Below are positions 1 through 64,000 of a stretch of 64,000 bases of DNA, piece by piece. Under the pieces are notes generated by a model. The model saw only the letters and a program-made list of their open reading frames with translations. It ran no database searches and was not told the origin of the DNA. The stretch lies in the NCBI GenBank assembly GCA_022510405.1, contig JAFLTP010000008.1:1-64000 (forward strand). The letters are read 5' to 3'. The DNA comes from Muribaculaceae bacterium (lineage in GTDB: Bacteria > Bacteroidota > Bacteroidia > Bacteroidales > Muribaculaceae). The position numbers and the translations under genes were made by a program. The number at the start of each line of letters is the position of its first letter. Within the stretch, counting starts at the first letter, position 1.

Positions 1-382
1 CTGACAAAATTTCTTTAGGATTGCCGATTAATATGTCTCTCGAAAATACATCAAAGAAACATGAGTCAACTGCAAAGGTTGAAACATTGTAAGTGTTTTT
101 TTCTTCATCCTTAAAGACTCCGTCGGAGTATCCGGTAAGCCTTGTGGCTGCTTCAACGCCGGGGATCTCTGATTTAAATCCGGGCGCCACTCCACCGCTA
201 ATTTGACCGAACTTCTCATCTCCTTCGCCTCGGTCAACATTAGTCATAATCTTATAAATTCTTTCTGAGTCCTGATAAGCAGTATCATAAGAAATCTCAT
301 AGAAGATCTTCGCGATAAGAATGATTCCTATGGTCATTCCTAATGATAAAGAAAACACCTTTATAATAGTATCTCGTTTCAT
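1..382 (-). CDS. FtsX/MacB-type ABC transporter permease, N-terminal part (cut by window edge)
   Basis: I read 127 codons from an ATG 27 bp downstream of the preceding permease's stop; the frame stays open to the window edge, so the C-terminus is missing. The product begins MKRDTIIKV, has one hydrophobic segment at about residues 7-26 and then the soluble start of a periplasmic MacB_PCD-like loop (TAYQDSERIYKI resembles the upstream permease's NCGIKDSERIYLL). This is the usual start of the FtsX-family permeases that pair with LolD-like ATPases. Two such genes in tandem are common in Bacteroidetes efflux loci, so it is probably part of the same operon. Substrate unknown. Confidence 0.75.
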   Translation of the reverse strand, partial: MKRDTIIKVFSLSLGMTIGIILIAKIFYEISYDTAYQDSERIYKIMTNVDRGEGDEKFGQISGGVAPGFKSEIPGVEAATRLTGYSDGVFKDEEKNTYNVSTFAVDSCFFDVFSRDILIGNPKEILS

Positions 383-409
383 GAATCCAAAATTTCCAAG
401 ATATATCCT

Positions 410-2773
410 TTATTCTGTCCTAAGAGACTCGACTGGATTGGCAGTGGCTGCTTTGTAAGAACGTAGTGTTACAACGCCGGTAGTGATCAAAAGTACTGCT
501 AATAGGGCTACAAAGAATACCCAGATATAAATCGGAGTTTTGTATGCGTAGGCTTCCAAATAAGTTCTCATTATCCACAAGCTAATCGGCACAGCTATTA
601 TAAAGCTAACAATTATAATTTTTATGAATTTCATATTAAACATTCCTAGAATTTCTTCAACTGTAGCTCCGTTCACACGTCTTATTCCAATCTCTTTCTT
701 ACGTCTTTCAGTATCAAACATCACCAAACCGAAAACACCCATTAACGATATTACTATAGCCAATAAAGTGAAGAGATTGATTAGCATGGAAAGATTTTTT
801 TCTTTGTAGTATACATACTCCAACGTTTCATCGAAAGAATCAATCTGATATTGGTTTTCGTTAATCTCAGGATCCATTTCTTTCAATATCTGAATTATTT
901 TATTTCTAACTTCCTCCGGATTAGCTGAGGGTGAGGTTCTTACATACATTTGTTGAAGTTCTCCCCATGGATATTTCCCATACAGATAGAAACAGAAAGC
1001 TCCTCCAATGTCCCTTAGCGGCTTATATTTGAAGTCATCAGAGAAACCTATTACTTCAGCAGGATTTTCGTCATCTCTATGACCTGTGAAACGGTCACCG
1101 ATTTTAAAGTCATATTTTTCACGGGCTTCCTTGTTCATGATAAACAAACCGTTTTCGTTCTCATTATCCGATTTACCAAAATCTCTTCCTTCATCGATTG
1201 CTATGTCCATAAATTTAAGAAAATTCCAAGCAACTGGATATACTTGCAACGAGATTTGTTCTCCATTGAAATTTCTCCCCCAACCCATACGTCCTTCCGC
1301 AACCATAGGTCCTGCAGCCCATGTTACATCAGTTATAGCGGTGTCTTGCAACAGTCTACTTTCAACTGCATCGGCTTTGGATGCAACATTTGGAGAAACT
1401 CTGACTGAATATAAATTTTCTTTATTAAATCCCAGGTCATAATTTAACATATACCTCCTTTGCTGGTTTATTACAATAGCACAAACCACAAGTATTAAAG
1501 ATATTGTGAATTGAAAACCAATTAATCCTGTCCTAAAGGCATTCCCTCTGCTTGAAGAACCAATGAAACCTCTTATTGCAAGAGCAGGATTGAAAGATGT
1601 GATATATGAGGCAGGGAATATTGATGATATGATCCCAATTGCCAAGGCTGCACCGATTGTAATAAAAGTCAACCCCCAGTGATATTTAAACAATACAGAC
1701 GTGTTGATTAGATTAGCATAAGGTGAATGAGCAAATATTACCACAAGGATGGCTCCAAATCCCAAGGCTACCATTACATAGAATAGTGATTCTTTGACGA
1801 TTGAAATAATTAGACTTTTTCGTCGGCTACCTAACATTTTTCTAATATTGATTTCCTTCAATTTCACAGGAACCAATGCAAAGAAGAAATTGAAATAGTT
1901 TATAAAGGCTATTATGATTATCAATATGGCGACACCCAAAAGCGTCATTGTGGTTGTCTTGTTGCCTTTATTTCCAACAGAATTCACTATGGGATTAAGA
2001 TATATGTCATTTAACGCGAAAAACCTTAATCCGTATCTTTTAATCTTTTCATCAATACTCTCATTCGATTTTCCTTCCTCGTCTTTAAACCAATTTCTCA
2101 AATGAATATCTAACGCCGAGTTAATTTCCTCATCAGAAACTCCGGGTTGAAATTTCACAAAATAATTATAACTCCATTGACCCCAACTTTCAAAATCTTG
2201 ATCCCCAATATTATATAGCGCATCATGCAAAGTAAAGTCACTATTCTCCGGGAAATCTCTATATATGACTGCTATGACCCAATCGTAACCTGCTAATCTG
2301 ACATGATCTCCTATCTTAATTCCATATCGAGAGGCGTATGACTCTGACATAGCTAAACCATTCTTTACCCAATCAGTCCAACTGCCTTCAATTAAGTCGT
2401 AACCTAAAGCGTCCACACCTTCGTTGGTTGCTCTTGATAATTTGATGTCTATAGGATCAGATTCTTCAGTCAGATATAATTCCCCAAAATAATCAGCACT
2501 TGGTATAATAAGACCTCCACTTTCAATTATCCCTATCCCATCTATGATACCCTCGCTGATTGGTCTATTTACATAAGGAGAAAATTTACCTTCATTATAA
2601 CCGTCTGCTGAAGTCAATAAATAAATTCTTTCACTATCCTTAATCCCACAATTATAGGTCAAGTCATAATGCACTTGTACTATAATAATATAGAGAGCTG
2701 TGAATGCAAAGGTTAACCCGATTATATTAAGAAGGGTGGAAACTAATGTATTTCCTTTACTATAGATGCGCAT
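410..2773 (-). CDS. FtsX-family ABC transporter permease (MacB-like)
   Basis: A 787-residue inner-membrane permease. One transmembrane helix near residues 12-33 is followed by a large periplasmic domain (about 35-275, MacB_PCD type). Then come helices near 277-303, 330-352, 372-395 and 415-437, a second extracytoplasmic domain (about 440-660), and three C-terminal helices between about 664 and 777. This duplicated arrangement is typical of Bacteroidetes permeases working with a LolD/MacB-type ATPase. ERRKKEIGIRRVNGAT before the C-terminal helices is a typical FtsX-family motif. The gene follows the ATPase gene by 39 bp and belongs to the TolC-adaptor-ATPase-permease operon. A role in exporting a peptide, antibiotic or lipid is inferred from family and context only. 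Confidence 0.88.
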   Translation of the reverse strand: MRIYSKGNTLVSTLLNIIGLTFAFTALYIIIVQVHYDLTYNCGIKDSERIYLLTSADGYNEGKFSPYVNRPISEGIIDGIGIIESGGLIIPSADYFGELYLTEESDPIDIKLSRATNEGVDALGYDLIEGSWTDWVKNGLAMSESYASRYGIKIGDHVRLAGYDWVIAVIYRDFPENSDFTLHDALYNIGDQDFESWGQWSYNYFVKFQPGVSDEEINSALDIHLRNWFKDEEGKSNESIDEKIKRYGLRFFALNDIYLNPIVNSVGNKGNKTTTMTLLGVAILIIIIAFINYFNFFFALVPVKLKEINIRKMLGSRRKSLIISIVKESLFYVMVALGFGAILVVIFAHSPYANLINTSVLFKYHWGLTFITIGAALAIGIISSIFPASYITSFNPALAIRGFIGSSSRGNAFRTGLIGFQFTISLILVVCAIVINQQRRYMLNYDLGFNKENLYSVRVSPNVASKADAVESRLLQDTAITDVTWAAGPMVAEGRMGWGRNFNGEQISLQVYPVAWNFLKFMDIAIDEGRDFGKSDNENENGLFIMNKEAREKYDFKIGDRFTGHRDDENPAEVIGFSDDFKYKPLRDIGGAFCFYLYGKYPWGELQQMYVRTSPSANPEEVRNKIIQILKEMDPEINENQYQIDSFDETLEYVYYKEKNLSMLINLFTLLAIVISLMGVFGLVMFDTERRKKEIGIRRVNGATVEEILGMFNMKFIKIIIVSFIIAVPISLWIMRTYLEAYAYKTPIYIWVFFVALLAVLLITTGVVTLRSYKAATANPVESLRTE

Positions 2774-2812
2774 CCGTAAAATTTAGAATTAAAATTTAAA
2801 AGAGCTGTCAAA

Positions 2813-3493
2813 TTATAAACTGTTGGAGATATCCGAGACGATTTTTCCATCGAGTAGGTCTATGGTACGTTGAGCTTTGGCTGCATCTTTAGGAGAGTGG
2901 GTAACCATGACAATTGTTGTGCCTTCCTGATTCAGTTCCGTCAATAGGTTCATAACCTCAAGACCATTCTTTGAATCAAGATTACCTGTAGGTTCGTCTG
3001 CGAGTATCAGTTTAGGATTGGAAACTACAGCTCTTGCTATTGCCACACGTTGTTGCTGTCCTCCGGAAAGTTGGCGAGGAAAATGTTTTGCACGATGACT
3101 GATATTCATTCGCTTCATAATGTCTGTTACCCTTTTCTTACGCTCCGAGGAGGAGATATTCAGATATTTCAAAGGGAGTTCGATATTCTCAAACACATTG
3201 AGTTCATCAATAAGATTGAAACTTTGGAAAACGAAACCGATATTACCTTTGCGGAATTTGGTTCTCTCTTTTTCTTTGAGGCCTGCTACCTCGACATCAC
3301 CGAATTTATAACTACCTCCGGAGGGGTTATCAAGAAGACCGAGAATGTTAAGGAGAGTTGATTTGCCACATCCTGAGGGTCCCATGATTGCGACAAATTC
3401 ACCATCCTTAATTTCCATTGATACTCCATTCAACGCTGTTGTTTCTATCTCGTCAGTGCGAAAGATTTTTGAAAGATTGTCTACTTTTATCAT
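2813..3493 (-). CDS. ABC transporter ATP-binding protein (LolD/MacB type)
   Basis: A cytoplasmic nucleotide-binding subunit of 226 residues, the usual length of a stand-alone LolD-like ATPase. Walker [10 protein letters not shown] lies at 38-46, the Q-loop Gln at 90, the signature LSGGQ at 142-146, Walker B LILADE followed by PTGNLD at 162-173, and the H-loop His at 199. All catalytic motifs look intact. It sits between the HlyD-like adaptor and the FtsX permease genes, so it should power that tripartite exporter (mechanotransmission type, like MacAB-TolC). The 147-bp gap upstream is an unusual AAC-rich tract, annotated separately. Substrate not deducible. Confidence 0.95.
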
Positions 3494-3505
3494 GATTGGT
3501 TATTT

Positions 3506-3612
3506 TTTGTTGTTATTGTTGTTGGTGTTGTTATTGTTGTTGATGTAATTATTGTTTTTGTTGGGGTTAATGTTGTTATTGATGTTGGTGATGTTATTGT
3601 TGGTATTTTTGA
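3506..3612 (-). repeat. AAC/AAT-rich simple-sequence tract before the ABC ATPase gene
   Basis: The gap between the adaptor and ATPase genes is almost entirely GTT/ATT triplets on the + strand, so the mRNA is rich in AAC and AAU and almost free of G. An 18-bp unit is tandemly duplicated at 3509-3526 and 3527-3544, with one base changed near its end. The tract comes to within about a dozen bases of the ATG. It probably acts as an unstructured leader or spacer. It can be translated in one frame as a Thr/Ile-rich ORF, but I do not regard that as a gene. Confidence 0.8.
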
Positions 3613-3640
3613 AATTATTTTGAAATAAAGAACATCAAAA

Positions 3641-4897
3641 CTAAAATATAAGTGTTTCGTTGTCACCGAACCTTTCATATGAAGAGACAATGACTTGCTC
3701 TCCGGGTTCAAGACCTTCCGTCACTTCATAATACTGTGGATTCTGCCTTCCTATTTTTATATCTCGCTTTGTAGCTTTATTTCCATTTTTATCGATCACA
3801 TATATCCACCTTCCTCCGGTTTTCTGATAGAAGGTTCCTCGTGGTATGATAATTGCTTCTTCAGGCTGACCTAATTGGAGATCGAGATAATATGTCTGAC
3901 CTCGCCTCAAATTTTCAGGATGGTCTTCTTCAAATTTGAAATCTGCCTGGAATTTCCCTTCTCTCACTTCCGGATAAACTTTTCTCAAAATCACTTCATA
4001 TTGCTTTCCTTGTCGATCGAAGTTTGCTATCAATCCGGGAATCACCCTGTCGATATAATGCTCATCAATCTTAGTTTCCAATTTATAACTGTCCATGGAA
4101 TTTATCTGGCCTATCATTGCTCCCTCAACCAAAGACTGACCTAAATTGACATCCAAAAGACCCAATTCACCATCAATGGGTGCCCTCACTAACAGTTTCT
4201 CTTTCCTTCTTCTAATCATGTCCATATTTAGCCGCATATTTCCAAGACTTTGTTGCATCTGCTGTATTTCGACGCCACGATATAGAGAGTCCTGAATGGC
4301 TCGTTCCTTCACCAACTGATATCTCTTTTGGGCCAATTCGTAGTCCTCTTTTGCTTTGAGGTAATCTTCCTTAGGAATCAATTTATCTGTATATAAGGCT
4401 TCCTGTTGTTTAAAATTACGAAGATTTCGCTGAACATCCGTTGACAACTGGAGTTCTTCCTGCCTCACTGAAAGTTTCTGTTGCTCCATTTGAATCATAG
4501 TGTTGCGAAGAATATTCTCTTTTTCAGCTAATTCGGCTTCAGCATTAAGTATCTGTAAATCCAGATTGTCGTTAGACAAAATCAAGATGGGATCTCCCGT
4601 TTTAACTTGTGAACCCTCTTCTTTCAGTATTTCCTGAACAATTCCTCCTTCGTGGGGTGACAATTGGACTGATACCAAAGGTTGCACACTTCCAGAAACG
4701 CGGGTATAATCATTGAATTCGCCTTTCTCAACAGTCGCTGTAGTAAGATTGTTCTTATCCACTCTCAAGCTGTCGGAAGTAGTTGTTACCAAAAGCACAA
4801 TTATAGTAATTATTATTATGCCTCCGACCCACCAAGGGAGAGCTTTTTTTGTTATGGCTTTTCGCCATCCTTTTATTTTTGGTAATTCCTTGTCCAT
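3641..4897 (-). CDS. Efflux periplasmic adaptor subunit (HlyD/MacA family)
   Basis: A 418-residue membrane-fusion protein. A short cytoplasmic N-terminus is followed by one membrane anchor at about residues 22-41. The first half of a lipoyl/barrel-sandwich domain (VSVQLSPHEGGIVQEILKEEGSQVKTGDPI, positions about 76-105) precedes a long coiled-coil hairpin rich in E, K and Q (about 115-235). The second lipoyl half (VRAPIDGELG) and beta-barrel/membrane-proximal domains complete the protein. The family links an inner-membrane transporter to TolC across the periplasm. It lies between tolC and the ABC ATPase gene, so it should be the MacA-like adaptor of this exporter. Confidence 0.93.
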   Translation of the reverse strand: MDKELPKIKGWRKAITKKALPWWVGGIIIITIIVLLVTTTSDSLRVDKNNLTTATVEKGEFNDYTRVSGSVQPLVSVQLSPHEGGIVQEILKEEGSQVKTGDPILILSNDNLDLQILNAEAELAEKENILRNTMIQMEQQKLSVRQEELQLSTDVQRNLRNFKQQEALYTDKLIPKEDYLKAKEDYELAQKRYQLVKERAIQDSLYRGVEIQQMQQSLGNMRLNMDMIRRRKEKLLVRAPIDGELGLLDVNLGQSLVEGAMIGQINSMDSYKLETKIDEHYIDRVIPGLIANFDRQGKQYEVILRKVYPEVREGKFQADFKFEEDHPENLRRGQTYYLDLQLGQPEEAIIIPRGTFYQKTGGRWIYVIDKNGNKATKRDIKIGRQNPQYYEVTEGLEPGEQVIVSSYERFGDNETLIF

Positions 4898-5050
4898 TTG
4901 TGTTGTTGGTGGTGTTGTTGTTTTTAGTGTTGTTAGTGTTTTTATTGTTATTATTGTTTTTTAGTGTTATTATTGTTTTTTAGTGTTGTTAGTGTTTTTA
5001 TTGTTTTTGGTGTTGTTAGTGTTTTTAGTGTAGCGAGTGTTATTGGTGGC
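4898..5050 (-). repeat. AAC/AAT-rich simple-sequence tract before the adaptor gene
   Basis: The intergenic region upstream of the adaptor consists of GTT, ATT and GTG triplets with T-runs on the + strand; on the mRNA it is AAC/AAU/ACU with A-runs and essentially no G. A 19-bp unit (TTATTATTGTTTTTTAGTG on the + strand) is perfectly duplicated in tandem at 4948-4966 and 4967-4985, a mark of replication slippage or unequal recombination. The tract touches the start codon. It is of the same kind as the tract before the ATPase gene. Confidence 0.8.
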
Positions 5051-5118
5051 TGTATGAAATAAAGCAATAAAACACATTAAAAACTTAAAAATATTATAAG
5101 CAATAAGAACATAAAAAC

Positions 5119-6450
5119 TTAAAACTGATTTATATAATCTATTCCTGAATAATATTTCACGACTGCCTGTTTGATAAGATATTTTAGAAGGGAGTTCAGT
5201 TCGTCCGATTTCCCCTTAAGATAATTATTGTTGGCAGTCTGAAATTCAAGTGGTGAAATCAATCCTTGTTCCAATTTCTTTTGATTTAATCTGAATGCCT
5301 CTTCCTGAACAGAGGATTTTCTTAAAGACTGGAGGTAAGCCATAGAAGCTCCTTCACAATCCTGTACGGCTCTTTTCACTTCCATCTCTATATCCATCTT
5401 TTTCTGATCAAGTTCCAAACGGGCATTATTGTAAGCATGTTTTTTCTTCTGGATATTGGCTACTCCCTTTAATCTGTTATATAGTGGCACGGTGAATCCT
5501 AATTCTATATATTCTCCCATATTGTTACGAAATTGATTCCTATATGATTCAGCCATATAACCGGAATAAGTGTAATAACTTGTGTTCCATCCACCATATA
5601 AAGTCACGGTAGGTAATAACGACCATTTCGCAACCCTTAACTCCCGTTTGGAACTCTCAACATTCCAAGCCGCCATCTTAACCTCAGGATTATTATCCAT
5701 TGCTAACAATGTTATCATTTCAGGGTCAAAACTTTCCTCTATAAAGTCAGGTAAGGATTGGTCAACATTCAGTTCTTCATCTTCGTCCCAGAATAAAAGT
5801 GCTTTTAGTGTCATCAATTGGTCGGTAGCCATATTTTCTGTAGAGATTACATCGTATTGCCTGTCTGCCAAATCTGCCTCCATCTGAATGACATCGGCAT
5901 AACCTTTTACACCCAATTCTTCTTGTTTCTTGGCAAGTGACAATGCCTGCTCTGCATCTTTGACAAGATTCTTATATACTATACAAAGTCTTGAATAATA
6001 GACCACATTGTAATAAGCTTCCATCACCGCAAGACAGATATCAGCTTCAATTTGTTTTTCTTGAGATTGTGAGATCAGAAGTCCGGTTTTGGAAATTTTG
6101 ATATTGTTAACAGCTGACAGTCCGTCAAATAGATCTATATAGGCTGAAAGGGAGTAATTGTTATGAAACGAAGTCTGATTGAAATAAGTGTTGGTTTGCG
6201 GGTCTATACTTCGGCCGAAATTATAATATGCGTATGTGGAAGCATTCACCACCGGAGTGAAAGCACTCAAAACAGCATCACGAATTTCAAGTCTTTTGTC
6301 AGAGATATCAGCTTTCTGGATTTTGATCTTGGTGGATTTGGAAATTGCATACTCCATACAATCATGAAGAGTCATCAGCCTTGACTCTGCCCGTATTGGA
6401 GCAAGAGTCAAGACGATGAACAAAGAGAAAACTGTAATATTTTTCAACAT
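5119..6450 (-). CDS. TolC family outer-membrane efflux protein
   Basis: About 443 residues beginning MLKNITVFSLFIVLTLAPIRA, a Sec signal peptide cut near residue 21. Two OEP-type alpha-helical repeats follow, with TolC-like motifs such as LLISQSQEKQIEADICLAVMEAYYNVVY in the first half and ELGFTVPLYNRLKGVANIQKKKHAYNNARLEL in the second. I place the start at the internal ATG. The longer reading begins with a TTG that lies inside the sigma-54 promoter and would put 14 charged residues before the signal peptide. It is the first gene after the regulators and provides the outer-membrane channel for the downstream adaptor, ATPase and permease. Confidence 0.92.
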   Translation of the reverse strand: MLKNITVFSLFIVLTLAPIRAESRLMTLHDCMEYAISKSTKIKIQKADISDKRLEIRDAVLSAFTPVVNASTYAYYNFGRSIDPQTNTYFNQTSFHNNYSLSAYIDLFDGLSAVNNIKISKTGLLISQSQEKQIEADICLAVMEAYYNVVYYSRLCIVYKNLVKDAEQALSLAKKQEELGVKGYADVIQMEADLADRQYDVISTENMATDQLMTLKALLFWDEDEELNVDQSLPDFIEESFDPEMITLLAMDNNPEVKMAAWNVESSKRELRVAKWSLLPTVTLYGGWNTSYYTYSGYMAESYRNQFRNNMGEYIELGFTVPLYNRLKGVANIQKKKHAYNNARLELDQKKMDIEMEVKRAVQDCEGASMAYLQSLRKSSVQEEAFRLNQKKLEQGLISPLEFQTANNNYLKGKSDELNSLLKYLIKQAVVKYYSGIDYINQF

Positions 6451-6475
6451 TTTTTCAATTTTACACTTCCATTTA

Positions 6476-6492
6476 TACAATGAGCGTGCCAA
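6476..6492 (-). promoter_or_regulatory. Sigma-54 (-24/-12) promoter for the tolC-exporter operon
   Basis: Read on the minus strand the sequence is TTGGCACGCTCATTGTA. The sigma-54 consensus is TGGCACG-N4-TTGC, and this site matches every defined base except the last (T for C), with exact spacing. Transcription would begin about 12 bases downstream, near 6465, some 15 bases before the tolC ATG at 6450. A sigma-54 activator gene with an intact GSFTGA loop lies just upstream, which strongly supports the call. Confidence 0.8.
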
Positions 6493-6542
6493 AAATCTTA
6501 AAATGCTGATTTATAGAATATTATCAAAATATTATATTTTCA

Positions 6543-6600
6543 AAAAGTGTAAAGTCTTTACACTTTTGTAAAGTCCCCTCTTTACAATCTTTACACTTTT
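6543..6600 (-). promoter_or_regulatory. Palindromic activator-binding array (putative enhancer for the NtrC-type regulator)
   Basis: A perfect inverted repeat with 12-bp arms, AAAAGTGTAAAG at 6543-6554 and CTTTACACTTTT at 6556-6567, is centred on one base. A second inverted repeat, TTGTAAAG and CTTTACAA at 6566-6573 and 6580-6587, overlaps it. A third copy of CTTTACACTTTT lies at 6589-6600, exactly 33 bp from the first, about three helical turns. The array lies roughly 55-120 bp upstream of the -24/-12 promoter, a typical enhancer distance. Binding by the adjacent regulator is inferred. Confidence 0.7.
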
Positions 6601-6635
6601 CTTTTCACTTTAGAAAAATAATTCTGAATCCTTTT

Positions 6636-7505
6636 CTAAATAAAGGAGAGTTCGAAAATTGTTTCCGTAGAATTGCTGCGTAAAAGGTCTATGCTGCCTT
6701 TATGATATCGCATAATCTGACGGCATACACTTAAGCCAATACCTGTCCCGTCTTCTTTAGTTGTATAAAATGGTATGAATATCTGCTCTTGAGCTTCAAC
6801 AGGAACCGGTTTGCCATCATTCTTTATCCAAAGTACAATGGAATCGTCGGACAATATTTTTAGATGAAAGTCAATGTTGCGGGCTTCAGCTTGCCATGCA
6901 TTCTTAATCAAATTTTGAATAACCTGAGTAATTTGGATCTCATCAACATAAACACTCACATCATCTTCAGGGAGCTGCATTGATACATTCACATTCTTCT
7001 CAGAAAGAAATTGCTCATTAATTTTTACAGTCTTCTCGATAATTTTTTTCAAATCGATCTTTTGCCTAACCGGTTTTGCTATACCGGTTATCTGCCGATA
7101 AGTATTCACAAACTCAATAAGATGGTGTGAAGAATCTGAAATTATATCTAGACTTTCCTTTAGTATTTCGTCATTTTTAATTTTTTCATTTTTATTCAAG
7201 GAATCAGTCAAACTTACCACGGGAGCCAAGGTATTCATTATCTCATGGGTCAAGACTCGGGTAAGCTTAGTCCATGATTCCTGTTCGTTTGCAATCTTTT
7301 GCTTTTCAAAAATTCCCCTTAACCTGTTTAGTGATTTGTTTAAGCTGTCTTTCTCCCTGAATTTGAAATTGGTTTCCCCATCCTCAAAAGCATCAAACAT
7401 ATAATTGATTTTCCTGATGGTTTTGTGTCTTGTTATAGCTAAAGTGGCTAAAATTGCCATTATAGCTACTGTGACCACAATACCAATCCAAATCCAGATA
7501 TCCAT
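6636..7505 (-). CDS. Sensor histidine kinase
   Basis: A 289-residue kinase with one N-terminal transmembrane helix (about 4-24), a short HAMP-like linker and no large sensory domain. The H-box is TRVLTHEIMNTLAP with His87, the N-box is IQNLIKNAWQ near 195-204 and the G-box is DGTGIGLSVCRQIM near 250. The C-terminus is compact. The gene shares one base with the response-regulator stop (TAATG), indicating translational coupling. It should phosphorylate the adjacent NtrC-type regulator. With almost no periplasmic part, it probably senses membrane state or an intracellular signal, but this is inference. Confidence 0.92.
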   Translation of the reverse strand: MDIWIWIGIVVTVAIMAILATLAITRHKTIRKINYMFDAFEDGETNFKFREKDSLNKSLNRLRGIFEKQKIANEQESWTKLTRVLTHEIMNTLAPVVSLTDSLNKNEKIKNDEILKESLDIISDSSHHLIEFVNTYRQITGIAKPVRQKIDLKKIIEKTVKINEQFLSEKNVNVSMQLPEDDVSVYVDEIQITQVIQNLIKNAWQAEARNIDFHLKILSDDSIVLWIKNDGKPVPVEAQEQIFIPFYTTKEDGTGIGLSVCRQIMRYHKGSIDLLRSNSTETIFELSFI

Positions 7506-8836
7506 TATAGGTTATATTTATTCATTTTAGAATATAAAGTTGGCCTACTCATATTGAGTAATTTAGCTGCCTTACTGATATTTCTTCCGGTTTTCATTAA
7601 AGCATCGGATATCAATGTTTTCTCATCCTTAGTAGCACCAGCCTTATTGCATCCGTAACAATCTTGTTGCACTCCTGCTTTTAGATCCTCAAATTTCAAA
7701 GTTTCTCCCTCTGAGAAAATCACTGCTTTCTCTATCTGCTGTTTTAATTCACGTATGTTTCCGGGCCAATTATATTCTTGCAGATACAATACTGCTTCCT
7801 TTGCGATGCTTTCTACATTCTTATGATATTTGTTTGAATAAATTTGAAGAAAATGATTAGCCAATCCGATAATATCTTCTTTTCTCTCCCTTAAAGACGG
7901 TATGGCAATTTGGAGTCCTGCAAGCCTATAGAACAAATCTTCACGGAACCGGCCCTCCGCCACTTCCTTTTTCAGGTCTTTATTCGTGGCACTGATTATT
8001 CTTATATCTATCGGTATTTCCTTATTTCCTCCGACTTTTGTTATAACCCGATTTTGTAGTGCTCTTAAAAGCTTTGCTTGGGACGTCAATGAAAGATTGC
8101 CAATTTCATCTAAAAATATAGTGCCTTCCTGAGCTTGTTCAAATTTTCCTTTATGATCGGATACAGCTCCCGTAAAGGAGCCTTTCATATGACCGAAAAG
8201 TTCACTTTCGAATAGCGTGTCGGTTATGGCACCCATATCAACCGCCACAAAAGGCTTATCATTCCTGTCGCTTAGAGAGAAAATTTCTTTAGCCACTAAA
8301 TCTTTACCGACTCCATTTTCACCGGTAATTAAAATTGATATATCCGTTGGGGCTACCTTATCTATCACTTCCCTTATCTCTTCAATTTTTGATGTAGAAC
8401 CCCAGTAGATGGAATCATAAGATTTTGGATCTGATTTTGGTTTTCTCTTGCTTTTTGCTACAGCCTTCCTGAGTGTTTCTATAAGATTATCATTGTCCCA
8501 TGGTTTTTCAATAAAATCAAAAGCCCCTCTTTTCATACCTTCCACAGCCAAAGGTATATCACCGTAGGCAGTAAACAGAACAACCTCAATTCCCGGATAT
8601 TTAGATTTTATCTCTTTCAGATAAAAAAGACCTTCGTTCCCTGAATTTATTGTGGCTTTAAAATTCATGTCAAGCAGAACTACATCCGGCTTAAATTCAC
8701 GAATAGATGTTGAAATCTCGTTAGGAGATCCAATTGTTAAAATTTCCTCAAAATGAGGAGATAACACCACTTTTAGAGTTCTTCTAACTCCCAAATTGTC
8801 ATCAACAATCAAGATTTTGCCGAAATTGTTACCCAT
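7505..8836 (-). CDS. Sigma-54-dependent response regulator (NtrC family)
   Basis: From the ATG (MGNNFGKILIVDD) the product is 443 residues. A longer reading would use a TTG two codons upstream. The receiver domain has Asp12/Asp13, phospho-acceptor Asp56, Thr89 and Lys111. The AAA+ domain has Walker A GENGVGKD at 172-179, the sigma-54 contact loop GSFTGA at 219-224 (Ser in place of the commoner Ala) and Walker B TIFLDEIG near 239-246. A Fis-type helix-turn-helix occupies about 418-441. All parts needed to activate RpoN-dependent transcription are present. The probable target is the -24/-12 promoter in front of the tolC operon downstream. Confidence 0.95.
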   Translation of the reverse strand: MGNNFGKILIVDDNLGVRRTLKVVLSPHFEEILTIGSPNEISTSIREFKPDVVLLDMNFKATINSGNEGLFYLKEIKSKYPGIEVVLFTAYGDIPLAVEGMKRGAFDFIEKPWDNDNLIETLRKAVAKSKRKPKSDPKSYDSIYWGSTSKIEEIREVIDKVAPTDISILITGENGVGKDLVAKEIFSLSDRNDKPFVAVDMGAITDTLFESELFGHMKGSFTGAVSDHKGKFEQAQEGTIFLDEIGNLSLTSQAKLLRALQNRVITKVGGNKEIPIDIRIISATNKDLKKEVAEGRFREDLFYRLAGLQIAIPSLRERKEDIIGLANHFLQIYSNKYHKNVESIAKEAVLYLQEYNWPGNIRELKQQIEKAVIFSEGETLKFEDLKAGVQQDCYGCNKAGATKDEKTLISDALMKTGRNISKAAKLLNMSRPTLYSKMNKYNL

Positions 8837-8855
8837 GATCAATCCTTTTGTTGGG

Positions 8856-8863
8856 CAAAATTA
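8856..8863 (-). promoter_or_regulatory. Candidate housekeeping -7 element of the regulator-kinase operon
   Basis: Minus-strand TAATTTTG matches TAnnTTTG exactly and ends 19 bases before the regulator ATG. No clear TTTG lies 19-21 bases further upstream, so this is a half-supported call. Confidence 0.4.
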
Positions 8864-9121
8864 AAAATTTTCAGCTTAATGCTTCTAATATTTAAACTTT
8901 ATAGTATAAATTAGATTAACGTCAATCATATTTCTTTTCTGAATCTGATTTATTTTAATGATTATCGCGAATATTATCTCAATCAGCATTTGTAGGGCTG
9001 AAATGTCATTGCGTCTGCGGAGAAGCAAGGCAATAGATCTTTTCGTAGATTCATAAAGAAGGATAAAAGGAGAGTGATGGTCAGTTCTATCAAAACAGAA
9101 AGAGGGGCTTAAAAGAGAGGC
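8864..9121. other. Intergenic region with no recognised gene
   Basis: Between the regulator's candidate promoter and the protease terminator I see no convincing gene. An open frame of about 99 codons on the minus strand crosses the terminator hairpin, has an unconvincing composition and no leader, so I do not call it. A small RNA cannot be excluded by eye. Confidence 0.5.
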
Positions 9122-9168
9122 AATAAAAAATGGCAAAGCCGTGGAGTCGGGGAGACCTACGGCTTTGC
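9122..9168 (-). terminator. Rho-independent terminator of the C10 protease gene
   Basis: Arms GCAAAGCCGT (9133-9142) and ACGGCTTTGC (9159-9168) pair perfectly. On the minus strand the stem is followed by CATTTTTTATTG, a U-tract. It lies about 35 bp past the protease stop codon. Confidence 0.85.
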
Positions 9169-9203
9169 ATTCAAATAGTGACAATAAATGAGTATTTACA
9201 GTA

Positions 9204-12077
9204 TTATTTGATTATCACTTTTTTGCCTCCAATGATATATATGTCGGAGGGGAGTGAATTCAATTCATCTTTTGATGCTTTGTCAAGAACTTTCACACCT
9301 TGAATATTATATACATCCACATTTTCAAAATCATTGTCTATTACAGAGTCAATACCGGCACCCAATGAAACACTCCCAATAGAGTTATTATAATCTGCTG
9401 TGTAGCTTGTCTGCATTTTCTGATTTCCATTCACAGCATAATTTACGGTTACTTCCATAGCCAAAATAGCATCTGAGGGTATGGGATAATATCCCTCTTG
9501 GTTTACAGAAACAGTTTGTCCGTTAATTGCCACGCTTTCAATCTTCACATTTTCAATAACATCGGATATTGCCAATAAATGTTGCTCTTTATCTATTGCA
9601 TACTCCCACATCTGTGTGAAAGGCAGGTCATAAGAATCCAACAAGGGAACATAGGTGTTTCCTACACCCGGAACATTAAGGGAATTGAAAGAATTATCAA
9701 TAAATTTTATGCCGTTATTAATTGTTGTGAAGGAATCAAAAGTGGAATGAAAATTCGGTTCGGTCGGAAGAGCGCTGAAAAAGAAGTTCATATCCGGTCG
9801 CTCAATATTGGCTTTTTCCATCATTGTAACATAATATGCACCGGCGAAGGCACAAAGTTCATTGTAGGTAAAAAACTTGTCGGAATATAAATTTGATATA
9901 GAAGATTGCAGGAGTGGGCTAACATACCATTCCTCAATCGCATCATCCTTTAAGTTTATAACTTTCAAATCTTCCAAAACTCTCATGCCTGCCAATCCCA
10001 TTCTGCCTATCCGGGTAAGATTATTGGCATCAATTGTAAGCGATTTTATGGGAGCATGCAACAGAGCTTCTCTACCGATTTCCACTACCTTATAATCATT
10101 GCCATCTTTTGCAACCATGGAAGGGACAGTGATAACCTGCGGGAGCAAATCAGGATCATATCCTATCAAACTGCAATTTTCACCATCTATCTTGAATATC
10201 AAACCATCATTTTCTATCAATTGGTCGGCAGAAATTCCTTCAGTCCTTTTTGGATCAGCAGGAGTATATCTGAAATAAACTTCGTAATAAGGTTCATAAG
10301 GAGATATATTGAAGTTAAACAGAAAACCATCGTAGTTTTCTTTACCGTATCTTTCTACATATACGGGATCCACATCGTTCCCATCCTCATTTTTGGCAAA
10401 CACTTCCATAGAAACTCCACTTGAAGGAACGAAGAAATTTTCAGCAATAGCATCATATCTCAACCTATCAAACGTAAATTCATGGTCGAAGATACAATTC
10501 TGTTCCCCCATATAAGGAAGGTTTTCGTCTATATGAAAGTTAGCGTAGGAATAAATAGAAGTGTTGTTTTTTGCATAAAAATGAGATGGGTTCAACATGC
10601 CACCGAGCACAATTTTATAATCAGCCGGGTCGGTGGAAGGAACTTCAGGAGAAAGGATTCCCCATTCTTTATCTACTAATTTAGCATCCTGTGAGACCAA
10701 CTGATACCTTTCCCCATCTTTAAGAGTAGGGAAAGCCATATTAAAATATAGACTTATTCCTGGATGTGCACAATAAGGTGCATCATCAACTGCATTAATA
10801 TAATTATACGCCATTTTCGGTTCGCCCCCTATCAATTTAAGTATATTGTCATTTTCGTCGACCACCGCTACTCTGAAAAATCCTTGCTGGCCGTTTAATG
10901 TAACGATAGGTGCGATTAAATACACATTTTCTCCGGAATCGATATCGGGAGTAGAGAAATTCCAAATCGAGGAAGTGTAACCAGCGTAGGTATAAACATC
11001 TGCATTGGTGATGAATGCCTTGGAGTATTCTTTTCTTTCTTTGTCAGGCTTGATATTGATAATCATTCCTTGATTTTCACCGAAATTCATTCCCCCGACA
11101 TCCGAGAAATCGAGAGCATAATACCCGTTAGATAATCCATCCCATCCCCAATTGACGTGATAAAAACCATCAGGGTCATATCCGTCGATCACAAAACAGT
11201 GCGAAGCTATGGTCCCACCACGATAAATCACCGGACCAATCTCATCAAGTTGCTGAATTAACAATTGATTCCATTCTGAGTCATTGAAACTTTTCTTTTC
11301 AAGATATTGACAATCTTTGTCGTAAGCATAAAGTTCGATAAGACGGTTGCCAATAGCCCAAACTTCGGCCCCACTTTCATTGAATTCATTCATACCATAC
11401 AACATATGAGAGGCAATACCGGTAGATTTCATCAACAAAGCAACCTCATCATTGAATTTGGGATCATTTTTATCGCTCAAAACCTTCCAATTGATTTTGT
11501 AATCATCGAAATTCAATTTAAAATCGGGGAAATACCAGTCGAACATTTCACCACCACGAGTGACATCAGGCCACTGATGATATTGCATAGCAATACTCAT
11601 AGCAGTGGAGACACAACCTGCCGCTGCATTTTTAGGTGCAAGATTGTTATAGGGAGCATATTGACCCCAGTCTGCCGTGGAATAAAGAACACCATTGCCG
11701 TCTGCACGAGTTGAAAAATTGGTTCCGTCTTTGAAAACAGAAGCGTTATCCAAGATACCTTTCAATTGGGGAGGTAGGCTTGAAAGATCAAATGTACCCC
11801 TGTCGGAATATCCTAACACCATAGGATTGTCGCCAATAGCGGAAACCAGAATAAAACCTTGCGATTCACCGATATTAAATGCATGAAAGGAATTCGGATT
11901 TTTATTTTCAATTAATTTCAAGTTTTTTACTGCCGGATTGTCAAATCCACGAGTTTGCACAAATGCTTTTGCAGCAAGAAAATCTTCTGCATATGTCTTT
12001 GCCTCATCAGCAGGTATCTGACGCGCATATGCACTACAAATTCCCAAGGCTAAGGTTAATGTAAATAATAATCTCAT
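9204..12077 (-). CDS. Secreted C10 family (streptopain-like) cysteine protease with leucine-rich and sorting domains
   Basis: A 957-residue exported protein. A signal peptide (about 1-19) is followed by a SpeB-like propeptide (about 20-125, ESQGFILVSAIGDNPMVLGYS). In the papain-fold peptidase, Cys155 lies in the AAAGCVSTAMSIAMQYHQWP block and His293 in SHCFVIDGY, followed by NWGWDG, as in streptopain, interpain and periodontain. A long beta-rich middle is followed by BspA-like leucine-rich repeats near 655-700. The tail VYNIQGVKVL...IYIIGGKKVIIK resembles a T9SS type A sorting domain, so cell-surface or extracellular release is inferred. It is a single-gene unit with its own promoter-like element and terminator. 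Confidence 0.9.
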   Translation of the reverse strand: MRLLFTLTLALGICSAYARQIPADEAKTYAEDFLAAKAFVQTRGFDNPAVKNLKLIENKNPNSFHAFNIGESQGFILVSAIGDNPMVLGYSDRGTFDLSSLPPQLKGILDNASVFKDGTNFSTRADGNGVLYSTADWGQYAPYNNLAPKNAAAGCVSTAMSIAMQYHQWPDVTRGGEMFDWYFPDFKLNFDDYKINWKVLSDKNDPKFNDEVALLMKSTGIASHMLYGMNEFNESGAEVWAIGNRLIELYAYDKDCQYLEKKSFNDSEWNQLLIQQLDEIGPVIYRGGTIASHCFVIDGYDPDGFYHVNWGWDGLSNGYYALDFSDVGGMNFGENQGMIINIKPDKERKEYSKAFITNADVYTYAGYTSSIWNFSTPDIDSGENVYLIAPIVTLNGQQGFFRVAVVDENDNILKLIGGEPKMAYNYINAVDDAPYCAHPGISLYFNMAFPTLKDGERYQLVSQDAKLVDKEWGILSPEVPSTDPADYKIVLGGMLNPSHFYAKNNTSIYSYANFHIDENLPYMGEQNCIFDHEFTFDRLRYDAIAENFFVPSSGVSMEVFAKNEDGNDVDPVYVERYGKENYDGFLFNFNISPYEPYYEVYFRYTPADPKRTEGISADQLIENDGLIFKIDGENCSLIGYDPDLLPQVITVPSMVAKDGNDYKVVEIGREALLHAPIKSLTIDANNLTRIGRMGLAGMRVLEDLKVINLKDDAIEEWYVSPLLQSSISNLYSDKFFTYNELCAFAGAYYVTMMEKANIERPDMNFFFSALPTEPNFHSTFDSFTTINNGIKFIDNSFNSLNVPGVGNTYVPLLDSYDLPFTQMWEYAIDKEQHLLAISDVIENVKIESVAINGQTVSVNQEGYYPIPSDAILAMEVTVNYAVNGNQKMQTSYTADYNNSIGSVSLGAGIDSVIDNDFENVDVYNIQGVKVLDKASKDELNSLPSDIYIIGGKKVIIK

Positions 12078-12157
12078 AGTCTTATATTTAGAAAATTATA
12101 AAGATGATGTAAGTTGGGCAATTCTTTACCGGAGGGGCTATTGCAAAGATTAGGAAA

Positions 12158-12165
12158 CAAATATA
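12158..12165 (-). promoter_or_regulatory. Candidate -7 element for the C10 protease
   Basis: Minus-strand TATATTTG fits TAnnTTTG exactly, 80 bases before the protease ATG. The -33 element is not convincing (TGTG near the expected position). Confidence 0.4.
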
Positions 12166-12225
12166 CAATAAATAAACGGGAAATACACATCTTTTATTTA
12201 GATTTTCTAATTTTGGAGGATGGTG

Positions 12226-12274
12226 TCTATATTAAAAACTAAGAAGGGTGACCATCGAAATGGAGCACCCTTCT
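12226..12274 (-). terminator. Rho-independent terminator of the cupin gene
   Basis: Arms AGAAGGGTG (12242-12250) and CACCCTTCT (12266-12274) pair perfectly, with further pairing inside the loop (CCAT/ATGG). On the minus strand the stem is followed by a TTAGTTTTTAA tract. It lies about 65 bp past the cupin stop. Confidence 0.8.
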
Positions 12275-12340
12275 CATCAGAATCAGGACCAAAAATCCTA
12301 CGAGCTATGGACTAACTTTATAATTCGGCAGAAAACCGAA

Positions 12341-12688
12341 TTAAATATTTTCATTGTGTGGGTTCTCTTTGATTTTAACTATCATCAATTTTGAATCAAC
12401 GTTTGCCACAACGCTATGGGGAACGTCGGCACCCATTAAAAAGAACTCACCGGCCTTGATGCGATGAGAATTGTCAAGCATTGTGAATTCGATTTCGCCT
12501 TCGCAAACAGTTACCATCACTTCAAAAGGAGCGGTGTGTGTATCCAACTTCTGACCAGCTTTCATGGCAACCAAAGAAACGCCACCTTTTGTTGTTTCAA
12601 ACACAGTCTTAAATTCAACTTTTTCAGAATTATATTTAACTGCATCATTAAATTTAAGAACTTCACCGAATTTAAAATTTGTTTTCAT
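12341..12688 (-). CDS. Small cupin-domain protein
   Basis: A 115-residue single-domain cupin. The first cupin motif is near residues 48-65 (LDTHTAPFEVMVTVCEGEIEF) and the second includes GADVPHSVVA near 86-95. The HTH residues of motif 1 and the His of motif 2 could bind a metal. Such stand-alone cupins are common in gut Bacteroidales and most have no assigned substrate. It is separated from guaA by a terminator and ends in its own terminator, so it is probably transcribed alone. The A-rich leader fits a Bacteroidetes start. No function assigned. Confidence 0.8.
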   Translation of the reverse strand: MKTNFKFGEVLKFNDAVKYNSEKVEFKTVFETTKGGVSLVAMKAGQKLDTHTAPFEVMVTVCEGEIEFTMLDNSHRIKAGEFFLMGADVPHSVVANVDSKLMIVKIKENPHNENI

Positions 12689-12750
12689 AATTGTATCGTT
12701 TTGTATAAAGTTTTATCTATAGAAATAACATATGACGCAGTGATTGGTTC

Positions 12751-12783
12751 AAACAAAATCGCATACTCATTTGAGCATGCGAT
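12751..12783 (-). terminator. Rho-independent terminator at the end of the purine operon
   Basis: Arms ATCGCAT-A-CTCA (12758-12769) and TGAG-C-ATGCGAT (12772-12783) pair across a two-base loop, with one mismatch. The minus strand continues TTTGTTTG. It follows guaA by 28 bp, so it closes the purE-to-guaA transcript. Confidence 0.75.
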
Positions 12784-12810
12784 ATTGTTTTCTAATCAAG
12801 ATTTTTGATG

Positions 12811-14337
12811 CTATTCCCACTCGATTGTGGCTGGAGGTTTGGAGGAGATATCGTAGACAACGCGGTTTACGCCACGGACTTTGTTAATGATTTCGTTGCT
12901 GGTTTCGGCAAGGAAACCATAGGGGAGATGAACCCAGTCTGCGGTCATACCGTCAGTTGAAATCACGGCACGTAGAGCCACACAGTTTTCATAAGTGCGT
13001 TCATCACCCATGACACCTACACTTTGCACCGGGAGGAGCATTACTCCAGCCTGCCACACCTGGTCGTAAAGACCTGCGTTGCGGAGATTGGAAATGAAGA
13101 TATTGTCGGCTTCCTGAAGAACACGTACTTTTTCCGGAGTAACTTCACCGAGAATTCTTATTCCCAAACCGGGCCCGGGGAAGGGATGACGACCCAAAAG
13201 TTTCGGATCCATATCCATGGCTTTACCCACACGGCGCACCTCATCTTTGAAAAGAAGTCTGAGGGGTTCCACAATCTGAAGATGCATTTCTTTGGGAAGT
13301 CCACCTACGTTATGATGGGATTTAATAGTGGCAGAAGGACCTTTAACCGAGCAGCTTTCGATTACATCGGGATATATAGTGCCTTGAGCAAGCCACTTGG
13401 CATCCTTAATTTTCTTAGCTTCGGCATTGAAAACCTCCACGAAGTCGCGTCCTATTATCTTACGTTTCTGTTCCGGATCAGTGACGCCCTTAAGATCTGA
13501 ATAGAATTTTTGTGAAGCATCCACGCCAATCACATTTAGCCCCATTCCTTTATAAGAATCGAGCACATCTTGGAATTCATTCTTGCGTAGTAGACCATTG
13601 TTTACGAAGATACAGGTCAATTGATCGCCTATTGCCTTGTGGAGAAGCATAGCGGCAACAGAAGAATCCACACCTCCGGAAAGTCCAAGAATAACTCTGT
13701 CGTCACCGATTTTATCTTTGAGTTCCTTGACTGTTGTTTCAATAAATGAGTCCGGGCTCCAGGTTCCGGCACAACCACAAATTCCCAAGACGAAATTAGC
13801 GAGAAGATCTTTACCGGCAACAGAGTGATACACCTCGGGATGGAACTGTATACCCCAAGTTTTCTCGCCATCAATATGATAAGCGGCAGCCCTAACATTT
13901 TCTGTTGAGCCAATCACTTTATAGGTTTCAGGGAGAACTGTAATAGTGTCGCCATGCGACATCCAAACTTGAGTGGGAGAGGGGAGTCCCTTCATCAGAG
14001 GGTCTTCGGGTGCTACGACGGTGAGCATTGCACGTCCATATTCACGTGAGGGGGCGCTTTCCACCACTCCACCTCCGAGCACTGCCATCAATTGGGCACC
14101 ATAGCAGACACCCAGCAATGGTAATTTTCCCTTGATATTTGAAAGGTCGGGCATTGGTGCATCTTCATCCCTGACGGATGCCGGAGAACCCGAAAGTATT
14201 ACGCCTTTGATATCTTTATCAAGAGCCGGAATCTTATTGAATGGGTGTATTTCGCAATAAACATTGAGTTCACGCACCCTTCTTGCAATAAGTTGAGTGT
14301 ATTGAGAACCGAAATCGAGAATCAGAATTTTTTCCAT
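12811..14337 (-). CDS. guaA: GMP synthase (glutamine-hydrolysing)
   Basis: Converts XMP to GMP with ATP and glutamine, in the cytoplasm. At 508 residues it is the normal bacterial length. The class I glutamine amidotransferase domain carries the nucleophile in [10 protein letters not shown] (about residue 78) and the His/Glu pair in QFHPEVYHS (about 165-173). The ATP pyrophosphatase domain has the P-loop GLSGGVDSS near 218-226. The C-terminal dimerisation domain ends IEWE, as expected for GuaA. It is the last gene of the purine operon, 26 bp after guaB, so IMP dehydrogenase and GMP synthase are made together. Confidence 0.97.
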
Positions 14338-14363
14338 AATCAGATTTTAATGACAAGTGCCAA

Positions 14364-15836
14364 TCAGTCGCCGCGAGAATAGTTTGGTGCTTCTTTAGTA
14401 ATTGTGACATCATGGGGATGGTTTTCGATAACACCGGCAGACGTGATTCTAACGAAACGTGCATCATGAAGCGCTGTAATATCTTTAGCTCCACAATACC
14501 CCATACCGGAACGTAAGCCGCCCAACAATTGATAAATGGTCTCAGCCAAAGTACCTTTATATGGAACACGAGCCACGATACCTTCCGGAACGAATTTGCT
14601 TGAGTCGTTAGTGCCGCTTTGGAAATAACGGTCTTTAGACCCGGCTTCCATCGCCTCAATAGAGCCCATGCCGCGGTAAGCCTTGAATTTCCTGCCATTA
14701 TAGATGATTGTTTCCCCCGGAGATTCTTCAGTACCGGCAAGCATAGAACCCATCATGACACAATCTGCTCCGGCAGCCAAAGCCTTGACAACATCTCCTG
14801 AATATCTGAGACCGCCATCACCGATAACCGGAATTCCATGTTTTTGAGCCACCTTTGCACAATTGAAAATTGCTGTCAACTGAGGTACTCCAACACCGGC
14901 AACGATACGAGTGGTACAAATAGAACCGGGACCGATACCAACCTTTATACCGTCAGCGCCATTCGCGATAAGATAATCAGCCGCTTCTGAAGTTGCGATG
15001 TTTCCAACGAGAACATCGATAGAAGGATAGGCGGCTTTTACGGCACGCAGAGTATTGACAACATTTGCTGAGTGTCCATGCGCGGTGTCTATCACCACGG
15101 CATCCACACCGGCTTTCACCAAAGCATCCACTCGATTGATAGTGTCAGCTGTGACACCAACACCACCGGCCACTCTGAGTCGGCCTTTAGAATCCTTGCA
15201 AGCCTGTGGATAATCCTTGATTTTGGTTATGTCACGATAAGTAATCAATCCTACCAGTTTATTATCTTTGTCAACAACCGGGAGTTTTTCGATCTTATGT
15301 TTCAAGAGAATATCAGAGGCCTCGGAGAGGTTGGGATTGGTTGTGGTGACGATATTGTCTTTAGTCATGACTTCGGAAATTGGCAATTCTTCGTTGGTTT
15401 GGAAACGAAGGTCACGGTTGGTAACGATACCAACAAGACGATTTTCATCATCCACAACAGGGATACCTCCGATGTGGTTTTCCTGCATCATTCTAAGAGC
15501 GTCACCAACAGTCTGGGAAGGAGTAATAGTGACGGGATCGAAAATCATTCCACTTTCGGCACGTTTAACTTTACGCACCTGAAGTGCCTGGTTTTCGATA
15601 GACATATTTTTATGAATCACACCGATGCCACCTTGTCGGGCAATGGCTATAGCCATAGATGCCTCAGTGACAGTGTCCATAGCTGCGGAAACAATAGGTA
15701 TGTTAAGAGTTATATTTTTAGAAAAACGAGTTTTGACATCCACCATATTAGGAGTGACCTCAGAATAGGCCGGCACCAGGAGGACATCATCAAATGTCAT
15801 ACCTTCCTCGTTTACTTTTTCTGATAGAAAAGACAT
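14364..15836 (-). CDS. guaB: IMP dehydrogenase
   Basis: NAD-dependent oxidation of IMP to XMP, the committed step to guanine nucleotides. The 490-residue product has the TIM barrel interrupted by two CBS domains (about 93-205, with [21 protein letters not shown]). The catalytic loop [18 protein letters not shown] holds the Cys nucleophile near residue 303, and the flap region MGSIEAM is present. All family landmarks are intact. The leader is a heptamer array next to the ATG. It lies 100 bp after purA in the same direction, the largest gap of the operon, so an internal promoter is possible though I see no good -7/-33 pair. Confidence 0.97.
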
Positions 15837-15854
15837 GGGGTGAAATGAGAATTT

Positions 15855-15889
15855 AAAGTTTAAAGTTAAAAGTTAAAAGTTTAGAGGTT
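15855..15889. repeat. Heptamer array between purA and guaB
   Basis: Five units in 7-bp phase on the + strand: AAAGTTT, AAAGTTA, AAAGTTA, AAAGTTT, AGAGGTT. On the guaB mRNA strand it reads CTTTAAA-like and lacks G. It ends 19 bp from the guaB start. Confidence 0.8.
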
Positions 15890-15936
15890 GAAAACAGCCA
15901 TGGAGTGGTTATACATCTATGGTCAATCGTGTGAGT

Positions 15937-17232
15937 TTAGAAATTTTTGAGGTAGTCGGAGACGAGGATGGTCTGGGAGCGGTCAGGACCTACAGAAATC
16001 ACACCAACCAGTACCCCTGTAATCTCTTCTATTTTTTTGACATAATTCTTGGCATTTTCGGGCAATTCCTCATATGTTTTCATATTTGAGATATCTTCTG
16101 TCCAACCCGGGAGTTCCACATAAACCGGTTTACATCTTGAGAGTTTGGAAATTGTTGAAGGTGGAGTATCCACTATCTTACCATCCAATTCATAATGGGT
16201 ACAAATTTTTACAGTTTCCATTCCTGAGAGGACATCGAAAAGCATAAGGGCCCAATGATTGATACCGGCCAACTGACTTGTGTAACGAGCTACAACACCA
16301 TCAAACCAACCAATACGGCGAGGACGACCTGTTACAGTGCCATATTCATGGCCTCTTTCTCGGATCTCATGGGCCAAATTATCGAAAAGTTCCGTGGGAA
16401 AAGGTCCTTCTCCTACACGTGTACAATAGGCTTTGGCCACGCCCAGAACGTTGTCGATCCAATGGGGTGCGATACCAGCACCTACCGGCACACTGGCAGC
16501 CGAAGGAGTCGAAGAGGTGACAAAAGGATATGTGCCATGGTCGATACAAAGCATCATGCCCTGAGCACCTTCGAAAAGTATTTTCTTGCCATCTTCTCTA
16601 AGTGCTTTATTGATGATGGCTGAGGTATCTACAATTCTTGGACCGAGTAATTCAGCCAATTCCATGAATCTCTTATAGACCTTTTGATAATCATAAGCTT
16701 GGAGACCAAGCATCTCAAGTTCTTTGTTTTTGATTATCATAGCGTCCTTCAGACGTTCTGCAAAATAATCAGGTTCCAAGAGGTCGCCCATCCTTAAGCC
16801 GCTACGGCTATATTTATCGCAATATGCCGGCCCGATCCCTTTTTTTGTAGTTCCAATAAGTTTTTTGCCTTTTCCAGCTTCATAAGCACCATCGAGGTCA
16901 GCATGCCATGGCATCACCATGGCTGCACGGTCGGAAATATAAAGTTGGAAATTTGTGATGCCTTGGTCACGTAGTTTTTGAAGTTCAAGAACCACCGATT
17001 CCGGATTCACCACCATTCCATTGCCCATAATGTTAATAGTGTCAGGATTAAATATACCTGACGGGATGCTCTGCAGGGAATATTTTTTCCCATTGAACAT
17101 CACGGAGTGACCGGCATTGTTGCCGCCCTGATATCTGACCACCATATCGGCGCGGCATGCGAAATAATCAGTGATTTTACCTTTACCTTCGTCTCCCCAT
17201 TGAGAGCCGATAACAACAAGTCTGTCAGACAT
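15937..17232 (-). CDS. purA: Adenylosuccinate synthetase
   Basis: Joins IMP and aspartate with GTP to form adenylosuccinate, the first step towards AMP. At 431 residues it has normal length. The N-terminal GSQWGDEGKGKITD loop binds GTP/IMP. YQGGNNAGHS (His near 41) and the C-terminal NKxD-like GTP site region (GVISVGPDRSQTI) are present, and TPSAASVPVGAGIAPHW is a family block. Its ATG overlaps the purB stop by one base (TAATG), so the lyase and synthetase are translationally coupled. Confidence 0.97.
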   Translation of the reverse strand: MSDRLVVIGSQWGDEGKGKITDYFACRADMVVRYQGGNNAGHSVMFNGKKYSLQSIPSGIFNPDTINIMGNGMVVNPESVVLELQKLRDQGITNFQLYISDRAAMVMPWHADLDGAYEAGKGKKLIGTTKKGIGPAYCDKYSRSGLRMGDLLEPDYFAERLKDAMIIKNKELEMLGLQAYDYQKVYKRFMELAELLGPRIVDTSAIINKALREDGKKILFEGAQGMMLCIDHGTYPFVTSSTPSAASVPVGAGIAPHWIDNVLGVAKAYCTRVGEGPFPTELFDNLAHEIRERGHEYGTVTGRPRRIGWFDGVVARYTSQLAGINHWALMLFDVLSGMETVKICTHYELDGKIVDTPPSTISKLSRCKPVYVELPGWTEDISNMKTYEELPENAKNYVKKIEEITGVLVGVISVGPDRSQTILVSDYLKNF

Positions 17233-18530
17233 TATGCTTCTAAATTATTACGTTTGTAAATATGATCTATGTTTTTGAAATAATAGTCAAGGGTGAAACA
17301 GGCATCAAGTTCCTCCGGAGTTAGAGTTCCCATTACCGTTTCATCCTGCTTGAGCAGATCTTGATAAGGTTTCCCTTCCTGCATGGCCCTCATTGCAATA
17401 GGTTGAACCGTGTCATATGCTTTCTCGCGTGCGAAACCTTTGTCAATAAGCGCATTCATAACCCTTTGAGCAAAGATCACCCCATTGGTGCGGTAAATGT
17501 TTGCGAGCATTTGATCTTCAAACACCACGATATTTTCCAAGATGCCCTTCATTCGATTGAGCATATAATCGAGAAGGATTGTGGCGTCGGGCATTATTAT
17601 ACGTTCTGTGGCTGAATGAGAGATATCTCTTTCATGCCATAGAGCCACGTTTTCATAAGCCGTCTGCATATATCCTCTAAGAACACGGGCGCAACCGCAA
17701 ATATTTTCGCTGCTCACCGGATTGCGCTTATGAGGCATTGCCGAAGAACCTTTCTGTCCTTTACCGAACGACTCTTCTACTTCGTGGACTTCAGTACGTT
17801 GAAGGTTGCGGACTTCAAGTGCCATCTGTTCGAGGGATGCTCCTATAAGAGCCAGAGTAGCCATGTAATAAGCATGGCGGTCACGTTGAATCACCTGAGT
17901 GCTGATATCGGCTGACGCTATTCCAAGTTTTTCACAAACGAAATCCTGTACAAACGGAGGAATATTGGCGAAATTACCTACCGCGCCGCTAATTTTACCA
18001 ACCTCAACACCTTTGGCTGCTTCATTGAAACGATGCAGATTACGTTTCATTTCGGCCAACCATAGCACCCATTTAAGACCAAAGGAAGTGATATCAGCAT
18101 GGATACCGTGGGTTCTGCCGATACAGGGTTGGTTTTTAAATCTTACTGCCTGTTTTGCAAGCATATCAATGAATTCCTCGATATCTTTACGAAGGATTTC
18201 ATCTGCCTGTTTGAAAAGATAACCATTGGCAGTGTCAACCACGTCTGTAGATGTCAAACCATAGTGTACCCATTTTCTTTCTTCCCCAAGAGATTCGCTT
18301 ACAGTTCTTGTGAAAGCCACTATATCATGCCTGGTCTGAAGTTCTATTTCCTTAATTCTTTCTATATCGAACTTCGCATTTTTCTTAAGTTTTTCAACAT
18401 CTTGTGGAGGAACCACACCAAGTTCCATCCAGGCTTCAGCAGCCAATATTTCGACTTTCAGATAAGCATTGAATTTATTTTCTTCAGTCCAAACCTGACG
18501 CATCACATCACGTCCGTATCTTTCAATCAT
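17232..18530 (-). CDS. purB: Adenylosuccinate lyase
   Basis: Acts twice in purine synthesis, splitting fumarate from SAICAR and from adenylosuccinate. The 432-residue product carries the fumarase/aspartase superfamily signature GSSAMPHKRNPVSSE near residues 260-275, and the catalytic-site blocks TSTDVVDTA and GRTHGIHA. The start fits the family (MIERYGRDVM). It is preceded by an AAC-rich tract and coupled to purA downstream. Its place between folD and purA in the purine operon agrees with the assignment. Confidence 0.97.
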   Translation of the reverse strand: MIERYGRDVMRQVWTEENKFNAYLKVEILAAEAWMELGVVPPQDVEKLKKNAKFDIERIKEIELQTRHDIVAFTRTVSESLGEERKWVHYGLTSTDVVDTANGYLFKQADEILRKDIEEFIDMLAKQAVRFKNQPCIGRTHGIHADITSFGLKWVLWLAEMKRNLHRFNEAAKGVEVGKISGAVGNFANIPPFVQDFVCEKLGIASADISTQVIQRDRHAYYMATLALIGASLEQMALEVRNLQRTEVHEVEESFGKGQKGSSAMPHKRNPVSSENICGCARVLRGYMQTAYENVALWHERDISHSATERIIMPDATILLDYMLNRMKGILENIVVFEDQMLANIYRTNGVIFAQRVMNALIDKGFAREKAYDTVQPIAMRAMQEGKPYQDLLKQDETVMGTLTPEELDACFTLDYYFKNIDHIYKRNNLEA

Positions 18531-18540
18531 TGGTTTATAG

Positions 18541-18592
18541 TTGTTAGGGTTATTATAGTTTTGGTGTTGTTATTGTTATTTCTGTTGTTGAT
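18541..18592 (-). repeat. AAC-rich tract between folD and purB, extending into the folD 3' end
   Basis: On the mRNA strand this is CAACAACAGAAATAACAATAACAACACC-like, G-poor sequence. It starts inside folD, where it encodes the HQQQK tail and the stop codon, and runs almost to the purB ATG. Confidence 0.7.
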
Positions 18593-19436
18593 GCATTTTA
18601 TTTAGGAAGCATTCGAGAGTATTTTCCATAAGACAAGCACGCGTCATAGGTCCCACTCCGCCCGGTACGGGAGTTATAACGGAAGCTATTTCCGCACAAG
18701 AATCAAAATCCACATCACCGCATAGTTTACCGGAATCGGGATCTCTGTTAACCCCGACGTCAATTACGGCAGCTCCCGGTTTTACCATATCGGCAGTAAC
18801 AAATTTTGGTCTACCTATAGCCACAACCAATATATCGGCATGCGAAGTAACTTCCGGAAGATTCAGTGACCTGCTGTGAGCTATTGTTACTGTGGCGTTT
18901 CTATCTAGAAGCAACTTTGAAACAGGCAAACCGACAATATTGCTACGACCGATTACGACAGCCTTTTTACCTTCGATCTCCACTCCGGCTTTATCAAGCA
19001 ATTTTATGATTCCTTTAGGAGTGCAAGGATAAATGCAAGGACGTTTCTGCCATAGAGCCGCTACGTTTGCGGGATGAAAACCGTCGACATCTTTTGATTT
19101 GTCGATGGTTTCTATAACCTTGTCTTCGTCTATATGCTTTGGTAGGGGAAGCTGAACTAAAATACCATCCACATCTTCATCAGCATTGAGCTCATGAATA
19201 AGATTCAGAAGCTCTTTTTCGGAGATTGTATCGGGTTTACGGATGGTGGTGCTTTTAAATCCCACTTCTTCAGCATCCTTACCTTTACCCTTCACATAGG
19301 ATTGGCTTGCGGGGTCTTCCCCTACGAGAATCACCACAAGATGCGGGGGACGACCAAATTCTTTAATTGCTTCGGCAACTTTTCCTTTAACGTTTTCTTT
19401 TATCTCTTTGGCTAATTGAGTACCGCTTATGGTCAT
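18576..19436 (-). CDS. folD: Bifunctional methylenetetrahydrofolate dehydrogenase / methenyl-THF cyclohydrolase
   Basis: Interconverts 5,10-methylene-THF and 10-formyl-THF, the formyl donor for PurN and PurH encoded in the same operon. I start it at MTISGTQLAKEI, giving 286 residues and the normal N-terminus. A longer frame begins at an ATGA overlap with purD, but its 21 extra residues are coded by leader and repeat-like sequence. YVKGKGKDAEEVG contains the catalytic Lys, VQLPLPKHI and the Rossmann block VVIGRSNIVGLP are typical, and PVPGGVGPMT is the family signature. The C-terminal HQQQK tail is coded by the start of an AAC tract. Confidence 0.95.
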   Translation of the reverse strand: MTISGTQLAKEIKENVKGKVAEAIKEFGRPPHLVVILVGEDPASQSYVKGKGKDAEEVGFKSTTIRKPDTISEKELLNLIHELNADEDVDGILVQLPLPKHIDEDKVIETIDKSKDVDGFHPANVAALWQKRPCIYPCTPKGIIKLLDKAGVEIEGKKAVVIGRSNIVGLPVSKLLLDRNATVTIAHSRSLNLPEVTSHADILVVAIGRPKFVTADMVKPGAAVIDVGVNRDPDSGKLCGDVDFDSCAEIASVITPVPGGVGPMTRACLMENTLECFLNKMHQQQK

Positions 19437-19449
19437 GATAGATGTTTGA

Positions 19450-19470
19450 GTTTTAAGTTTAGAATTGTCA
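19450..19470. repeat. Short heptamer array upstream of folD
   Basis: Three phased units on the + strand, GTTTTAA, GTTTAGA and ATTGTCA, lie between the purD stop and the chosen folD ATG. They are the same GTTNNRA type as the other arrays but degraded. Confidence 0.5.
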
Positions 19471-19495
19471 GCACTTACAATTGCACCATACAATT

Positions 19496-20743
19496 TCATA
19501 GGATTGCTTTACCGATATCAGTGCGATGGAACAAAGCAGGACATTCGATAGAAGTAATTTCTTTTTTCACATTCATGTTGGCGGCCGGAAGGTCATCACC
19601 ATGGGCAGTCACCATAAGTACCCGGCCACCAGCCACGTGATACTTCCCATCTTTCAATTCTGTACCCATATGGAAGACTTCACCATTGACAACTTCCAAT
19701 CCTTTGATTTCAGCACCCTTTTCATAAGAACCGGGATATCCCTTTGAGGCGAGTACCACCCCGATCACAGCATCGTGGCTCCATTGAGGGATGAAATCAA
19801 CACCATCTATTGCAGCATTGAAGAAATCATAAATATCTGATTCAAGACGAGGGAGAACAACTTCAGTTTCAGGGTCACCGAAGCGAGCGTTGAATTCTAT
19901 AACTTTGGGTCCATCTTCAGTTAGAATCAAACCCCCATAAAGGACACCACAGAAAGGAAATCCTTCTTCAACAAGCGCTTTAGCAGTGGGAATCATTATG
20001 TCATTCAGAGCCTTGTCGTGCATTTCGGGAGAAACGAACGGCACTGGAGAATATGCACCCATACCGCCAGTATTTGGACCCTTGTCGCCGTCGTATGCCC
20101 TTTTATGGTCTTGTGCAAGTTCCAGGGGATAGACTTTATCTCCTGAAACAAAACACATGAAAGAGAATTCCGGACCTTGCAGGAATTCCTCAATTATGAC
20201 TTTATCAGAACCGAATTTAAGGTCACGAAGCATATCAGAAAGAGCCTTTTCGGCCTCATCAAAATTTTGAGCCACGACCACACCTTTTCCTGCAGCGAGC
20301 CCATCATATTTGATAACTGTAGGGAAAGAACCTTTTTTTACATAATCAAAGGCTTCACCGTAATTAGAGAAGGTTTCATATTTGGCTGTAGGAATATTAT
20401 ATTTCACCATCAATTTTTTGGCAAATTCCTTGCTGCTTTCTATCTGGGCCGCTTCTTTCGTGGGACCAAAAACTTTAAGTCCGCAACTTTGCATAGCATC
20501 AGATAGACCGGCAACCAAAGCAGCCTCAGGTCCTATTACCGTAAGGTCGATATCATTACGCTGAGCAAAATTTATGATGCCTTCCACGTCTTCAACCTTT
20601 AGATTGACACATTCGGCATCGTTAGCTATACCGGCGTTACCCGGTGCGCAAAATATTTTATCCACTTTAGGAGATTTGGCAAGAGATTTTACTATAGCGT
20701 GTTCTCTACCTCCACTTCCTACGACTAAAACTTTCTTTCCCAT
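19496..20743 (-). CDS. purD: Phosphoribosylamine-glycine ligase
   Basis: ATP-dependent formation of GAR, the second step of purine synthesis. The ATG start gives MGKKVLVVGSGGREHA and 415 residues; a TTG two codons upstream is not needed. The ATP-grasp core is visible in KYDGLAAGKGVVVA and YPLELAQDHKRA, with GPNTGGMGAYSPVP and FNARFGDPETEVVLP as family blocks near residues 215 and 285. It follows purH by 18 bp and overlaps the long folD frame by ATGA. The product's dependence on formyl-THF in the next step fits with folD downstream. Confidence 0.97.
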   Translation of the reverse strand: MGKKVLVVGSGGREHAIVKSLAKSPKVDKIFCAPGNAGIANDAECVNLKVEDVEGIINFAQRNDIDLTVIGPEAALVAGLSDAMQSCGLKVFGPTKEAAQIESSKEFAKKLMVKYNIPTAKYETFSNYGEAFDYVKKGSFPTVIKYDGLAAGKGVVVAQNFDEAEKALSDMLRDLKFGSDKVIIEEFLQGPEFSFMCFVSGDKVYPLELAQDHKRAYDGDKGPNTGGMGAYSPVPFVSPEMHDKALNDIMIPTAKALVEEGFPFCGVLYGGLILTEDGPKVIEFNARFGDPETEVVLPRLESDIYDFFNAAIDGVDFIPQWSHDAVIGVVLASKGYPGSYEKGAEIKGLEVVNGEVFHMGTELKDGKYHVAGGRVLMVTAHGDDLPAANMNVKKEITSIECPALFHRTDIGKAIL

Positions 20744-20745
20744 AC

Positions 20746-20774
20746 TCAATGTTTGAAAGGATCAATGTTTGAAA
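20746..20774. repeat. 13-bp direct repeat at the purH-purD junction
   Basis: TCAATGTTTGAAA occurs at 20746-20758 and again at 20762-20774, offset 16 bp. The second copy holds the last codons and stop of purH; the first is a duplicate lying between the purH stop and the purD start. Confidence 0.8.
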
Positions 20775-22291
20775 TGACGCATACCGGTGAACAGCATAGT
20801 GATACCTTTTTCGTCGGCTACTTTAATAGAATCTTCGTCACGAATGCTTCCTCCCGGTTGAACGATTGCAGTCACACCATATTTGGAAGCCAATTCCACG
20901 GTATCGCCAAATGGCAGGAACCCGTCGGAAGCAAGTACCAAACCATCCGTAATTCCCAAAGCCTTAGCTTCGTTAAGTGCGATTTCAGCAGAACCTACGC
21001 GGTTCATTTGACCGGCACCTACACCGGCAGTTGCACCATCCTTGGCAACGACTATTGCATTGCTCTTTACATGTTTCACAATTTTCCAGGCGAAATTCAT
21101 TTCCTGCAGTTCTTTATCTGTCGGTTTTCGCTTGGTGACACACATTTCGGGTGTCAATTCGAGGCATTGAAGGTCGGCATCCTGAACAAGCATACCACCA
21201 TTTATACCCACATAAGCCTTGCAAGGATTTTTTTCCGGAGACATATTGACCTCAAGAACACGAAGATTTTTCTTGGATGCGAGCACTTCCAGCGCATCAG
21301 GTTCATAAGCCGGAGCCATGATGATTTCAAGGAAAATTGGTTTCATGAGCAAGGCCACCTCTTTAGTGAGAGGACGGTTGATAGCGACAATACCACCATA
21401 AATACTAACCTTGTCGGCTTCATAAGCCTTAGTCCAAGCTTGGAGAAGATCCTTACCTTCACCGGCACCGCAAGGGTTCATATGTTTGAGTGCCACACAG
21501 AAAGGAGATTCAAATTCCCTTACAATACTTAAAGCCGCATTGGCATCCTGGATATTGTTGTAACTCAGCTCCTTACCCTGCAATTGTTTTGAGAATGCCA
21601 CTGAGAAAGGAGTTTCCTTGGCACTTCGATAGAAAGAGGCGGATTGGTGAGGATTTTCGCCATATCTCAATGACTGGACTTCATCGAAAGAAAGGAATAA
21701 TTTTTCAGGAAGTCCTGCAGCCTTTCTCATAAATTCCGCAATCTTTGAATCATAGAGAGCAGTGTGAGTGTAAGCCTTGGCTGAAAGTTTAAGGCGAGTC
21801 TCATATTGGGTGTTGCCATTCAAAGTGATTTCTTCAATCACGGTGGGATAATCCTCGGGGTCGCAAACCACTGTGACATCCCTGAAATTTTTTGCGGCAC
21901 TGCGAAGCATGGAAGGACCCCCTATATCGATGTTTTCGATAGCATCTTCCATTGTGACATCGGGTTTAGCAATGGTTGCTTCGAAGGGATATAGGTTTAC
22001 GCAAACCAGGTCTATGGGAGTTATTCCGTTTTCGGCTATTTGAGCCATATGATCGTCGCTATCACGACGTGCGAGTAGACCTCCATGCACCTTGGGATGA
22101 AGTGTCTTTACACGACCTTCGCAAATTTCCGGAAAGCCGGTCACATCCTGAATATCCATCACTTCAAGTCCGGCATTTCTAAGGGTTTTGAGAGTGCCGG
22201 AAGTAGAGATGAGGGTCCAACCGAGATTTTTCAACGCTTTTGCGAAATCAACGATTCCTTTTTTGTCGCTTACGCTTATGAGTGCACGCAT
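20762..22291 (-). CDS. purH: Bifunctional AICAR formyltransferase / IMP cyclohydrolase
   Basis: Carries out the last two steps to IMP using 10-formyl-THF. The 509-residue protein has an N-terminal MGS-like cyclohydrolase domain (RALISVSDKKGIVDFAKAL, SGTLKTLRNAG, ICEGRVKTLHPKVHGGLLARR). The C-terminal formyltransferase has LRYGENPHQSASFY near residue 205 and the catalytic KHMNPCGAG segment near 265-273. It is about the usual length. The leader is a heptamer array and the gene follows purN by 40 bp, as part of the purine operon. Confidence 0.97.
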   Translation of the reverse strand: MRALISVSDKKGIVDFAKALKNLGWTLISTSGTLKTLRNAGLEVMDIQDVTGFPEICEGRVKTLHPKVHGGLLARRDSDDHMAQIAENGITPIDLVCVNLYPFEATIAKPDVTMEDAIENIDIGGPSMLRSAAKNFRDVTVVCDPEDYPTVIEEITLNGNTQYETRLKLSAKAYTHTALYDSKIAEFMRKAAGLPEKLFLSFDEVQSLRYGENPHQSASFYRSAKETPFSVAFSKQLQGKELSYNNIQDANAALSIVREFESPFCVALKHMNPCGAGEGKDLLQAWTKAYEADKVSIYGGIVAINRPLTKEVALLMKPIFLEIIMAPAYEPDALEVLASKKNLRVLEVNMSPEKNPCKAYVGINGGMLVQDADLQCLELTPEMCVTKRKPTDKELQEMNFAWKIVKHVKSNAIVVAKDGATAGVGAGQMNRVGSAEIALNEAKALGITDGLVLASDGFLPFGDTVELASKYGVTAIVQPGGSIRDEDSIKVADEKGITMLFTGMRHFKH

Positions 22292-22303
22292 TGGTGATAT
22301 TTT

Positions 22304-22331
22304 AAAGTTTAAAGTTTAAAGTTTAGAGATA
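22304..22331. repeat. Heptamer array between purN and purH
   Basis: Three perfect tandem AAAGTTT units and a diverged AGAGATA on the + strand fill the gap, ending next to the purN stop codon. The mRNA strand reads CTTTAAA repeats and is G-free up to the purH leader. Confidence 0.85.
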
Positions 22332-22901
22332 TTAGTTAAGTAGTGATTTTAGTGTTGAGACATAGAGGGCATGTTCACGGGCATGAATCATTGTTTCAAG
22401 TTCTTCACGATCATTGCCGTCGTAAGGTATAGCAGCTTGTGCGATTATCTTGCCTCCGTCGAGAGTCTGGTCGACAAAATGGACGGTGACACCAAATACC
22501 TTTACCCCATAATTTAAGGCTTGACCGATTGCGTCAACTCCCGGAAAAGCCGGCAAGAGCGATGGATGAATGTTGACTATTTTGTTTGGAAACGCCTTTA
22601 ACAAAACATCACCTACAATTCTCATATAACCGGCCAACGCGATGAATTCCACTCCTTGTTTTTGAAGCTCATCCAAAATAACCTTTTCATATTCGGTCTT
22701 GGAGGGATAACTTTTTTGACGGATTTCAAGAACAGGAATATCCAATCGTTTCGCCCTTTCTGTGACATAAGCACCGGGATGATCACAAACACAAATTGCA
22801 ACCTCAGCATTTATTCTACCATGGAGACACGCCTTTGCAATGGCTTCAAAATTGGAACCACTGCCGCTGGCGAAAATAGCTATTTTCTTTTTACCACTCA
22901 T
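22332..22901 (-). CDS. purN: Phosphoribosylglycinamide formyltransferase (folate-dependent)
   Basis: Transfers a formyl group from 10-formyl-THF to GAR. The 189-residue product has the N-terminal phosphate-binding ASGSGSNFEAI. The catalytic Asn and His are in the KIVNIHPSLLPAFPG block, and the Asp is in VTVHFVDQTLDGGKIIAQ, the GART signature. It lies 13 bp after purM. FolD, encoded downstream, makes its cofactor, so the operon pairs donor supply with consumption. Confidence 0.96.
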   Translation of the reverse strand: MSGKKKIAIFASGSGSNFEAIAKACLHGRINAEVAICVCDHPGAYVTERAKRLDIPVLEIRQKSYPSKTEYEKVILDELQKQGVEFIALAGYMRIVGDVLLKAFPNKIVNIHPSLLPAFPGVDAIGQALNYGVKVFGVTVHFVDQTLDGGKIIAQAAIPYDGNDREELETMIHAREHALYVSTLKSLLN

Positions 22902-22914
22902 TTTTTGACTGAGA

Positions 22915-23940
22915 TCATTTTAGGGTAACATTTTCGCCTTTGACGACCTTACCGATTACAGAAGCTTTCTCTCCCCATTCAGTAAGAATCTTCATTATAG
23001 TTGCAACGTCGTGAGCATCCACCGCGAGAACCATTCCTATACCCATGTTGAAGATATTAAACATTTCACGATGGGGGATATTGCCATAATTTTCAAGGAT
23101 TTTGAAAATTTCGGGAATATCCCAGGAACCTTCATTTATTTCGACACCGCAACCTTCCGGCAAAATGCGCGGGATATTTTCATCGAAACCACCGCCGGTG
23201 ATATGGGCTATGCCATGAACATCAGCATTTTTAAGAATTTCAAGCACCGGTTTCACATATATCTTAGTGGGAGTGAGAAGAAGTTCTCCTAAAGTCATAT
23301 CTCCAGTTCCCTCGTATTTCTTGTTGAGATCCAAGTGATTGTCGTAGATTATTTTTCTTACAAGGCTGAATCCGTTTGAATGAACACCTGAAGATGCGAT
23401 ACCCACCAATACGTCGCCAGGGGCAACTTTTGAACAATCGATAAGCTTGTCTTTTTCAACCGCCCCAACCGTGAAACCTGCGATATCATAGTCATCTACG
23501 GCATACATTCCCGGCATTTCGGCTGTTTCACCACCCACAAGAGCGCAACCTGCCTGGCGACAACCTTCAGCTACACCTGCAACGATTGCTTCCACCACTG
23601 CAGGTTTGTTCTTACCAACGGCCACATAATCAAGGAAGATGAGGGGTTCGGCCCCTTGAGCGAGAACATCATTGACACACATAGCCACGGCATCGATACC
23701 TATAGTGTCGTGTTTGCCCAATGCGAAAGCAATCTTAAGTTTTGTGCCGACTCCATCGGTGCCACTTACGAGAATGGGATGTTTATAGTGTAATGAACCT
23801 AAATCGAACATACCGCCGAAGGCGCCGATATTGCCCATGCAGCCACGACGGGCAGTGGATGCCACATGTTTTTTGATTCTGGAGACCACTTCGTAGCCCG
23901 CTTCGAGGTTCACCCCGGATTCTTCATAACTTTTTGCCAT
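22915..23940 (-). CDS. purM: Phosphoribosylformylglycinamidine cyclo-ligase (AIR synthetase)
   Basis: ATP-dependent ring closure of FGAM to AIR. The 341-residue protein has a PurM N-terminal AIRS domain ([42 protein letters not shown]) and a C-terminal domain with [16 protein letters not shown]. The Bacteroidetes-like N-terminus ([21 protein letters not shown]) supports the start. It follows purL across an AAC-rich tract, and the substrate it uses is the product of PurL. Confidence 0.96.
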
Positions 23941-23946
23941 TGTGGG

Positions 23947-23985
23947 TAAATTGTTAGTGTTGTTGGTGCGTTATTGTTTTTGTTG
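23947..23985 (-). repeat. AAC-rich tract between purL and purM, extending into the purL 3' end
   Basis: The mRNA strand reads AAACAACAAAAACAATAAC followed by GCACCAACAACACTAAC, nearly free of G. The first part encodes the KQQKQ tail and stop of PurL; the rest is the purM leader. Confidence 0.7.
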
Positions 23986-26900
23986 TTTGCGGAAATAGGA
24001 GACAGCGTTGGCGAATAGATTCTGACGCTTGTTTCCATGAATATTTTTCATGAGTCCGTCGTCATATCTTTCAGAGTGAGCCATCTTGCCAAGAATAAGT
24101 CCATCGGGAGAGATAATTCCTTCGATCGCTTCATAGGAGCCATTGGGATTGAAAGGAGATTCCATGGTGGCGTCACCCTCTGAATCTACGTATTGGAAAG
24201 CTATCTGACCATTTTTCTTAAGCTGAGCCAAAAGTTCTTGGTTGGCAACAAATTTTCCTTCTCCATGTGAAGCTGCCACTGAATGAAGTTCCCCTTCGTT
24301 GAAACCGGCGAGCCATGGAGACTGGACGGATCCTACCCTGGTGGTCACGATTTGTGATATGTGACGGTTTATATCATTGTGGAAAAGAGTAGGTGAGTCA
24401 CTGTCTAATTCACCGATTTTGCCGTAAGGAAGAAGTCCTGATTTCACCAGTGCCTGGAAACCGTTGCAAATTCCCAATACAAGACCTTTCCTATGGAGCA
24501 ATCTTTGAATAGCCTCTTTCACTTTCTGATTCATGATGACATTGGCTATGAATTTACCGCTTCCATCGGGTTCGTCACCTTCAGAGAATCCACCTGAGAA
24601 CGCCAGAATATCGCAATTATCGATATTTTTCACCATTTCCTGGATAGATTCATCTATGTCATGTGCAGACTGATTTCTAAAGACGGTTGTTGTCACTTCG
24701 GCACCTTCTCTTTTGAAAGAAGCCGCCATATCATAATCGCAATTGGTGCCCGGGAACACAGGAAGGAACACTACAGGATATTCTTTCGGTCCACCGGGAT
24801 ATTCGTCAAAAGATTTGTGGCCGGAGGCATTTTCTATTTCGCCACAAACATTTGTTTTGTCGGGGTAGATTTCAGTGAATTTTTTCCTGTTGGCTTCGAA
24901 AGCGTCTTGAATGGATATTTTTTCTCCGTTGATAATCAATTCCGGTTCTTGAGTTGTCTCGCCGAGAAGTTCGAAACCGGGAAGGAACAAAACCTCATTA
25001 CTTTCTACAATTATTGAACCGTGTCCATAATTGAAAAGATCAGATTCTTTAATCGTGACAGAAGCGCCGATACGGTTACCGAAACTCATTTTAGCCAACG
25101 CTTCAGCCACTCCTCCGAATGAAGGATAATATGCGGCGACAATTGTTCCTTCTTTGATAAGACGATTAACAATTGTAAAGTTTTCGATTAATTGTTGTGA
25201 GTTAGGCATCAAGGAAGGTAAAGGATTATGACTAACCAAATAGAGAAGATTTCCGGAAGCCTTTAATTCAGGACTGATTATCTCGGAAGCTTTGACCGGG
25301 GCAATTCCGAATGCTATTAAAGTGGGGGGTACTGAAATGTCGGCGAAAGTTCCGCTCATTGAATCTTTTCCACCGATGGAAGGAAGCTTGAATTCAAGTT
25401 GCATTCTCAATGCGCCTAAAAGAGCCGCCAATGGTTTACCCCATGAAAGTTCCGAATGAAGTCGTTCAAAATATTCTTGGAAAGAGAATCTCATTTTAGA
25501 ATAATCTGCACCTGCTGCCACAGCTTTACCCACAGCCTCCACAAAAGCGTAGGAAGCGCCATGGTAAGGACTCCATTCAGTGATGAAAGGATTGAAACCA
25601 AAAGCCATCAAACTGGCTGTATCCGTCTGTTTAGGTGCTACAGGAAGTTTTTGAACTGAAACTTGCACCTCCGACTGTTGAGTTTTTCCGCCAAATGGCA
25701 TAAGAACGGTGGATTTACCGATGGAGGAGTCGAAGCGTTCGATGAGACCTTTTTGAGATGTGACATTGTTATCCTTAAGCAAGTTAAGGAATTTTTCCTT
25801 TAAAGAGTCGCCTTTGACATTTCGTTCAAAGGGATTGAGGGGTTCCACGGTACCGATTTCAGCTTTTGCGAAATGAGGAGCACCAGCCGAATCAATGAAT
25901 TCACGTTTGAGGTCAGCATAAAGCTTACCGTTGTAGAACATTCTCATCCTACCGGAGTCGGTCACGTCAGCCACATGAGTTACCTCAAGATTTTCCTGAC
26001 GGCAAAGATCCATGAATTGATCCTTGTCTTTGGGGTCAACAACCACTGACATTCTTTCCTGGCTCTCACTGATAGCAATTTCAGTGGGGTTAAGACCTGA
26101 ATATTTCAAAGGAACCCTGTCAAGATATATGTCGAGCCCATCGGTAAGTTCACCGATAGCGACACTGACACCACCGGCTCCGAAGTCATTAGATTTCTTT
26201 ATAAGTTTAGTGACTTCCGGGCGACGGAAAAGACGGGCTATTTTTCTTTCTTCAGGAGCGTTCCCTTTCTGCACTTCACTACCACATTCTTCAAGAGATG
26301 AGGTGGTGTGTTCTTTAGAGGAGCCGGTTGCACCTCCGATACCGTCACGTCCAGTTCTGCCGCCGAACATAAGTACCACATCTCCCGGAGCCGGACTTTC
26401 ACGACGAACATCCTCAGCTTTTACAGCCCCAACCACAGCCCCAACTTCGAGCCTTTTAGCGACATATCCCGGGTGGTAGATTTCACGAACGTGAGTTGTG
26501 GCAAGCCCGATTTGATTTCCGTAGGATGAATAACCTTCGGCTGCCTTAACAGAAATAACTCTTTGTGGGAGTTTTCCTTTAAGAGTTTCTGACACCGGTT
26601 TGTATATATCTGCAGCACCGGTTACACGCATTGCCTGGTAGACATAGCTACGTCCGCTCAATGGGTCACGGATAGCACCACCTAAGCATGTTGATGCACC
26701 ACCGAAAGGTTCTATTTCAGTTGGATGGTTATGGGTTTCGTTTTTGAATTGAAGAAGCCATGTTTCGGGTTTGCCATCAACATCTACCTCCACATAAATG
26801 CTGCAAGCATTGTTTTCCTCACTTTGCTCGAGATCATTAAGATATCCCTCTTTTTTGAGATATCGAGCACCGATAGTGGCGAGATCCATAAGGCAAAGAG

Positions 26901-27684
26901 GTTTGTTTTCTCTTCCTAAAATTTCACGGATTTTCTTCCATTCCTCGATACTGTTTTTAAGGTCGACAGAAATGAAAGAATCATCTACTTTAATGTCTGT
27001 GAGGACAGTGGTGAAAGTGGTGTGACGGCAATGGTCGCTCCAATATGTATCAAGTATTCTTAATTCCGTTTCAAATGGATCCCGACCCTCCTTTTTAAAA
27101 TAGGAAACGACTTCCATAAGGTCGTCGGCGTTCATGGCAAGACCGTTTGCCTTGCAAAAATCAGGTGCGTTTTCTTTTGTGATATTTCTAAATCCTTGAA
27201 GGATTTCTACCGGTTTAGCTTGAGCATAACCCGGTTCTTCGAGTTTAGTCATATCTTTTTCACGGGATTCGACCGCATTTATAATGTAGGACGAAATTTT
27301 ATCCAGATCGGCCTTTGATATATTTTCATCGAAAATCAGAAGTTTGCCGCTTCTTATATTTATATCGGCATCCGGTTGGATTAGTTTCACGCATTCTTCG
27401 GCTGCTGCAGCTCGTTGATCAAATTGACCTGGCAGGGATTCCACAGCCAGATAAGGCGTTTCTTCGAGATTTATAGACTCCGTAACGACATCTGTTGCGG
27501 GTTCACCGAAAACTCTATATGCAGTTTTGTCTTTAAGTTGTGTGTCGAATCCAAAAAGATCGTAAATACTTAAAACTCTAAGATCTTTTATATTTAATCC
27601 GAGATTTGAATTGAGTTCCTCTTTGAGGCTATGGGCTTCAACACGGAAAGGTTCTTTTTTCTCTACAAAAATTCTGTAGGCCAT
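23971..27684 (-). CDS. purL: Phosphoribosylformylglycinamidine synthase (large fused form)
   Basis: Converts FGAR to FGAM with glutamine and ATP. At 1237 residues it is the single-chain form that contains the amidotransferase, so no separate purQ/purS is expected. An N-terminal PurS-like region is followed by two AIRS-type halves (FKNETHNHPTEIEPFGGASTCLGG near residue 315; SIGGKDSMSGTF near 775). The C-terminal amidotransferase has Cys in LGICNGFQALVKSG and His in ASHGEGKF. The tail FRKQQKQ is encoded by a simple-sequence tract. The gene lies 31 bp after purE. Confidence 0.97.
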   Translation of the reverse strand: MAYRIFVEKKEPFRVEAHSLKEELNSNLGLNIKDLRVLSIYDLFGFDTQLKDKTAYRVFGEPATDVVTESINLEETPYLAVESLPGQFDQRAAAAEECVKLIQPDADINIRSGKLLIFDENISKADLDKISSYIINAVESREKDMTKLEEPGYAQAKPVEILQGFRNITKENAPDFCKANGLAMNADDLMEVVSYFKKEGRDPFETELRILDTYWSDHCRHTTFTTVLTDIKVDDSFISVDLKNSIEEWKKIREILGRENKPLCLMDLATIGARYLKKEGYLNDLEQSEENNACSIYVEVDVDGKPETWLLQFKNETHNHPTEIEPFGGASTCLGGAIRDPLSGRSYVYQAMRVTGAADIYKPVSETLKGKLPQRVISVKAAEGYSSYGNQIGLATTHVREIYHPGYVAKRLEVGAVVGAVKAEDVRRESPAPGDVVLMFGGRTGRDGIGGATGSSKEHTTSSLEECGSEVQKGNAPEERKIARLFRRPEVTKLIKKSNDFGAGGVSVAIGELTDGLDIYLDRVPLKYSGLNPTEIAISESQERMSVVVDPKDKDQFMDLCRQENLEVTHVADVTDSGRMRMFYNGKLYADLKREFIDSAGAPHFAKAEIGTVEPLNPFERNVKGDSLKEKFLNLLKDNNVTSQKGLIERFDSSIGKSTVLMPFGGKTQQSEVQVSVQKLPVAPKQTDTASLMAFGFNPFITEWSPYHGASYAFVEAVGKAVAAGADYSKMRFSFQEYFERLHSELSWGKPLAALLGALRMQLEFKLPSIGGKDSMSGTFADISVPPTLIAFGIAPVKASEIISPELKASGNLLYLVSHNPLPSLMPNSQQLIENFTIVNRLIKEGTIVAAYYPSFGGVAEALAKMSFGNRIGASVTIKESDLFNYGHGSIIVESNEVLFLPGFELLGETTQEPELIINGEKISIQDAFEANRKKFTEIYPDKTNVCGEIENASGHKSFDEYPGGPKEYPVVFLPVFPGTNCDYDMAASFKREGAEVTTTVFRNQSAHDIDESIQEMVKNIDNCDILAFSGGFSEGDEPDGSGKFIANVIMNQKVKEAIQRLLHRKGLVLGICNGFQALVKSGLLPYGKIGELDSDSPTLFHNDINRHISQIVTTRVGSVQSPWLAGFNEGELHSVAASHGEGKFVANQELLAQLKKNGQIAFQYVDSEGDATMESPFNPNGSYEAIEGIISPDGLILGKMAHSERYDDGLMKNIHGNKRQNLFANAVSYFRKQQKQ

Positions 27685-27686
27685 GA

Positions 27687-27719
27687 GTTGAGTTGTGAGT
27701 TGTAAGTTTAGAGGTTTAG
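27687..27719. repeat. Heptamer array between purE and purL
   Basis: On the + strand GTTGTGA, GTTGTAA, GTTTAGA and GGTTTAG lie in 7-bp phase from 27692, next to the purL start. It joins the TCACAAC-type and AAACTTT-type versions in one array, which suggests they are variants of one unit. Confidence 0.7.
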
Positions 27720-28186
27720 GATAGGGTTGAGGATAATACTTTATCTGCTTGCTCCTTACGGAAAGAGTCCATTTTTAGTTTAAGATTTTGGTCGGTTACG
27801 GCCATTATCTCTATTGCAAGGAGGGCTGCATTCTTTGCACCATTTACAGCCACAACAGCTACCGGTATTCCGCTGGGCATCTGTACCATAGAGAGCAGGG
27901 AGTCCATACCTTCGAACGCGCTGCCTTTCACAGGGACACCAATAACGGGTAAGGTAGTGAAAGCCGCTACGACACCGGCGAGGTGAGCAGCTCCGCCTGC
28001 ACCTGCAATTACAGAAGCGAACCCGCGTTCCCTAAGGTCTCTCACCCATTCTTCAAGTTGATGTGGAGTGCGATGAGCACTTAAAACTTTCACTTCATGT
28101 TCCACTCCGAAAGATTCTAGGATGTCAACCGCGCCTTTCATTACATTCCAGTCGCTGGTGGAACCCATTGCAATGCCGATTTTCAT
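27716..28186 (-). CDS. purE: 5-(carboxyamino)imidazole ribonucleotide mutase
   Basis: Class I PurE, rearranging N5-CAIR to CAIR. The 156-residue product begins MKIGIAMGSTSDWNVM, the phosphate-binding loop. The family blocks VLSAHRTPHQLEEW and AGAGGAAHLAGVVAA follow, along with PVKGSAFEGMDSLLSMVQMP. As a class I enzyme it needs PurK upstream in the pathway, but no purK is in the window. It is the first gene of the eleven-gene operon, preceded by a promoter-like element and a hairpin in the leader. Confidence 0.96.
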   Translation of the reverse strand: MKIGIAMGSTSDWNVMKGAVDILESFGVEHEVKVLSAHRTPHQLEEWVRDLRERGFASVIAGAGGAAHLAGVVAAFTTLPVIGVPVKGSAFEGMDSLLSMVQMPSGIPVAVVAVNGAKNAALLAIEIMAVTDQNLKLKMDSFRKEQADKVLSSTLS

Positions 28187-28199
28187 AATACATTATTTT

Positions 28200-28236
28200 A
28201 AAGCAAAAGACGCCTATAATTTCTCATGGCGTCTTT
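28200..28236 (-). promoter_or_regulatory. Leader hairpin of the purine operon, possible attenuator
   Basis: On the mRNA strand AAAGACGCC (28236-28228) and GGCGTCTTT (28214-28206) form a perfect 9-bp stem with a 13-base loop, followed by TGCTTT. It lies between the probable transcription start and the purE ATG. The form is that of a weak terminator; regulation is not shown. I found no purine-riboswitch core. Confidence 0.5.
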
Positions 28237-28257
28237 ATGCTTGCTCTTTTCATATTG

Positions 28258-28265
28258 CAAAATTA
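28258..28265 (-). promoter_or_regulatory. -7 element of the purine operon promoter
   Basis: Minus-strand TAATTTTG matches TAnnTTTG exactly, about 72 bases before purE. The -33 region is weak (TTAT-like at the expected spacing). Confidence 0.5.
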
Positions 28266-28375
28266 CATAAAAATTCTGAGACTCATAAATTAATTTAACT
28301 TTTCGAGTTTCAACTTAAGTTGCTACACCTCTAATACTAACTTTGAAAATAGGGAGAAAATGGTTATGGCTTTTA
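28266..28375. other. Intergenic stretch upstream of the purine promoter, nothing recognised
   Basis: The sequence between the purine promoter and the next terminator is AT-rich, with no open frame and no RNA motif that I recognise. Regulator sites for the purine operon could lie here, but no inverted repeat stands out. Confidence 0.4.
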
Positions 28376-28420
28376 AAGAAAGAAGAACCGGGAAACTTAT
28401 AAGAGATTCCCGGTTCTTTT
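28376..28420 (-). terminator. Terminator of the RND efflux operon
   Basis: Arms AAGAACCGGGAA (28383-28394) and TTCCCGGTTCTT (28407-28418) pair perfectly. The minus strand continues into a CTTTCTTT tract and the + strand into TTTTCG, so it may work in both directions. It lies 112 bp past the PII-like gene. Confidence 0.85.
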
Positions 28421-28531
28421 CGAATGAAAAATCTTAAGAGGAATATTATTCCAACTTTTATGAGAGTGATTTTAATTTCGGCAAAATGGAATTGCTCGAA
28501 TGTTTGCCTTTAAAAACAAAAGCTTTCGGGA

Positions 28532-28825
28532 TCAGATGGTTTGGGTGATGGGCCAGACGAAGGCACGTAGACCGAGGCGTGGTTTTGATTCGTCAAGGTC
28601 TTTTAGCTTTTGAAGGAGGGTTTCCACTTTGGCGTCTTCGACTATCGTCAGGATAGCACTTCCGAGCGATGGCCACGCATGGGTGCCGAAATGGGGGTCG
28701 CCTGTTTTGCTTCCTTTGCCTTGGGTTTCACCAAAGGAGGTGAAACCGCGGCATGAACTTTTTTCAAGGATATCGAGGATAGCTTCATTGTGTGCCTGGT
28801 CGAAGGCTATGAATATTGCTTGCAT
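28532..28825 (-). CDS. Small PII-like protein linked to an RND efflux pump
   Basis: A 97-residue cytoplasmic protein (MQAIFIAFDQAHNEAILDIL...). Length, the beta-alpha-beta pattern and the final beta strand (LGLRAFVWPI) suggest a ferredoxin-like fold of the PII/CutA/DUF3240 sort. The region between GFTSF and HAWPSLGSAILTIV resembles the T-loop position of GlnB-type proteins. It lies 33 bp after the RND pump gene and shares its transcript up to the terminator. DUF3240 proteins accompany some metal RND pumps, so a regulatory role is plausible. Fold assignment by eye only; function unknown. Confidence 0.65.
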   Translation of the reverse strand: MQAIFIAFDQAHNEAILDILEKSSCRGFTSFGETQGKGSKTGDPHFGTHAWPSLGSAILTIVEDAKVETLLQKLKDLDESKPRLGLRAFVWPITQTI

Positions 28826-28836
28826 TGTTGGAGTAG

Positions 28837-28864
28837 ATTGTGAATCGTAAGTTGTGAGTTAAGA
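28837..28864. repeat. Degraded heptamer array between the RND pump and the PII-like gene
   Basis: Phased units on the + strand are ATTGTGA, ATCGTAA, GTTGTGA and GTTAAGA. It lies 11 bp from the PII-like start and touches the RND stop region. Confidence 0.55.
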
Positions 28865-31800
28865 TTTACGGCGGAGTTTTCGGCGATAGTTCTTGACACC
28901 GTTGCCGGCAAATACACAATAGAGAACCGGAACGAATAGAAGAGTAAGTATGGTGGAGAAAGTGAGACCACCGATAACGGCCGTACCCATAGGTCGCCAC
29001 ATTTCTGCTCCTTGTCCACTTCCCACGGCCATGGGCACCATACCGAGAATCGTAGTAAGAGTTGTCATGATCACAGGACGGAGACGCGATTTACCGCCAA
29101 GGATAACTGCATTCCTGATGCCCATACCTCTTTCACGATTGAGAGAAATGTAGTCGATAAGAACGATACCGTTCTTGACAACGATACCAATCAACATAAT
29201 TGCACCGATCATACTCATCACATTCAAAGTGTGACCACTTAAGAACAGGATAATGAACACACCGGAAAATGCGAAGAGCAGTGAGGTCATAATTATGCCC
29301 GGGTAAGTGAAACTTTCGAACTGAGCCGCCATCACGATGTAAACCAAAATAATGATCAGGATACCAAGCAACATAAGGTCGGAGAAAGAATCCTGTTGGT
29401 CTTCATACGAACCTGAGAGGGTGATTGAAATACCCGGAGGCAAATGCATATTGTCAATTTCAATTTCAGCGTCAGCCACCACCTGGCTCATTGGAACACC
29501 ATCCACAACGGCCGAAACGGTGATAACCCTTTCGCGGTCTTTACGTTCAATGGTTGGAGGGGTGAAACGTTCAACTACTTTTCCGAGTTCCTTGATTTTC
29601 ACGCCGGCACCTGTGGGAGTATAAACTATTATATTTTCGATATCTTCTAGAGAAGTACGATAATTTTTATCATACATCACCTTGATATCATATTCCTCAC
29701 CATCCTCACGGAATTGAGAAGCCGTACTTCCGTTTATACGGTTGCGCAGATAATAAGCGGCGGTCTGAAGATTCAATCCATATAGAGCAAGTTTTTCACG
29801 GTCGAAATCAACCTGATATTCCGGTTGATAGTCGGAACGTGAGATAGTGATATCGGCTGTACCCTGGATTCCTTCAAGGATTTGTTTGAGGTCACGCGCC
29901 ACAGAGTCCGTTTCATTGAAATCATAGCCATATATTTCAAAATCTACTGTGGACTGACCTCCCATACCTGCACCGCGGCCACCACCGACATTTACCTGTG
30001 CTTTTGCGAATTCCGGGAAACCGGTTTCTATATCCTGACGCATGCCGTCGGCTATCTCCTTAATTCCTCTGTCTCTGTCGCCCGGATCAAGGAGTCGGAT
30101 ATTCATGGAGGCGATATGTGAACCATTGTCAGACAATGATGCGTAAGTATTGTCGGAACTTGCCGGTCCTACAGTATAACTGGAGACTGTGATTTCGGGA
30201 TATTTTTCACGCCAAAGGGAATCAAGGCGTTGGATGGCTTCCTGAGTTATTTCCACACGGGTTCCAATAGGCGTTTCCAGATTAACACCTATACGTCCGT
30301 TATCTTGAGTGGGGAAGAACTCAGTTCCCACATGTTTCATAAGGAATATGGATCCTACGAAAGTTCCGAGACAAATAACGATAGTGATAAAACGATGGTT
30401 AACAACCTTCTGTAGTAACCAAGCATACCCGTCGTCGAATTTATCAAGACCTTTCTGAATGGGTCCATAAATTTTCTCATAGAATTTGGAATGTGATTTG
30501 GAAAGGCGCAACCATTGAGAACAGAGCATCGGAGTTAAAGAGAGGGCACACAATGTTGAAATAATCATCATGATAGTCACCATCCACCCAAGTTGACGGA
30601 ACATAACGCCTGTCATACCTGTTACGAGAGTCAATGGGAAGAAAACTGCAATTAGAGTAAGGGTAGAAGCGATTACCGAAACCGCCACCTCGTTAGTGCC
30701 ATGCACGGCAGCCTGCTTTGGATCGGAGCCACGTTCTATATGTGTCGTTACATTCTCGAGCACCACAATGGCATCGTCTACAACCATACCTATAGATATA
30801 GACAGAGCCGACAAAGAAACTATATTGAGCGTGTTGCCAGTGGCATATAGATATATGAAGGAGGCAATAAGCGAAATCGGGATAGTCACCACAATAATCA
30901 TTGTAGCTCTCCAACGTCCCAAGAAGAAGAACACTACAATCATCACGAATAACAAAGCATAAAGGACAGTCTCTTCAAGAGATGCAATTGTATTCTTGAT
31001 ATTGTCGGAAGTGTCTACCACTATACCAATCTTGACGTCGGAAGGAAGGTTCTTCTGCAGCTTGGGCAGCATAGCCCTCACCTTGTCGGAAATAGCAACG
31101 GAATTGGCTCCTGACTGTTTCTGGATGATGATTGTGGCACCCTCTTTACCGCTAATGTATGTTTGTTGAGTTCTTTCTTCCAAAGAATCTTCCACCCGAG
31201 CGACATCCTTAAGGTAAACCACCTTACCTTGATACACACCTACCGGGATATTCTCCATTTCCTTGGAGTCTTTGAACTCTCCTTGCACTCGGAGGGCATA
31301 GGTGTTAGAACCTATATCGAAAGCACCTCCGGGAATATTTTTGTTTTCTGCAGATATAATCGATGAAATTGTTTCAACAGAAAGATGGTATGCCTCAAGT
31401 TTCTGGGGGTCAACATAGATATGAATCTCTCTCTTAGGAGCACCGGAAATGGAAACAGAACCCACGCCATCTACACGAGCGAGAGGATTGGCAATGTTGT
31501 CATCAAGAATCTTATAAAGACCGGCCATACTCTCGTTCGCCTCGACTGAGAGAATGAGAATAGGAATCATATCAGTGGAGAACTTGAAAATAATGGGATT
31601 CTCAGAATCATCCGGGAGCATTGATTTCACCATGTCAAGTTTGTCGCGTACATCATTGGTGAGCACATCTATATCGTAACCATATTCAAATTCAAGAGTG
31701 ATAACGGATGTGTTTTCACGGGAATTAGAGGTGATATGCTTAAGGTGCTCCACAGAGTTGAGCGTATTTTCGAGAGGTTTGGTTACATTCTGCTCAATGT

Positions 31801-31975
31801 CCTCAGCACTTGCGCCGGGATACATAGTGATAACCATTATGGTATTGGTATCAATGTCGGGATAGAGGTCAATAGGGAGTTTGAACAGCGAAAATAGTCC
31901 AAGAATTATGACCGTGACGAAGCACAGTGTGGTCATAATCGGACGTTTTACAGCTGAAGCGTATATTGAGGCCAT
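28859..31975 (-). CDS. RND efflux transporter, inner-membrane pump (AcrB/HAE1-like)
   Basis: A 1038-residue proton-driven pump. The N-terminal helix (about 12-31) is followed by FKLPIDLYPDIDTNTIMV and the porter region. The proton-relay Asp pair is in GMVVDDAIVVLENV near residue 400, and the second half repeats the topology (SMIGAIMLIGIVVKNGIVLIDY). GGKSRLRPVIMTTLTTILGMVPMAVG is the conserved segment near the end. Motifs suit hydrophobe/amphiphile pumps more than metal pumps, but the substrate is not determinable. It is third in the operon tolC-adaptor-pump-PII-like. Confidence 0.95.
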   Translation of the reverse strand: MASIYASAVKRPIMTTLCFVTVIILGLFSLFKLPIDLYPDIDTNTIMVITMYPGASAEDIEQNVTKPLENTLNSVEHLKHITSNSRENTSVITLEFEYGYDIDVLTNDVRDKLDMVKSMLPDDSENPIIFKFSTDMIPILILSVEANESMAGLYKILDDNIANPLARVDGVGSVSISGAPKREIHIYVDPQKLEAYHLSVETISSIISAENKNIPGGAFDIGSNTYALRVQGEFKDSKEMENIPVGVYQGKVVYLKDVARVEDSLEERTQQTYISGKEGATIIIQKQSGANSVAISDKVRAMLPKLQKNLPSDVKIGIVVDTSDNIKNTIASLEETVLYALLFVMIVVFFFLGRWRATMIIVVTIPISLIASFIYLYATGNTLNIVSLSALSISIGMVVDDAIVVLENVTTHIERGSDPKQAAVHGTNEVAVSVIASTLTLIAVFFPLTLVTGMTGVMFRQLGWMVTIMMIISTLCALSLTPMLCSQWLRLSKSHSKFYEKIYGPIQKGLDKFDDGYAWLLQKVVNHRFITIVICLGTFVGSIFLMKHVGTEFFPTQDNGRIGVNLETPIGTRVEITQEAIQRLDSLWREKYPEITVSSYTVGPASSDNTYASLSDNGSHIASMNIRLLDPGDRDRGIKEIADGMRQDIETGFPEFAKAQVNVGGGRGAGMGGQSTVDFEIYGYDFNETDSVARDLKQILEGIQGTADITISRSDYQPEYQVDFDREKLALYGLNLQTAAYYLRNRINGSTASQFREDGEEYDIKVMYDKNYRTSLEDIENIIVYTPTGAGVKIKELGKVVERFTPPTIERKDRERVITVSAVVDGVPMSQVVADAEIEIDNMHLPPGISITLSGSYEDQQDSFSDLMLLGILIIILVYIVMAAQFESFTYPGIIMTSLLFAFSGVFIILFLSGHTLNVMSMIGAIMLIGIVVKNGIVLIDYISLNRERGMGIRNAVILGGKSRLRPVIMTTLTTILGMVPMAVGSGQGAEMWRPMGTAVIGGLTFSTILTLLFVPVLYCVFAGNGVKNYRRKLRRKS

Positions 31976-31989
31976 TTATTGGTGCGTGA

Positions 31990-32024
31990 GTTGTAAGTTG
32001 GGGGTTGTGAGTTGTAAGTTAGAG
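31990..32024. repeat. Heptamer array between the RND adaptor and pump genes
   Basis: Five phased units on the + strand: GTTGTAA, GTTGGGG, GTTGTGA, GTTGTAA, GTTAGAG. The mRNA strand reads TTACAAC/TCACAAC. The array almost fills the 53-bp gap. Confidence 0.75.
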
Positions 32025-32028
32025 AGGA

Positions 32029-33081
32029 TTATTGGGTGATTTCTACCGAGATACCATCGGCGAGTTTCGTTTGACCGGTAACAACTACTGTGTCGCCAGG
32101 TTCAACTCCTGAGAGCAATTCATAAGCGTTGCCGAGACGTTGACCAAGTTCCACTTTGTTATAGGAGACCGTTCCATCATGATAAACATATACATATTGG
32201 TTGGCAGAACCGGGTTGCTTGACAATAGCCCTATCGGGCACCACTACATGGTTGGCGCTTCCGAGTTCAAGTTTCACACGACCGAACATTCCCGGGAGAA
32301 TTCTGTTATCCTTGTTTTGAAGACTGATCTCAACACCGAAAGTTCGACTATTGGTGTCAACAGTTGGTGATACCATTGTAATCACCCCTTCAAAAACTTC
32401 GTCACCATAAGTGTCGAAATTGATATGGGCCGGCATGCCCTTGGAAACTTTTGACAATTCACTTTCCGGAACATTTATTATAATCTTTACGGGATTGACC
32501 TGAGCCACCGTAACGATTGGGAGTGTTCCGGTCATATCCCCCGGATCGTAATTCCGAGCAGTTATGACACCACTAATTGGAGATATGAGAATTGTGTTTT
32601 CCTTAACATTCTTGAGTGTCCTTTCAGCGGCGGTCAAAGTGTTTTGGGCATTTGTGAGCTGAAGTTTCATTTGGTCGACAGCCTGTTGAGTTCCACCTCC
32701 GATCTGAAGAAGTTTCACGGCCCTGTCATAGTCTTGTTGAATGGTAGCCAGACTTGCCTGGGCATTTGCAACCTGAATCTCATAAGAAGTGATATTCACA
32801 TCGTCTAGTATTGCAACCGTTTGCCCTTTCGCCACGTTATAACCTTCATCAACAAGAATTTCCTTTATACGGTTTGGTGTTGAGGTGGATATGTTGTTTA
32901 TATACTCCGGTTCCACTGTTGCGGTATATGTGCCAACTTGCACAACGTCACGATTGTCTACTTTCTCTACTTTAACCACAGGTTTTTTCTCTTCCGCATC
33001 ATTTGCAGATTTATCACCGCTGCAAGCCACAGTCAAAAACGAAAGAGCGAAAAAAGTTATGATGTATGATTGATTCTTCAT
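32029..33081 (-). CDS. RND efflux periplasmic adaptor subunit (lipoprotein)
   Basis: A 350-residue membrane-fusion protein with a type II signal peptide; the lipobox is LTVACS with Cys near residue 20, so it is predicted to be lipid-anchored. The lipoyl halves (NRIKEILVDEGYNVAKGQTVAILDD; TILISPISGVITARNYDPGDM) flank a short coiled-coil hairpin (about 100-145). A beta-barrel and a C-terminal domain ending in GDTVVVTGQTKLADG follow. It lies between tolC and the RND pump gene and joins them across the periplasm. The short hairpin is typical of RND rather than ABC adaptors. Confidence 0.94.
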   Translation of the reverse strand: MKNQSYIITFFALSFLTVACSGDKSANDAEEKKPVVKVEKVDNRDVVQVGTYTATVEPEYINNISTSTPNRIKEILVDEGYNVAKGQTVAILDDVNITSYEIQVANAQASLATIQQDYDRAVKLLQIGGGTQQAVDQMKLQLTNAQNTLTAAERTLKNVKENTILISPISGVITARNYDPGDMTGTLPIVTVAQVNPVKIIINVPESELSKVSKGMPAHINFDTYGDEVFEGVITMVSPTVDTNSRTFGVEISLQNKDNRILPGMFGRVKLELGSANHVVVPDRAIVKQPGSANQYVYVYHDGTVSYNKVELGQRLGNAYELLSGVEPGDTVVVTGQTKLADGISVEITQ

Positions 33082-33098
33082 TTGGAGAAGTGATTATG

Positions 33099-34427
33099 TT
33101 AATTAAAATTTTCTTTACCCAGGAGCAGGTCAAGTTCTGAAGAAGACACCAAATAGTTATATATGGCTTGGAAATAAGCCAATTGCGCGGAAGTATTGGC
33201 AAGTTCAGCATCCCTAAGTTCGAGATAAGAAGCAGCTCCGATCTCAAAACTTTTTTGCATGATATCGTAGGCTTTGTTTGCTTGTGCCACACTTTCCTTG
33301 CTTGAAGCAATTTGCGCAGCCTCACGATTCATATTGTCGATAGCTAAATCCACCTGCATATTCAGTGAATTAAGTAGATAGTCCTTTTGAAGATCGATTT
33401 CTTTTAGTTGCACTTGAGCCTGTTTAAGGCCATAAAGTTTTGAGCCACCGGAAAAAATTGGTACAGAAAGAGCGAAACCAACATAACTGTAGGGATTGAA
33501 CTGTTGGTCGCGGAAAGGAGAACCGTTACTAAGAGAGGTCCATGATAGATTGAAAGAAGCTCCTAATGTAGGTATCCAAGCAAATTTTTTAAGGGTAACG
33601 TTTTTACTTAAAATTGATTTTTGGATTTCAAGTGAACGTAATGAAGTATTGTCTTGGAGGGAAACAGAAGAATCGGATGGATAGGCCCACATATCTTCAG
33701 ATAGATCACCTAAAGAGATATCGGGCATTATATCGTATTCTGCTGAGATACCCATCAAGACTTTCAATTGCAATTGACATTGTTTAAGAGCGATATCTGC
33801 TTGAAGCAATTCCGGTTCAATATTTTTAACCTGTACCGAAGAACGGAGAACATCATATTCCGAAGCGGTGCCGTTTTCAAATTGCTTTTTATAAATATCG
33901 GCATTAAAAACGGCCACTTCATAATTTTGTTGGATAACAGCTTTAGAAGCCACCGCGAGCATAAGGGCATAGTATGCCTTATTGATTTGATTCACCAAAT
34001 CGAGTCTTGAGGCCCTTGCATCTTCCAGGGATGCAAGAATCTGGGTGTCGGAAATATCGATTGCCTTCCAGAGAGAAGGGGCTATAATCGGTAAGGAAGC
34101 CGAGAACCCTACATTCCAAGTATTGTCGGAACCCATCTTTAAACTTTGGCTTTCACCGCCGAAGTCCATACGAATGGTTTGCAGTTCGATTGAGCGTTGA
34201 TAGGCTGTGGAGAAATCAATAGATGGAAAAACCGATGCCAGGGTTTCTTTTTTAGCATAATTCACTTTCTTAACCTCCCAATCGGCAATTTTCACCGTTG
34301 GATTATCCAGAAGAGCAATTTCTATACATTGTTGGCGGGAAAGAATGTGAGTCTCTGCATGTATTCCCTTTACAACTCCAAACAGACCAATTAAAAATGT
34401 TACAGTGAAAGAAATAAATCTATTCAT
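33099..34427 (-). CDS. TolC family outer-membrane efflux protein of the RND system
   Basis: A 442-residue protein with a signal peptide (MNRFISFTVTFLIGLFGVVKGIHA) and two OEP repeats dominated by long amphipathic helices. SLPIIAPSLWKAIDISDTQI and ALSVPIFSGGSKLYGLKQAQVQLKEI are the equivalent strand-helix segments of the two repeats. It is the first gene of the RND operon, 17 bp before the adaptor. It is distinct in sequence from the TolC protein near 5-6 kb, so each exporter here has its own channel. Confidence 0.93.
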   Translation of the reverse strand: MNRFISFTVTFLIGLFGVVKGIHAETHILSRQQCIEIALLDNPTVKIADWEVKKVNYAKKETLASVFPSIDFSTAYQRSIELQTIRMDFGGESQSLKMGSDNTWNVGFSASLPIIAPSLWKAIDISDTQILASLEDARASRLDLVNQINKAYYALMLAVASKAVIQQNYEVAVFNADIYKKQFENGTASEYDVLRSSVQVKNIEPELLQADIALKQCQLQLKVLMGISAEYDIMPDISLGDLSEDMWAYPSDSSVSLQDNTSLRSLEIQKSILSKNVTLKKFAWIPTLGASFNLSWTSLSNGSPFRDQQFNPYSYVGFALSVPIFSGGSKLYGLKQAQVQLKEIDLQKDYLLNSLNMQVDLAIDNMNREAAQIASSKESVAQANKAYDIMQKSFEIGAASYLELRDAELANTSAQLAYFQAIYNYLVSSSELDLLLGKENFN

Positions 34428-34460
34428 TTCAAGAACCCATTAATAATGTGCGAAATTAGA

Positions 34461-34495
34461 TAAAAAAACCGAAAACTTTTTTTGAGTTTTCGGTT
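34461..34495 (-). terminator. Rho-independent terminator of the threonine dehydrogenase gene
   Basis: Arms AACCGAAAACT (34467-34477) and AGTTTTCGGTT (34485-34495) pair perfectly. The minus strand continues with seven Ts. It lies 30 bp past the stop codon. Confidence 0.88.
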
Positions 34496-34524
34496 AGAAA
34501 GTTATTTTAACAAAAATTGTGCAA

Positions 34525-35502
34525 TTAATTTACCAATGCCAATTCTTGTTGCTCGAATTTGATTTGGAGGTGTTTGAGCATATCCTTAGTCATAGCTTCG
34601 AGATCGAATTCAGGTTCCCAATCCCATTCATAGCGGGCACAGGAATCGTCGAGGCTGTCAGGCCAAGAATCCGCGATAGCTTGACGCAAAGGATCCGGCT
34701 TGTATTCCATTTCAAAATCGGGAACATACTTCTTGATTTTTTTATAAATCATTTCCGGATCAAAACTCATTGACGCGATATTGAAAGAATTGCGATGAAT
34801 GAGTCTTGAGGGATCAGCCTCCATAATTTCAATTGCCGCTCTTAAGGCATCGGGCATATACATCATATCCATGAAAGTGCCCGGTTTGAGGGGGCAATAA
34901 AACTTTTCACCTTTACATGCGGAATAATATATATCCACTGCATAATCGGTAGTGCCACCACCCGGAGGGGTTACGTATGAAATTAAACCGGGAAATCTTA
35001 CGGAACGAGTGTCGACACCAAATTTTTTAGCATAATAGTCAGAAAGGAGTTCTCCGGTCACTTTAGTTACACCATACATAGTGGTGGGACGTTGGATTGT
35101 ATCCTGAGGCGTGAGCACCTTTGGAGTGCCGGGACCGAAAGAGCCGATAGAACTTGGAGTGAAGACGGCACAATTTTTTTCTCTTGCCACCTCCAGGACA
35201 TTAAAGAGACCGCAGACACCGATGTGCCAAGCCAATTGTGGCTTATTTTCGGCAACAGCACTTAACACAGCAGCCAAATTATAAATTGTATCTATCCTAT
35301 ATTTATCAACAGCTGCTGCAATCTCAGAAGGATTCGTGATATCCACTAAAGCAGACGGACCGCTTTCGAGTAGAATTCCTTTAGGTTCCGCACCCGGAAT
35401 ATATCCTGCCACTATATTTCCATTTGGATATAAACCTCTTAGCTTCATTGTCAATTCGGAACCAATTTGACCTGTGGCACCAATGATTAAGATGTTTTTC
35501 AT
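34525..35502 (-). CDS. L-threonine 3-dehydrogenase, short-chain (SDR) type
   Basis: Oxidises L-threonine to 2-amino-3-ketobutyrate with NAD. The chosen ATG starts MKNILIIGATGQIGSELT, placing the nucleotide-binding GxxGxxG at the very N-terminus; a longer frame adds 16 residues of leader. The SDR active site is YGVTKVTGELL (Tyr and Lys near 140-145) and PGGGTTDYAVDIYYSA is typical of epimerase-like threonine dehydrogenases. It is not homologous to zinc-dependent E. coli Tdh. The divergently transcribed neighbour, kbl, encodes the enzyme for the next step, which confirms the assignment. Confidence 0.88.
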   Translation of the reverse strand: MKNILIIGATGQIGSELTMKLRGLYPNGNIVAGYIPGAEPKGILLESGPSALVDITNPSEIAAAVDKYRIDTIYNLAAVLSAVAENKPQLAWHIGVCGLFNVLEVAREKNCAVFTPSSIGSFGPGTPKVLTPQDTIQRPTTMYGVTKVTGELLSDYYAKKFGVDTRSVRFPGLISYVTPPGGGTTDYAVDIYYSACKGEKFYCPLKPGTFMDMMYMPDALRAAIEIMEADPSRLIHRNSFNIASMSFDPEMIYKKIKKYVPDFEMEYKPDPLRQAIADSWPDSLDDSCARYEWDWEPEFDLEAMTKDMLKHLQIKFEQQELALVN

Positions 35503-35616
35503 TAGATTATGGCATTTAGCAAGGTTGAGGTATGTATTTCTTGCCCTCAATTGTGTTTATTCTGGCATTTGTAAAATATAATATGCAAATATAACTCAAA
35601 TTCGGGTAATTTTACT

Positions 35617-35624
35617 TAATTTTG
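35617..35624 (+). promoter_or_regulatory. Candidate -7 element for kbl
   Basis: TAATTTTG matches TAnnTTTG exactly, 36 bases before the kbl ATG. The -33 region is not convincing. The same 158-bp gap must also hold the promoter of the divergent threonine dehydrogenase. Confidence 0.4.
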
Positions 35625-35660
35625 GTTGGATAATTTTTATAACTAAATAATCTTAAATCT

Positions 35661-36854
35661 ATGTACGGAAAATTCAAAGAACATCTTGAGAAAGAACTTG
35701 CCGATATCAGGGAAGCCGGACTATACAAGAACGAGAGAATAATAGATTCGCCCCAGGGTGCTGAAATTGATGTTGAAAACACACCGGGTGAAGTATTGAA
35801 CTTCTGTGCCAACAATTATTTGGGACTTGCAGATGATTCACGATTGATAGAGGCTGCCAAGGAAGCCATGGATACCAGAGGTTATGGCATGGCATCTGTA
35901 AGGTTCATTTGTGGAACGCAAGACCTCCATAAAGAGCTTGAAAAAGCAATCTCGGATTATTTTAAGACTGAAGATACAATATTATATGCCGCTTGTTTTG
36001 ATGCGAACGGAGGATTATTCGAACCTTTGTTCACTGAAGAGGATGCGATAATAAGTGATTCACTCAACCATGCATCAATTATAGACGGAGTAAGATTGAG
36101 CAAGGCAAAAAGATTCAGGTATAAGAATGCAGATATGGAAGACCTCGAAAGATGTCTTAAGGAAGCCAAAGACTGTAGATTCAGAATAATAGCCACTGAC
36201 GGTGTCTTTTCAATGGATGGAAACGTAGCGCCTATGGATAAGATTTGTGAACTTGCCGAAAAGTATGACGCTCTTGTGATGGTTGATGAAAGCCATTCTG
36301 CCGGTGTTGTGGGAAAAACCGGTCATGGAGTTGCCGAACAATTTGATTGCTATGGCAAGATAGATATCTTTACCGGCACGTTAGGCAAAGCTTTTGGAGG
36401 AGCGATGGGTGGATTCACTACAGGCAAGAAAGAAATAATCGACATGCTCAGACAGCGTTCACGTCCTTATTTGTTCTCTAATTCAGTGACCCCTGCCATA
36501 GTAGGTGCAAGTCTTGAGATGCTCAATATTTTGAAAAGAAGCAATGAACTTCACGATAAACTTGTGGAAAATGTGAAGTATTTCAAGGAAAAAATGGAGA
36601 GTGCGGGATTTGATATCAAACCAACCCAAAGTGCCATATGTGCAGTGATGCTTTATGATGCGAAGCTATCACAAGATTTTGCTGCAGAAATGCAGAAAGA
36701 GGGGGTTTATGTAACAGGATTTTATTATCCAGTAGTGCCGAAAGGTCAGGCAAGAATCAGGGTTCAGCTTTCCGCAGCCCATACAAAATCACAAATCGAT
36801 AAGGCAGTTGATGCTTTTATTAAAGTAGGAAAGAAACTTGGAGTGATTAAGTAG
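35661..36854 (+). CDS. kbl: Glycine C-acetyltransferase (2-amino-3-ketobutyrate CoA ligase)
   Basis: PLP enzyme that cleaves 2-amino-3-ketobutyrate with CoA to glycine and acetyl-CoA. The 397-residue product belongs to the alpha-oxoamine synthase family. NFCANNYLGLADD and GTQDLHKELE are N-terminal family blocks, VMVDESHSAGVVG holds the PLP-contacting Asp and His (about 209-212), and Lys243 in GTLGKAFGG forms the Schiff base. Family members include BioF and HemA, but the length and the divergent threonine dehydrogenase point to Kbl. Confidence 0.95.
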   Translation: MYGKFKEHLEKELADIREAGLYKNERIIDSPQGAEIDVENTPGEVLNFCANNYLGLADDSRLIEAAKEAMDTRGYGMASVRFICGTQDLHKELEKAISDYFKTEDTILYAACFDANGGLFEPLFTEEDAIISDSLNHASIIDGVRLSKAKRFRYKNADMEDLERCLKEAKDCRFRIIATDGVFSMDGNVAPMDKICELAEKYDALVMVDESHSAGVVGKTGHGVAEQFDCYGKIDIFTGTLGKAFGGAMGGFTTGKKEIIDMLRQRSRPYLFSNSVTPAIVGASLEMLNILKRSNELHDKLVENVKYFKEKMESAGFDIKPTQSAICAVMLYDAKLSQDFAAEMQKEGVYVTGFYYPVVPKGQARIRVQLSAAHTKSQIDKAVDAFIKVGKKLGVIK

Positions 36855-36892
36855 TACCGAGCGCAAGGTATTCGGAACCCAATTCAATAATA

Positions 36893-36933
36893 ATCCCCGG
36901 TTATTCAGTTTTAGAATTATCGGGGATAAATTT
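36893..36933 (+). terminator. Terminator between kbl and the PBP1A gene (possibly bidirectional)
   Basis: ATCCCCG (36893-36899) pairs with CGGGGAT (36921-36927), and the inner TTATTC/GAATTA bases extend the stem. The + strand continues AAATTTTT. It serves kbl and could also stop the converging PBP1A transcript. Confidence 0.75.
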
Positions 36934-36953
36934 TTAAGTCAGATAGATCATTA

Positions 36954-39389
36954 TTAATCGAAGATGCCTTCAGTGAACTCTTCTATTCCTTCCTCACCGG
37001 CATTTTCATATACTTCACCGCTGCAAGGGTTGAAATTGGATGGGAATTCAAAACGAGTGTCTTGGGAATAAGGAAGTTTAGAGTCATTATAGACGCTTTG
37101 CATATAATAACCATAAATAGGTAATGCGGCTCTGGCTCCTTGACCAAGTGCCATAGTGTTGAAATGGATATATCTTTCTTCACCACCGACCCATACCCCG
37201 GTGACTAATTCAGGAGTGAAACCCATAAACCAGGAGTCAGAATTGGAGTTGGTAGTACCGGTCTTTCCACCCATCTGAGCCTTGATGCCATAACGGCTAC
37301 GAAGACTTGCCGCTGTTCCTCCATCCACTACATTCATGAGTATAGATAAGATTTTATAATACGCATCTTCTCCGGTGACTTCTGTGCGATGCGGCATTGC
37401 ATTATAAATAATATTACCTTGATTGTCTTCGATACAGGTTACAAAAATTGGATCCACTCTCAATCCTTTGTTGGCAAAAGCAGTGTAACCACTCACCATC
37501 TCTTTGATCGGGACATCAACCGTTCCCAAAGCCAACGGAAGAGTTTCATCAATATGGCCGGTGACTCCAAACATTCTCATCTTGTTGGCAAGAGCCTTTG
37601 CCCCCAATTCATATACAAGACGTGCAGAAATCCAGTTGTTGGAATTTGTCAGTGCCCAACGGAGATCTACCATTTCACCTATTCTCGAGGAACCTGAATT
37701 TCTCGGAGACCAGTTGCCGAATGTGGGTTGTGAATTAAGGAACATAGAACAAGGGGTGAAGTCTTGTTCCATAGCCAGGGTATAAAGGAATGGTTTAGCG
37801 GTAGAACCGATCTGGCGTCTTCCTCTTGAAACCATGTCGTATTGAAAATAAGAATAATCGGGTCCTCCCACATATGCCTTTACATACCCTGTTGCCGGGT
37901 CCATACTCATCATTCCGGTTCTAAGGATAGATTTCATATATAGAAGAGAATCATATGGTGTCATTGTCACCGTCTTGCTTCCGGGTTTGAAATTTCCGTT
38001 TTCTTCCTCATATGCAAATATATCCATGGGATATGGTTCTTGGAAAGAAGCCTTGATTTGTTCTTCCGAATAACCACCTTTTTTCATCGTCCTCCATCTC
38101 TCGGTCTGTTTCATCGCGTTTTCAATTAGGTTCATCACCCCGGAACGTGATAACTCAGCCGCGTTAGTGGTATAAGGACCGGTGGTTTGTCCCGCCTTTT
38201 CTTTGAAGAAAGCAGGTTGGAGTGTGCCACCCAGATGCTTATAAACCGCGTCTTCGGCGTATTGCTGCATACGGGTGTCAATAGTGGTGTATATTTTGAG
38301 ACCATCGGAATAGATATCGTAATAAGTGCCGTCCGGCTTAGGATTCTTTTTGATCCAACCGTATATGGGATTGTCAGCCCATTGGATAGAATCGGTGTTA
38401 TATTGTCCTAATGCCAATGTGTAACCCAACTTGCTTTTATATTTGGAAGGGTCGGGTTTGACAGGTTCTTGAGCCGCAAACATCATACGGAGTTCCTCAC
38501 GAAGGTAAGGAGCTATTCCTTGTTTATGGTCAACTCGGTGATAGTCGAGTGTCAAAGGAATATTTTTAAGAGAATCTACTTCCTCCTTTGAAAGCTTTCC
38601 GGCCTTATACATCTGTTCCAACACCACATTTCTACGGTCTTTGGTTCTGTCCGGAAACCGAACAGGATTATAAAGACTCGGGTTTTTCAACATACCGACC
38701 AACATTGCTGCTTCCTCAACCCTTAAATCGGCAGGCTCCTTATTAAAATAAACATTTGCTGCTGTTTTAATACCAACGGCATTGTTTAGGAAGTCAAACC
38801 TATTTAGATACATGCTTATAATTTCCTCTTTAGTGTAGAATCTTTCCAGTTTTATAGAAATCATCCATTCGATAGGCTTTTGCATAGCCCTTTTAAAGAG
38901 ATTGGCGGAAGGTTGGGAATAAAGTTGTTTTGCAAGTTGCTGAGTGATTGTGGAACCTCCACCTGAAGATTTATCACCCATCAGCAGAGTTTTCACGCCG
39001 GTTCTTCCCAGTGCAATGAAATCAATACCGGAATGATCAAGATATCGCTCGTCTTCAGTAGAAATAAGGGCATCCACGACATGGGGAGAAATAGAATTGA
39101 AATCAGAATTAACACGGTTTCCGGACCCGGAAAAATATCGACCCATTTCCGTGCTGCCGTCGGATGCAATTAGAACAGACGCCAATTTATCATGTGGGTC
39201 TTCAAGTTCCTCAATAGGAGGCATGTACCCAATGACACCATTATATATTAGGAGCAAAACAATGCCTGCAATGCATCCCAATGAAATAAAAACACTCCAC
39301 AATAATGTGACGATATTTTTATTTCTTCGTGATTTTTTATATTGTAACTCAGGATCTTTGGGGTCCTGTTTTTTGAAAGAATAAGCCAT
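36954..39389 (-). CDS. Class A penicillin-binding protein 1A (glycosyltransferase/transpeptidase)
   Basis: Bifunctional peptidoglycan synthase of 811 residues. A short cytoplasmic N-terminus and one anchor helix (about 28-51) precede the GT51 domain, with the catalytic Glu in STEDERYLDHSGID and the SGGGSTITQQLAKQLY signature near 145-160. The transpeptidase has the SxxK motif GSTAKPF, the SxN motif TNSNNW and the KTG motif GKTGTTNSNSDSWF. All active-site residues are present. A very short acidic tail ends the protein. It lacks an obvious partner gene and appears to be transcribed alone. Confidence 0.95.
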   Translation of the reverse strand: MAYSFKKQDPKDPELQYKKSRRNKNIVTLLWSVFISLGCIAGIVLLLIYNGVIGYMPPIEELEDPHDKLASVLIASDGSTEMGRYFSGSGNRVNSDFNSISPHVVDALISTEDERYLDHSGIDFIALGRTGVKTLLMGDKSSGGGSTITQQLAKQLYSQPSANLFKRAMQKPIEWMISIKLERFYTKEEIISMYLNRFDFLNNAVGIKTAANVYFNKEPADLRVEEAAMLVGMLKNPSLYNPVRFPDRTKDRRNVVLEQMYKAGKLSKEEVDSLKNIPLTLDYHRVDHKQGIAPYLREELRMMFAAQEPVKPDPSKYKSKLGYTLALGQYNTDSIQWADNPIYGWIKKNPKPDGTYYDIYSDGLKIYTTIDTRMQQYAEDAVYKHLGGTLQPAFFKEKAGQTTGPYTTNAAELSRSGVMNLIENAMKQTERWRTMKKGGYSEEQIKASFQEPYPMDIFAYEEENGNFKPGSKTVTMTPYDSLLYMKSILRTGMMSMDPATGYVKAYVGGPDYSYFQYDMVSRGRRQIGSTAKPFLYTLAMEQDFTPCSMFLNSQPTFGNWSPRNSGSSRIGEMVDLRWALTNSNNWISARLVYELGAKALANKMRMFGVTGHIDETLPLALGTVDVPIKEMVSGYTAFANKGLRVDPIFVTCIEDNQGNIIYNAMPHRTEVTGEDAYYKILSILMNVVDGGTAASLRSRYGIKAQMGGKTGTTNSNSDSWFMGFTPELVTGVWVGGEERYIHFNTMALGQGARAALPIYGYYMQSVYNDSKLPYSQDTRFEFPSNFNPCSGEVYENAGEEGIEEFTEGIFD

Positions 39390-39483
39390 TCAAATACTCT
39401 TGAGAAAGTGTAAAATTACAAAATTCTAAGCAATGAATGGTCCATCTTTAGTTAAAATCCTCTAAATGGACTGTCAACGTAGC

Positions 39484-40086
39484 TTAAAGCTTGATTTCAG
39501 AGAGGTCAACGATTTTATTCACTATGGCATAGATAGTGAGACCAGTGGCGGAATGAATTTGTAGTTTGCGAGCAATATTTCTGCGGTGGGTCATCACCGT
39601 ATGCACCGATAGAAACAATTTGTCGGCTATTTCATGGTTTGTAAATCCTTTAACCACATAAGAGATAATCTCTTTTTCCCTTGAAGACAAGTTCTCTTTT
39701 TCTTCTAAGTCCTCGTTTTCAAGATGAATAGCACTCATTATTTTGCTACTTATTTCATTCAAGTCGTCAGTGACATGGAAATGATTGTCATAAAGAGATA
39801 GTGTGGCTCGATTCAATTTGCTGATTTCAATGGCAAAAATTTTGATATCGGGATTAAGACTGGTTTTCCTGATTTCTGCCGGGTGTAACAAACCACCAAA
39901 AATAGGATTTACAATAATAAGATCGATCATGTCGGCGGTAACCGTTTCAAAGAGAGATTCGGGGGAATCCACCTCAATAACCGAAGGGTGAAAATCCTTT
40001 AGATTTTTAAGACAAGTCACCAATCCTGCCAAAATTACAGGTGCTGTTTCCGCGATAACAATCTTATATGCTTTTAAAGATGCCAT
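39484..40086 (-). CDS. LuxR-type transcriptional regulator with degenerate receiver domain
   Basis: A 200-residue NarL/FixJ-like protein. The C-terminal HTH (about 133-177, LSSREKEIISYVVKGFTNHEIADKLF) is well conserved. The N-terminal receiver-like part is not: the phospho-acceptor position in DLIIVNPIFGG is Asn60, only one acidic residue (Glu13) remains in the usual Asp pair, and the switch Lys is not recognisable. It probably works without phosphorylation. It lies 9 bp after the hemerythrin-like gene and is probably co-transcribed with it, so a link to nitrosative, oxidative or iron stress is inferred. Confidence 0.85.
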   Translation of the reverse strand: MASLKAYKIVIAETAPVILAGLVTCLKNLKDFHPSVIEVDSPESLFETVTADMIDLIIVNPIFGGLLHPAEIRKTSLNPDIKIFAIEISKLNRATLSLYDNHFHVTDDLNEISSKIMSAIHLENEDLEEKENLSSREKEIISYVVKGFTNHEIADKLFLSVHTVMTHRRNIARKLQIHSATGLTIYAIVNKIVDLSEIKL

Positions 40087-40095
40087 AATCTCATT

Positions 40096-40785
40096 TTAAG
40101 ATTGTTTTTCCATTTGTTTGAACATCGCGGGGAGTAAGAGATCGTCTTCTACTTTACAATGACCATCCAATTCCTCTTCACACCGATAGATATCGTATAA
40201 AGCCGCATTCAGGAGATTGGCACTTGAATCGGGAGGGCAATATTTTATAATAATGTTTTTTAGTTCCCGGAGTTTAGAACCCACTTCTTCGTGGTGACGG
40301 CTATACACAGGGAAATCAGTATTTGTAGTGGTTTGATTCTCAATCAATCCTTCCACTTGTTTGAATAGATGCCGTTCCTCTTCTTCCATATGTTCCCTCA
40401 CACTATCTACATATTCATCAAATAATTTGATAATCAAAAAGGAAACATCGGAATCCTTAAGTGTTATCCCATCGAGAAGTTTTCTGCGTATTGAAGGAAG
40501 ATAAAAATCCAAAAAGTAAATATGACTTTGTTTCAGGTAATGGAGAAGTGATTCAAGCGATAAGGAGTTTATGGAAATATCTGTTTGAATATCGCCATTA
40601 AGGAAATTCACAACAGTGAGGAAAGTATTGCAATCTACTCCCTCATCTTCGCATACTTCTCGTATGGTCTTGTCGCTAAACCCTAATGGAATTCCGAATC
40701 TGCTTAAAACCTGCAGAAGTTTATAATCGTTGGAAATCAACGATATCATTTTGTCTTCCGCTCTATATTCTCTTATCTTTACCAT
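40096..40785 (-). CDS. Hemerythrin-domain protein (RIC/YtfE/ScdA-like)
   Basis: A 229-residue di-iron protein candidate. The N-terminal domain (about 1-65) resembles the small DUF542/ScdA-N helical domain, though the usual Cys is in GVDCNTF rather than in a CCG motif. The HHE domain has metal ligands suggested by His and Glu in SVREHMEEEERHLF, SRHHEEVGSKL and LDGHCKVEDDLLLPAMF. The family repairs iron-sulphur clusters or senses oxygen/nitric oxide. It is the first gene of a two-gene unit with the atypical LuxR regulator. Confidence 0.85.
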   Translation of the reverse strand: MVKIREYRAEDKMISLISNDYKLLQVLSRFGIPLGFSDKTIREVCEDEGVDCNTFLTVVNFLNGDIQTDISINSLSLESLLHYLKQSHIYFLDFYLPSIRRKLLDGITLKDSDVSFLIIKLFDEYVDSVREHMEEEERHLFKQVEGLIENQTTTNTDFPVYSRHHEEVGSKLRELKNIIIKYCPPDSSANLLNAALYDIYRCEEELDGHCKVEDDLLLPAMFKQMEKQS

Positions 40786-40804
40786 TTTTTATAAATATGA
40801 GAAA

Positions 40805-40829
40805 GGAATGCAACCAAAAGTCGCATCCC
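40805..40829 (-). promoter_or_regulatory. Hairpin in the hemerythrin mRNA leader
   Basis: On the mRNA strand GGGATGCGAC and GTTGCATTCC form a 10-bp stem with two G-U pairs and a five-base loop, 20 bases before the start codon, followed by TTTCTC. It may be a regulatory or terminator-like hairpin; role unknown. Confidence 0.4.
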
Positions 40830-40909
40830 CAAAGATTCTCATTAAAAACTCAAAATAACTAAAACTAAATCTGATTCGCAGAGATTTATGGCATCTGCTA
40901 ATCACAATG

Positions 40910-40941
40910 CAAAATTACATCATAATAATTCCTTCGGCAAT
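40910..40941 (-). promoter_or_regulatory. Promoter of the hemerythrin-regulator pair
   Basis: Minus-strand ATTG at 40941-40938, a 20-base spacer, then TAATTTTG at 40917-40910. The -7 element is exact and the -33 differs from TTTG at one base. The resulting leader is about 115 bases. Confidence 0.6.
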
Positions 40942-41022
40942 CCCTAAAAGTAGGTAAATTTTGGTAGTGGAGATACCTGAAGTTTGTTAGTTTTGGTCGT
41001 CCGGTAGTCTTGTAGGTATAGA

Positions 41023-41586
41023 TTATTTCTTTTTGACGGAGAAGCCGAATTTGCCGATTATTTCACCAAGACTGTAATAATGTCCATGGCTGTAAGCTAA
41101 AAGACCGGCTTTTTCAAGATTGAATTTCCCGGATTCATCCATAAATTCAGAATCTACCCTGACATTGAGCACATCGGAGATGAACATGTCGTGGGTGCCA
41201 AGCTTAATAATTTCTTTTACCCTACATTCAATGCTTACAGGAGATTCCAAAATAGTGGGAGAGGCCACTTTTTCACCCGGCAACGGAGTAAGCCCCGTTT
41301 TCTCCCATTTATTGTAATCTATACCGGATCTGACTCCCACCCAATCTGTGGCGAATGCCATTTTCGTAGTGGTGAGATTGATAGTGTATTCCATATTCTC
41401 CACAATCAAAGGATAGGATGCTCTTTCCGGTCTTACAGAAATGTAACACATAGCGGGGTCGGAACATATGGTTCCTGTCCAAGCAATCGTGAGCATATTC
41501 CAGTTTTCAGGAGAGTTACCGCAAGTTACTATAACTGCCGGCAACGGATAAATCTGGGTGCCGGGTCTCCAAGAAATTTTTGCCAT
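41023..41586 (-). CDS. Flavin reductase-like (flavoredoxin family) protein
   Basis: A 187-residue FMN-binding split-barrel protein. The flavin-contact blocks are PLPAVIVTCGNSPENWNMLTIAWTG (about 17-41) and MCYISVRPERASYPLIVEN (about 47-65), followed by INLTTTKMAFATDWVG. The C-terminal HGHYYSLGEIIGKFGFS is typical of the flavoredoxin/DIM6-NTAB family in Bacteroidales. Partner unknown; likely cytoplasmic electron transfer or flavin reduction. The start lies just after the phosphohexomutase terminator, so expression probably depends on read-through or a weak promoter that I did not identify. Confidence 0.85.
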   Translation of the reverse strand: MAKISWRPGTQIYPLPAVIVTCGNSPENWNMLTIAWTGTICSDPAMCYISVRPERASYPLIVENMEYTINLTTTKMAFATDWVGVRSGIDYNKWEKTGLTPLPGEKVASPTILESPVSIECRVKEIIKLGTHDMFISDVLNVRVDSEFMDESGKFNLEKAGLLAYSHGHYYSLGEIIGKFGFSVKKK

Positions 41587-41589
41587 ATA

Positions 41590-41623
41590 TAAAGAAAATC
41601 AGAGGAGGCTAAGAAGCCTCCTC
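41590..41623 (-). terminator. Rho-independent terminator of the phosphohexomutase gene
   Basis: Arms GAGGAGGCT (41602-41610) and AGCCTCCTC (41615-41623) pair perfectly around AAGA. The minus strand continues TGATTTTCTTT. Confidence 0.85.
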
Positions 41624-41649
41624 GTTTATCAAGGATTAAGAAAAATTCA

Positions 41650-43398
41650 TTATACACCGAGGTCAGCAAGCACTTTCTTGATTTTTTCCTCAGCCTTTAC
41701 AACGGTTTCTTCGTATTTGTCTTTAGAAGGCAAATCTTCACGAACCTCAACATAGAATTTGATCTTCGGTTCTGTGCCGGAAGGACGAACAGATACCTTA
41801 TCGCCTGCTTCAGTGAAGAATTGAAGTACGTTGGAAGTTGTGGGGAAATTCATTTTGGAAACCTCACCTGTTGTGAGATTCTTGCAATTAAGATCGGCAT
41901 AGTCTTTGATAACCACGACAGGACTACCGGCAAGAGATTTCGGTGGATTTTCACGGAAATTCTTCATCATGGCCACGATTTCATCGGCACCGGACTTACC
42001 GGGACGAACCACACTTACTCCTTTTTCACGTGAGAAACCATATTCATTGTATATGTCAATGAGAAGATCGTAAAGAGTCAAGTTACGGTCGGCAGCCCAT
42101 GCCGCGATCTCGCACATCAAAGTGATGGAAGAAACGGCATCCTTGTCTCTTACGAAAGTTTCAGGAAGGAAGCCGTAGCTTTCCTCACCGCCACCAAGAT
42201 AACGACCTTGGTCTTCCATATTTCTCATCACGTCTGCGATCCATTTGAAACCTGTGAAGCAGTCGAAACATTTCACTTGATTGGCCTCTGCTATACGCTT
42301 GATGGTTTCAGTTGTAACGATAGTCTTCACGCAATATTCACGACCTGTAAGTTTGCCCAGTTCACGATTGCGAGTGATTAGATAGTAAAGGAAGATCATC
42401 ACGATCTGGTTACCGTTTACAAGCTGGTAGTTGCCTTTGCTGTCACGCACCACCAGACCGATACGGTCGGAATCCGGGTCAGATGCGAGCACGAGACTTG
42501 CACCGGTTTCCAAAGCCTTTGCAATACCCATAGCCATAGCTTCTGAATTTTCCGGGTTAGGTGAATCCACTGTCGGGAAATCACCACTTTGAACATCCTG
42601 TTCAGGCACATGTATCACATTGTCGAATCCCCATTTCTTCAAAGAATCGAAAACAAGCATTGACCCGGTGCCATGGATAGGGGTGTAGACAATCTTCATA
42701 TCGTGGTGACGCTTGATAGCATCCGGAGAAAGACTAAGAGTCTTGATATCGTCAAGATACATATTGTCCACGTCCTTTCCAATTATTTCGATAAGGTCTT
42801 TGTTGGGAGTGAACTTGATCATATCAACAGAAGTGATGGCGTTAACATAAGCGATTGTCCCCACATCGTGTGGTGCAATCATCTGTGCACCGTCACTCCA
42901 ATATGCTTTGTAACCGTTGTATTCTTTCGGGTTGTGGCTTGCAGTTACCATCACACCACTATTGCAACCGAGTTTACGGATAGCGTAGGAGATTTCGGGA
43001 ACTGGACGGCAAGCGTCGAAAAGATAAACCTTGATTCCGTTGGCAGAGAAAATGTCGGCTGCAAGTTCCGCGAATTTTCTTGAGTTGTTTCTTACATCAT
43101 GACCAATAACAACGGAAATTTGCGGTTCATCCTTGAAACATTCGTTAAGATAGTTGGCCAAACCTTGGGTAGCTGCGCCAACAGTGTATATATTCATACG
43201 GTTGCTTCCGGCGCCCATTATGCCACGGAGACCACCTGTGCCGAATTCGAGATCCTTATAGAAAGCATCAATTAAAGCAGTGGGATCTTCGGCGTCGAGC
43301 AATGCTTGAACCGCTTTGCGTGTCTCTTCATCATATTGAGGCGAGAGCCATTTTTCAGCTTTCGCCTTAACCTCTTTCAAGAGTTCCTTGTTATCCAT
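41650..43398 (-). CDS. Phosphoglucomutase/phosphomannomutase family protein
   Basis: Alpha-D-phosphohexomutase of 582 residues from the chosen ATG (MDNKELLKEVKAKAEKW). A longer frame adds 27 residues that cover the promoter region. The phosphoserine loop is VTASHNPKEYNGYK (Ser near 147), the metal loop is ASDPDSDRIGL near 310, the sugar loop is GGEESYGF near 405 and the C-terminal phosphate-binding loop is VRPSGTEPKIKFY. The length and motifs fit the bacterial PgcA-type enzymes interconverting glucose 1- and 6-phosphates. It is a single-gene unit, divergent from yicC. Confidence 0.93.
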   Translation of the reverse strand: MDNKELLKEVKAKAEKWLSPQYDEETRKAVQALLDAEDPTALIDAFYKDLEFGTGGLRGIMGAGSNRMNIYTVGAATQGLANYLNECFKDEPQISVVIGHDVRNNSRKFAELAADIFSANGIKVYLFDACRPVPEISYAIRKLGCNSGVMVTASHNPKEYNGYKAYWSDGAQMIAPHDVGTIAYVNAITSVDMIKFTPNKDLIEIIGKDVDNMYLDDIKTLSLSPDAIKRHHDMKIVYTPIHGTGSMLVFDSLKKWGFDNVIHVPEQDVQSGDFPTVDSPNPENSEAMAMGIAKALETGASLVLASDPDSDRIGLVVRDSKGNYQLVNGNQIVMIFLYYLITRNRELGKLTGREYCVKTIVTTETIKRIAEANQVKCFDCFTGFKWIADVMRNMEDQGRYLGGGEESYGFLPETFVRDKDAVSSITLMCEIAAWAADRNLTLYDLLIDIYNEYGFSREKGVSVVRPGKSGADEIVAMMKNFRENPPKSLAGSPVVVIKDYADLNCKNLTTGEVSKMNFPTTSNVLQFFTEAGDKVSVRPSGTEPKIKFYVEVREDLPSKDKYEETVVKAEEKIKKVLADLGV

Positions 43399-43448
43399 AA
43401 TTCTGATGTATTTGTTTGTTGATTTGTTAAGTTTCATATAGATAAAGG

Positions 43449-43479
43449 CAAAACTAATCAAAAAAAATGGTATAACCAA
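43449..43479 (-). promoter_or_regulatory. Promoter of the phosphohexomutase gene
   Basis: Minus-strand TTGG at 43479-43476, a 19-base spacer, then TAGTTTTG (43456-43449), an exact TAnnTTTG. It is back to back with the yicC promoter, and the two overlap by their upstream parts. Confidence 0.55.
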
Positions 43480-43481
43480 TA

Positions 43482-43511
43482 TCTGAAACTACCTTATTTT
43501 AGTTATTTTTG
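43482..43511 (+). promoter_or_regulatory. Promoter of the yicC-gmk-nadD operon
   Basis: TCTG, an 18-base spacer, and TATTTTTG (43504-43511), an exact TAnnTTTG, 22 bases before the yicC ATG. The -33 part is weak. Confidence 0.5.
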
Positions 43512-43533
43512 CAGTAAATTCAGAAAGACTCAT

Positions 43534-44421
43534 ATGATAGCTTCCATGACAGGATATGGCAAAGCGAGTTTTGCCAACGATAAAATGAAAATCTCGGTGG
43601 AGATAAAGTCGGTGAATAGTAAACAATTGGATCTAATGATGAGATTGCCGGCTGTATTTCGGGAACAGGAAACAATTTTAAGAAACAAGTTGACCCCGCT
43701 TTTAGAGAGAGGAAAAGTGGAAGTGACCGTATCCTGTGAGAATCTGATTGGAGAAGCGCCGGTTAAATTTAATACTGAAGTGATCAAGGGATATAAGAAT
43801 CAGATAGACGCATTGATGGGAGAACTTAGTCTTCCGGAACCAAAAGATCTTTTATCGGTATTGCTTCGTTTGCCTGAATCCATGACTTCGCACACACCGG
43901 AAGCTGATGAAGATGAAAAAGAATTGTTGATGAAAGTCTGTCTGGAGGCTGTCCAAAACTTTATAGAATATAGAACCCAGGAAGGGAGAGGTCTCTATGA
44001 ATTCTTTTTTTCAAAAATTGAAAGAATAAGGGAATATTTAGGACACACGGAAAAATATGAAACTGAAAGGGTAAATAAAATCCGTGAAAAATTAGAACAG
44101 CAATTATCCAAGCTCCAGGCTGTAGAGATTGACAGGGGAAGACTCGAACAGGAACTGATTTTTTATATAGAAAAATTGGATGTCACAGAGGAGAAGCAAC
44201 GACTTAGGAGTCATCTGAATTATTTTGAGGAAACCTTGGGAGAACCGGAAGAAACGCAGGTATCGGGAAAAGGGAAGAAATTAGGATTTATAAGCCAGGA
44301 AATGGGACGGGAAATCAATACCCTCGGGTCTAAATCCAACGATGCCGACATGCAGAAACTGGTGGTGATGATGAAGGATGAACTTGAGCAGATCAAGGAA
44401 CAAGTTCTAAACGTACTGTAA
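43534..44421 (+). CDS. YicC family endoribonuclease-like protein
   Basis: A 295-residue YicC/YloC protein. The N-terminal domain begins MIASMTGYGKASFANDKMKISVEIKSVNSKQLD, which is diagnostic. The C-terminal DUF1732 domain has LEQELIFYIEKLDVTEEKQRLRSHL and LGFISQEMGREINTLGSKSND. E. coli YicC was recently described as an RNase; that activity here is inferred by homology. The stop and the gmk start share one base (TAATG), so the proteins are made together. yicC-gmk adjacency is widespread in bacteria. Confidence 0.93.
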   Translation: MIASMTGYGKASFANDKMKISVEIKSVNSKQLDLMMRLPAVFREQETILRNKLTPLLERGKVEVTVSCENLIGEAPVKFNTEVIKGYKNQIDALMGELSLPEPKDLLSVLLRLPESMTSHTPEADEDEKELLMKVCLEAVQNFIEYRTQEGRGLYEFFFSKIERIREYLGHTEKYETERVNKIREKLEQQLSKLQAVEIDRGRLEQELIFYIEKLDVTEEKQRLRSHLNYFEETLGEPEETQVSGKGKKLGFISQEMGREINTLGSKSNDADMQKLVVMMKDELEQIKEQVLNVL

Positions 44422-45002
44422 TGAAAAACTCGGACAAAGGTAAGATAATTGTGCTGTCCGCACCATCCGGGAGCGGGAAGTCCACCATCATTGGAGAATT
44501 GATGAAAGACCCGGGATTAAAACTCGGATTCTCAATTTCTGCTACAAGTAGAAAACCACGTGGCAATGAACAGCACGGTCGTGAGTATTTTTTCATGACA
44601 GAGAGTGAATTCAAGGAAAAAGCTTCGAGAGGAAATTTCGTGGAATGGGAGGAAGTATACCCCGGAGTATGTTATGGCACTTTGGTTAGCGAGGTGGAAC
44701 GTATTACAGGCCAGGGCAACAATCTTATAATGGATGTTGACGTGAAAGGAGGTTTGAATATCAAAAAAAGATTCGGTGACGAAGTTATCACAATTTTTAT
44801 CATGCCTCCGAGTAAGGAAATTCTTGAACAAAGATTGCGTAGCCGGGGTACCGATTCTGAAGACACCATTGCAAAGCGTCTTGAGAAATCCGAATATGAA
44901 ATGGGTTTCGCCGACAAATTTGATACTATTGTTGTCAACGACAATCTTGAAAAGGCAGTGGATGAAGTTGAAACTCGGATTAGAAACTTTATAGAGAAGT
45001 GA
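44421..45002 (+). CDS. gmk: Guanylate kinase
   Basis: Phosphorylates GMP to GDP. The 193-residue product has the P-loop SAPSGSGKSTII (about 13-24). The GMP-binding region is SATSRKPRGNEQHGREYFF, with FVEWEEVYPGVCYGT following, and the lid region contains RLRSRGTDSEDTIAKRL. It is coupled to yicC upstream (TAATG) and to nadD downstream, whose GTG overlaps its TGA. GMP made by the purine operon in the same window is its substrate, although the two operons are separate. Confidence 0.97.
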   Translation: MKNSDKGKIIVLSAPSGSGKSTIIGELMKDPGLKLGFSISATSRKPRGNEQHGREYFFMTESEFKEKASRGNFVEWEEVYPGVCYGTLVSEVERITGQGNNLIMDVDVKGGLNIKKRFGDEVITIFIMPPSKEILEQRLRSRGTDSEDTIAKRLEKSEYEMGFADKFDTIVVNDNLEKAVDEVETRIRNFIEK

Positions 45003-45571
45003 CCATAGGTATCTACGGAGGAAGCTTTGATCCAATTCACACGGGTCATGCGATGGTGGCGAATTTCGTGTCTCAATGCAATATTGTTGACGAAGTATGG
45101 ATAATGGTGAGCCGTCGCAATCCATTGAAAGAACATTCCACATTAGCATCAGACAACCATAGACTTAAAATGGCCGAAATTGTGGCGGAGAAATGCGATA
45201 AAGTCAATGTCACCGATATTGAAATGTCATTGCCCGTGCCATCATATACATATGATACCCTTTTGGAGTTGAAAAAACTTTATCCGAAGGAAACGTTTAA
45301 AATTATAATCGGCAGCGATTCACTTCAAAATTTCCATAATTGGAGGAACAGTGAGAAAATACAAAAGGAATTCGGCTTGATAGTCTATCCCCGTCCAGGA
45401 TATGAATTGCCGGTAACGGAACCCGAAGGCATGACATTTTTAAACGGCGCGCCAGAGTTTGGTGTTTCATCCTCGCTCATAAGGGAATACATACAGTCAG
45501 ACTGGAATATAAACTATTTTGTGCCTGTAGCTGTTTCAGAATATATTGAAGAACATAAACTTTACAAATGA
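44999..45571 (+). CDS. nadD: Nicotinate-nucleotide adenylyltransferase
   Basis: Forms nicotinate adenine dinucleotide from NaMN and ATP in NAD synthesis. It is 190 residues long. The start is a GTG within GTGA, overlapping the gmk stop by 3 bases; the product then begins (M)TIGIYGGSFDPIHTGHAMV, which holds the nucleotidyltransferase motif GGSFDPIHTGH. The second motif is SSSLIREYI near residue 160. No other start keeps the first beta strand, so GTG is well supported. It is followed by an ATGA overlap with the next gene. Confidence 0.96.
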   Translation: MTIGIYGGSFDPIHTGHAMVANFVSQCNIVDEVWIMVSRRNPLKEHSTLASDNHRLKMAEIVAEKCDKVNVTDIEMSLPVPSYTYDTLLELKKLYPKETFKIIIGSDSLQNFHNWRNSEKIQKEFGLIVYPRPGYELPVTEPEGMTFLNGAPEFGVSSSLIREYIQSDWNINYFVPVAVSEYIEEHKLYK

Positions 45572-46089
45572 ACAACGATACAAACCGGTTGCTTGATTTA
45601 GTGGCGATAACGAAAGATTATTGCGAGGCATGTCAGGACGCGACTCAGTATACAAAGACTGAATTCACCGACAGGATGTTGGATCTGTTGCCAAGAATTT
45701 ATTGGAATTTCTTTGATCTCTCGGCAGGAGTTTCATTAGGAGAGATGGATTTCTTTTCGGATTATGTCGACGAGAGTCTGTATGAAGATATAAGATCCGG
45801 AGTGGCGATAGTGATGGGGAGTGCCGACACATTCCTCGAAACATTCGAGGAGGATATGAAATATAGCGAGACACCAATTTCGGCATCAATTTCGGAAGGT
45901 CTTGCGGATTTATTCCAGCCCCTTTTCAATTTTATTTCTGTGGTGCATGATTCCGAGGGTGCCCAACTTGAAGAGGCCTTTATAAGTTGCAAGGAGGATT
46001 TTGAAAATTATTGGAGCCAGACCTTATGTAACGTACTCAGAGCTTTGAACAATGTGAAATACGGATTAAGAGAGGATGACGAATTATGA
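45568..46089 (+). CDS. DUF5063-like protein of unknown function
   Basis: A 173-residue acidic, mainly helical cytoplasmic protein. The pattern LVAITKDYCEACQDATQYTKTEF, LLPRIYWNFFDL and the closing VLRALNNVKYGL matches what I recall of DUF5063 proteins of Bacteroidetes; no enzymatic motif is visible. It overlaps nadD by ATGA and the aminopeptidase gene by ATGA, so it is embedded in a tightly coupled operon. No function can be assigned from the sequence. Confidence 0.75.
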   Translation: MNNDTNRLLDLVAITKDYCEACQDATQYTKTEFTDRMLDLLPRIYWNFFDLSAGVSLGEMDFFSDYVDESLYEDIRSGVAIVMGSADTFLETFEEDMKYSETPISASISEGLADLFQPLFNFISVVHDSEGAQLEEAFISCKEDFENYWSQTLCNVLRALNNVKYGLREDDEL

Positions 46090-47390
46090 TAGATAGATTA
46101 TTGAACTGGCTTGAGAGATCCACATGTAATTTTCTCGCCGCTGTCACAATCATAGATGAATTGAAACAAAAAGGTTTTAAACCGTTGCGTCAAAATGAAG
46201 AATGGCACATTGAGCCGGGTGGAAAATATTATATGGTGAAAAACGGGAGTGCCGTTTTTGCCTTTACAGTCGGAAACGGTTTAAGTTCTTTTAAAAACGG
46301 CGCCAAAGTGATTGCGGCACATTCCGACAGTCCTTGTCTCCGATTGAAACCTAATCCTGAAATATATGGAGATGGAGGAGTGGTATCTTTAAATGTGGAG
46401 AAATATGGAGGGGGTATATTATACACATGGTTTGATCGTCCACTGTCGATGTCCGGAAGGATCACTGTGAAAAGTGGAGATACCATGAATCCCAAAGAAA
46501 TTCTGTTTGATTTTAAAAGACCAATAGCAGTCATACCACATTTAGCCATTCATTTTAACCGCGGTGTTAACGAAGGAAATCCCATTTCCGTTCAAAAGGA
46601 TATGAAACCTGTGATAGGTTATTTTGATCCGAAGATTATCAAGAAGGCAAAGGAAGGTAGTGGAATATTGTTGGAGGTTATAGGGGAGGCGTTAGGAGTG
46701 AAAGCTCATGATATTCTGGATTATGAAATAAGTCTCTATCCCATTGTGAAATCCGAATTATGCGGTTTGACAAATGAATATATCAGTTCTCCGCGTATAG
46801 ATGACCTTTCAATGGCCTTCGCAGGTCTTGAGGCTATGTTGTCGACATGTGACATCTCTACCGACAATGTAAGGATTTTGGCAATATTTGACAATGAGGA
46901 AACCGGTTCCGGCACACGTCAGGGAGCGGCATCACCCGTGTTAAGGGACATGATGGAAAGAATTTGTGACAGATTGGGTGGCTCTAAAGAGGATTTTCAT
47001 ATAGGAGTTGCTAATTCATTCATGATATCTGCCGACGATGCCCACGCTTGGCATCCCAATTATAATGAGAAATACGACCCCACGAATCATCCGGTGATAG
47101 GAGGAGGACCTGTCATAAAGATAAATTCTAATTGCAAATATATGACTGATTCAATTGGAGCTGCTATTTTTAAAGAATTGTGTAATGAAGCCGGAGTAAA
47201 ATATCAGATGTTTGTAAACCATTCGGATGTGGCCGGCGGCTCCACATTGGGTAATATTTTGACTTCACAACTCGATTTCAAGGGTGTGGATGTCGGTTCG
47301 GCAATATGGGCGATGCATTCGGCTGTGGAAACCGCCGGTGTAAGCGATCATGAAGAAATGGTGAAGGTGTTTAAGACATTCTGGAAATAA
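46086..47390 (+). CDS. M18 family aminopeptidase
   Basis: A 434-residue cytosolic zinc aminopeptidase of the aspartyl aminopeptidase/ApeB family. Metal ligands are suggested by His in AAHSDSPCLRLKPN (near 77), Asp in SPRIDDLSMAF, the Glu pair in FDNEETGSGTRQGA (about 273-286), Asp in SADDAHAWHPNY and His in NHSDVAGGSTLGN. These are the canonical M18 blocks and the length is usual. It ends the yicC operon, 31 bp before the trigger-factor promoter begins. Confidence 0.94.
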   Translation: MIDRLLNWLERSTCNFLAAVTIIDELKQKGFKPLRQNEEWHIEPGGKYYMVKNGSAVFAFTVGNGLSSFKNGAKVIAAHSDSPCLRLKPNPEIYGDGGVVSLNVEKYGGGILYTWFDRPLSMSGRITVKSGDTMNPKEILFDFKRPIAVIPHLAIHFNRGVNEGNPISVQKDMKPVIGYFDPKIIKKAKEGSGILLEVIGEALGVKAHDILDYEISLYPIVKSELCGLTNEYISSPRIDDLSMAFAGLEAMLSTCDISTDNVRILAIFDNEETGSGTRQGAASPVLRDMMERICDRLGGSKEDFHIGVANSFMISADDAHAWHPNYNEKYDPTNHPVIGGGPVIKINSNCKYMTDSIGAAIFKELCNEAGVKYQMFVNHSDVAGGSTLGNILTSQLDFKGVDVGSAIWAMHSAVETAGVSDHEEMVKVFKTFWK

Positions 47391-47396
47391 ACCATA

Positions 47397-47428
47397 TTTG
47401 TCTGAGCGGTGTTTTTTAAATAACTTTG
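47397..47428 (+). promoter_or_regulatory. Promoter of the trigger factor gene
   Basis: TTTG at 47397-47400, a spacer of exactly 20 bases, then TAACTTTG at 47421-47428. This matches the Bacteroidetes consensus in both elements, about 65 bases before the ATG. Confidence 0.8.
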
Positions 47429-47492
47429 CATACGCGTAAAGTGTGAAATAAAACAGAACTTCAATAATATAAAAAATTTAAGAACTAAATAT

Positions 47493-48839
47493 ATGAACGT
47501 AGAGTTTAAAAAACTTGACAATGTCAATGGTGAATTGACAATCACTTTGGAGGAGAAAGATTATGCCGACAAAGTAAAGAAACAGTTGAAGGAAATAGGT
47601 AAGAATCGTCCGGAACCGGGTTTCCGTGCCGGTCATGTGCCTATGGGGCTCCTCGAAAAAAAATATGGAACAGCCGTTAAATATGAAGTGGTTAACCGTG
47701 AAATCGTTGACTCTGTTTACGACTATATAAAAGACAATAAACTTCGTGTCCTCGGACAACCCGTGCCTGACAAAGATAACGAATTGAAAGACGGAGAAAC
47801 AGAATTCACTTTTAAATTCAAAGTTGGTCTGGCTCCCGAACTCGATGTCAAGATCGGTAAGGATATGAAAATACCTTACTACACCATCGCAGTGACCGAC
47901 GAAATGGTGGATCAGGAAATAACTGCACTTCGCAAGAGATTTGGTGTTCAAGGTCCGGGCGAAGAAACAGAACCGGATGCTGTAATTAAAGGTGTGATCA
48001 GCGAGCTTAATCCTGACGGAAGCGTGAAGGAAGACGGTATTGTGGTTGACAACGGAATCCTGGCACCGGTTCACTTCACAAGCGAAGAACAAAAGAAACT
48101 CTTTGAGGGTAAACACCCGGGTGATGTTGTAGTGTTCAATCCTGCTGCTTCATGCAACAGTAATGTCACTGAAATGTCATCAATGCTCAACATTGATAAG
48201 AGCGATGTTGAGAACCATAAGGGTGATTTCAATTTTGAAATCAAAGAAATTATAGTATTGAAACCTGCAGACCTTGACCAGGAATTCTTCGACAATGCTG
48301 TAGGTAAAGACAAAGCACACAATGAAGAGGAGCTTAAAGCTGCTGTGAAAGATCTCATCAAGGATCAATTGAAAGCAGAGTCTGATTTCCGTTTTTCAAT
48401 CGATGCAAGAAATGTGGTTGAAAAATCTTTGGGTAATGTTCAACTTCCCGAAGAGGTGCTCAAACATTTCTTGATGCAACAGAATCAACAACTCACTGCC
48501 GAGAATATTGATGAGGAATTCGTTAAGATTCGTCCTCAATTGGTTTGGGACCTTACCAAGGATGATATCGTTGCCAAATTCAATATAGAGGTTACTAACG
48601 ATGACTTGATGAATGAGGCTCGTGTTGCTGTATATCGTCAATTGAGCCAATATGGTCCGGCCTCACTTACTGAAGGTGTTATAGAACATTATGCCCAGGA
48701 AGTCATGAAGGATCCGAAAAACCATGATGCCTTTGAAAGAAATGCACTCAACAAGAAAGTGTTCGAAACCATCAAGGAAAATGTGACTCTTGACAATAAA
48801 GAACTCTCTATCGAAGACTTCAGGAAATTATATGCCTGA
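47493..48839 (+). CDS. tig: Trigger factor (ribosome-associated chaperone)
   Basis: A 448-residue chaperone that meets nascent chains at the ribosome exit. The N-terminal ribosome-binding domain carries the signature region KNRPEPGFRAGHVPMGLLEKKYG near 39-61. A central FKBP-like PPIase domain lies at about 150-250, and the rest is the helical C-terminal domain with its two arms. In Bacteroidetes the ribosome-contact loop reads GFRAGHVP rather than GFRxGKxP, a small family difference. The gene has its own promoter and terminator and precedes clpP and clpX, a common bacterial order. Confidence 0.93.
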   Translation: MNVEFKKLDNVNGELTITLEEKDYADKVKKQLKEIGKNRPEPGFRAGHVPMGLLEKKYGTAVKYEVVNREIVDSVYDYIKDNKLRVLGQPVPDKDNELKDGETEFTFKFKVGLAPELDVKIGKDMKIPYYTIAVTDEMVDQEITALRKRFGVQGPGEETEPDAVIKGVISELNPDGSVKEDGIVVDNGILAPVHFTSEEQKKLFEGKHPGDVVVFNPAASCNSNVTEMSSMLNIDKSDVENHKGDFNFEIKEIIVLKPADLDQEFFDNAVGKDKAHNEEELKAAVKDLIKDQLKAESDFRFSIDARNVVEKSLGNVQLPEEVLKHFLMQQNQQLTAENIDEEFVKIRPQLVWDLTKDDIVAKFNIEVTNDDLMNEARVAVYRQLSQYGPASLTEGVIEHYAQEVMKDPKNHDAFERNALNKKVFETIKENVTLDNKELSIEDFRKLYA

Positions 48840-48842
48840 GTT

Positions 48843-48870
48843 AGAATTTAAAGATTAGAGTTTAAAGTTA
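48843..48870. repeat. Heptamer array after the trigger factor gene
   Basis: Four phased units on the + strand, AGAATTT, AAAGATT, AGAGTTT and AAAGTTA, begin 4 bp past the stop codon. Confidence 0.65.
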
Positions 48871-48964
48871 AAATAAGAATAGAGGTAGGTGATTTCAATT
48901 TCTATTTAGGAATCTTACACATAATTCCTGGTTCCTTCTGAAATTGGGATAACCACACAATAAA
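48871..48964. other. Intergenic region between tig and clpP, first part
   Basis: AT-rich sequence without an open frame; nothing recognised. The remaining 117 bases after the terminator form the clpP leader, which has a TTAATTTG element (one mismatch to TAnnTTTG) near 49040 and a small GAAGCT/AGCTTC hairpin near 49071-49089. Confidence 0.4.
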
Positions 48965-49017
48965 AGAGGCTCAATCTTGGTTAAATAAAAAGCCAAAGAT
49001 TGGACCTCTCTTCTTTT
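48965..49017 (+). terminator. Rho-independent terminator of the trigger factor gene
   Basis: AGAGG-C-TCAATCTTGG pairs with CCAAAGATTGGACCTCT with minor bulges, followed by TCTTCTTTT. It separates tig from clpP. Confidence 0.75.
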
Positions 49018-49134
49018 GGCATAATATTTGCCAAATTTAATTTGAGAGTTGTTTGTAATATAAAGAAATGAAGCTTTCCGATAGCTTCATAAGACCATAA
49101 ATCATAATATTGAAACTATAAAAAATCATCATAC

Positions 49135-49851
49135 ATGCAAAAAGATTTTAGAAACTTCGCGGTAAACCATCTTGGTGTAAGTTCAAGCGAATTTGACAGT
49201 TATGTAAAACATGTCAACATCACCAATCCCGGGATCACAGCTTCCTATCCTACAGCTGACTATATGAATCCATATATTCTTGAAGAACGTCAGTTAAACG
49301 TGACTCAAATGGACGTATTCTCACGTTTGATGATGGACCGCATCATTTTCCTTGGAACTCAAGTTACTGATACTTCAGCTAACATAATCCAGGCTCAACT
49401 TTTATATCTTGATTCTATCGATCCGGAGAAAGATATTTCAATTTATATCAACTCCCCCGGCGGTTCAGTATATGCAGGCCTTGGTATCTATGATACAATG
49501 CAATATGTGTCGAGTGATGTATCCACGATCTGTACCGGTATGGCAGCTTCGATGGCAGCCGTGCTCCTTGTTGCAGGTCAGAAAGGGAAACGTTATGCAC
49601 TTCCTCATTCACGGGTGATGATCCATCAACCTATGGGTGGTATTCAGGGTCAAGCCTCCGATATCGAGATCACAGCCAGGGAAATCCTCAAACTAAAGGA
49701 AGAATTATATCGTATCATATCAGAACATTCCGGCCAACCTTTCGACAAGGTTGAAAAAGATTCCGATCGCGACTATTGGATGATTGCAAAAGAAGCGAAA
49801 GAATATGGTATGATCGACAAAATTTTGGTAAATCCTAAGAAGAAAGACTAA
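49135..49851 (+). CDS. clpP: ATP-dependent Clp protease proteolytic subunit
   Basis: Serine peptidase forming the ClpP tetradecamer. At 238 residues it is longer than E. coli ClpP because of an N-terminal extension (about 1-55) typical of Bacteroidetes. The catalytic residues are Ser139 in [12 protein letters not shown], His164 in [11 protein letters not shown], and probably the Asp within [13 protein letters not shown]. The oxyanion loop [10 protein letters not shown] is intact. The start follows an A-rich leader. clpX follows after 3 bp, so protease and unfoldase are made from one transcript. Confidence 0.96.
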
Positions 49852-49854
49852 GGT

Positions 49855-51099
49855 ATGGCAACAAACCGTTCGGGTCTTGTATGTTCGATGTGCGGAACTC
49901 ACGACAGTTCCGCAAATCCTGTTGTCAAGGTGCTTGAGGGTCTCAATTTATGTACAGACTGCATTGCATATATCGACAATGCACGCGACACCCAATTGAA
50001 ACGTCAGCCGGCAAAAGCAAAAAATAAAAAAGAGGGCAACAAGATACCCAAGCCAAAGGAGATAAAAGAATTTTTGGATAAGTATGTAATCGGACAAGAC
50101 GAAGCCAAGAAATATCTCTCGGTAGCTGTCTATAACCATTACAAGCGAATCAATCAATCTGACGATGACGAGGTAGATATTGAAAAGTCGAACATTATAC
50201 TCGTTGGCCCCACCGGAACGGGTAAGACGCTTCTTGCCAAAACTATAGCCAGACTTCTTGATGTGCCGTTCACCATTGTGGATGCTACCGTACTCACTGA
50301 AGCCGGATATGTAGGTGAGGACATTGAGTCTCTTTTGACCCGTTTGCTGCAGACTTGCGACTATGACGTCGAGAAAGCCGAAAGAGGTATAGTCTTTATA
50401 GACGAGATTGACAAGATAGCCCGTAAGTCGGATAATCCATCCATCACCCGTGATGTGAGCGGAGAGGGTGTTCAACAGGGTCTTTTAAAACTTCTGGAAG
50501 GTTCTGTGGTGCTCGTTCCACCAAATGGAGGCAGAAAACATCCGGAGCAGAAAATGATTGCGGTGAACACCAAAAACATTCTTTTCATCTGCGGAGGTGC
50601 ATTTGATGGAATCGAGAGGAAGATCGCTTCAAGGTTAAACACTCATGTTGTCGGATATGGTCACGATGAGTCCGGAAGGAAGAAAAAGCGTGAGAACCTA
50701 ATGAAATATGTACTCCCGATGGATTTGAAATCATTTGGGTTGATTCCTGAAATTATCGGTAGGTTACCTATCCTGACAAGTCTTGATCCACTTGACAGGG
50801 AAGCTTTGAGAAGAATCTTGACAGAACCCAAGAATTCCATAATAGGTCAATATAAGAAATTGTTTGAACTTGACGGAGTGAAATTGGAATTCACGGAAGA
50901 GGCTCTTGATTTGATTGTTGATAAAGCTATCGAATATAAATTGGGAGCCAGAGGACTACGTTCAATTGTGGAAACCATCATGGTGGATTCCATGTTTGAA
51001 GTTCCGTCATTAAAAAAGAAAGAATTCAAGATTGACGTGGATTATGTGAAGGAACAACTCGAAAGGGCACATTTTGAGAAAACTTCCATTAAGGATTAA
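49855..51099 (+). CDS. clpX: ATP-dependent Clp protease ATP-binding subunit ClpX
   Basis: AAA+ unfoldase that feeds substrates to ClpP. The 414-residue protein has an N-terminal C4 zinc finger (Cys10, 13, 33, 36) for substrate and adaptor binding. Walker A GPTGTGKT is at 118-125, Walker B in VFIDEID near 180, and the sensor and pore regions ([15 protein letters not shown]) are visible. The IGF-like ClpP-binding loop is in the [14 protein letters not shown] region, though the exact tripeptide differs from E. coli. Its stop codon is part of the first unit of a heptamer array. Confidence 0.96.
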
Positions 51100-51132
51100 A
51101 GTTTAAAGATTAAAGATAAAAGTTTAAAGTGG
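51098..51132. repeat. Heptamer array starting in the clpX stop codon
   Basis: Five phased units on the + strand: AAAGTTT, AAAGATT, AAAGATA, AAAGTTT, AAAGTGG. The first two A's belong to the TAA stop codon of clpX and the last unit forms the foot of the terminator stem. Confidence 0.85.
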
Positions 51133-51176
51133 ATAGCAGTTGTAAAATTGAACTGCTATCCACTTTCTTTTTTTTA
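51126..51176 (+). terminator. Rho-independent terminator of clpPX
   Basis: A perfect 16-bp stem, 51126-51141 with 51151-51166 (core GTGGATAGCAGTT / AACTGCTATCCAC), has a 9-base loop and is followed by CTTTTTTTT. The strongest terminator in the window. Confidence 0.95.
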
Positions 51177-51228
51177 TATATAAATTCACAATTTACCACA
51201 CATAACTCATAACTTTAATCACAGCCTC

Positions 51229-51260
51229 TTTGCAATTTCAAATATTATTTTATAACTTTG
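51229..51260 (+). promoter_or_regulatory. Promoter of recQ
   Basis: TTTG (51229-51232), a 20-base spacer, then TAACTTTG (51253-51260). Both elements match the Bacteroidetes consensus; the leader to the ATG is about 30 bases. Confidence 0.8.
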
Positions 51261-51295
51261 TCTATAATCTCTTTTCATTCCTCTATACATTCTCC

Positions 51296-53473
51296 ATGGC
51301 AAACCATAAAGCAATCAAAGAAGCTTTAAAAACAAATTTCGGATTTGACACATTTAAGGGTAACCAACTTGAAATCATCGAAAGTCTAATCGATGGCAAG
51401 GATGTGTTTGTGTTAATGCCTACCGGTGGAGGAAAATCCCTATGTTACCAGTTGCCAGCTCTACTTTCCGAGGGCACGGCTATTGTGATTTCACCACTCA
51501 TCGCCTTGATGAAGAATCAGGTCGATGCCATGAGGAATTATGGTGAAGATGACGGAATAGCTCATTTTTTAAATTCCTCTCTCACAAAGAGTATGGCGGA
51601 TAAAGTGAAAAAAGATGTGATGGACGGCAAGACCAAGCTTCTATATGTGGCGCCTGAATCCTTTACTAAAGAGGAAAACATGGCTTTTATCAAACAAATG
51701 AAGATTTCTTTTTTTGCTGTTGATGAGGCACACTGTATCTCAGAATGGGGCCATGATTTCCGTCCGGAATATAGAAGAATTAGGTCGATAATAAATGAAA
51801 TCGGCGAACGACCTGTGATAGCACTTACTGCCACCGCCACTCCAAAAGTGCAGCATGATATCCAGAAGAACCTCGGTATGCTGGATGCCGACGTTTACAA
51901 GTCAAGTTTTAACCGTCCCAATCTTTATTACGAGGTAAGACCCAAGACCAAGGAGATTGACCGGGACATAATCAAATATATAAGAAATAACCCTGGCAAG
52001 TCAGGAATCATTTATTGTTTGAGTCGCAAGAAGGTTGAGGAACTTACCGAAACCTTAAAAATAAACGAGATATCGGTGTTACCATATCATGCAGGACTGG
52101 ATGCAGCCACACGTTCCCACAATCAGGATGCCTTCCTTCATGAAGAAGTGCAGGTGATCGTGGCCACAATAGCATTCGGAATGGGTATCGACAAGCCGGA
52201 TGTGAGGTTTGTTATCCATTATGATGTCCCTAAAAGTCTGGAAGGATATTATCAAGAGACCGGCAGGGCCGGAAGGGATGGAGGAGAAGGCAGGTGCATC
52301 GCTTTCTACACCAACAAGGATCTTCAGAAGCTTGAAAAACTGATGCAGACCAAAACTCCGGCCGAACAGGAGATAGGTAGACACCTTTTGTCTGAAACTG
52401 CCGCCTATGCGGAATCAAGTCTATGCAGAAGAAAGATTTTGCTTCATTATTTCGGTGAGAACAGAGAAGAGAATGAATGTGGCAACTGCGACAACTGTAT
52501 AAATCCCAAAGAATTGGTGGAAGCCGGAGATGAACTTCGTTCTGCGGTTGAAACCCGACTTGCGGTGAAAAGGAAAATAACTCCGGAGTACCTTGTCAAT
52601 CTGCTCATAGGTAGGGCCACCGATGAGGTCAAATCATACGGTCACGAAAAGATTGAACCTTTCGGTGAACTCTCAGATAAGGAAGAGAAGTTTATTCTAA
52701 GTATGGTGAGACAGGCATGCGTTGAGGGTTATTTTGAAAAAGATATAGAGAACTACGGATATATCAACGTATCGGAAAAAGGAAAGAAATTCCTCAACAG
52801 TAAGGATTCTTTCAAGATAGTGGAAGACCGCGAATTCGTGGATATAGATCTCGAACCCACTCCTAAGGCTGGTAGTGGAGCTGCGGATCCTGTGCTCTTC
52901 TCTTTACTCAAAGATTTGAGAAAAGATATGGCCCGCAAACTCAAGCTGCCCCCTTATGTATTGTTCCAGGAAACCTCGCTTGAATGTATGGCCACTACTT
53001 ATCCAATAACTATGCAGGAACTTGCCGCCATACCGGGTGTTGGTGAAGGTAAGGCCAAAAGATACGGCCAGGAATTTTTGAATCTTATATGCAAACATGT
53101 GGACGAGAACGAAATAGAACGTCCCGTTGATATGAGGGTTCGATCTTTGGCCAATAAAAGTAAAATGAAGATAGAACTCATAAAATGTGTAGACAAAAAA
53201 ATAGACCTCGAGGAGGTGGCTAAAAGTAAAGGACTTGAATTCGAAGAACTTTTAGACGAACTTGAAGCTATAGTGGAAGCCGGAACCAAATTGAATATCG
53301 ACTATTTTATTGATGAAATGATGGATTCCGACAGACTTTTTGATATTTTGGATGTATTGAAAGAATCGGAAGAAGACGATATAGATGAGGTGCTTGATGA
53401 ATTGGGCGACGATTACACAGAGGATGAGGTGAGACTTGTTAGAATCAAGTTTCTCTCGGAAATGGGTATTTAG
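51296..53473 (+). CDS. recQ: ATP-dependent DNA helicase RecQ
   Basis: 3'-5' helicase of recombination and repair. From the chosen ATG (MANHKAIKEALKTNFGFD) it has 725 residues; a longer frame would translate the promoter. Motif I is MPTGGGKSLCYQLP (about 41-54), motif II VDEAHC, motif VI QETGRAGRDGG. The RQC domain has the zinc ligands Cys in LCRRK and CGNCDNC. One HRDC domain (about 533-605) is followed by a further helix-rich, acidic C-terminal region (about 625-725), which is usual for the long Bacteroidetes RecQ. It has its own promoter between clpX and the chaperone cluster. Confidence 0.95.
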   Translation: MANHKAIKEALKTNFGFDTFKGNQLEIIESLIDGKDVFVLMPTGGGKSLCYQLPALLSEGTAIVISPLIALMKNQVDAMRNYGEDDGIAHFLNSSLTKSMADKVKKDVMDGKTKLLYVAPESFTKEENMAFIKQMKISFFAVDEAHCISEWGHDFRPEYRRIRSIINEIGERPVIALTATATPKVQHDIQKNLGMLDADVYKSSFNRPNLYYEVRPKTKEIDRDIIKYIRNNPGKSGIIYCLSRKKVEELTETLKINEISVLPYHAGLDAATRSHNQDAFLHEEVQVIVATIAFGMGIDKPDVRFVIHYDVPKSLEGYYQETGRAGRDGGEGRCIAFYTNKDLQKLEKLMQTKTPAEQEIGRHLLSETAAYAESSLCRRKILLHYFGENREENECGNCDNCINPKELVEAGDELRSAVETRLAVKRKITPEYLVNLLIGRATDEVKSYGHEKIEPFGELSDKEEKFILSMVRQACVEGYFEKDIENYGYINVSEKGKKFLNSKDSFKIVEDREFVDIDLEPTPKAGSGAADPVLFSLLKDLRKDMARKLKLPPYVLFQETSLECMATTYPITMQELAAIPGVGEGKAKRYGQEFLNLICKHVDENEIERPVDMRVRSLANKSKMKIELIKCVDKKIDLEEVAKSKGLEFEELLDELEAIVEAGTKLNIDYFIDEMMDSDRLFDILDVLKESEEDDIDEVLDELGDDYTEDEVRLVRIKFLSEMGI

Positions 53474-53479
53474 GAGAGG

Positions 53480-53542
53480 AAAGTTTAAAGTTTAAAGTTT
53501 AAAGTGTAAAGTTGAAAGTTTAAAGTTAAAAGATTAAAGAAG
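53480..53542. repeat. Heptamer array, AAAGTTT type, nine units
   Basis: Nine consecutive units in exact 7-bp phase on the + strand: AAAGTTT three times, then AAAGTGT, AAAGTTG, AAAGTTT, AAAGTTA, AAAGATT, AAAGAAG. It begins 7 bp after the recQ stop. Confidence 0.9.
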
Positions 53543-53566
53543 TTACTTATATTTCACAATATACAG

Positions 53567-53636
53567 CTCACAACTCGAGACTCACAACTCGAGACTCACA
53601 ACTTACAACTTACAACTCACCGCTCATGACTCACAA
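53567..53636. repeat. Heptamer array, CTCACAA type, ten units
   Basis: Ten consecutive phased units on the + strand: CTCACAA and CTCGAGA alternating twice, CTCACAA, CTTACAA twice, CTCACCG, CTCATGA, CTCACAA. It lies 24 bp after the AAAGTTT array and 78 bp before the first chaperone gene. The reverse complement is the GTTGTRA unit seen elsewhere in the window. Confidence 0.9.
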
Positions 53637-53714
53637 CTCCCACATAAAACTTGCAGTTCAAAAAATAAAGACGGGGGTAAATGAGTTAATAAATAAAGGA
53701 AAACTTTTTTAGAA

Positions 53715-55196
53715 ATGAAATTGAATGAAATAAAGAATAAAGGTGGAAAGGCTGTGATAGCCGCCATGATACTCTCAACAGGTATAACCGCCTTGAATGC
53801 AAAAGAGAACAAAGGAGTGATTATGACAGTGGATGGCGAGGAAGTCCCCACCTCCGAATTCCTTTATTTATTCCACAAGAACAATAGTCAACAGGTTGAG
53901 CCTCAAACTATGGACGAATATTTGGATCTCTTCCAAGTATATAGACTTAAAGTAGCGGAGGCTAAACAAGAAGGGATTGACACCACTGCCAATTTCAAAA
54001 AAGAGGTGGCGCAGTATAGAAGGGAATTGCTTGAACCCTATATCACCGACACGGCGTTTATCAATTCACTTGTGGACCTCGCTATGGAAAGAGAGAAAGT
54101 GGCGGTTGAATCAAGCCACATCATGTTTATACGCACCCACAATGAAGAAAAGGATAAAAGGAGTCTTGAATTGATCGACAGTCTTCGTCAGGAACTCTTG
54201 AATGGTGCGGATTTTATTGAATTAGCTAAAAAATACTCAGAGGATAAGTTCTCAGCGGATAAAGGGGGTTATCTTGGATTCACATTAGCCGGGACTTTCC
54301 CTTATGGATTTGAAACAGCCGAATATGACACTCCGGAAGGAGAAATTTCTGATATTGTGGAATCTCATGTAGGATGGCACATTGTCAAATCCGGTGCAAG
54401 AAAACCTGCTGAAGAATTTAATCACCCTGCGAGATCATATGATGAGATAAAAGCTGATGTGCTTAGGAAGTCCGCTTCGCCATTCGATACACGCTTTTTT
54501 GAGATCCGTAGAAAAAATATGGAAAATCTTAAAAAGAAACATCCTAAAATGTTGGCAGCAATAGAGAATTTGCCGGAAGATGAGGCTTATGAGGTTTTGT
54601 TAGTGGAAGAAGAGATCGCGCAATATGCTTCCAATCCGGATTACCATAATCTCGTTGATGAATATACCAATGGAAGTTTGCTGTATGAGGTTAGCGTAAA
54701 GAATGTATGGGACAAAGCATCTAACGATGAAGAGGGTCTGAATAATTATTACGTTGCCAATAGAGGGAAATATACCTGGGATGCTCCTCATGCCAAAGGA
54801 ATTCTGGTTCAGGCTGTGAATGATTCTGTAGCGGATGTGATAAAGGCGAATATCGGAGGAATGTCGCCCGATGAAACGGTTAAATATATTAGAACCAATT
54901 TCAAGAAGGAAGCCACGGCCGACAAATTCAATATGGCCAAAGGTGCTAATCCAATGGTTGACCATTTGATGTTTGGTGAGGCGGAAACTACTCCTAAAAT
55001 TAAAAGTTTCAAAACCTATTTTATTGTTGACGGTAGAATTGTTGAATCTCCCGAAGAACTAAACGATGTAAAGAGTTTGGTAGTTTCCGATTATCAGGAA
55101 CAACTTGAATCCGACTGGGTTAATTCCTTGCGAAGTAAGCATACTGTTGAAATAAATCAAAAGGAACTGAAAAACATACGCAAATCCTTGAAATAA
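53715..55196 (+). CDS. Periplasmic peptidyl-prolyl isomerase (parvulin/SurA-like)
   Basis: A 493-residue exported protein. The N-terminus has a signal peptide (about 1-29, ending ALNAKE). A SurA-N-like helical region with GEEVPTSEFLYLFHKN precedes one parvulin domain at about 132-235 (ESSHIMFIRTH, FIELAKKYSEDKFSADKGGYLGF, GWHIVKSG). A long C-terminal part (about 240-493) has no motif that I recognise. It probably chaperones outer-membrane proteins. It starts a run of genes leading to OstA and mutL. Confidence 0.87.
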   Translation: MKLNEIKNKGGKAVIAAMILSTGITALNAKENKGVIMTVDGEEVPTSEFLYLFHKNNSQQVEPQTMDEYLDLFQVYRLKVAEAKQEGIDTTANFKKEVAQYRRELLEPYITDTAFINSLVDLAMEREKVAVESSHIMFIRTHNEEKDKRSLELIDSLRQELLNGADFIELAKKYSEDKFSADKGGYLGFTLAGTFPYGFETAEYDTPEGEISDIVESHVGWHIVKSGARKPAEEFNHPARSYDEIKADVLRKSASPFDTRFFEIRRKNMENLKKKHPKMLAAIENLPEDEAYEVLLVEEEIAQYASNPDYHNLVDEYTNGSLLYEVSVKNVWDKASNDEEGLNNYYVANRGKYTWDAPHAKGILVQAVNDSVADVIKANIGGMSPDETVKYIRTNFKKEATADKFNMAKGANPMVDHLMFGEAETTPKIKSFKTYFIVDGRIVESPEELNDVKSLVVSDYQEQLESDWVNSLRSKHTVEINQKELKNIRKSLK

Positions 55197-55201
55197 AATC
55201 T

Positions 55202-56089
55202 TTGAAACCCTTACTTCGGATATCAATCGGTGTAATGTTTTTGGTCTGCTTTTTTTCTTGTGGAAAGAAGGTAGACCGAAATGATATTGTATTGCTACGG
55301 TATGGGGAACAGGAATTGACCTATAATGAGGTATTGTCTCAAATACCCGATGGTATAGCGCCACTTGATTCAGCTGCTCTTTTCAACAGCATTGTGGAGG
55401 GATGGCTCAAGGATGTATTGCTCTCCGAATTTGCCGAAGAACGTCTTTATGATATCCACACAATAGATCGACGTGTGAAAGATTATCGAAACAGCCTCAT
55501 TGTTTCGGAGTATCTCAGCAGAATGAGGGAAGCCCACAAACCCAATGTGGATGAGATAATGGTGAAGGATTATTACGATAAACATAGAAAGGAACTTAAA
55601 CTCGATGTGCCATTGGTGAAAGGTGTATTCCTGAAAATAGATTCCGATTCAAAAGGAAAGGAGAATATTAAAAATCTACTCTCATCAGAAAATCCCGAAG
55701 AAATCGACAGATTGGAAAGGGAATGGCTCGACCGGGCCTTGGAATACAATTATTTCCGCGACAAGTGGATAGATTGGGAAACTGTGGCCGGATGGATACC
55801 TCATAGATTCGGTAATGCTGACGAGTTTATAAAAAATAAGAAATATTTCGAAATCGACTACGGAGAAAACTCTTATTATCTTCAAATCACGGATTATCTT
55901 CCCTCCGGCGAGGAACAACCATATGAGTTTGCATCTTCTTGGATAACGAATCTATTGACTCAGGGAGATCTGATGGATTTTGAAAAGTCTCTTGTGGAGT
56001 CAATTGTAATGAAATCTATACAAGACAACAAACTTGAGGCGGTGAGTTATAATCCGATAACACATGAAGTGAAAAATACTTTACGATAA
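55202..56089 (+). CDS. SurA N-domain-like lipoprotein without parvulin domain
   Basis: A 295-residue protein with a TTG start 5 bp after the previous stop. The only nearby ATG (residue 12) would remove the basic n-region of the signal peptide. The lipobox CFFSC puts the lipidated Cys at residue 20. The following part (LRYGEQELTYNEVLSQIPDG) resembles the first helix pair of SurA-type chaperones and the middle has KDYYDKHRKELKLD, as in parvulin N-domains, but no complete PPIase domain follows. It is probably a membrane-tethered chaperone helper. Function inferred from form and neighbours. Confidence 0.72.
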   Translation: MKPLLRISIGVMFLVCFFSCGKKVDRNDIVLLRYGEQELTYNEVLSQIPDGIAPLDSAALFNSIVEGWLKDVLLSEFAEERLYDIHTIDRRVKDYRNSLIVSEYLSRMREAHKPNVDEIMVKDYYDKHRKELKLDVPLVKGVFLKIDSDSKGKENIKNLLSSENPEEIDRLEREWLDRALEYNYFRDKWIDWETVAGWIPHRFGNADEFIKNKKYFEIDYGENSYYLQITDYLPSGEEQPYEFASSWITNLLTQGDLMDFEKSLVESIVMKSIQDNKLEAVSYNPITHEVKNTLR

Positions 56090-56097
56090 GTTGAAAG

Positions 56098-57483
56098 ATG
56101 AAAAATAAAAGAAATAAAATTTTAAAGAGGTTTGCAGTTCCTGTTGCTCTATTGTTGGCAGTTTTGCCCTTGATGAGTCAGAATGATAAGAATGTTGTCG
56201 ACGAAGTGGCTTGGATAGTGGGTGACGAAGCCATATTCCGTTCTGATATAGAAGAACAATACCAACAAATGAGATCTGAAGGAATTTCTATTCAGGGAGA
56301 TCCCTATGCCGTGATACCGGAACAAATAGCCGTTGAGAAGTTATACCTTCATCAAGCAAAGATAGACACTATCGAAGTGCCGGAATCAAGTGTGAGAAGT
56401 ATGGTTGACCAACGAATCAATTTCTTCATCAACCAGTTGGGATCGAAAGAAAAAGTGGAGGAATATTTCCATAAGTCATTGCCGGTGCTTCGTGAAAGTT
56501 TAGTTGAAATGATGAAGAATAATTCCATCGTGTCGCAAGTGCAGAGAAATCTCACCGATGGAGTTACTGCCACTCCTAACGAGGTCAGGAAATATTTCGA
56601 CACAATGCCGGCCGACAGTATTCCTTATGTGCCGATGCAGGTGGAAGTACAAATAATTACTCTCAATCCCAACATTCCAAGACAGGAGATTGAAGATGTG
56701 AAGGCAAGATTAAGGGAATATTCCGACCGTGTAAACAAAGGAGAGGTGGATTTCTCAACTTTGGCTTTCATGTATAGCGAAGACGGAAGTGCAATGCAAG
56801 GAGGAGAACTCGGTTTCAGCGGTAGGGCCGGTTGGGTTCCGGAATTTGCCAACGTGGCATTCAATCTCACGGATCCCAAGAAAGTGTCACGTATAGTTGA
56901 GACTGAATATGGCTACCATATCATCCAGTTGATAGCAAAAAGAGGTGATCAGGTGAATGTTCGACATATTCTTCTCACTCCGAAGGTTAGCCAAAAGGAT
57001 TTGACAGACGCCACCAACCGACTTGATTCCATCAGAAAAGAAATTGTAGGCGGTGCTTTCTCATTTGAAGAGGCTGCATCCTATATATCTCAGGATAAGG
57101 ACACACGTAACAATAAAGGTGTGATGACCAACAACAATGATTACAGCAACCTTTATCGCAGCAGTAAGTTCGAAATGCAAGACCTACCAACAGAGATTGC
57201 AAAACAGGTGGAGAAGATGAACCCCGGCGATATCAGCGAGGCTTTCATAATGAAAAACAACAATCATAAAGATGTGGCTGCCATAGTGAAACTCACCGAA
57301 AGAATTCCGGGCCATCGTGCCAATCTTTCCGACGATTACAACCTTCTGAAAAAAATGTATGAGAATCACAAGAAAGATGAGATACTCAGAGAATGGCTCG
57401 AAAAGAAGATAAAGGAGACCTATGTCAAGATTGAACCCGGTTGGCAAAGTGATGAGTTCAAGTATCAAGGGTGGATTAAGTAA
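56098..57483 (+). CDS. Periplasmic chaperone SurA-like, two parvulin domains
   Basis: A 461-residue exported protein. A signal peptide (about 1-27) is followed by a SurA-like N-terminal domain (VVDEVAWIVGDEAIFRSDIEEQY). The first parvulin domain lies at about 180-285 (VEVQIITLNPNIPRQEIEDV; GELGFSGRAGWVPEFANVAF; YGYHIIQLIAKRGD). A second, more diverged one lies at about 285-400 (VNVRHILLTPKVSQKDLTDA). This is the usual SurA layout, so transport of outer-membrane proteins across the periplasm is the probable role. The stop codon adjoins a heptamer array that leads into the ostA-like gene. Confidence 0.88.
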   Translation: MKNKRNKILKRFAVPVALLLAVLPLMSQNDKNVVDEVAWIVGDEAIFRSDIEEQYQQMRSEGISIQGDPYAVIPEQIAVEKLYLHQAKIDTIEVPESSVRSMVDQRINFFINQLGSKEKVEEYFHKSLPVLRESLVEMMKNNSIVSQVQRNLTDGVTATPNEVRKYFDTMPADSIPYVPMQVEVQIITLNPNIPRQEIEDVKARLREYSDRVNKGEVDFSTLAFMYSEDGSAMQGGELGFSGRAGWVPEFANVAFNLTDPKKVSRIVETEYGYHIIQLIAKRGDQVNVRHILLTPKVSQKDLTDATNRLDSIRKEIVGGAFSFEEAASYISQDKDTRNNKGVMTNNNDYSNLYRSSKFEMQDLPTEIAKQVEKMNPGDISEAFIMKNNNHKDVAAIVKLTERIPGHRANLSDDYNLLKKMYENHKKDEILREWLEKKIKETYVKIEPGWQSDEFKYQGWIK

Positions 57484-57537
57484 AGTTTAAAGTTTAGAGT
57501 TGAAAGTTTAAAGTTTAAAGTTTAGAGTTTAGAGTGA
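57482..57537. repeat. Heptamer array spanning the surA-ostA junction
   Basis: Eight phased units on the + strand: AAAGTTT twice, AGAGTTG, AAAGTTT three times, AGAGTTT, AGAGTGA. The first two A's belong to the TAA stop of the surA-like gene. The last unit contains the GTG start of the ostA-like gene. Confidence 0.9.
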
Positions 57538-60140
57538 GGGGGCGTTTTGTAGCTTTTGGAATTTTTTTATGTCTGCTCGTGTTTGCAATAAACACGGGCT
57601 TTCAAGCGTATGCCCAATCTCAGGAACAGAAAAAACATGAGATAAAAGAAGAAGAAAGTTTTGAGCGACCTCAACCCACAAGACCGATACAACCGGAAAT
57701 CCCAAGTGTGAACCGCTATCAGGAAGACAAGGTTTTTCTCGAATATGCTGATTCACTCTATAAGAGGAAAGTTAATAAACGCGACACCATAGAACGTCAG
57801 ATCCTTAAAGGAAATGTGAAGTTCCGTCAAGCCGGTTTGTGGATGTTTTGCGACTCTGCATACTATTACCCCGAAGAAAATTCTTTGGATGCTTTCTCCA
57901 ATGTGAAGATGGAGCAGGGAGACACATTATTTGTGTATGCCGACCAACTTTTTTACAACGGAGACAAACATCTCGCTACTTTGAAGAATGGTCCCACAAG
58001 AGAAAAGGTGACACTTATCAACAAAGACGTGACTCTAACCACCGACTCTCTTGATTATGATATGGAAATCGATTTGGGTTGGTATGTGAAATGGGGTACA
58101 ATAGATGACAAAGTCAATACTCTTACTTCACTATATGGAGAATATTCACCCAAAACAAAGCGTGCTGAATTTTTCCAAGACGTGGTACTCGAAAACCATA
58201 AAGACGGGTTCACAATGTATACAGACACATTGTATTATAGTACCGAAACCCACATCGCCAATATTGAGAGTCGGACTTTGATACAAAGTGAGAATGACAC
58301 CATCATAACAAATCTTGCAACCTATTACACAGATACAGGCGATGCCGATTTGCTTTCCCGATCAATGATAATACATAGGGATTCAACCGGAAATATCATC
58401 ACTCTCGAGGGAGACAGCATAATCTATGACAACAAGACCCGTATTAGCCGGGCATATATGTATCGCGATCCCTTCAAGAGAAGTACCCCGATGGTGATTA
58501 CCGATACTGCACAAAAAACAACCCTTATCGGAGGTTTCGGTATCTATAACGATTCCACAAAAGAGGCGTTAGCTACCATATATCCACTCCTTATGGAGTA
58601 CTCGCAAGGAGATACCCTCTTTTTAAGGGCCGATACGATCAAGACTTTCATCGTCACGGAAATGATACCGGACAAGAGAAGGAGAACAAAATCGGGTTAC
58701 CCCGAATGGAATGAGGAAATCATAACGATGAAAGATTCGGTTACGGGACTTTTATGGATCGACACTACTTATTTCAAAGTCAGGATACCCTATGCCGACG
58801 CACCCCAAAAAATGCTGTTTGCTGTGGCACCTCCTCCAAAAGAGGAAGAACCTATAGAAGAACCGGTAATTGAGGAAGAATTGATCTTATTGGAAGAAAG
58901 TCCTGTAGAAGAAATTGATGCTATCGAAGTTGTATCGGCTGATTCAATTATGTATGACAAAATTGAAATAATCGATCTTATCTCTGAGTACGAGGATTAT
59001 AATGTTCCTGAAGTTCCTATGGTCCTTATGGAATCTTTCAAAGGATTGATACCGCTTGATTCCATTAAAATCAATTCTATAATTCCCTTGGATACGGTTT
59101 CCTTATCGATGGAACAGGAAAATAAGGAGGTTGGCGATTCGATTCCCTACGAATTCCATGTGATTTTGGCATATCATCGGGGTCGTTTCTTCAAGCAGGA
59201 TATGCAGGGAGTTGCCGACTCGATAGTGTTTGTAGAGAGGGATTCGATGTTATATCTCTTTAGGAAACCAATTGTATGGAGCGAGGAAAGACAGGTTACA
59301 GGCAACAGGATTGATGTACATTTCAACGATTCTACCACCGATTGGGCTTATTTACCCGAATATGGTTTGATGTCGGAATATGTGGATGAAGATTTCTACA
59401 ACCAAATCTACGGAAAGGAAATAACAGCCTATTTTAAAGACCAGGGTTTGAGAAGAATGAGTGTCTCCGGGAATGTCGAGACCATATTTCTCCCTCAGGA
59501 AGAAGATTCCACCTTCAATCGTCTTGTGAATGCCGAAAGTTCCTATATGGAAGTATATCTTGATTCCAACCGGTTGGATTGGCTAAAGATGTGGCCCGAA
59601 GTTAGCGGAACTGTCACACCGATCTTCCTGGTGAAACGTCCTCAGATGTATCTTCAGAAATTTAAATGGTGGGGATTCCTTAGGCCGCAACGGGAATGGT
59701 ATGGCGATCGGGTGCATTGGGCGGACAATTTGGGTGAGGTGCCGGATGAACTTGAGCAATACTTCATGGCTCCGTCAGATTTCGGAGAACCGAAAACCTT
59801 CACCGGTCCAAGGGTGAACCTTCCCACATCCTCACTACCGATTTGGGAAGATTTCCCTATGGCTAATGAATTGGATTCTTTGGCAACTGTTTCAGGTGAA
59901 CTGGATTCTTTGATTAATGTTAATGAAGGATTGATGATACCGGATTCGGTTTCTTCGGAAGTCCCGGATTCTATTTCCTCAGAAGTCCCGTCACTAAGTG
60001 AAACCGAGGCTGAAAAAACGGAAACATTTGAAGATATAGTAGAAGGAAACCAAGAAGAGGAAGAAGTGGCAAAGGAGGCAGAGGAACAGTCAGCGATAAT
60101 CGAGGAACAGATAAAAGAAGAGGAGGAAGCGGATGAGTGA
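57534..60140 (+). CDS. OstA/LptA-like periplasmic protein, possible lipopolysaccharide transport component
   Basis: An 868-residue exported protein. It must start at a GTG, because an in-frame stop lies 18 bp upstream and no ATG precedes the signal peptide (FVAFGIFLCLLVFAINTGFQAYA). OstA-like beta-jellyroll repeats run from about 75 to 300 (LEYADSLYKRK, ILKGNVKFRQAGLWMFCDSAYYY, LTTDSLDYD). A proline/glutamate-rich segment sits near 435-470 and further OstA-type blocks run to about 760. The tail (about 785-868) is extremely acidic. It has no LptD barrel. It follows chaperone genes and overlaps mutL by 8 bp. Confidence 0.82.
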   Translation: MRGRFVAFGIFLCLLVFAINTGFQAYAQSQEQKKHEIKEEESFERPQPTRPIQPEIPSVNRYQEDKVFLEYADSLYKRKVNKRDTIERQILKGNVKFRQAGLWMFCDSAYYYPEENSLDAFSNVKMEQGDTLFVYADQLFYNGDKHLATLKNGPTREKVTLINKDVTLTTDSLDYDMEIDLGWYVKWGTIDDKVNTLTSLYGEYSPKTKRAEFFQDVVLENHKDGFTMYTDTLYYSTETHIANIESRTLIQSENDTIITNLATYYTDTGDADLLSRSMIIHRDSTGNIITLEGDSIIYDNKTRISRAYMYRDPFKRSTPMVITDTAQKTTLIGGFGIYNDSTKEALATIYPLLMEYSQGDTLFLRADTIKTFIVTEMIPDKRRRTKSGYPEWNEEIITMKDSVTGLLWIDTTYFKVRIPYADAPQKMLFAVAPPPKEEEPIEEPVIEEELILLEESPVEEIDAIEVVSADSIMYDKIEIIDLISEYEDYNVPEVPMVLMESFKGLIPLDSIKINSIIPLDTVSLSMEQENKEVGDSIPYEFHVILAYHRGRFFKQDMQGVADSIVFVERDSMLYLFRKPIVWSEERQVTGNRIDVHFNDSTTDWAYLPEYGLMSEYVDEDFYNQIYGKEITAYFKDQGLRRMSVSGNVETIFLPQEEDSTFNRLVNAESSYMEVYLDSNRLDWLKMWPEVSGTVTPIFLVKRPQMYLQKFKWWGFLRPQREWYGDRVHWADNLGEVPDELEQYFMAPSDFGEPKTFTGPRVNLPTSSLPIWEDFPMANELDSLATVSGELDSLINVNEGLMIPDSVSSEVPDSISSEVPSLSETEAEKTETFEDIVEGNQEEEEVAKEAEEQSAIIEEQIKEEEEADE

Positions 60141-61989
60141 CATTATAAAATTATTGCCTGATTCCGTAGCAAATCAAATCGCGGCGGGTGAAGTGATTCA
60201 AAGACCTGCCTCTGTTATCAAGGAATTGGTGGAAAACGCTGTTGATGCGGGAGCCACCGACATTAAGATTTATATAAAGGATGCGGGAAGAACCTTAATT
60301 CAGGTGGTTGACAACGGCAAAGGTATGACCCCCACGGACGCAAGGATGGCTTTCGAACGTCATGCCACTTCCAAAATAAGGGAGGCATCCGATCTTTTTT
60401 CGCTCCATACAATGGGTTTTCGCGGTGAAGCTTTGCCATCCATCTGTGCCATCTCTCAGATTGAGATGAAGACACGGCCGGAAGACAAAGGTATCGGTAC
60501 CCGTTTGGTTATCAATGCTACCAAGGTCGAAACCCAGGAATCTGTTGCGTGCGACCAAGGCACCAACATAATGGTCAAGAATATTTTTTTCAATGTCCCT
60601 GCACGTAGAAAATTCCTCAAAAGCGACAATGTGGAGTTATCCAACATTATGAGGGAATTTGAACGTTTGGCTTTGGTGAATAATTCTATAAGAATGAGCA
60701 TTGATACCGGAAGTAGGACAGTTGACCTCAAACCGGGAACTTTTCATCAGAGAATAGAGGATCTATGGAAAAATTCACTTGATCTGCATCTGATTCCTAT
60801 AGAGGTTGATACTTCTATTGTAAAGATATCGGGTTATATTTCAAGACCTGAATATGCGAGAAGAAGAAATCCTCTTCAGTATCTAATAGTGAATGGTCGC
60901 AATATGCGGCATCCCTATTTCCATAAAGCGATAGTTGGGTGTTATGATTCATTGATAGCCCCTGATACCCAGCCTTGTTATTTCCTAAAATTTGAAGTTG
61001 ATCCTGAAAGTATAGACGTCAATATCCATCCCACCAAAAATGAGATTAAGTTCGAATATGAGCAAGACATATGGCCAATACTACAGGCTGCTGTCAAGGC
61101 TGCCCTTGGGAAATTCGGGGCCGTTCCCTCAATTGATTTTAATCTGGACGTAATACCGGTTTCCCCTCTTCAGAAAGGAGAAAAACCAAAGGAACCAACC
61201 ATAGATGTTCCTCGGGATTACAATCCGTTCGACGGAACTTCATACGGGAAAAATCCATTATTCAGGTCAACAAATGGTGGCTCCGTTTCCAACTGGGATA
61301 AACTCTATTCAGATTTCATGAAGGGAGCCCATGGTTTCAATAGAAAAGAACCCGACACGCAGGAAAATAGTGGAGTCATTAAGGAATTAAAAGATGATTC
61401 AGTTCCTACTGACATTTGTCTGCAATTTGCTGATCGTTTCATTGTTACTTCGTCAAGGGAAGGAATATTGATAATCGACCAAAGAAGGGCCCATATAAAA
61501 ATTCTTTTTGAAGAGTTTTATGCGCATATAAAGAGTGGAGAACAATCCTCACAAGGTTTGATGTTTCCCGACAGTATAGAGATTGATCCTTCGCAACAGA
61601 GTGCATTGGAAGACATTTTGCCGGAATTATATAAGATAGGATTTCGACTCGAATATGATTCGGAAATCCGATGGAATATTACCGGAATTCCTTCTTTTAT
61701 GAAAAACCTTGATGCCCGTGATGTGGTGATGAGAATGATAGAATCGGTGGATGATTCCGATGCAAACTACGGCAATAACGCCACAGATACTGACAGTTTA
61801 TTGGAAAGAATGGCATTGGTGATGGCTCGGGGAGCTGCCATAAATTATGGTCAGAAACTATCGTCTGATGAGATGGAACACATAGTGGGCAAACTCTTTG
61901 CGCTTCCCGACCCGTCATACACACCCAACGGTAACAAAATCTTTCATCTTCTGGATTCTTCTTATTTGCAATCCCTCTTTCGTCAGTAG
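60133..61989 (+). CDS. mutL: DNA mismatch repair protein MutL, endonuclease motifs degenerate
   Basis: A 618-residue mismatch-repair ATPase. The GHKL motifs are intact: ELVENAVDAGA (about 31-41), DNGKGM, and GFRGEALPSICAIS. The DQHA(X)2E(X)4E endonuclease motif of nicking MutLs is altered to DQRRAHIKILFE at 449-460: His, Ala and the first Glu are replaced. The C-terminal CPHGRP motif reads TPNGNK at 597-602. A nicking activity is therefore unlikely unless other residues supply the metal site. The start overlaps the ostA-like stop (ATGAGTGA), so the two genes are coupled. Confidence 0.95.
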   Translation: MSDIIKLLPDSVANQIAAGEVIQRPASVIKELVENAVDAGATDIKIYIKDAGRTLIQVVDNGKGMTPTDARMAFERHATSKIREASDLFSLHTMGFRGEALPSICAISQIEMKTRPEDKGIGTRLVINATKVETQESVACDQGTNIMVKNIFFNVPARRKFLKSDNVELSNIMREFERLALVNNSIRMSIDTGSRTVDLKPGTFHQRIEDLWKNSLDLHLIPIEVDTSIVKISGYISRPEYARRRNPLQYLIVNGRNMRHPYFHKAIVGCYDSLIAPDTQPCYFLKFEVDPESIDVNIHPTKNEIKFEYEQDIWPILQAAVKAALGKFGAVPSIDFNLDVIPVSPLQKGEKPKEPTIDVPRDYNPFDGTSYGKNPLFRSTNGGSVSNWDKLYSDFMKGAHGFNRKEPDTQENSGVIKELKDDSVPTDICLQFADRFIVTSSREGILIIDQRRAHIKILFEEFYAHIKSGEQSSQGLMFPDSIEIDPSQQSALEDILPELYKIGFRLEYDSEIRWNITGIPSFMKNLDARDVVMRMIESVDDSDANYGNNATDTDSLLERMALVMARGAAINYGQKLSSDEMEHIVGKLFALPDPSYTPNGNKIFHLLDSSYLQSLFRQ

Positions 61990-62049
61990 GGTTAATGGTC
62001 TTAAACTTTATGTGTTTAAACTTCGTTTATTAGATAAACACTTTATCTT

Positions 62050-62541
62050 ATGAAAAAAAATTACTTCAGAATTTTAGTATTTTTATTGCTTTTATCCGGA
62101 TCAATGACAATTATTTCATGTTCCGATGATATTAAAAATGAAGTTGACATCACAATAACCATCAATGATCTGCCGGCAGCGGCAAGATCTTTTTTGACTA
62201 AATATTTTCCCGACTATGAAATAGTCAAGATCACCAAGGAGATTGAAAGTGACATTACCGTTTATGAAGTAAATCTTCAAGAAGGTTATGAAGTGGTGTT
62301 CAATGAGGACGGGGATTGGACACAGGTCGAAGCTCCCTATGGTAAAACCATTCCGACCGGATTTATACCGGAGCAGGTGATGGCCACATTGACTCAAAGA
62401 TTCCAAGGATACGGAATCAATGAAATCAACAGTACGGGACAGGGATATAAGGTAGAGCTGAGTGATAATCAAGGAGGTGCAAGTATCGATGTGTTTTTTG
62501 ACATGTCGGGAGAAATTACCGGAATCGACGAACTTGATTAA
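62050..62541 (+). CDS. PepSY-like lipoprotein (DUF2874/beta-lactamase-inhibitor-like)
   Basis: A 163-residue lipoprotein. A type II signal peptide ends TIISCS with Cys near residue 24. Two PepSY-like repeats follow (LPAAARSFLTKYFPDYEIVKITKEIE and IPEQVMATLTQRFQGYGINEIN), each a helix plus strands, the second with YKVELSDNQGGASIDVFFD. This corresponds to the PepSY_like family (PF11396) common in Bacteroidales. The family's role is unknown; inhibition or chaperoning of an exported partner is possible. It lies 60 bp after mutL. Confidence 0.83.
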   Translation: MKKNYFRILVFLLLLSGSMTIISCSDDIKNEVDITITINDLPAAARSFLTKYFPDYEIVKITKEIESDITVYEVNLQEGYEVVFNEDGDWTQVEAPYGKTIPTGFIPEQVMATLTQRFQGYGINEINSTGQGYKVELSDNQGGASIDVFFDMSGEITGIDELD

Positions 62542-62547
62542 TCCGCA

Positions 62548-62599
62548 AAAACAATAACAACAATAACAACACTAAAAACACTAACAACCACAATAAAAA
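62548..62599 (+). repeat. AAC-rich tract before the HdeD-like gene
   Basis: AACAATAACAACAATAAC-type sequence with ACTAAAAAC units runs to the ATG of the next gene. It contains no G over almost its full length. It is the only plus-strand gene leader of this type in the window and has the same mRNA-sense composition as the four minus-strand ones. Confidence 0.8.
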
Positions 62600-63184
62600 A
62601 TGTCTAACTCAAATTTATTCTACCGTGCCACTTCTCTTTGGTGGATACCGATGTTGACCGGATTGGTATTCATAGGATTTGGAATATGGTGTCTCTGTAA
62701 TCCGGTTTCTTCCCTCACCATAATGGCATATATTTTTGCCGGAGCAGTAGGTGCGGTGGGTATTTTCAATCTTATCTATGGATTCGCAAATGTTAAGAAC
62801 AATCACGGCTGGGGCTGGGCTGTAGCCGCAGGAATCATAGAGATTTTATGTTCCGTTTGGCTTTTCTTCCTTCCGGCAACCTGGCTTGTGCAGGGCTTTA
62901 TTTTCTGTGCCGGTATCTACATAATATTTGTTTCCATCAACGCGGTATCTGAATCGTTGGTTATTTACAGATATTCCTCTTTCTGGATAATATGGCTATT
63001 CCTTTTACTTTTGGTGAGTTTATTCTGTGCATGTTTCTTCCTTACGGGTCCTATTTTCGGGGCAGCTGTGGTGTGGATTTATATAGGCATTTCTTTTATC
63101 ACCTATGGTTGTTTTAGAATTTTATTGTCGCTCGTGTTAAGGAAAATAAATAAAAACTTGCCTCCTGCAGGAGAAGCGGAATAA
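62600..63184 (+). CDS. HdeD family (DUF308) membrane protein
   Basis: A 194-residue integral membrane protein with about six transmembrane helices (near 16-36, 40-60, 72-92, 97-117, 128-150 and 155-178) arranged as short hairpins. The repeated pattern LTGLVFIGFGIWCLCNPVSSL and IIEILCSVWLFFLPA is the hallmark of HdeD/DUF308. Some relatives contribute to acid resistance in enterobacteria; the role in Bacteroidales is unknown. It follows the PepSY-like gene across an AAC-rich tract and ends in a terminator. Confidence 0.88.
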   Translation: MSNSNLFYRATSLWWIPMLTGLVFIGFGIWCLCNPVSSLTIMAYIFAGAVGAVGIFNLIYGFANVKNNHGWGWAVAAGIIEILCSVWLFFLPATWLVQGFIFCAGIYIIFVSINAVSESLVIYRYSSFWIIWLFLLLLVSLFCACFFLTGPIFGAAVVWIYIGISFITYGCFRILLSLVLRKINKNLPPAGEAE

Positions 63185-63207
63185 CAGCTTCAAATACAAA
63201 AAATATG

Positions 63208-63237
63208 AAAAGATCCCAAATAATTGGGGTCTTTTTT
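63208..63237 (+). terminator. Rho-independent terminator after the HdeD-like gene
   Basis: AAGATCCC (63210-63217) pairs with GGGGTCTT (63226-63233), with one G-U pair, followed by TTTT and then a further T-rich stretch. Confidence 0.8.
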
Positions 63238-63275
63238 GTTCTTTTTGGGACATTTGTGGGCAATAAGGGCAAATT

Positions 63276-63307
63276 TTTGCCAATATATTGGTTAATTTGT
63301 AATTTTA
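63276..63307 (+). promoter_or_regulatory. Promoter of the outer-membrane protein gene
   Basis: TTTG (63276-63279), a 20-base spacer, then TAATTTTA (63300-63307), one base off TAnnTTTG. The leader to the ATG is about 30 bases. Confidence 0.55.
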
Positions 63308-63343
63308 CCATTCAAAACAAAAATGTAAAACTGACCTTGACAT

Positions 63344-64000
63344 ATGAAACGGTCCTGTGAAGGATTATTGATAATACTTTTTATATTGCTTATCAACGCT
63401 TCTTCCGCTTATGCCGCGGAACGAAGCGACATACATATAGGTACTGCTCTTAGGGCAGATTCCATATCCGATTCCTCTAATAAGACAGACACTTTGGAGG
63501 TCTTTAAAAGAGATATTGAATCGGTGGTTTTTGTGCCCAAGGGTCAATGGATTTTCGGTTTGTCGGTGTCTTATACTCAGTCATCCCAGGATAAATATCA
63601 ATTTTTAATTTTAGAAGGGATTTCCGGAGACACCTATAGCTTCAAAATTTCTCCCATGGTGATGTTTGCTGTGAAAGCAGACTTGGCTTTAGGAGGAAGA
63701 TTTTCTTATGCCCGTTCATTGACCAAGGTATCGAATGCTGATATCGTGCTTGATTCGGAAACCAGTTATAGTTTTGATCACCTTTACCGGCTCTCTCATA
63801 ACTATTATGGAGCTGCTTTGATGAGAAATTATTTCTCTATCGGTAAGAGCAAGCGTTTCGGATTCTTCAATGAAGTTTCCCTTCAGATGGGAGGAGGACA
63901 AACTAAACTTACAACAGGTGTAGGTGATGACTTAACCGGTACTTACGAAAGAAATTTCTCTTTGAATGTGGGTCTCACCCCGGGTCTATGTGTTTTTCTA
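63344..64000 (+). CDS. Outer-membrane beta-barrel-like protein (C-terminus beyond window)
   Basis: I translated 219 codons from the ATG; the frame stays open to the end. A signal peptide (MKRSCEGLLIILFILLINASSAYA) precedes a variable linker. Alternating amphipathic strands follow (GQWIFGLSVSYTQSSQ, YSFKISPMVMFAVKADLALGGRFSYARS, SKRFGFFNEVSLQMGGGQTKL). This is the pattern of the small porin-like outer-membrane proteins of Bacteroidales, whose function is unknown. No start other than this ATG fits the signal peptide. The full length cannot be given. Confidence 0.75.
   Translation, partial: MKRSCEGLLIILFILLINASSAYAAERSDIHIGTALRADSISDSSNKTDTLEVFKRDIESVVFVPKGQWIFGLSVSYTQSSQDKYQFLILEGISGDTYSFKISPMVMFAVKADLALGGRFSYARSLTKVSNADIVLDSETSYSFDHLYRLSHNYYGAALMRNYFSIGKSKRFGFFNEVSLQMGGGQTKLTTGVGDDLTGTYERNFSLNVGLTPGLCVFL

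Follow-up and report, generated by a model that had tools for sequence, protein, structure and literature searches.

Heptamer repeats have been described in several bacterial groups, and the close parallels to the arrays reported here are the GGGAATC heptamers of Xanthomonas and Nostoc (PMC4692102) and the TAACTGA repeats of Beggiatoaceae (PMC4679880). In the accessible parts of the first account, the units (GGGAATC / GGGANTN and GGGGA(C/T)T) are suspected quadruplex formers that lie antisense less than 50 bp before starts and sense less than 50 bp after stops, overlapping the stops; in xanthomonads they are nearer the 5' ORF (28 versus 160 nt on average), and 16% of heptamer repeats fall in convergent gaps. 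A preference for four units also marks this kind. TAACTGA direct repeats are reported, in the corresponding parts of the second, from Beggiatoaceae, cyanobacteria and five Bacteroidetes. For long simple sequence repeats with heptamer units in prokaryotes (Mrazek 2007, as relayed in PMC4679880 and PMC4692102) period 7 is favoured and slippage has been proposed, as it has for the period-7 repeat (GATAGRA)n of Chloroflexus (PMC6749651); as far as the available portions of these last two accounts go, they include neither gene-edge polarity nor Bacteroidales. A search of the open-licence PMC literature found no published account of GTTNNRA heptamers in Bacteroidales.

Here, we analyse such heptamers in a Muribaculaceae genome, starting from a window of 64,000 nucleotides in which a sequence-only reading had noticed phased GTTNNRA units and known of no named family like them. 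For the kind of repeat, that statement fails. Like the Xanthomonas/Nostoc heptamers, as far as these are described in PMC4692102, GTTNNRA arrays have fixed and free positions, are intergenic, prefer aligned ORFs with divergent ones rare, show polarity to start and stop edges, lie nearer the 5' ORF, overlap stops, form convergent pairs, use both strands about equally, and differ in length and sequence between relatives at the same genes. Unlike them, they are AT-rich and almost without C and G-tracts, have two subtypes by edge, and leave convergent gaps unused in this genome. TAACTGA repeats, in the available description (PMC4679880), are likewise intergenic heptamers with many sets per genome and a patchy spread across phyla, and in BOGUAY most of them sit immediately before starts, oriented like the AAC strand here, TGATAAC being a rotation of the unit. 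They have one favoured unit, whereas GTTNNRA arrays are degenerate; their reverse strand rotates to GTTATCA, which violates the R at position 6 of GTTNNRA, and TAACTGA pairs are absent from both strands of the 703.5 kb sampled here. The polarity rule is thus already described, in the parts of PMC4692102 at hand, for unrelated bacteria; what is new is its occurrence in quite different AT-rich sequence.

Abundance and polarity of the arrays

Across the genome, (GTTNNRA)x4 has 239 overlapping matches (125 forward, 114 reverse), compared with 0 + 3 for the reversed motif that served as the control in genome-wide pattern scans. Finer analysis used 703.5 kb of the 3.02 Mb, weighted towards contigs among the (GTTNNRA)x4 matches listed, with gene calls from a home-made caller whose stops are exact and whose starts are uncertain; array scans fixed columns 1-3 and 7, plus A or G at column 6. 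The gaps of this sample hold 62 runs of at least three strict units, against a mean of 2.1 and a maximum of 5 in 30 dinucleotide shuffles. Tandem 7-bp units thus occur genome-wide, far above shuffled sequence and mainly between genes, which bears out the sequence-only reading's dispersed family concentrated in gene junctions; its further claim, that no array is found deep within a gene, is true of the 78 of 82 arrays that are in gaps, and not of the four that lie mostly in called coding sequence. Strict runs fall steadily in number from two to five units (51, 27, 18 and 6), the longest reach 16, 13, 12 and 10 units, and extended arrays, which have a minimum of three units, most commonly have four (20/78).

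The proposed siting in spacers between cistrons also stands. Among gaps of at least 20 bp, 50 of the 52 that bear arrays are co-directional and two are divergent, whereas 222/309 of the others are co-directional (Fisher p = 4e-5), the same preference for aligned ORFs that marks the Xanthomonas/Nostoc kind. Arrays are present in 50/272 co-directional gaps of this size and in 0/36 convergent gaps of the own-genome sample; in outside genera convergent gaps do carry them (10/32 arrays), and 21/32 lie at stops.

The GTT strand mostly starts next to a gene and heads away from that gene, irrespective of the gene's own direction. This is a better rule than the '+ strand' preference noted earlier, which is local and disappears in the genome-wide balance of strands. 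A replication-linked signal, also suggested then, is not supported, because the strands are balanced genome-wide, contigs are mixed, and the arms face each other in 12/12 gaps that hold both orientations. The 5' end is nearer a gene in 58/73 arrays (medians 7 and 82 bp), after nine of the 82 were dropped (four mostly coding, three without a neighbour on one side, two lying over 400 bp away from either gene). Of the arrays that have 60 bp or more to spare, 42/51 fit and nine run contrary, the 5' end lying within 15 bp of a gene in 28 and the 3' end in none; the ten of 73 whose 3' end does come that close are all in tight gaps. Since arrays in one gap are not independent (six lie in C2:30482-30783), we also scored a single array from each gap: in 43/52 gaps its 5' end is the one closer to a gene, and where there is room 28/31 fit, with the 5' end within 15 bp in 20/31 and the 3' end in 0/31. 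Outside the genus 26/32 arrays fit, from eight genomes chosen for their matches, seven of which yielded usable arrays. GTTNNRA arrays are therefore antisense near starts and sense near stops, as in the Xanthomonas/Nostoc kind. After stops, 14/26 arrays are in phase with the stop codon against 1/7 expected (p = 3e-6), the in-phase positions having been defined only after the sequences had been seen.

Unit types and their replacement among relatives

The main unit types first listed all fit GTTNNRA and the array at 27692 mixes types A and B, in keeping with the single family first proposed; that family nevertheless has two subtypes with different edge preference, GTTKARA favouring stop edges and GTTDTRA start edges (A/B type by edge, p = 0.008). 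Column 6 of B units is 36 A and 13 G after stops versus 61 A and 77 G before starts (p = 5e-4), and transcript sense matters to unit choice. The AAC strand is the mRNA sense for 267/496 units in co-directional gaps, and ATG, GTG or TTG occurs in 259/528 units on the GTT strand versus 7/528 on the AAC strand. Stop-bearing units are equally common after stops (215/229) and before starts (246/267), so stops are not selected by sense, and a role as stop-codon insurance is not supported. GGG occurs in 14/528 units, and four such tracts, counted in sequence only, in 1/78 arrays, so that the G-tracts of a quadruplex former are very largely lacking here; the GGGATAA and GGGTTTA units of some relatives do have them.

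Columns 4 and 6 account for most of the variation in long strict runs and in B arrays. Chains in the column analysis were built from strict units (111/120 internal B units), so the fixed columns are partly imposed, and the unbiased facts are the split of column 4 without C, the A/G split of column 6 and the long strict runs themselves. Neighbouring units are identical at a rate of 0.233 versus 0.202 in shuffles, a level attained by 10/500 shuffles. Unit strings repeated between loci number 75 versus 51 in shuffles for three units and 15 versus 8.5 for four (shuffle maximum 16); strings of five and six units are not above shuffles, and copying between loci was rejected. Array gaps share 53 13-mers in 48 gaps, compared with 1.4 in shuffles of the non-array parts, not a like-for-like baseline, since the 13-mers could include as many as 5 array bases; the remaining co-directional gaps likewise surpass their shuffles (359 vs 120 in 199 gaps).

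We compared 21 relatives of the same genus, one genome per species, five of them (G022, G053, G012, G050, G072) chosen partly for pattern matches and the rest by purL similarity. Lag 7 is significant in 26/149 orthologous co-directional gaps (29 with more shuffles) and other lags from 4 to 13 in 1 to 9/149: period 7, not a single motif, is the common property of these gaps. Gaps orthologous to array gaps often hold other heptamers in these genomes, for example GGGATAA-like units in G008, and the closest relative, at 78-80% DNA identity, has only 5 four-unit matches and two different units. We draw no conclusion from the reversed control of the pattern scan of relatives, which is itself match-rich in a few genomes (for example G050, with 44). 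Some relatives' units before starts contain G (CGATTAA, GGAAAAC), so freedom from G at that edge is not general. Of 24 genus members, only 9 have a positive GC skew on the sense strand after stops. GTTDTRA arrays recur patchily in 53/393 genomes and 42/207 genera of the order; we draw no conclusion from the reversed control of that scan, which is unclean because AGTTTTG is a rotation of GTTTTGA. The pattern is patchy within the family too, since (GTTDTRA)x3 was found in 0/5 other genera (one genome each).

Possible origins and roles

We tentatively favour a reading in which slippage gives rise to the arrays at the ends of genes and selection then acts on them as part of the transcribed spacer between co-directional genes, and would give it not quite an even chance. 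Replication slippage or short tandem duplication would copy a seven-base block at a gene edge, period 7 having been reported, in the parts of PMC4679880 and PMC4692102 that relay it, as a favoured length for such events in many bacteria. After stops the copied block would often include the stop codon itself, which would put the array in phase with it. Selection at the mRNA level may then determine the strand retained at each edge. Ahead of a start codon this would be a sense strand that is nearly G-free (TYAHAAC) and hence has scarcely any ATG, GTG or TTG; behind a stop, it would be one that is nearly C-free (GTTKARA). Arrays would be rewritten over time, the edge being kept while the unit changes between species, a step that the orthologous gaps partly document. 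The effect might mainly be a tolerated unstructured spacer, perhaps aiding re-initiation in a phylum with little Shine-Dalgarno use. In favour of the scheme we count the common period of 7, the polarity to gene edges here and outside the genus, the inward-facing arms, the co-directional siting, the stop codons in phase, the dependence of unit choice on sense, the near absence of start codons from the AAC strand, and the published heptamers that follow the rule as well (PMC4692102). Several findings weigh against parts of this scheme. Fresh slippage predicts like neighbours, and neighbouring units are only slightly alike; a slipped array decaying neutrally would not be expected to vary mainly at columns 4 and 6, so concerted exchange or unit selection must be added; and a stop-edge origin does not account for the empty convergent gaps of this genome, though in outside genera such gaps do hold arrays. 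The similar share of stop-bearing units in both senses, the nine arrays contrary to polarity and the ten with a close 3' end, the GC skew among genus members and the G-containing units of some relatives before starts count against it as well.

Multi-copy sites of one sequence-specific protein, whether RNA-binding (for example an RRM protein of Bacteroidota) or DNA-binding, could also explain why the unit changes by species, if protein and site co-evolve. The variation of B arrays at columns 4 and 6 (the other columns being partly fixed by the scan), the patchy recurrence of GTTDTRA in the order and the conserved edges with replaced units would all suit such a protein. We nonetheless think it unlikely: the consensus is present in both transcript senses, so that a protein binding RNA could not recognise it, although unit frequencies differ by sense; no regulon is evident among the 10 window genes scanned next to arrays, which belong to purine synthesis and efflux or are clpX, recQ and SurA-like genes; and the closest relative has so few matches and different units. 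Translation offers another role, since Bacteroidetes are, according to the available part of PMC6847099, naturally without Shine-Dalgarno sequences. Nearly G-free TYAHAAC tracts before starts might act as unstructured ribosome landing sites, with after-stop arrays as a by-product: the AAC strand is the mRNA for over half the units in co-directional gaps and almost lacks start codons, and single-arm gaps are less structured (median z -0.49, n=30) than other co-directional gaps (-1.25, n=50; 20 shuffles each). Translation standby, as first suggested, may likewise apply to the arrays before starts. Such an aid is rather improbable as an account of the arrays, however, given that arrays following stops are almost as frequent and favour a unit of their own, that arrays outside the genus are mostly at stops, and that fewer than a fifth of co-directional gaps carry any.

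REP/BIME elements combine a palindromic unit that is conserved with a RAYT transposase encoded next to copies of it, and two facing arms around a palindromic centre could make these arrays a hairpin or a mobile element of that sort. The inward-facing arms of all two-armed gaps, a centre, TTAAAGAAGTTACT, found exactly at 4 places, the folding of 10 two-armed gaps (median z -2.6, 6 below -2) and one strong and two weak Y1_Tnp genes in the genome are consistent with this. Yet the 30 single-arm gaps fold no better than shuffles, so that a uniform hairpin is unsupported for them; an A arm is paired with a B arm in 9/12 two-armed gaps, by reading of the sequences; and the centre, once one mismatch is allowed, shows no excess over its reversed control (9 vs 15). 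We regard such an element as very unlikely. Templated repeat addition, in which a telomerase-like reverse transcriptase would extend 3' ends at breaks between genes, is extremely improbable, even though it would fit GTT strands whose 3' direction points away from the gene on either side, the phase match with the stop codon, the nearly random order of units and their species specificity, and has a precedent in the enzymes of the DRT10 defence system, which produce short tandem-repeat cDNA (PMC12632851, in its accessible part). RVT_1 (PF00078) has no match in this genome, which is 92% complete and the array-richest of 61 searched, and RVT_1 genes occur in 6/12 genomes with array matches and 19/49 without, showing no association.

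It is decidedly doubtful that in Bacteroidales, Xanthomonas, Nostoc and Beggiatoaceae, which span unrelated phyla, heptamer arrays all grow outward from the ends of genes by a single process indifferent to sequence, with the unit drifting or swapping by species. The strand reading away would then be lengthened starting at the gene edge, its first unit frequently being the stop codon, and only secondary parts would fall to quadruplexes, to any one binding protein and to the direction of transcription. As published, the polarity rule concerns heptamers suspected of forming quadruplexes and is, in the part of PMC4692102 concerned, discussed in structural terms. Polarity in units nearly without G-tracts, together with a different unit in a sister species' gap, makes the rule separable from one sequence and raises a testable general question: why bacterial seven-base repeats respect gene beginnings and ends.

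Arrays of the window

Eight of the sites first listed hold phased GTTNNRA units (Table 1). The array beside clpX, identified with Tandem Repeats Finder and from the sequence, is too degenerate for the strict-unit scan, and the 28837 site falls under its three-unit cut.

Table 1. Heptamer and related arrays in the window, with the orthologous gaps of the same-genus relative G008
Position	Strand	Array	Context	G008 gap
3507..3611	+	Related 9-bp-period array TTGTTGTTA	Complementary AAC-rich strand reads into start of ORF 2813-3493	
4900..5031	+	Related 9-bp-period array TGTTTTTAG	Before start of ORF 3641-4897, polarity as 3507..3611	
15851..15892	+	A-type (GTTTAAA/GTTAAAA/GTTTAGA), 6 units	Reads away from guaB start (guaB 14364-15836, -)	
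19443..19463	+	Short array TGTTTGA GTTTTAA GTTTAGA	Within called 5' end of ORF 18576-19499	
22300..22327	+	A-type, 4 units	Occupies most of 40-bp purH/purN gap	
27692..27712	+	Two B units and one A unit	Gap before purL start	GGGATAA-like units
28837..28864	+	Degenerate, two strict units (28851-28864)	Before start of ORF 28532-28825; last unit overlaps stop of next gene	
31990..32024	+	B-type, 5 units	Before RND permease gene start	GGGATAA-like units
48846..48873	+	A-type	After TGA stop of ORF 47493-48839 (+)	Lag 7 not significant
51096..51130	+	Degenerate A-type	Overlaps clpX stop (TAA 51097-51099), in phase	Similar A-type array
53483..53538	+	A-type, 8 units	After recQ stop	Gap of 55 bp, neither this array nor the next present
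53568..53616	-	B-type, 7 units (GTTGTRA with GTCTCGA)	Faces 53483..53538 across centre AAAGAAGTTACTTA	As above
57485..57533	+	A-type, 7 units	In phase with TAA stop of SurA-like gene	GGGATAA-like units at matching place
62550..62599	-	Related 9-bp-period array	AACAATAAC strand reads into start of ORF 62600-63184 (in ORF list, not a gene by the home-made caller)	

The exception among the listed sites is 19450. Its units fall within a called ORF, some 36-56 bp away from where that ORF is called to start; were the in-frame ATG at 19436 the true start, this array would be left in the gap before the gene.

Abundance and placement of the arrays

The GTTNNRA repeats are real. The sequence-only reading had proposed a dispersed family of 7-bp units lying in phase at gene junctions, and it is borne out both against shuffled gaps and across the genome. 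We inspected the sequence at the sites named in that reading and sampled 703.5 kb of the 3.02-Mb draft genome, the window (contig 72) included; gene calling on this sample gave 529 genes and left 74.4 kb as gaps. Its gaps hold 62 runs of at least three strict units, against a mean of 2.1 and a maximum of 5 in 30 dinucleotide shuffles. Four-unit matches, overlaps counted, total 239 genome-wide, and a reversed control gives 3. By placement, 61 runs of at least three units in the sample are intergenic, two mixed and two coding. Co-directional genes flank 50 of the 52 gaps with arrays, versus 222 of 309 gaps without them, and period-7 autocorrelation in this genome is +4.4 points in co-directional gaps, +0.8 in divergent and -0.9 in convergent ones. 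Since some arrays are found close to or at the end of a contig (in the relatives' contigs G053:C51, G053:C161, G022:C155 and G014:C182), draft genomes may undercount them; in this genome, a stretch of N falls within an array gap on contig C2.

Polarity and unit anatomy

Polarity was scored for 73 of the 82 sample arrays, leaving out four that are mostly coding, three with a neighbouring gene on one side only and two more than 400 bp from both genes. In 58 of these 73 the GTT strand has its 5' end closer to a gene than its 3' end, with median distances of 7 bp and 82 bp, and within 15 bp of a gene we count 49 5' ends and 10 3' ends. The rule holds where arrays have 60 bp or more to spare (42 of 51; 28 versus 0 within 15 bp) and when one array is taken per gap (43 of 52, or 28 of 31 with room; 20 versus 0 within 15 bp). 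Nine of the 15 contrary arrays have room and six lie in tight gaps, among them C13:16648, which is plainly opposite. In gaps with arrays on both strands the arms face inward in 12 of 12. The centre between the arms is short and in many cases palindromic, and one such centre is present at four places. Read in mRNA sense, the arrays appear as GTTNNRA after stops and as TYNNAAC before starts.

The units are of two kinds, subtype A with the consensus GTTKARA and subtype B with GTTDTRA. In the arrays that obey the polarity rule, A predominates at stop edges (20 of 28) and B at start edges (19 of 29; p = 0.008). In 120 units inside B arrays, column 4 is G in 66, T in 46, A in 8 and C in none, and column 6 is A in 63, G in 55 and T in 2; the remaining columns are 96-100% fixed, in part because the array-finding criteria impose this. 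Adjacent units are nearly independent (0.233 identical versus 0.202 when shuffled, a value reached by 10 of 500 shuffles), and B units two apart are identical at 0.261 versus 0.189 (reached by 1 of 500).

Distribution among relatives

The closest relative, G008, is 78-80% identical in DNA over 6.5 kb and retains several array edges, often with a different unit: GGGATAA-like before purL, before an RND permease and after a SurA-like gene, GTTTAAA-like at guaB and clpX. Self-similarity at lag 7 is significant there in five of eight orthologous counterparts of our array gaps, and also in gaps 29 and 47, where it is not significant in this genome. The closest named ClpX matches are Bacteroidales metagenome genomes at 81% identity, in one search that may have left out near-identical records. 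Across the orthologous gaps of 21 relatives, lag 7 is significant in 26 of 149 (29 in a first pass, which used more shuffles), and other lags from 4 to 13 in 1 to 9; units there include CGATTAA, ACGATAA, GGAAAAC, GGCTCAA and CTTAACN. Four-unit GTTNNRA matches occur in 11 of 60 other same-genus genomes (at most 23, in G022), and 11 of 15 arrays in nine same-genus relatives agree in polarity. Of 24 genus members, 22 have a negative sense GC skew before starts and only 9 a positive one after stops; over 80 loci of other Bacteroidales and kin, pre-start skew is -0.03 and the lag-7 peak is absent.

(GTTDTRA)x3 occurs in 53 of 393 genomes of the order, this one counted, and in 42 of 207 genera. Stretches from eight bearers outside the genus yielded arrays in seven; all 32 of these arrays lie in gaps. 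In 26 of them a gene is closer to the 5' end than to the 3' end (16 versus 3 within 15 bp). Stops are favoured here (21 of 32), and 10 of the 32 lie in convergent gaps.

In G022 (L206) and G099 (L203), a core near AATCAGGATTAATC / AATCCCGATTAATC is common to the gaps at junctions 12 and 17 and sits between heptamer arms, an arrangement that resembles a composite element in dispersed copies. In G072 (L200), the gaps at junctions 9 and 13 combine a G-rich arm after the stop with a C-rich arm before the start; their units are of GAGCT and GGCTCAA type, and such a gap could form a long hairpin.

Possible origin, precedent and other repeats

Among arrays following a stop within 25 bp, 14 of 26 have the stop codon in array phase, and this, with the period-7 preference, would fit an origin in which slippage, or duplication of short blocks, acts at the ends of genes. 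The chief fact that such an account leaves over is the near-random unit order with mostly fixed columns, for which a further process would have to be added, either arrays exchanging units or selection acting on the unit itself. Transcript sense matters, as is shown indirectly by the subtype and the A/G choice in B column 6, both of which differ by edge. Start codons fall within 7 of 528 units on the AAC strand and 259 of 528 on the GTT strand, so before genuine starts it is the strand free of false ones that is found. As explanations, hairpins, stop-codon insurance and templated repeat addition each proved weak when tested, as did, in an indirect test, the replication signal raised by the sequence-only reading.

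This kind of repeat is already known. The GGGAATC heptamers that Rehm and colleagues described in Xanthomonas and Nostoc, without being able to assign them a function (PMC4692102), match most features here, among them degenerate positions, the rule on distance to genes, overlap with stops and pairs that face each other. MacGregor reported TAACTGA sets before starts (PMC4679880). As far as literature searches show, what is new is an AT-rich unit almost without G-tracts, the division into stop and start subtypes, the swapping of units between sister species while the gene edge stays the same, and a patchy distribution across Bacteroidales; GGG-bearing units in some relatives (GGGATAA, in 8 of 111 genomes) count against a clean separation from quadruplexes.

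Other repeats and a transposase gene noted in addition to the heptamers
Feature	Location
Period ~9 arrays or array-like gaps (TGTTNTTRN)	window 3507-3611, 4900-5031, 18531-18575, 23941-23970, 62550-62599
Distinct short repeat, ACTACTAGACTACAAGACTAC (gap starts, contigs of this genome)	C1:30997, C6:66514, C7:6052, C9:62637
Y1_Tnp (RAYT-type) transposase gene, strong match	G000:C23:72202-72540

The period ~9 arrays have the same polarity, their AAC-rich strand running into the start codon, and lag 9 ranks top in the samples of two same-genus relatives, G053 and G050. The distinct short repeat is common to four gaps that lack heptamer arrays, and two weaker Y1_Tnp matches lie elsewhere.
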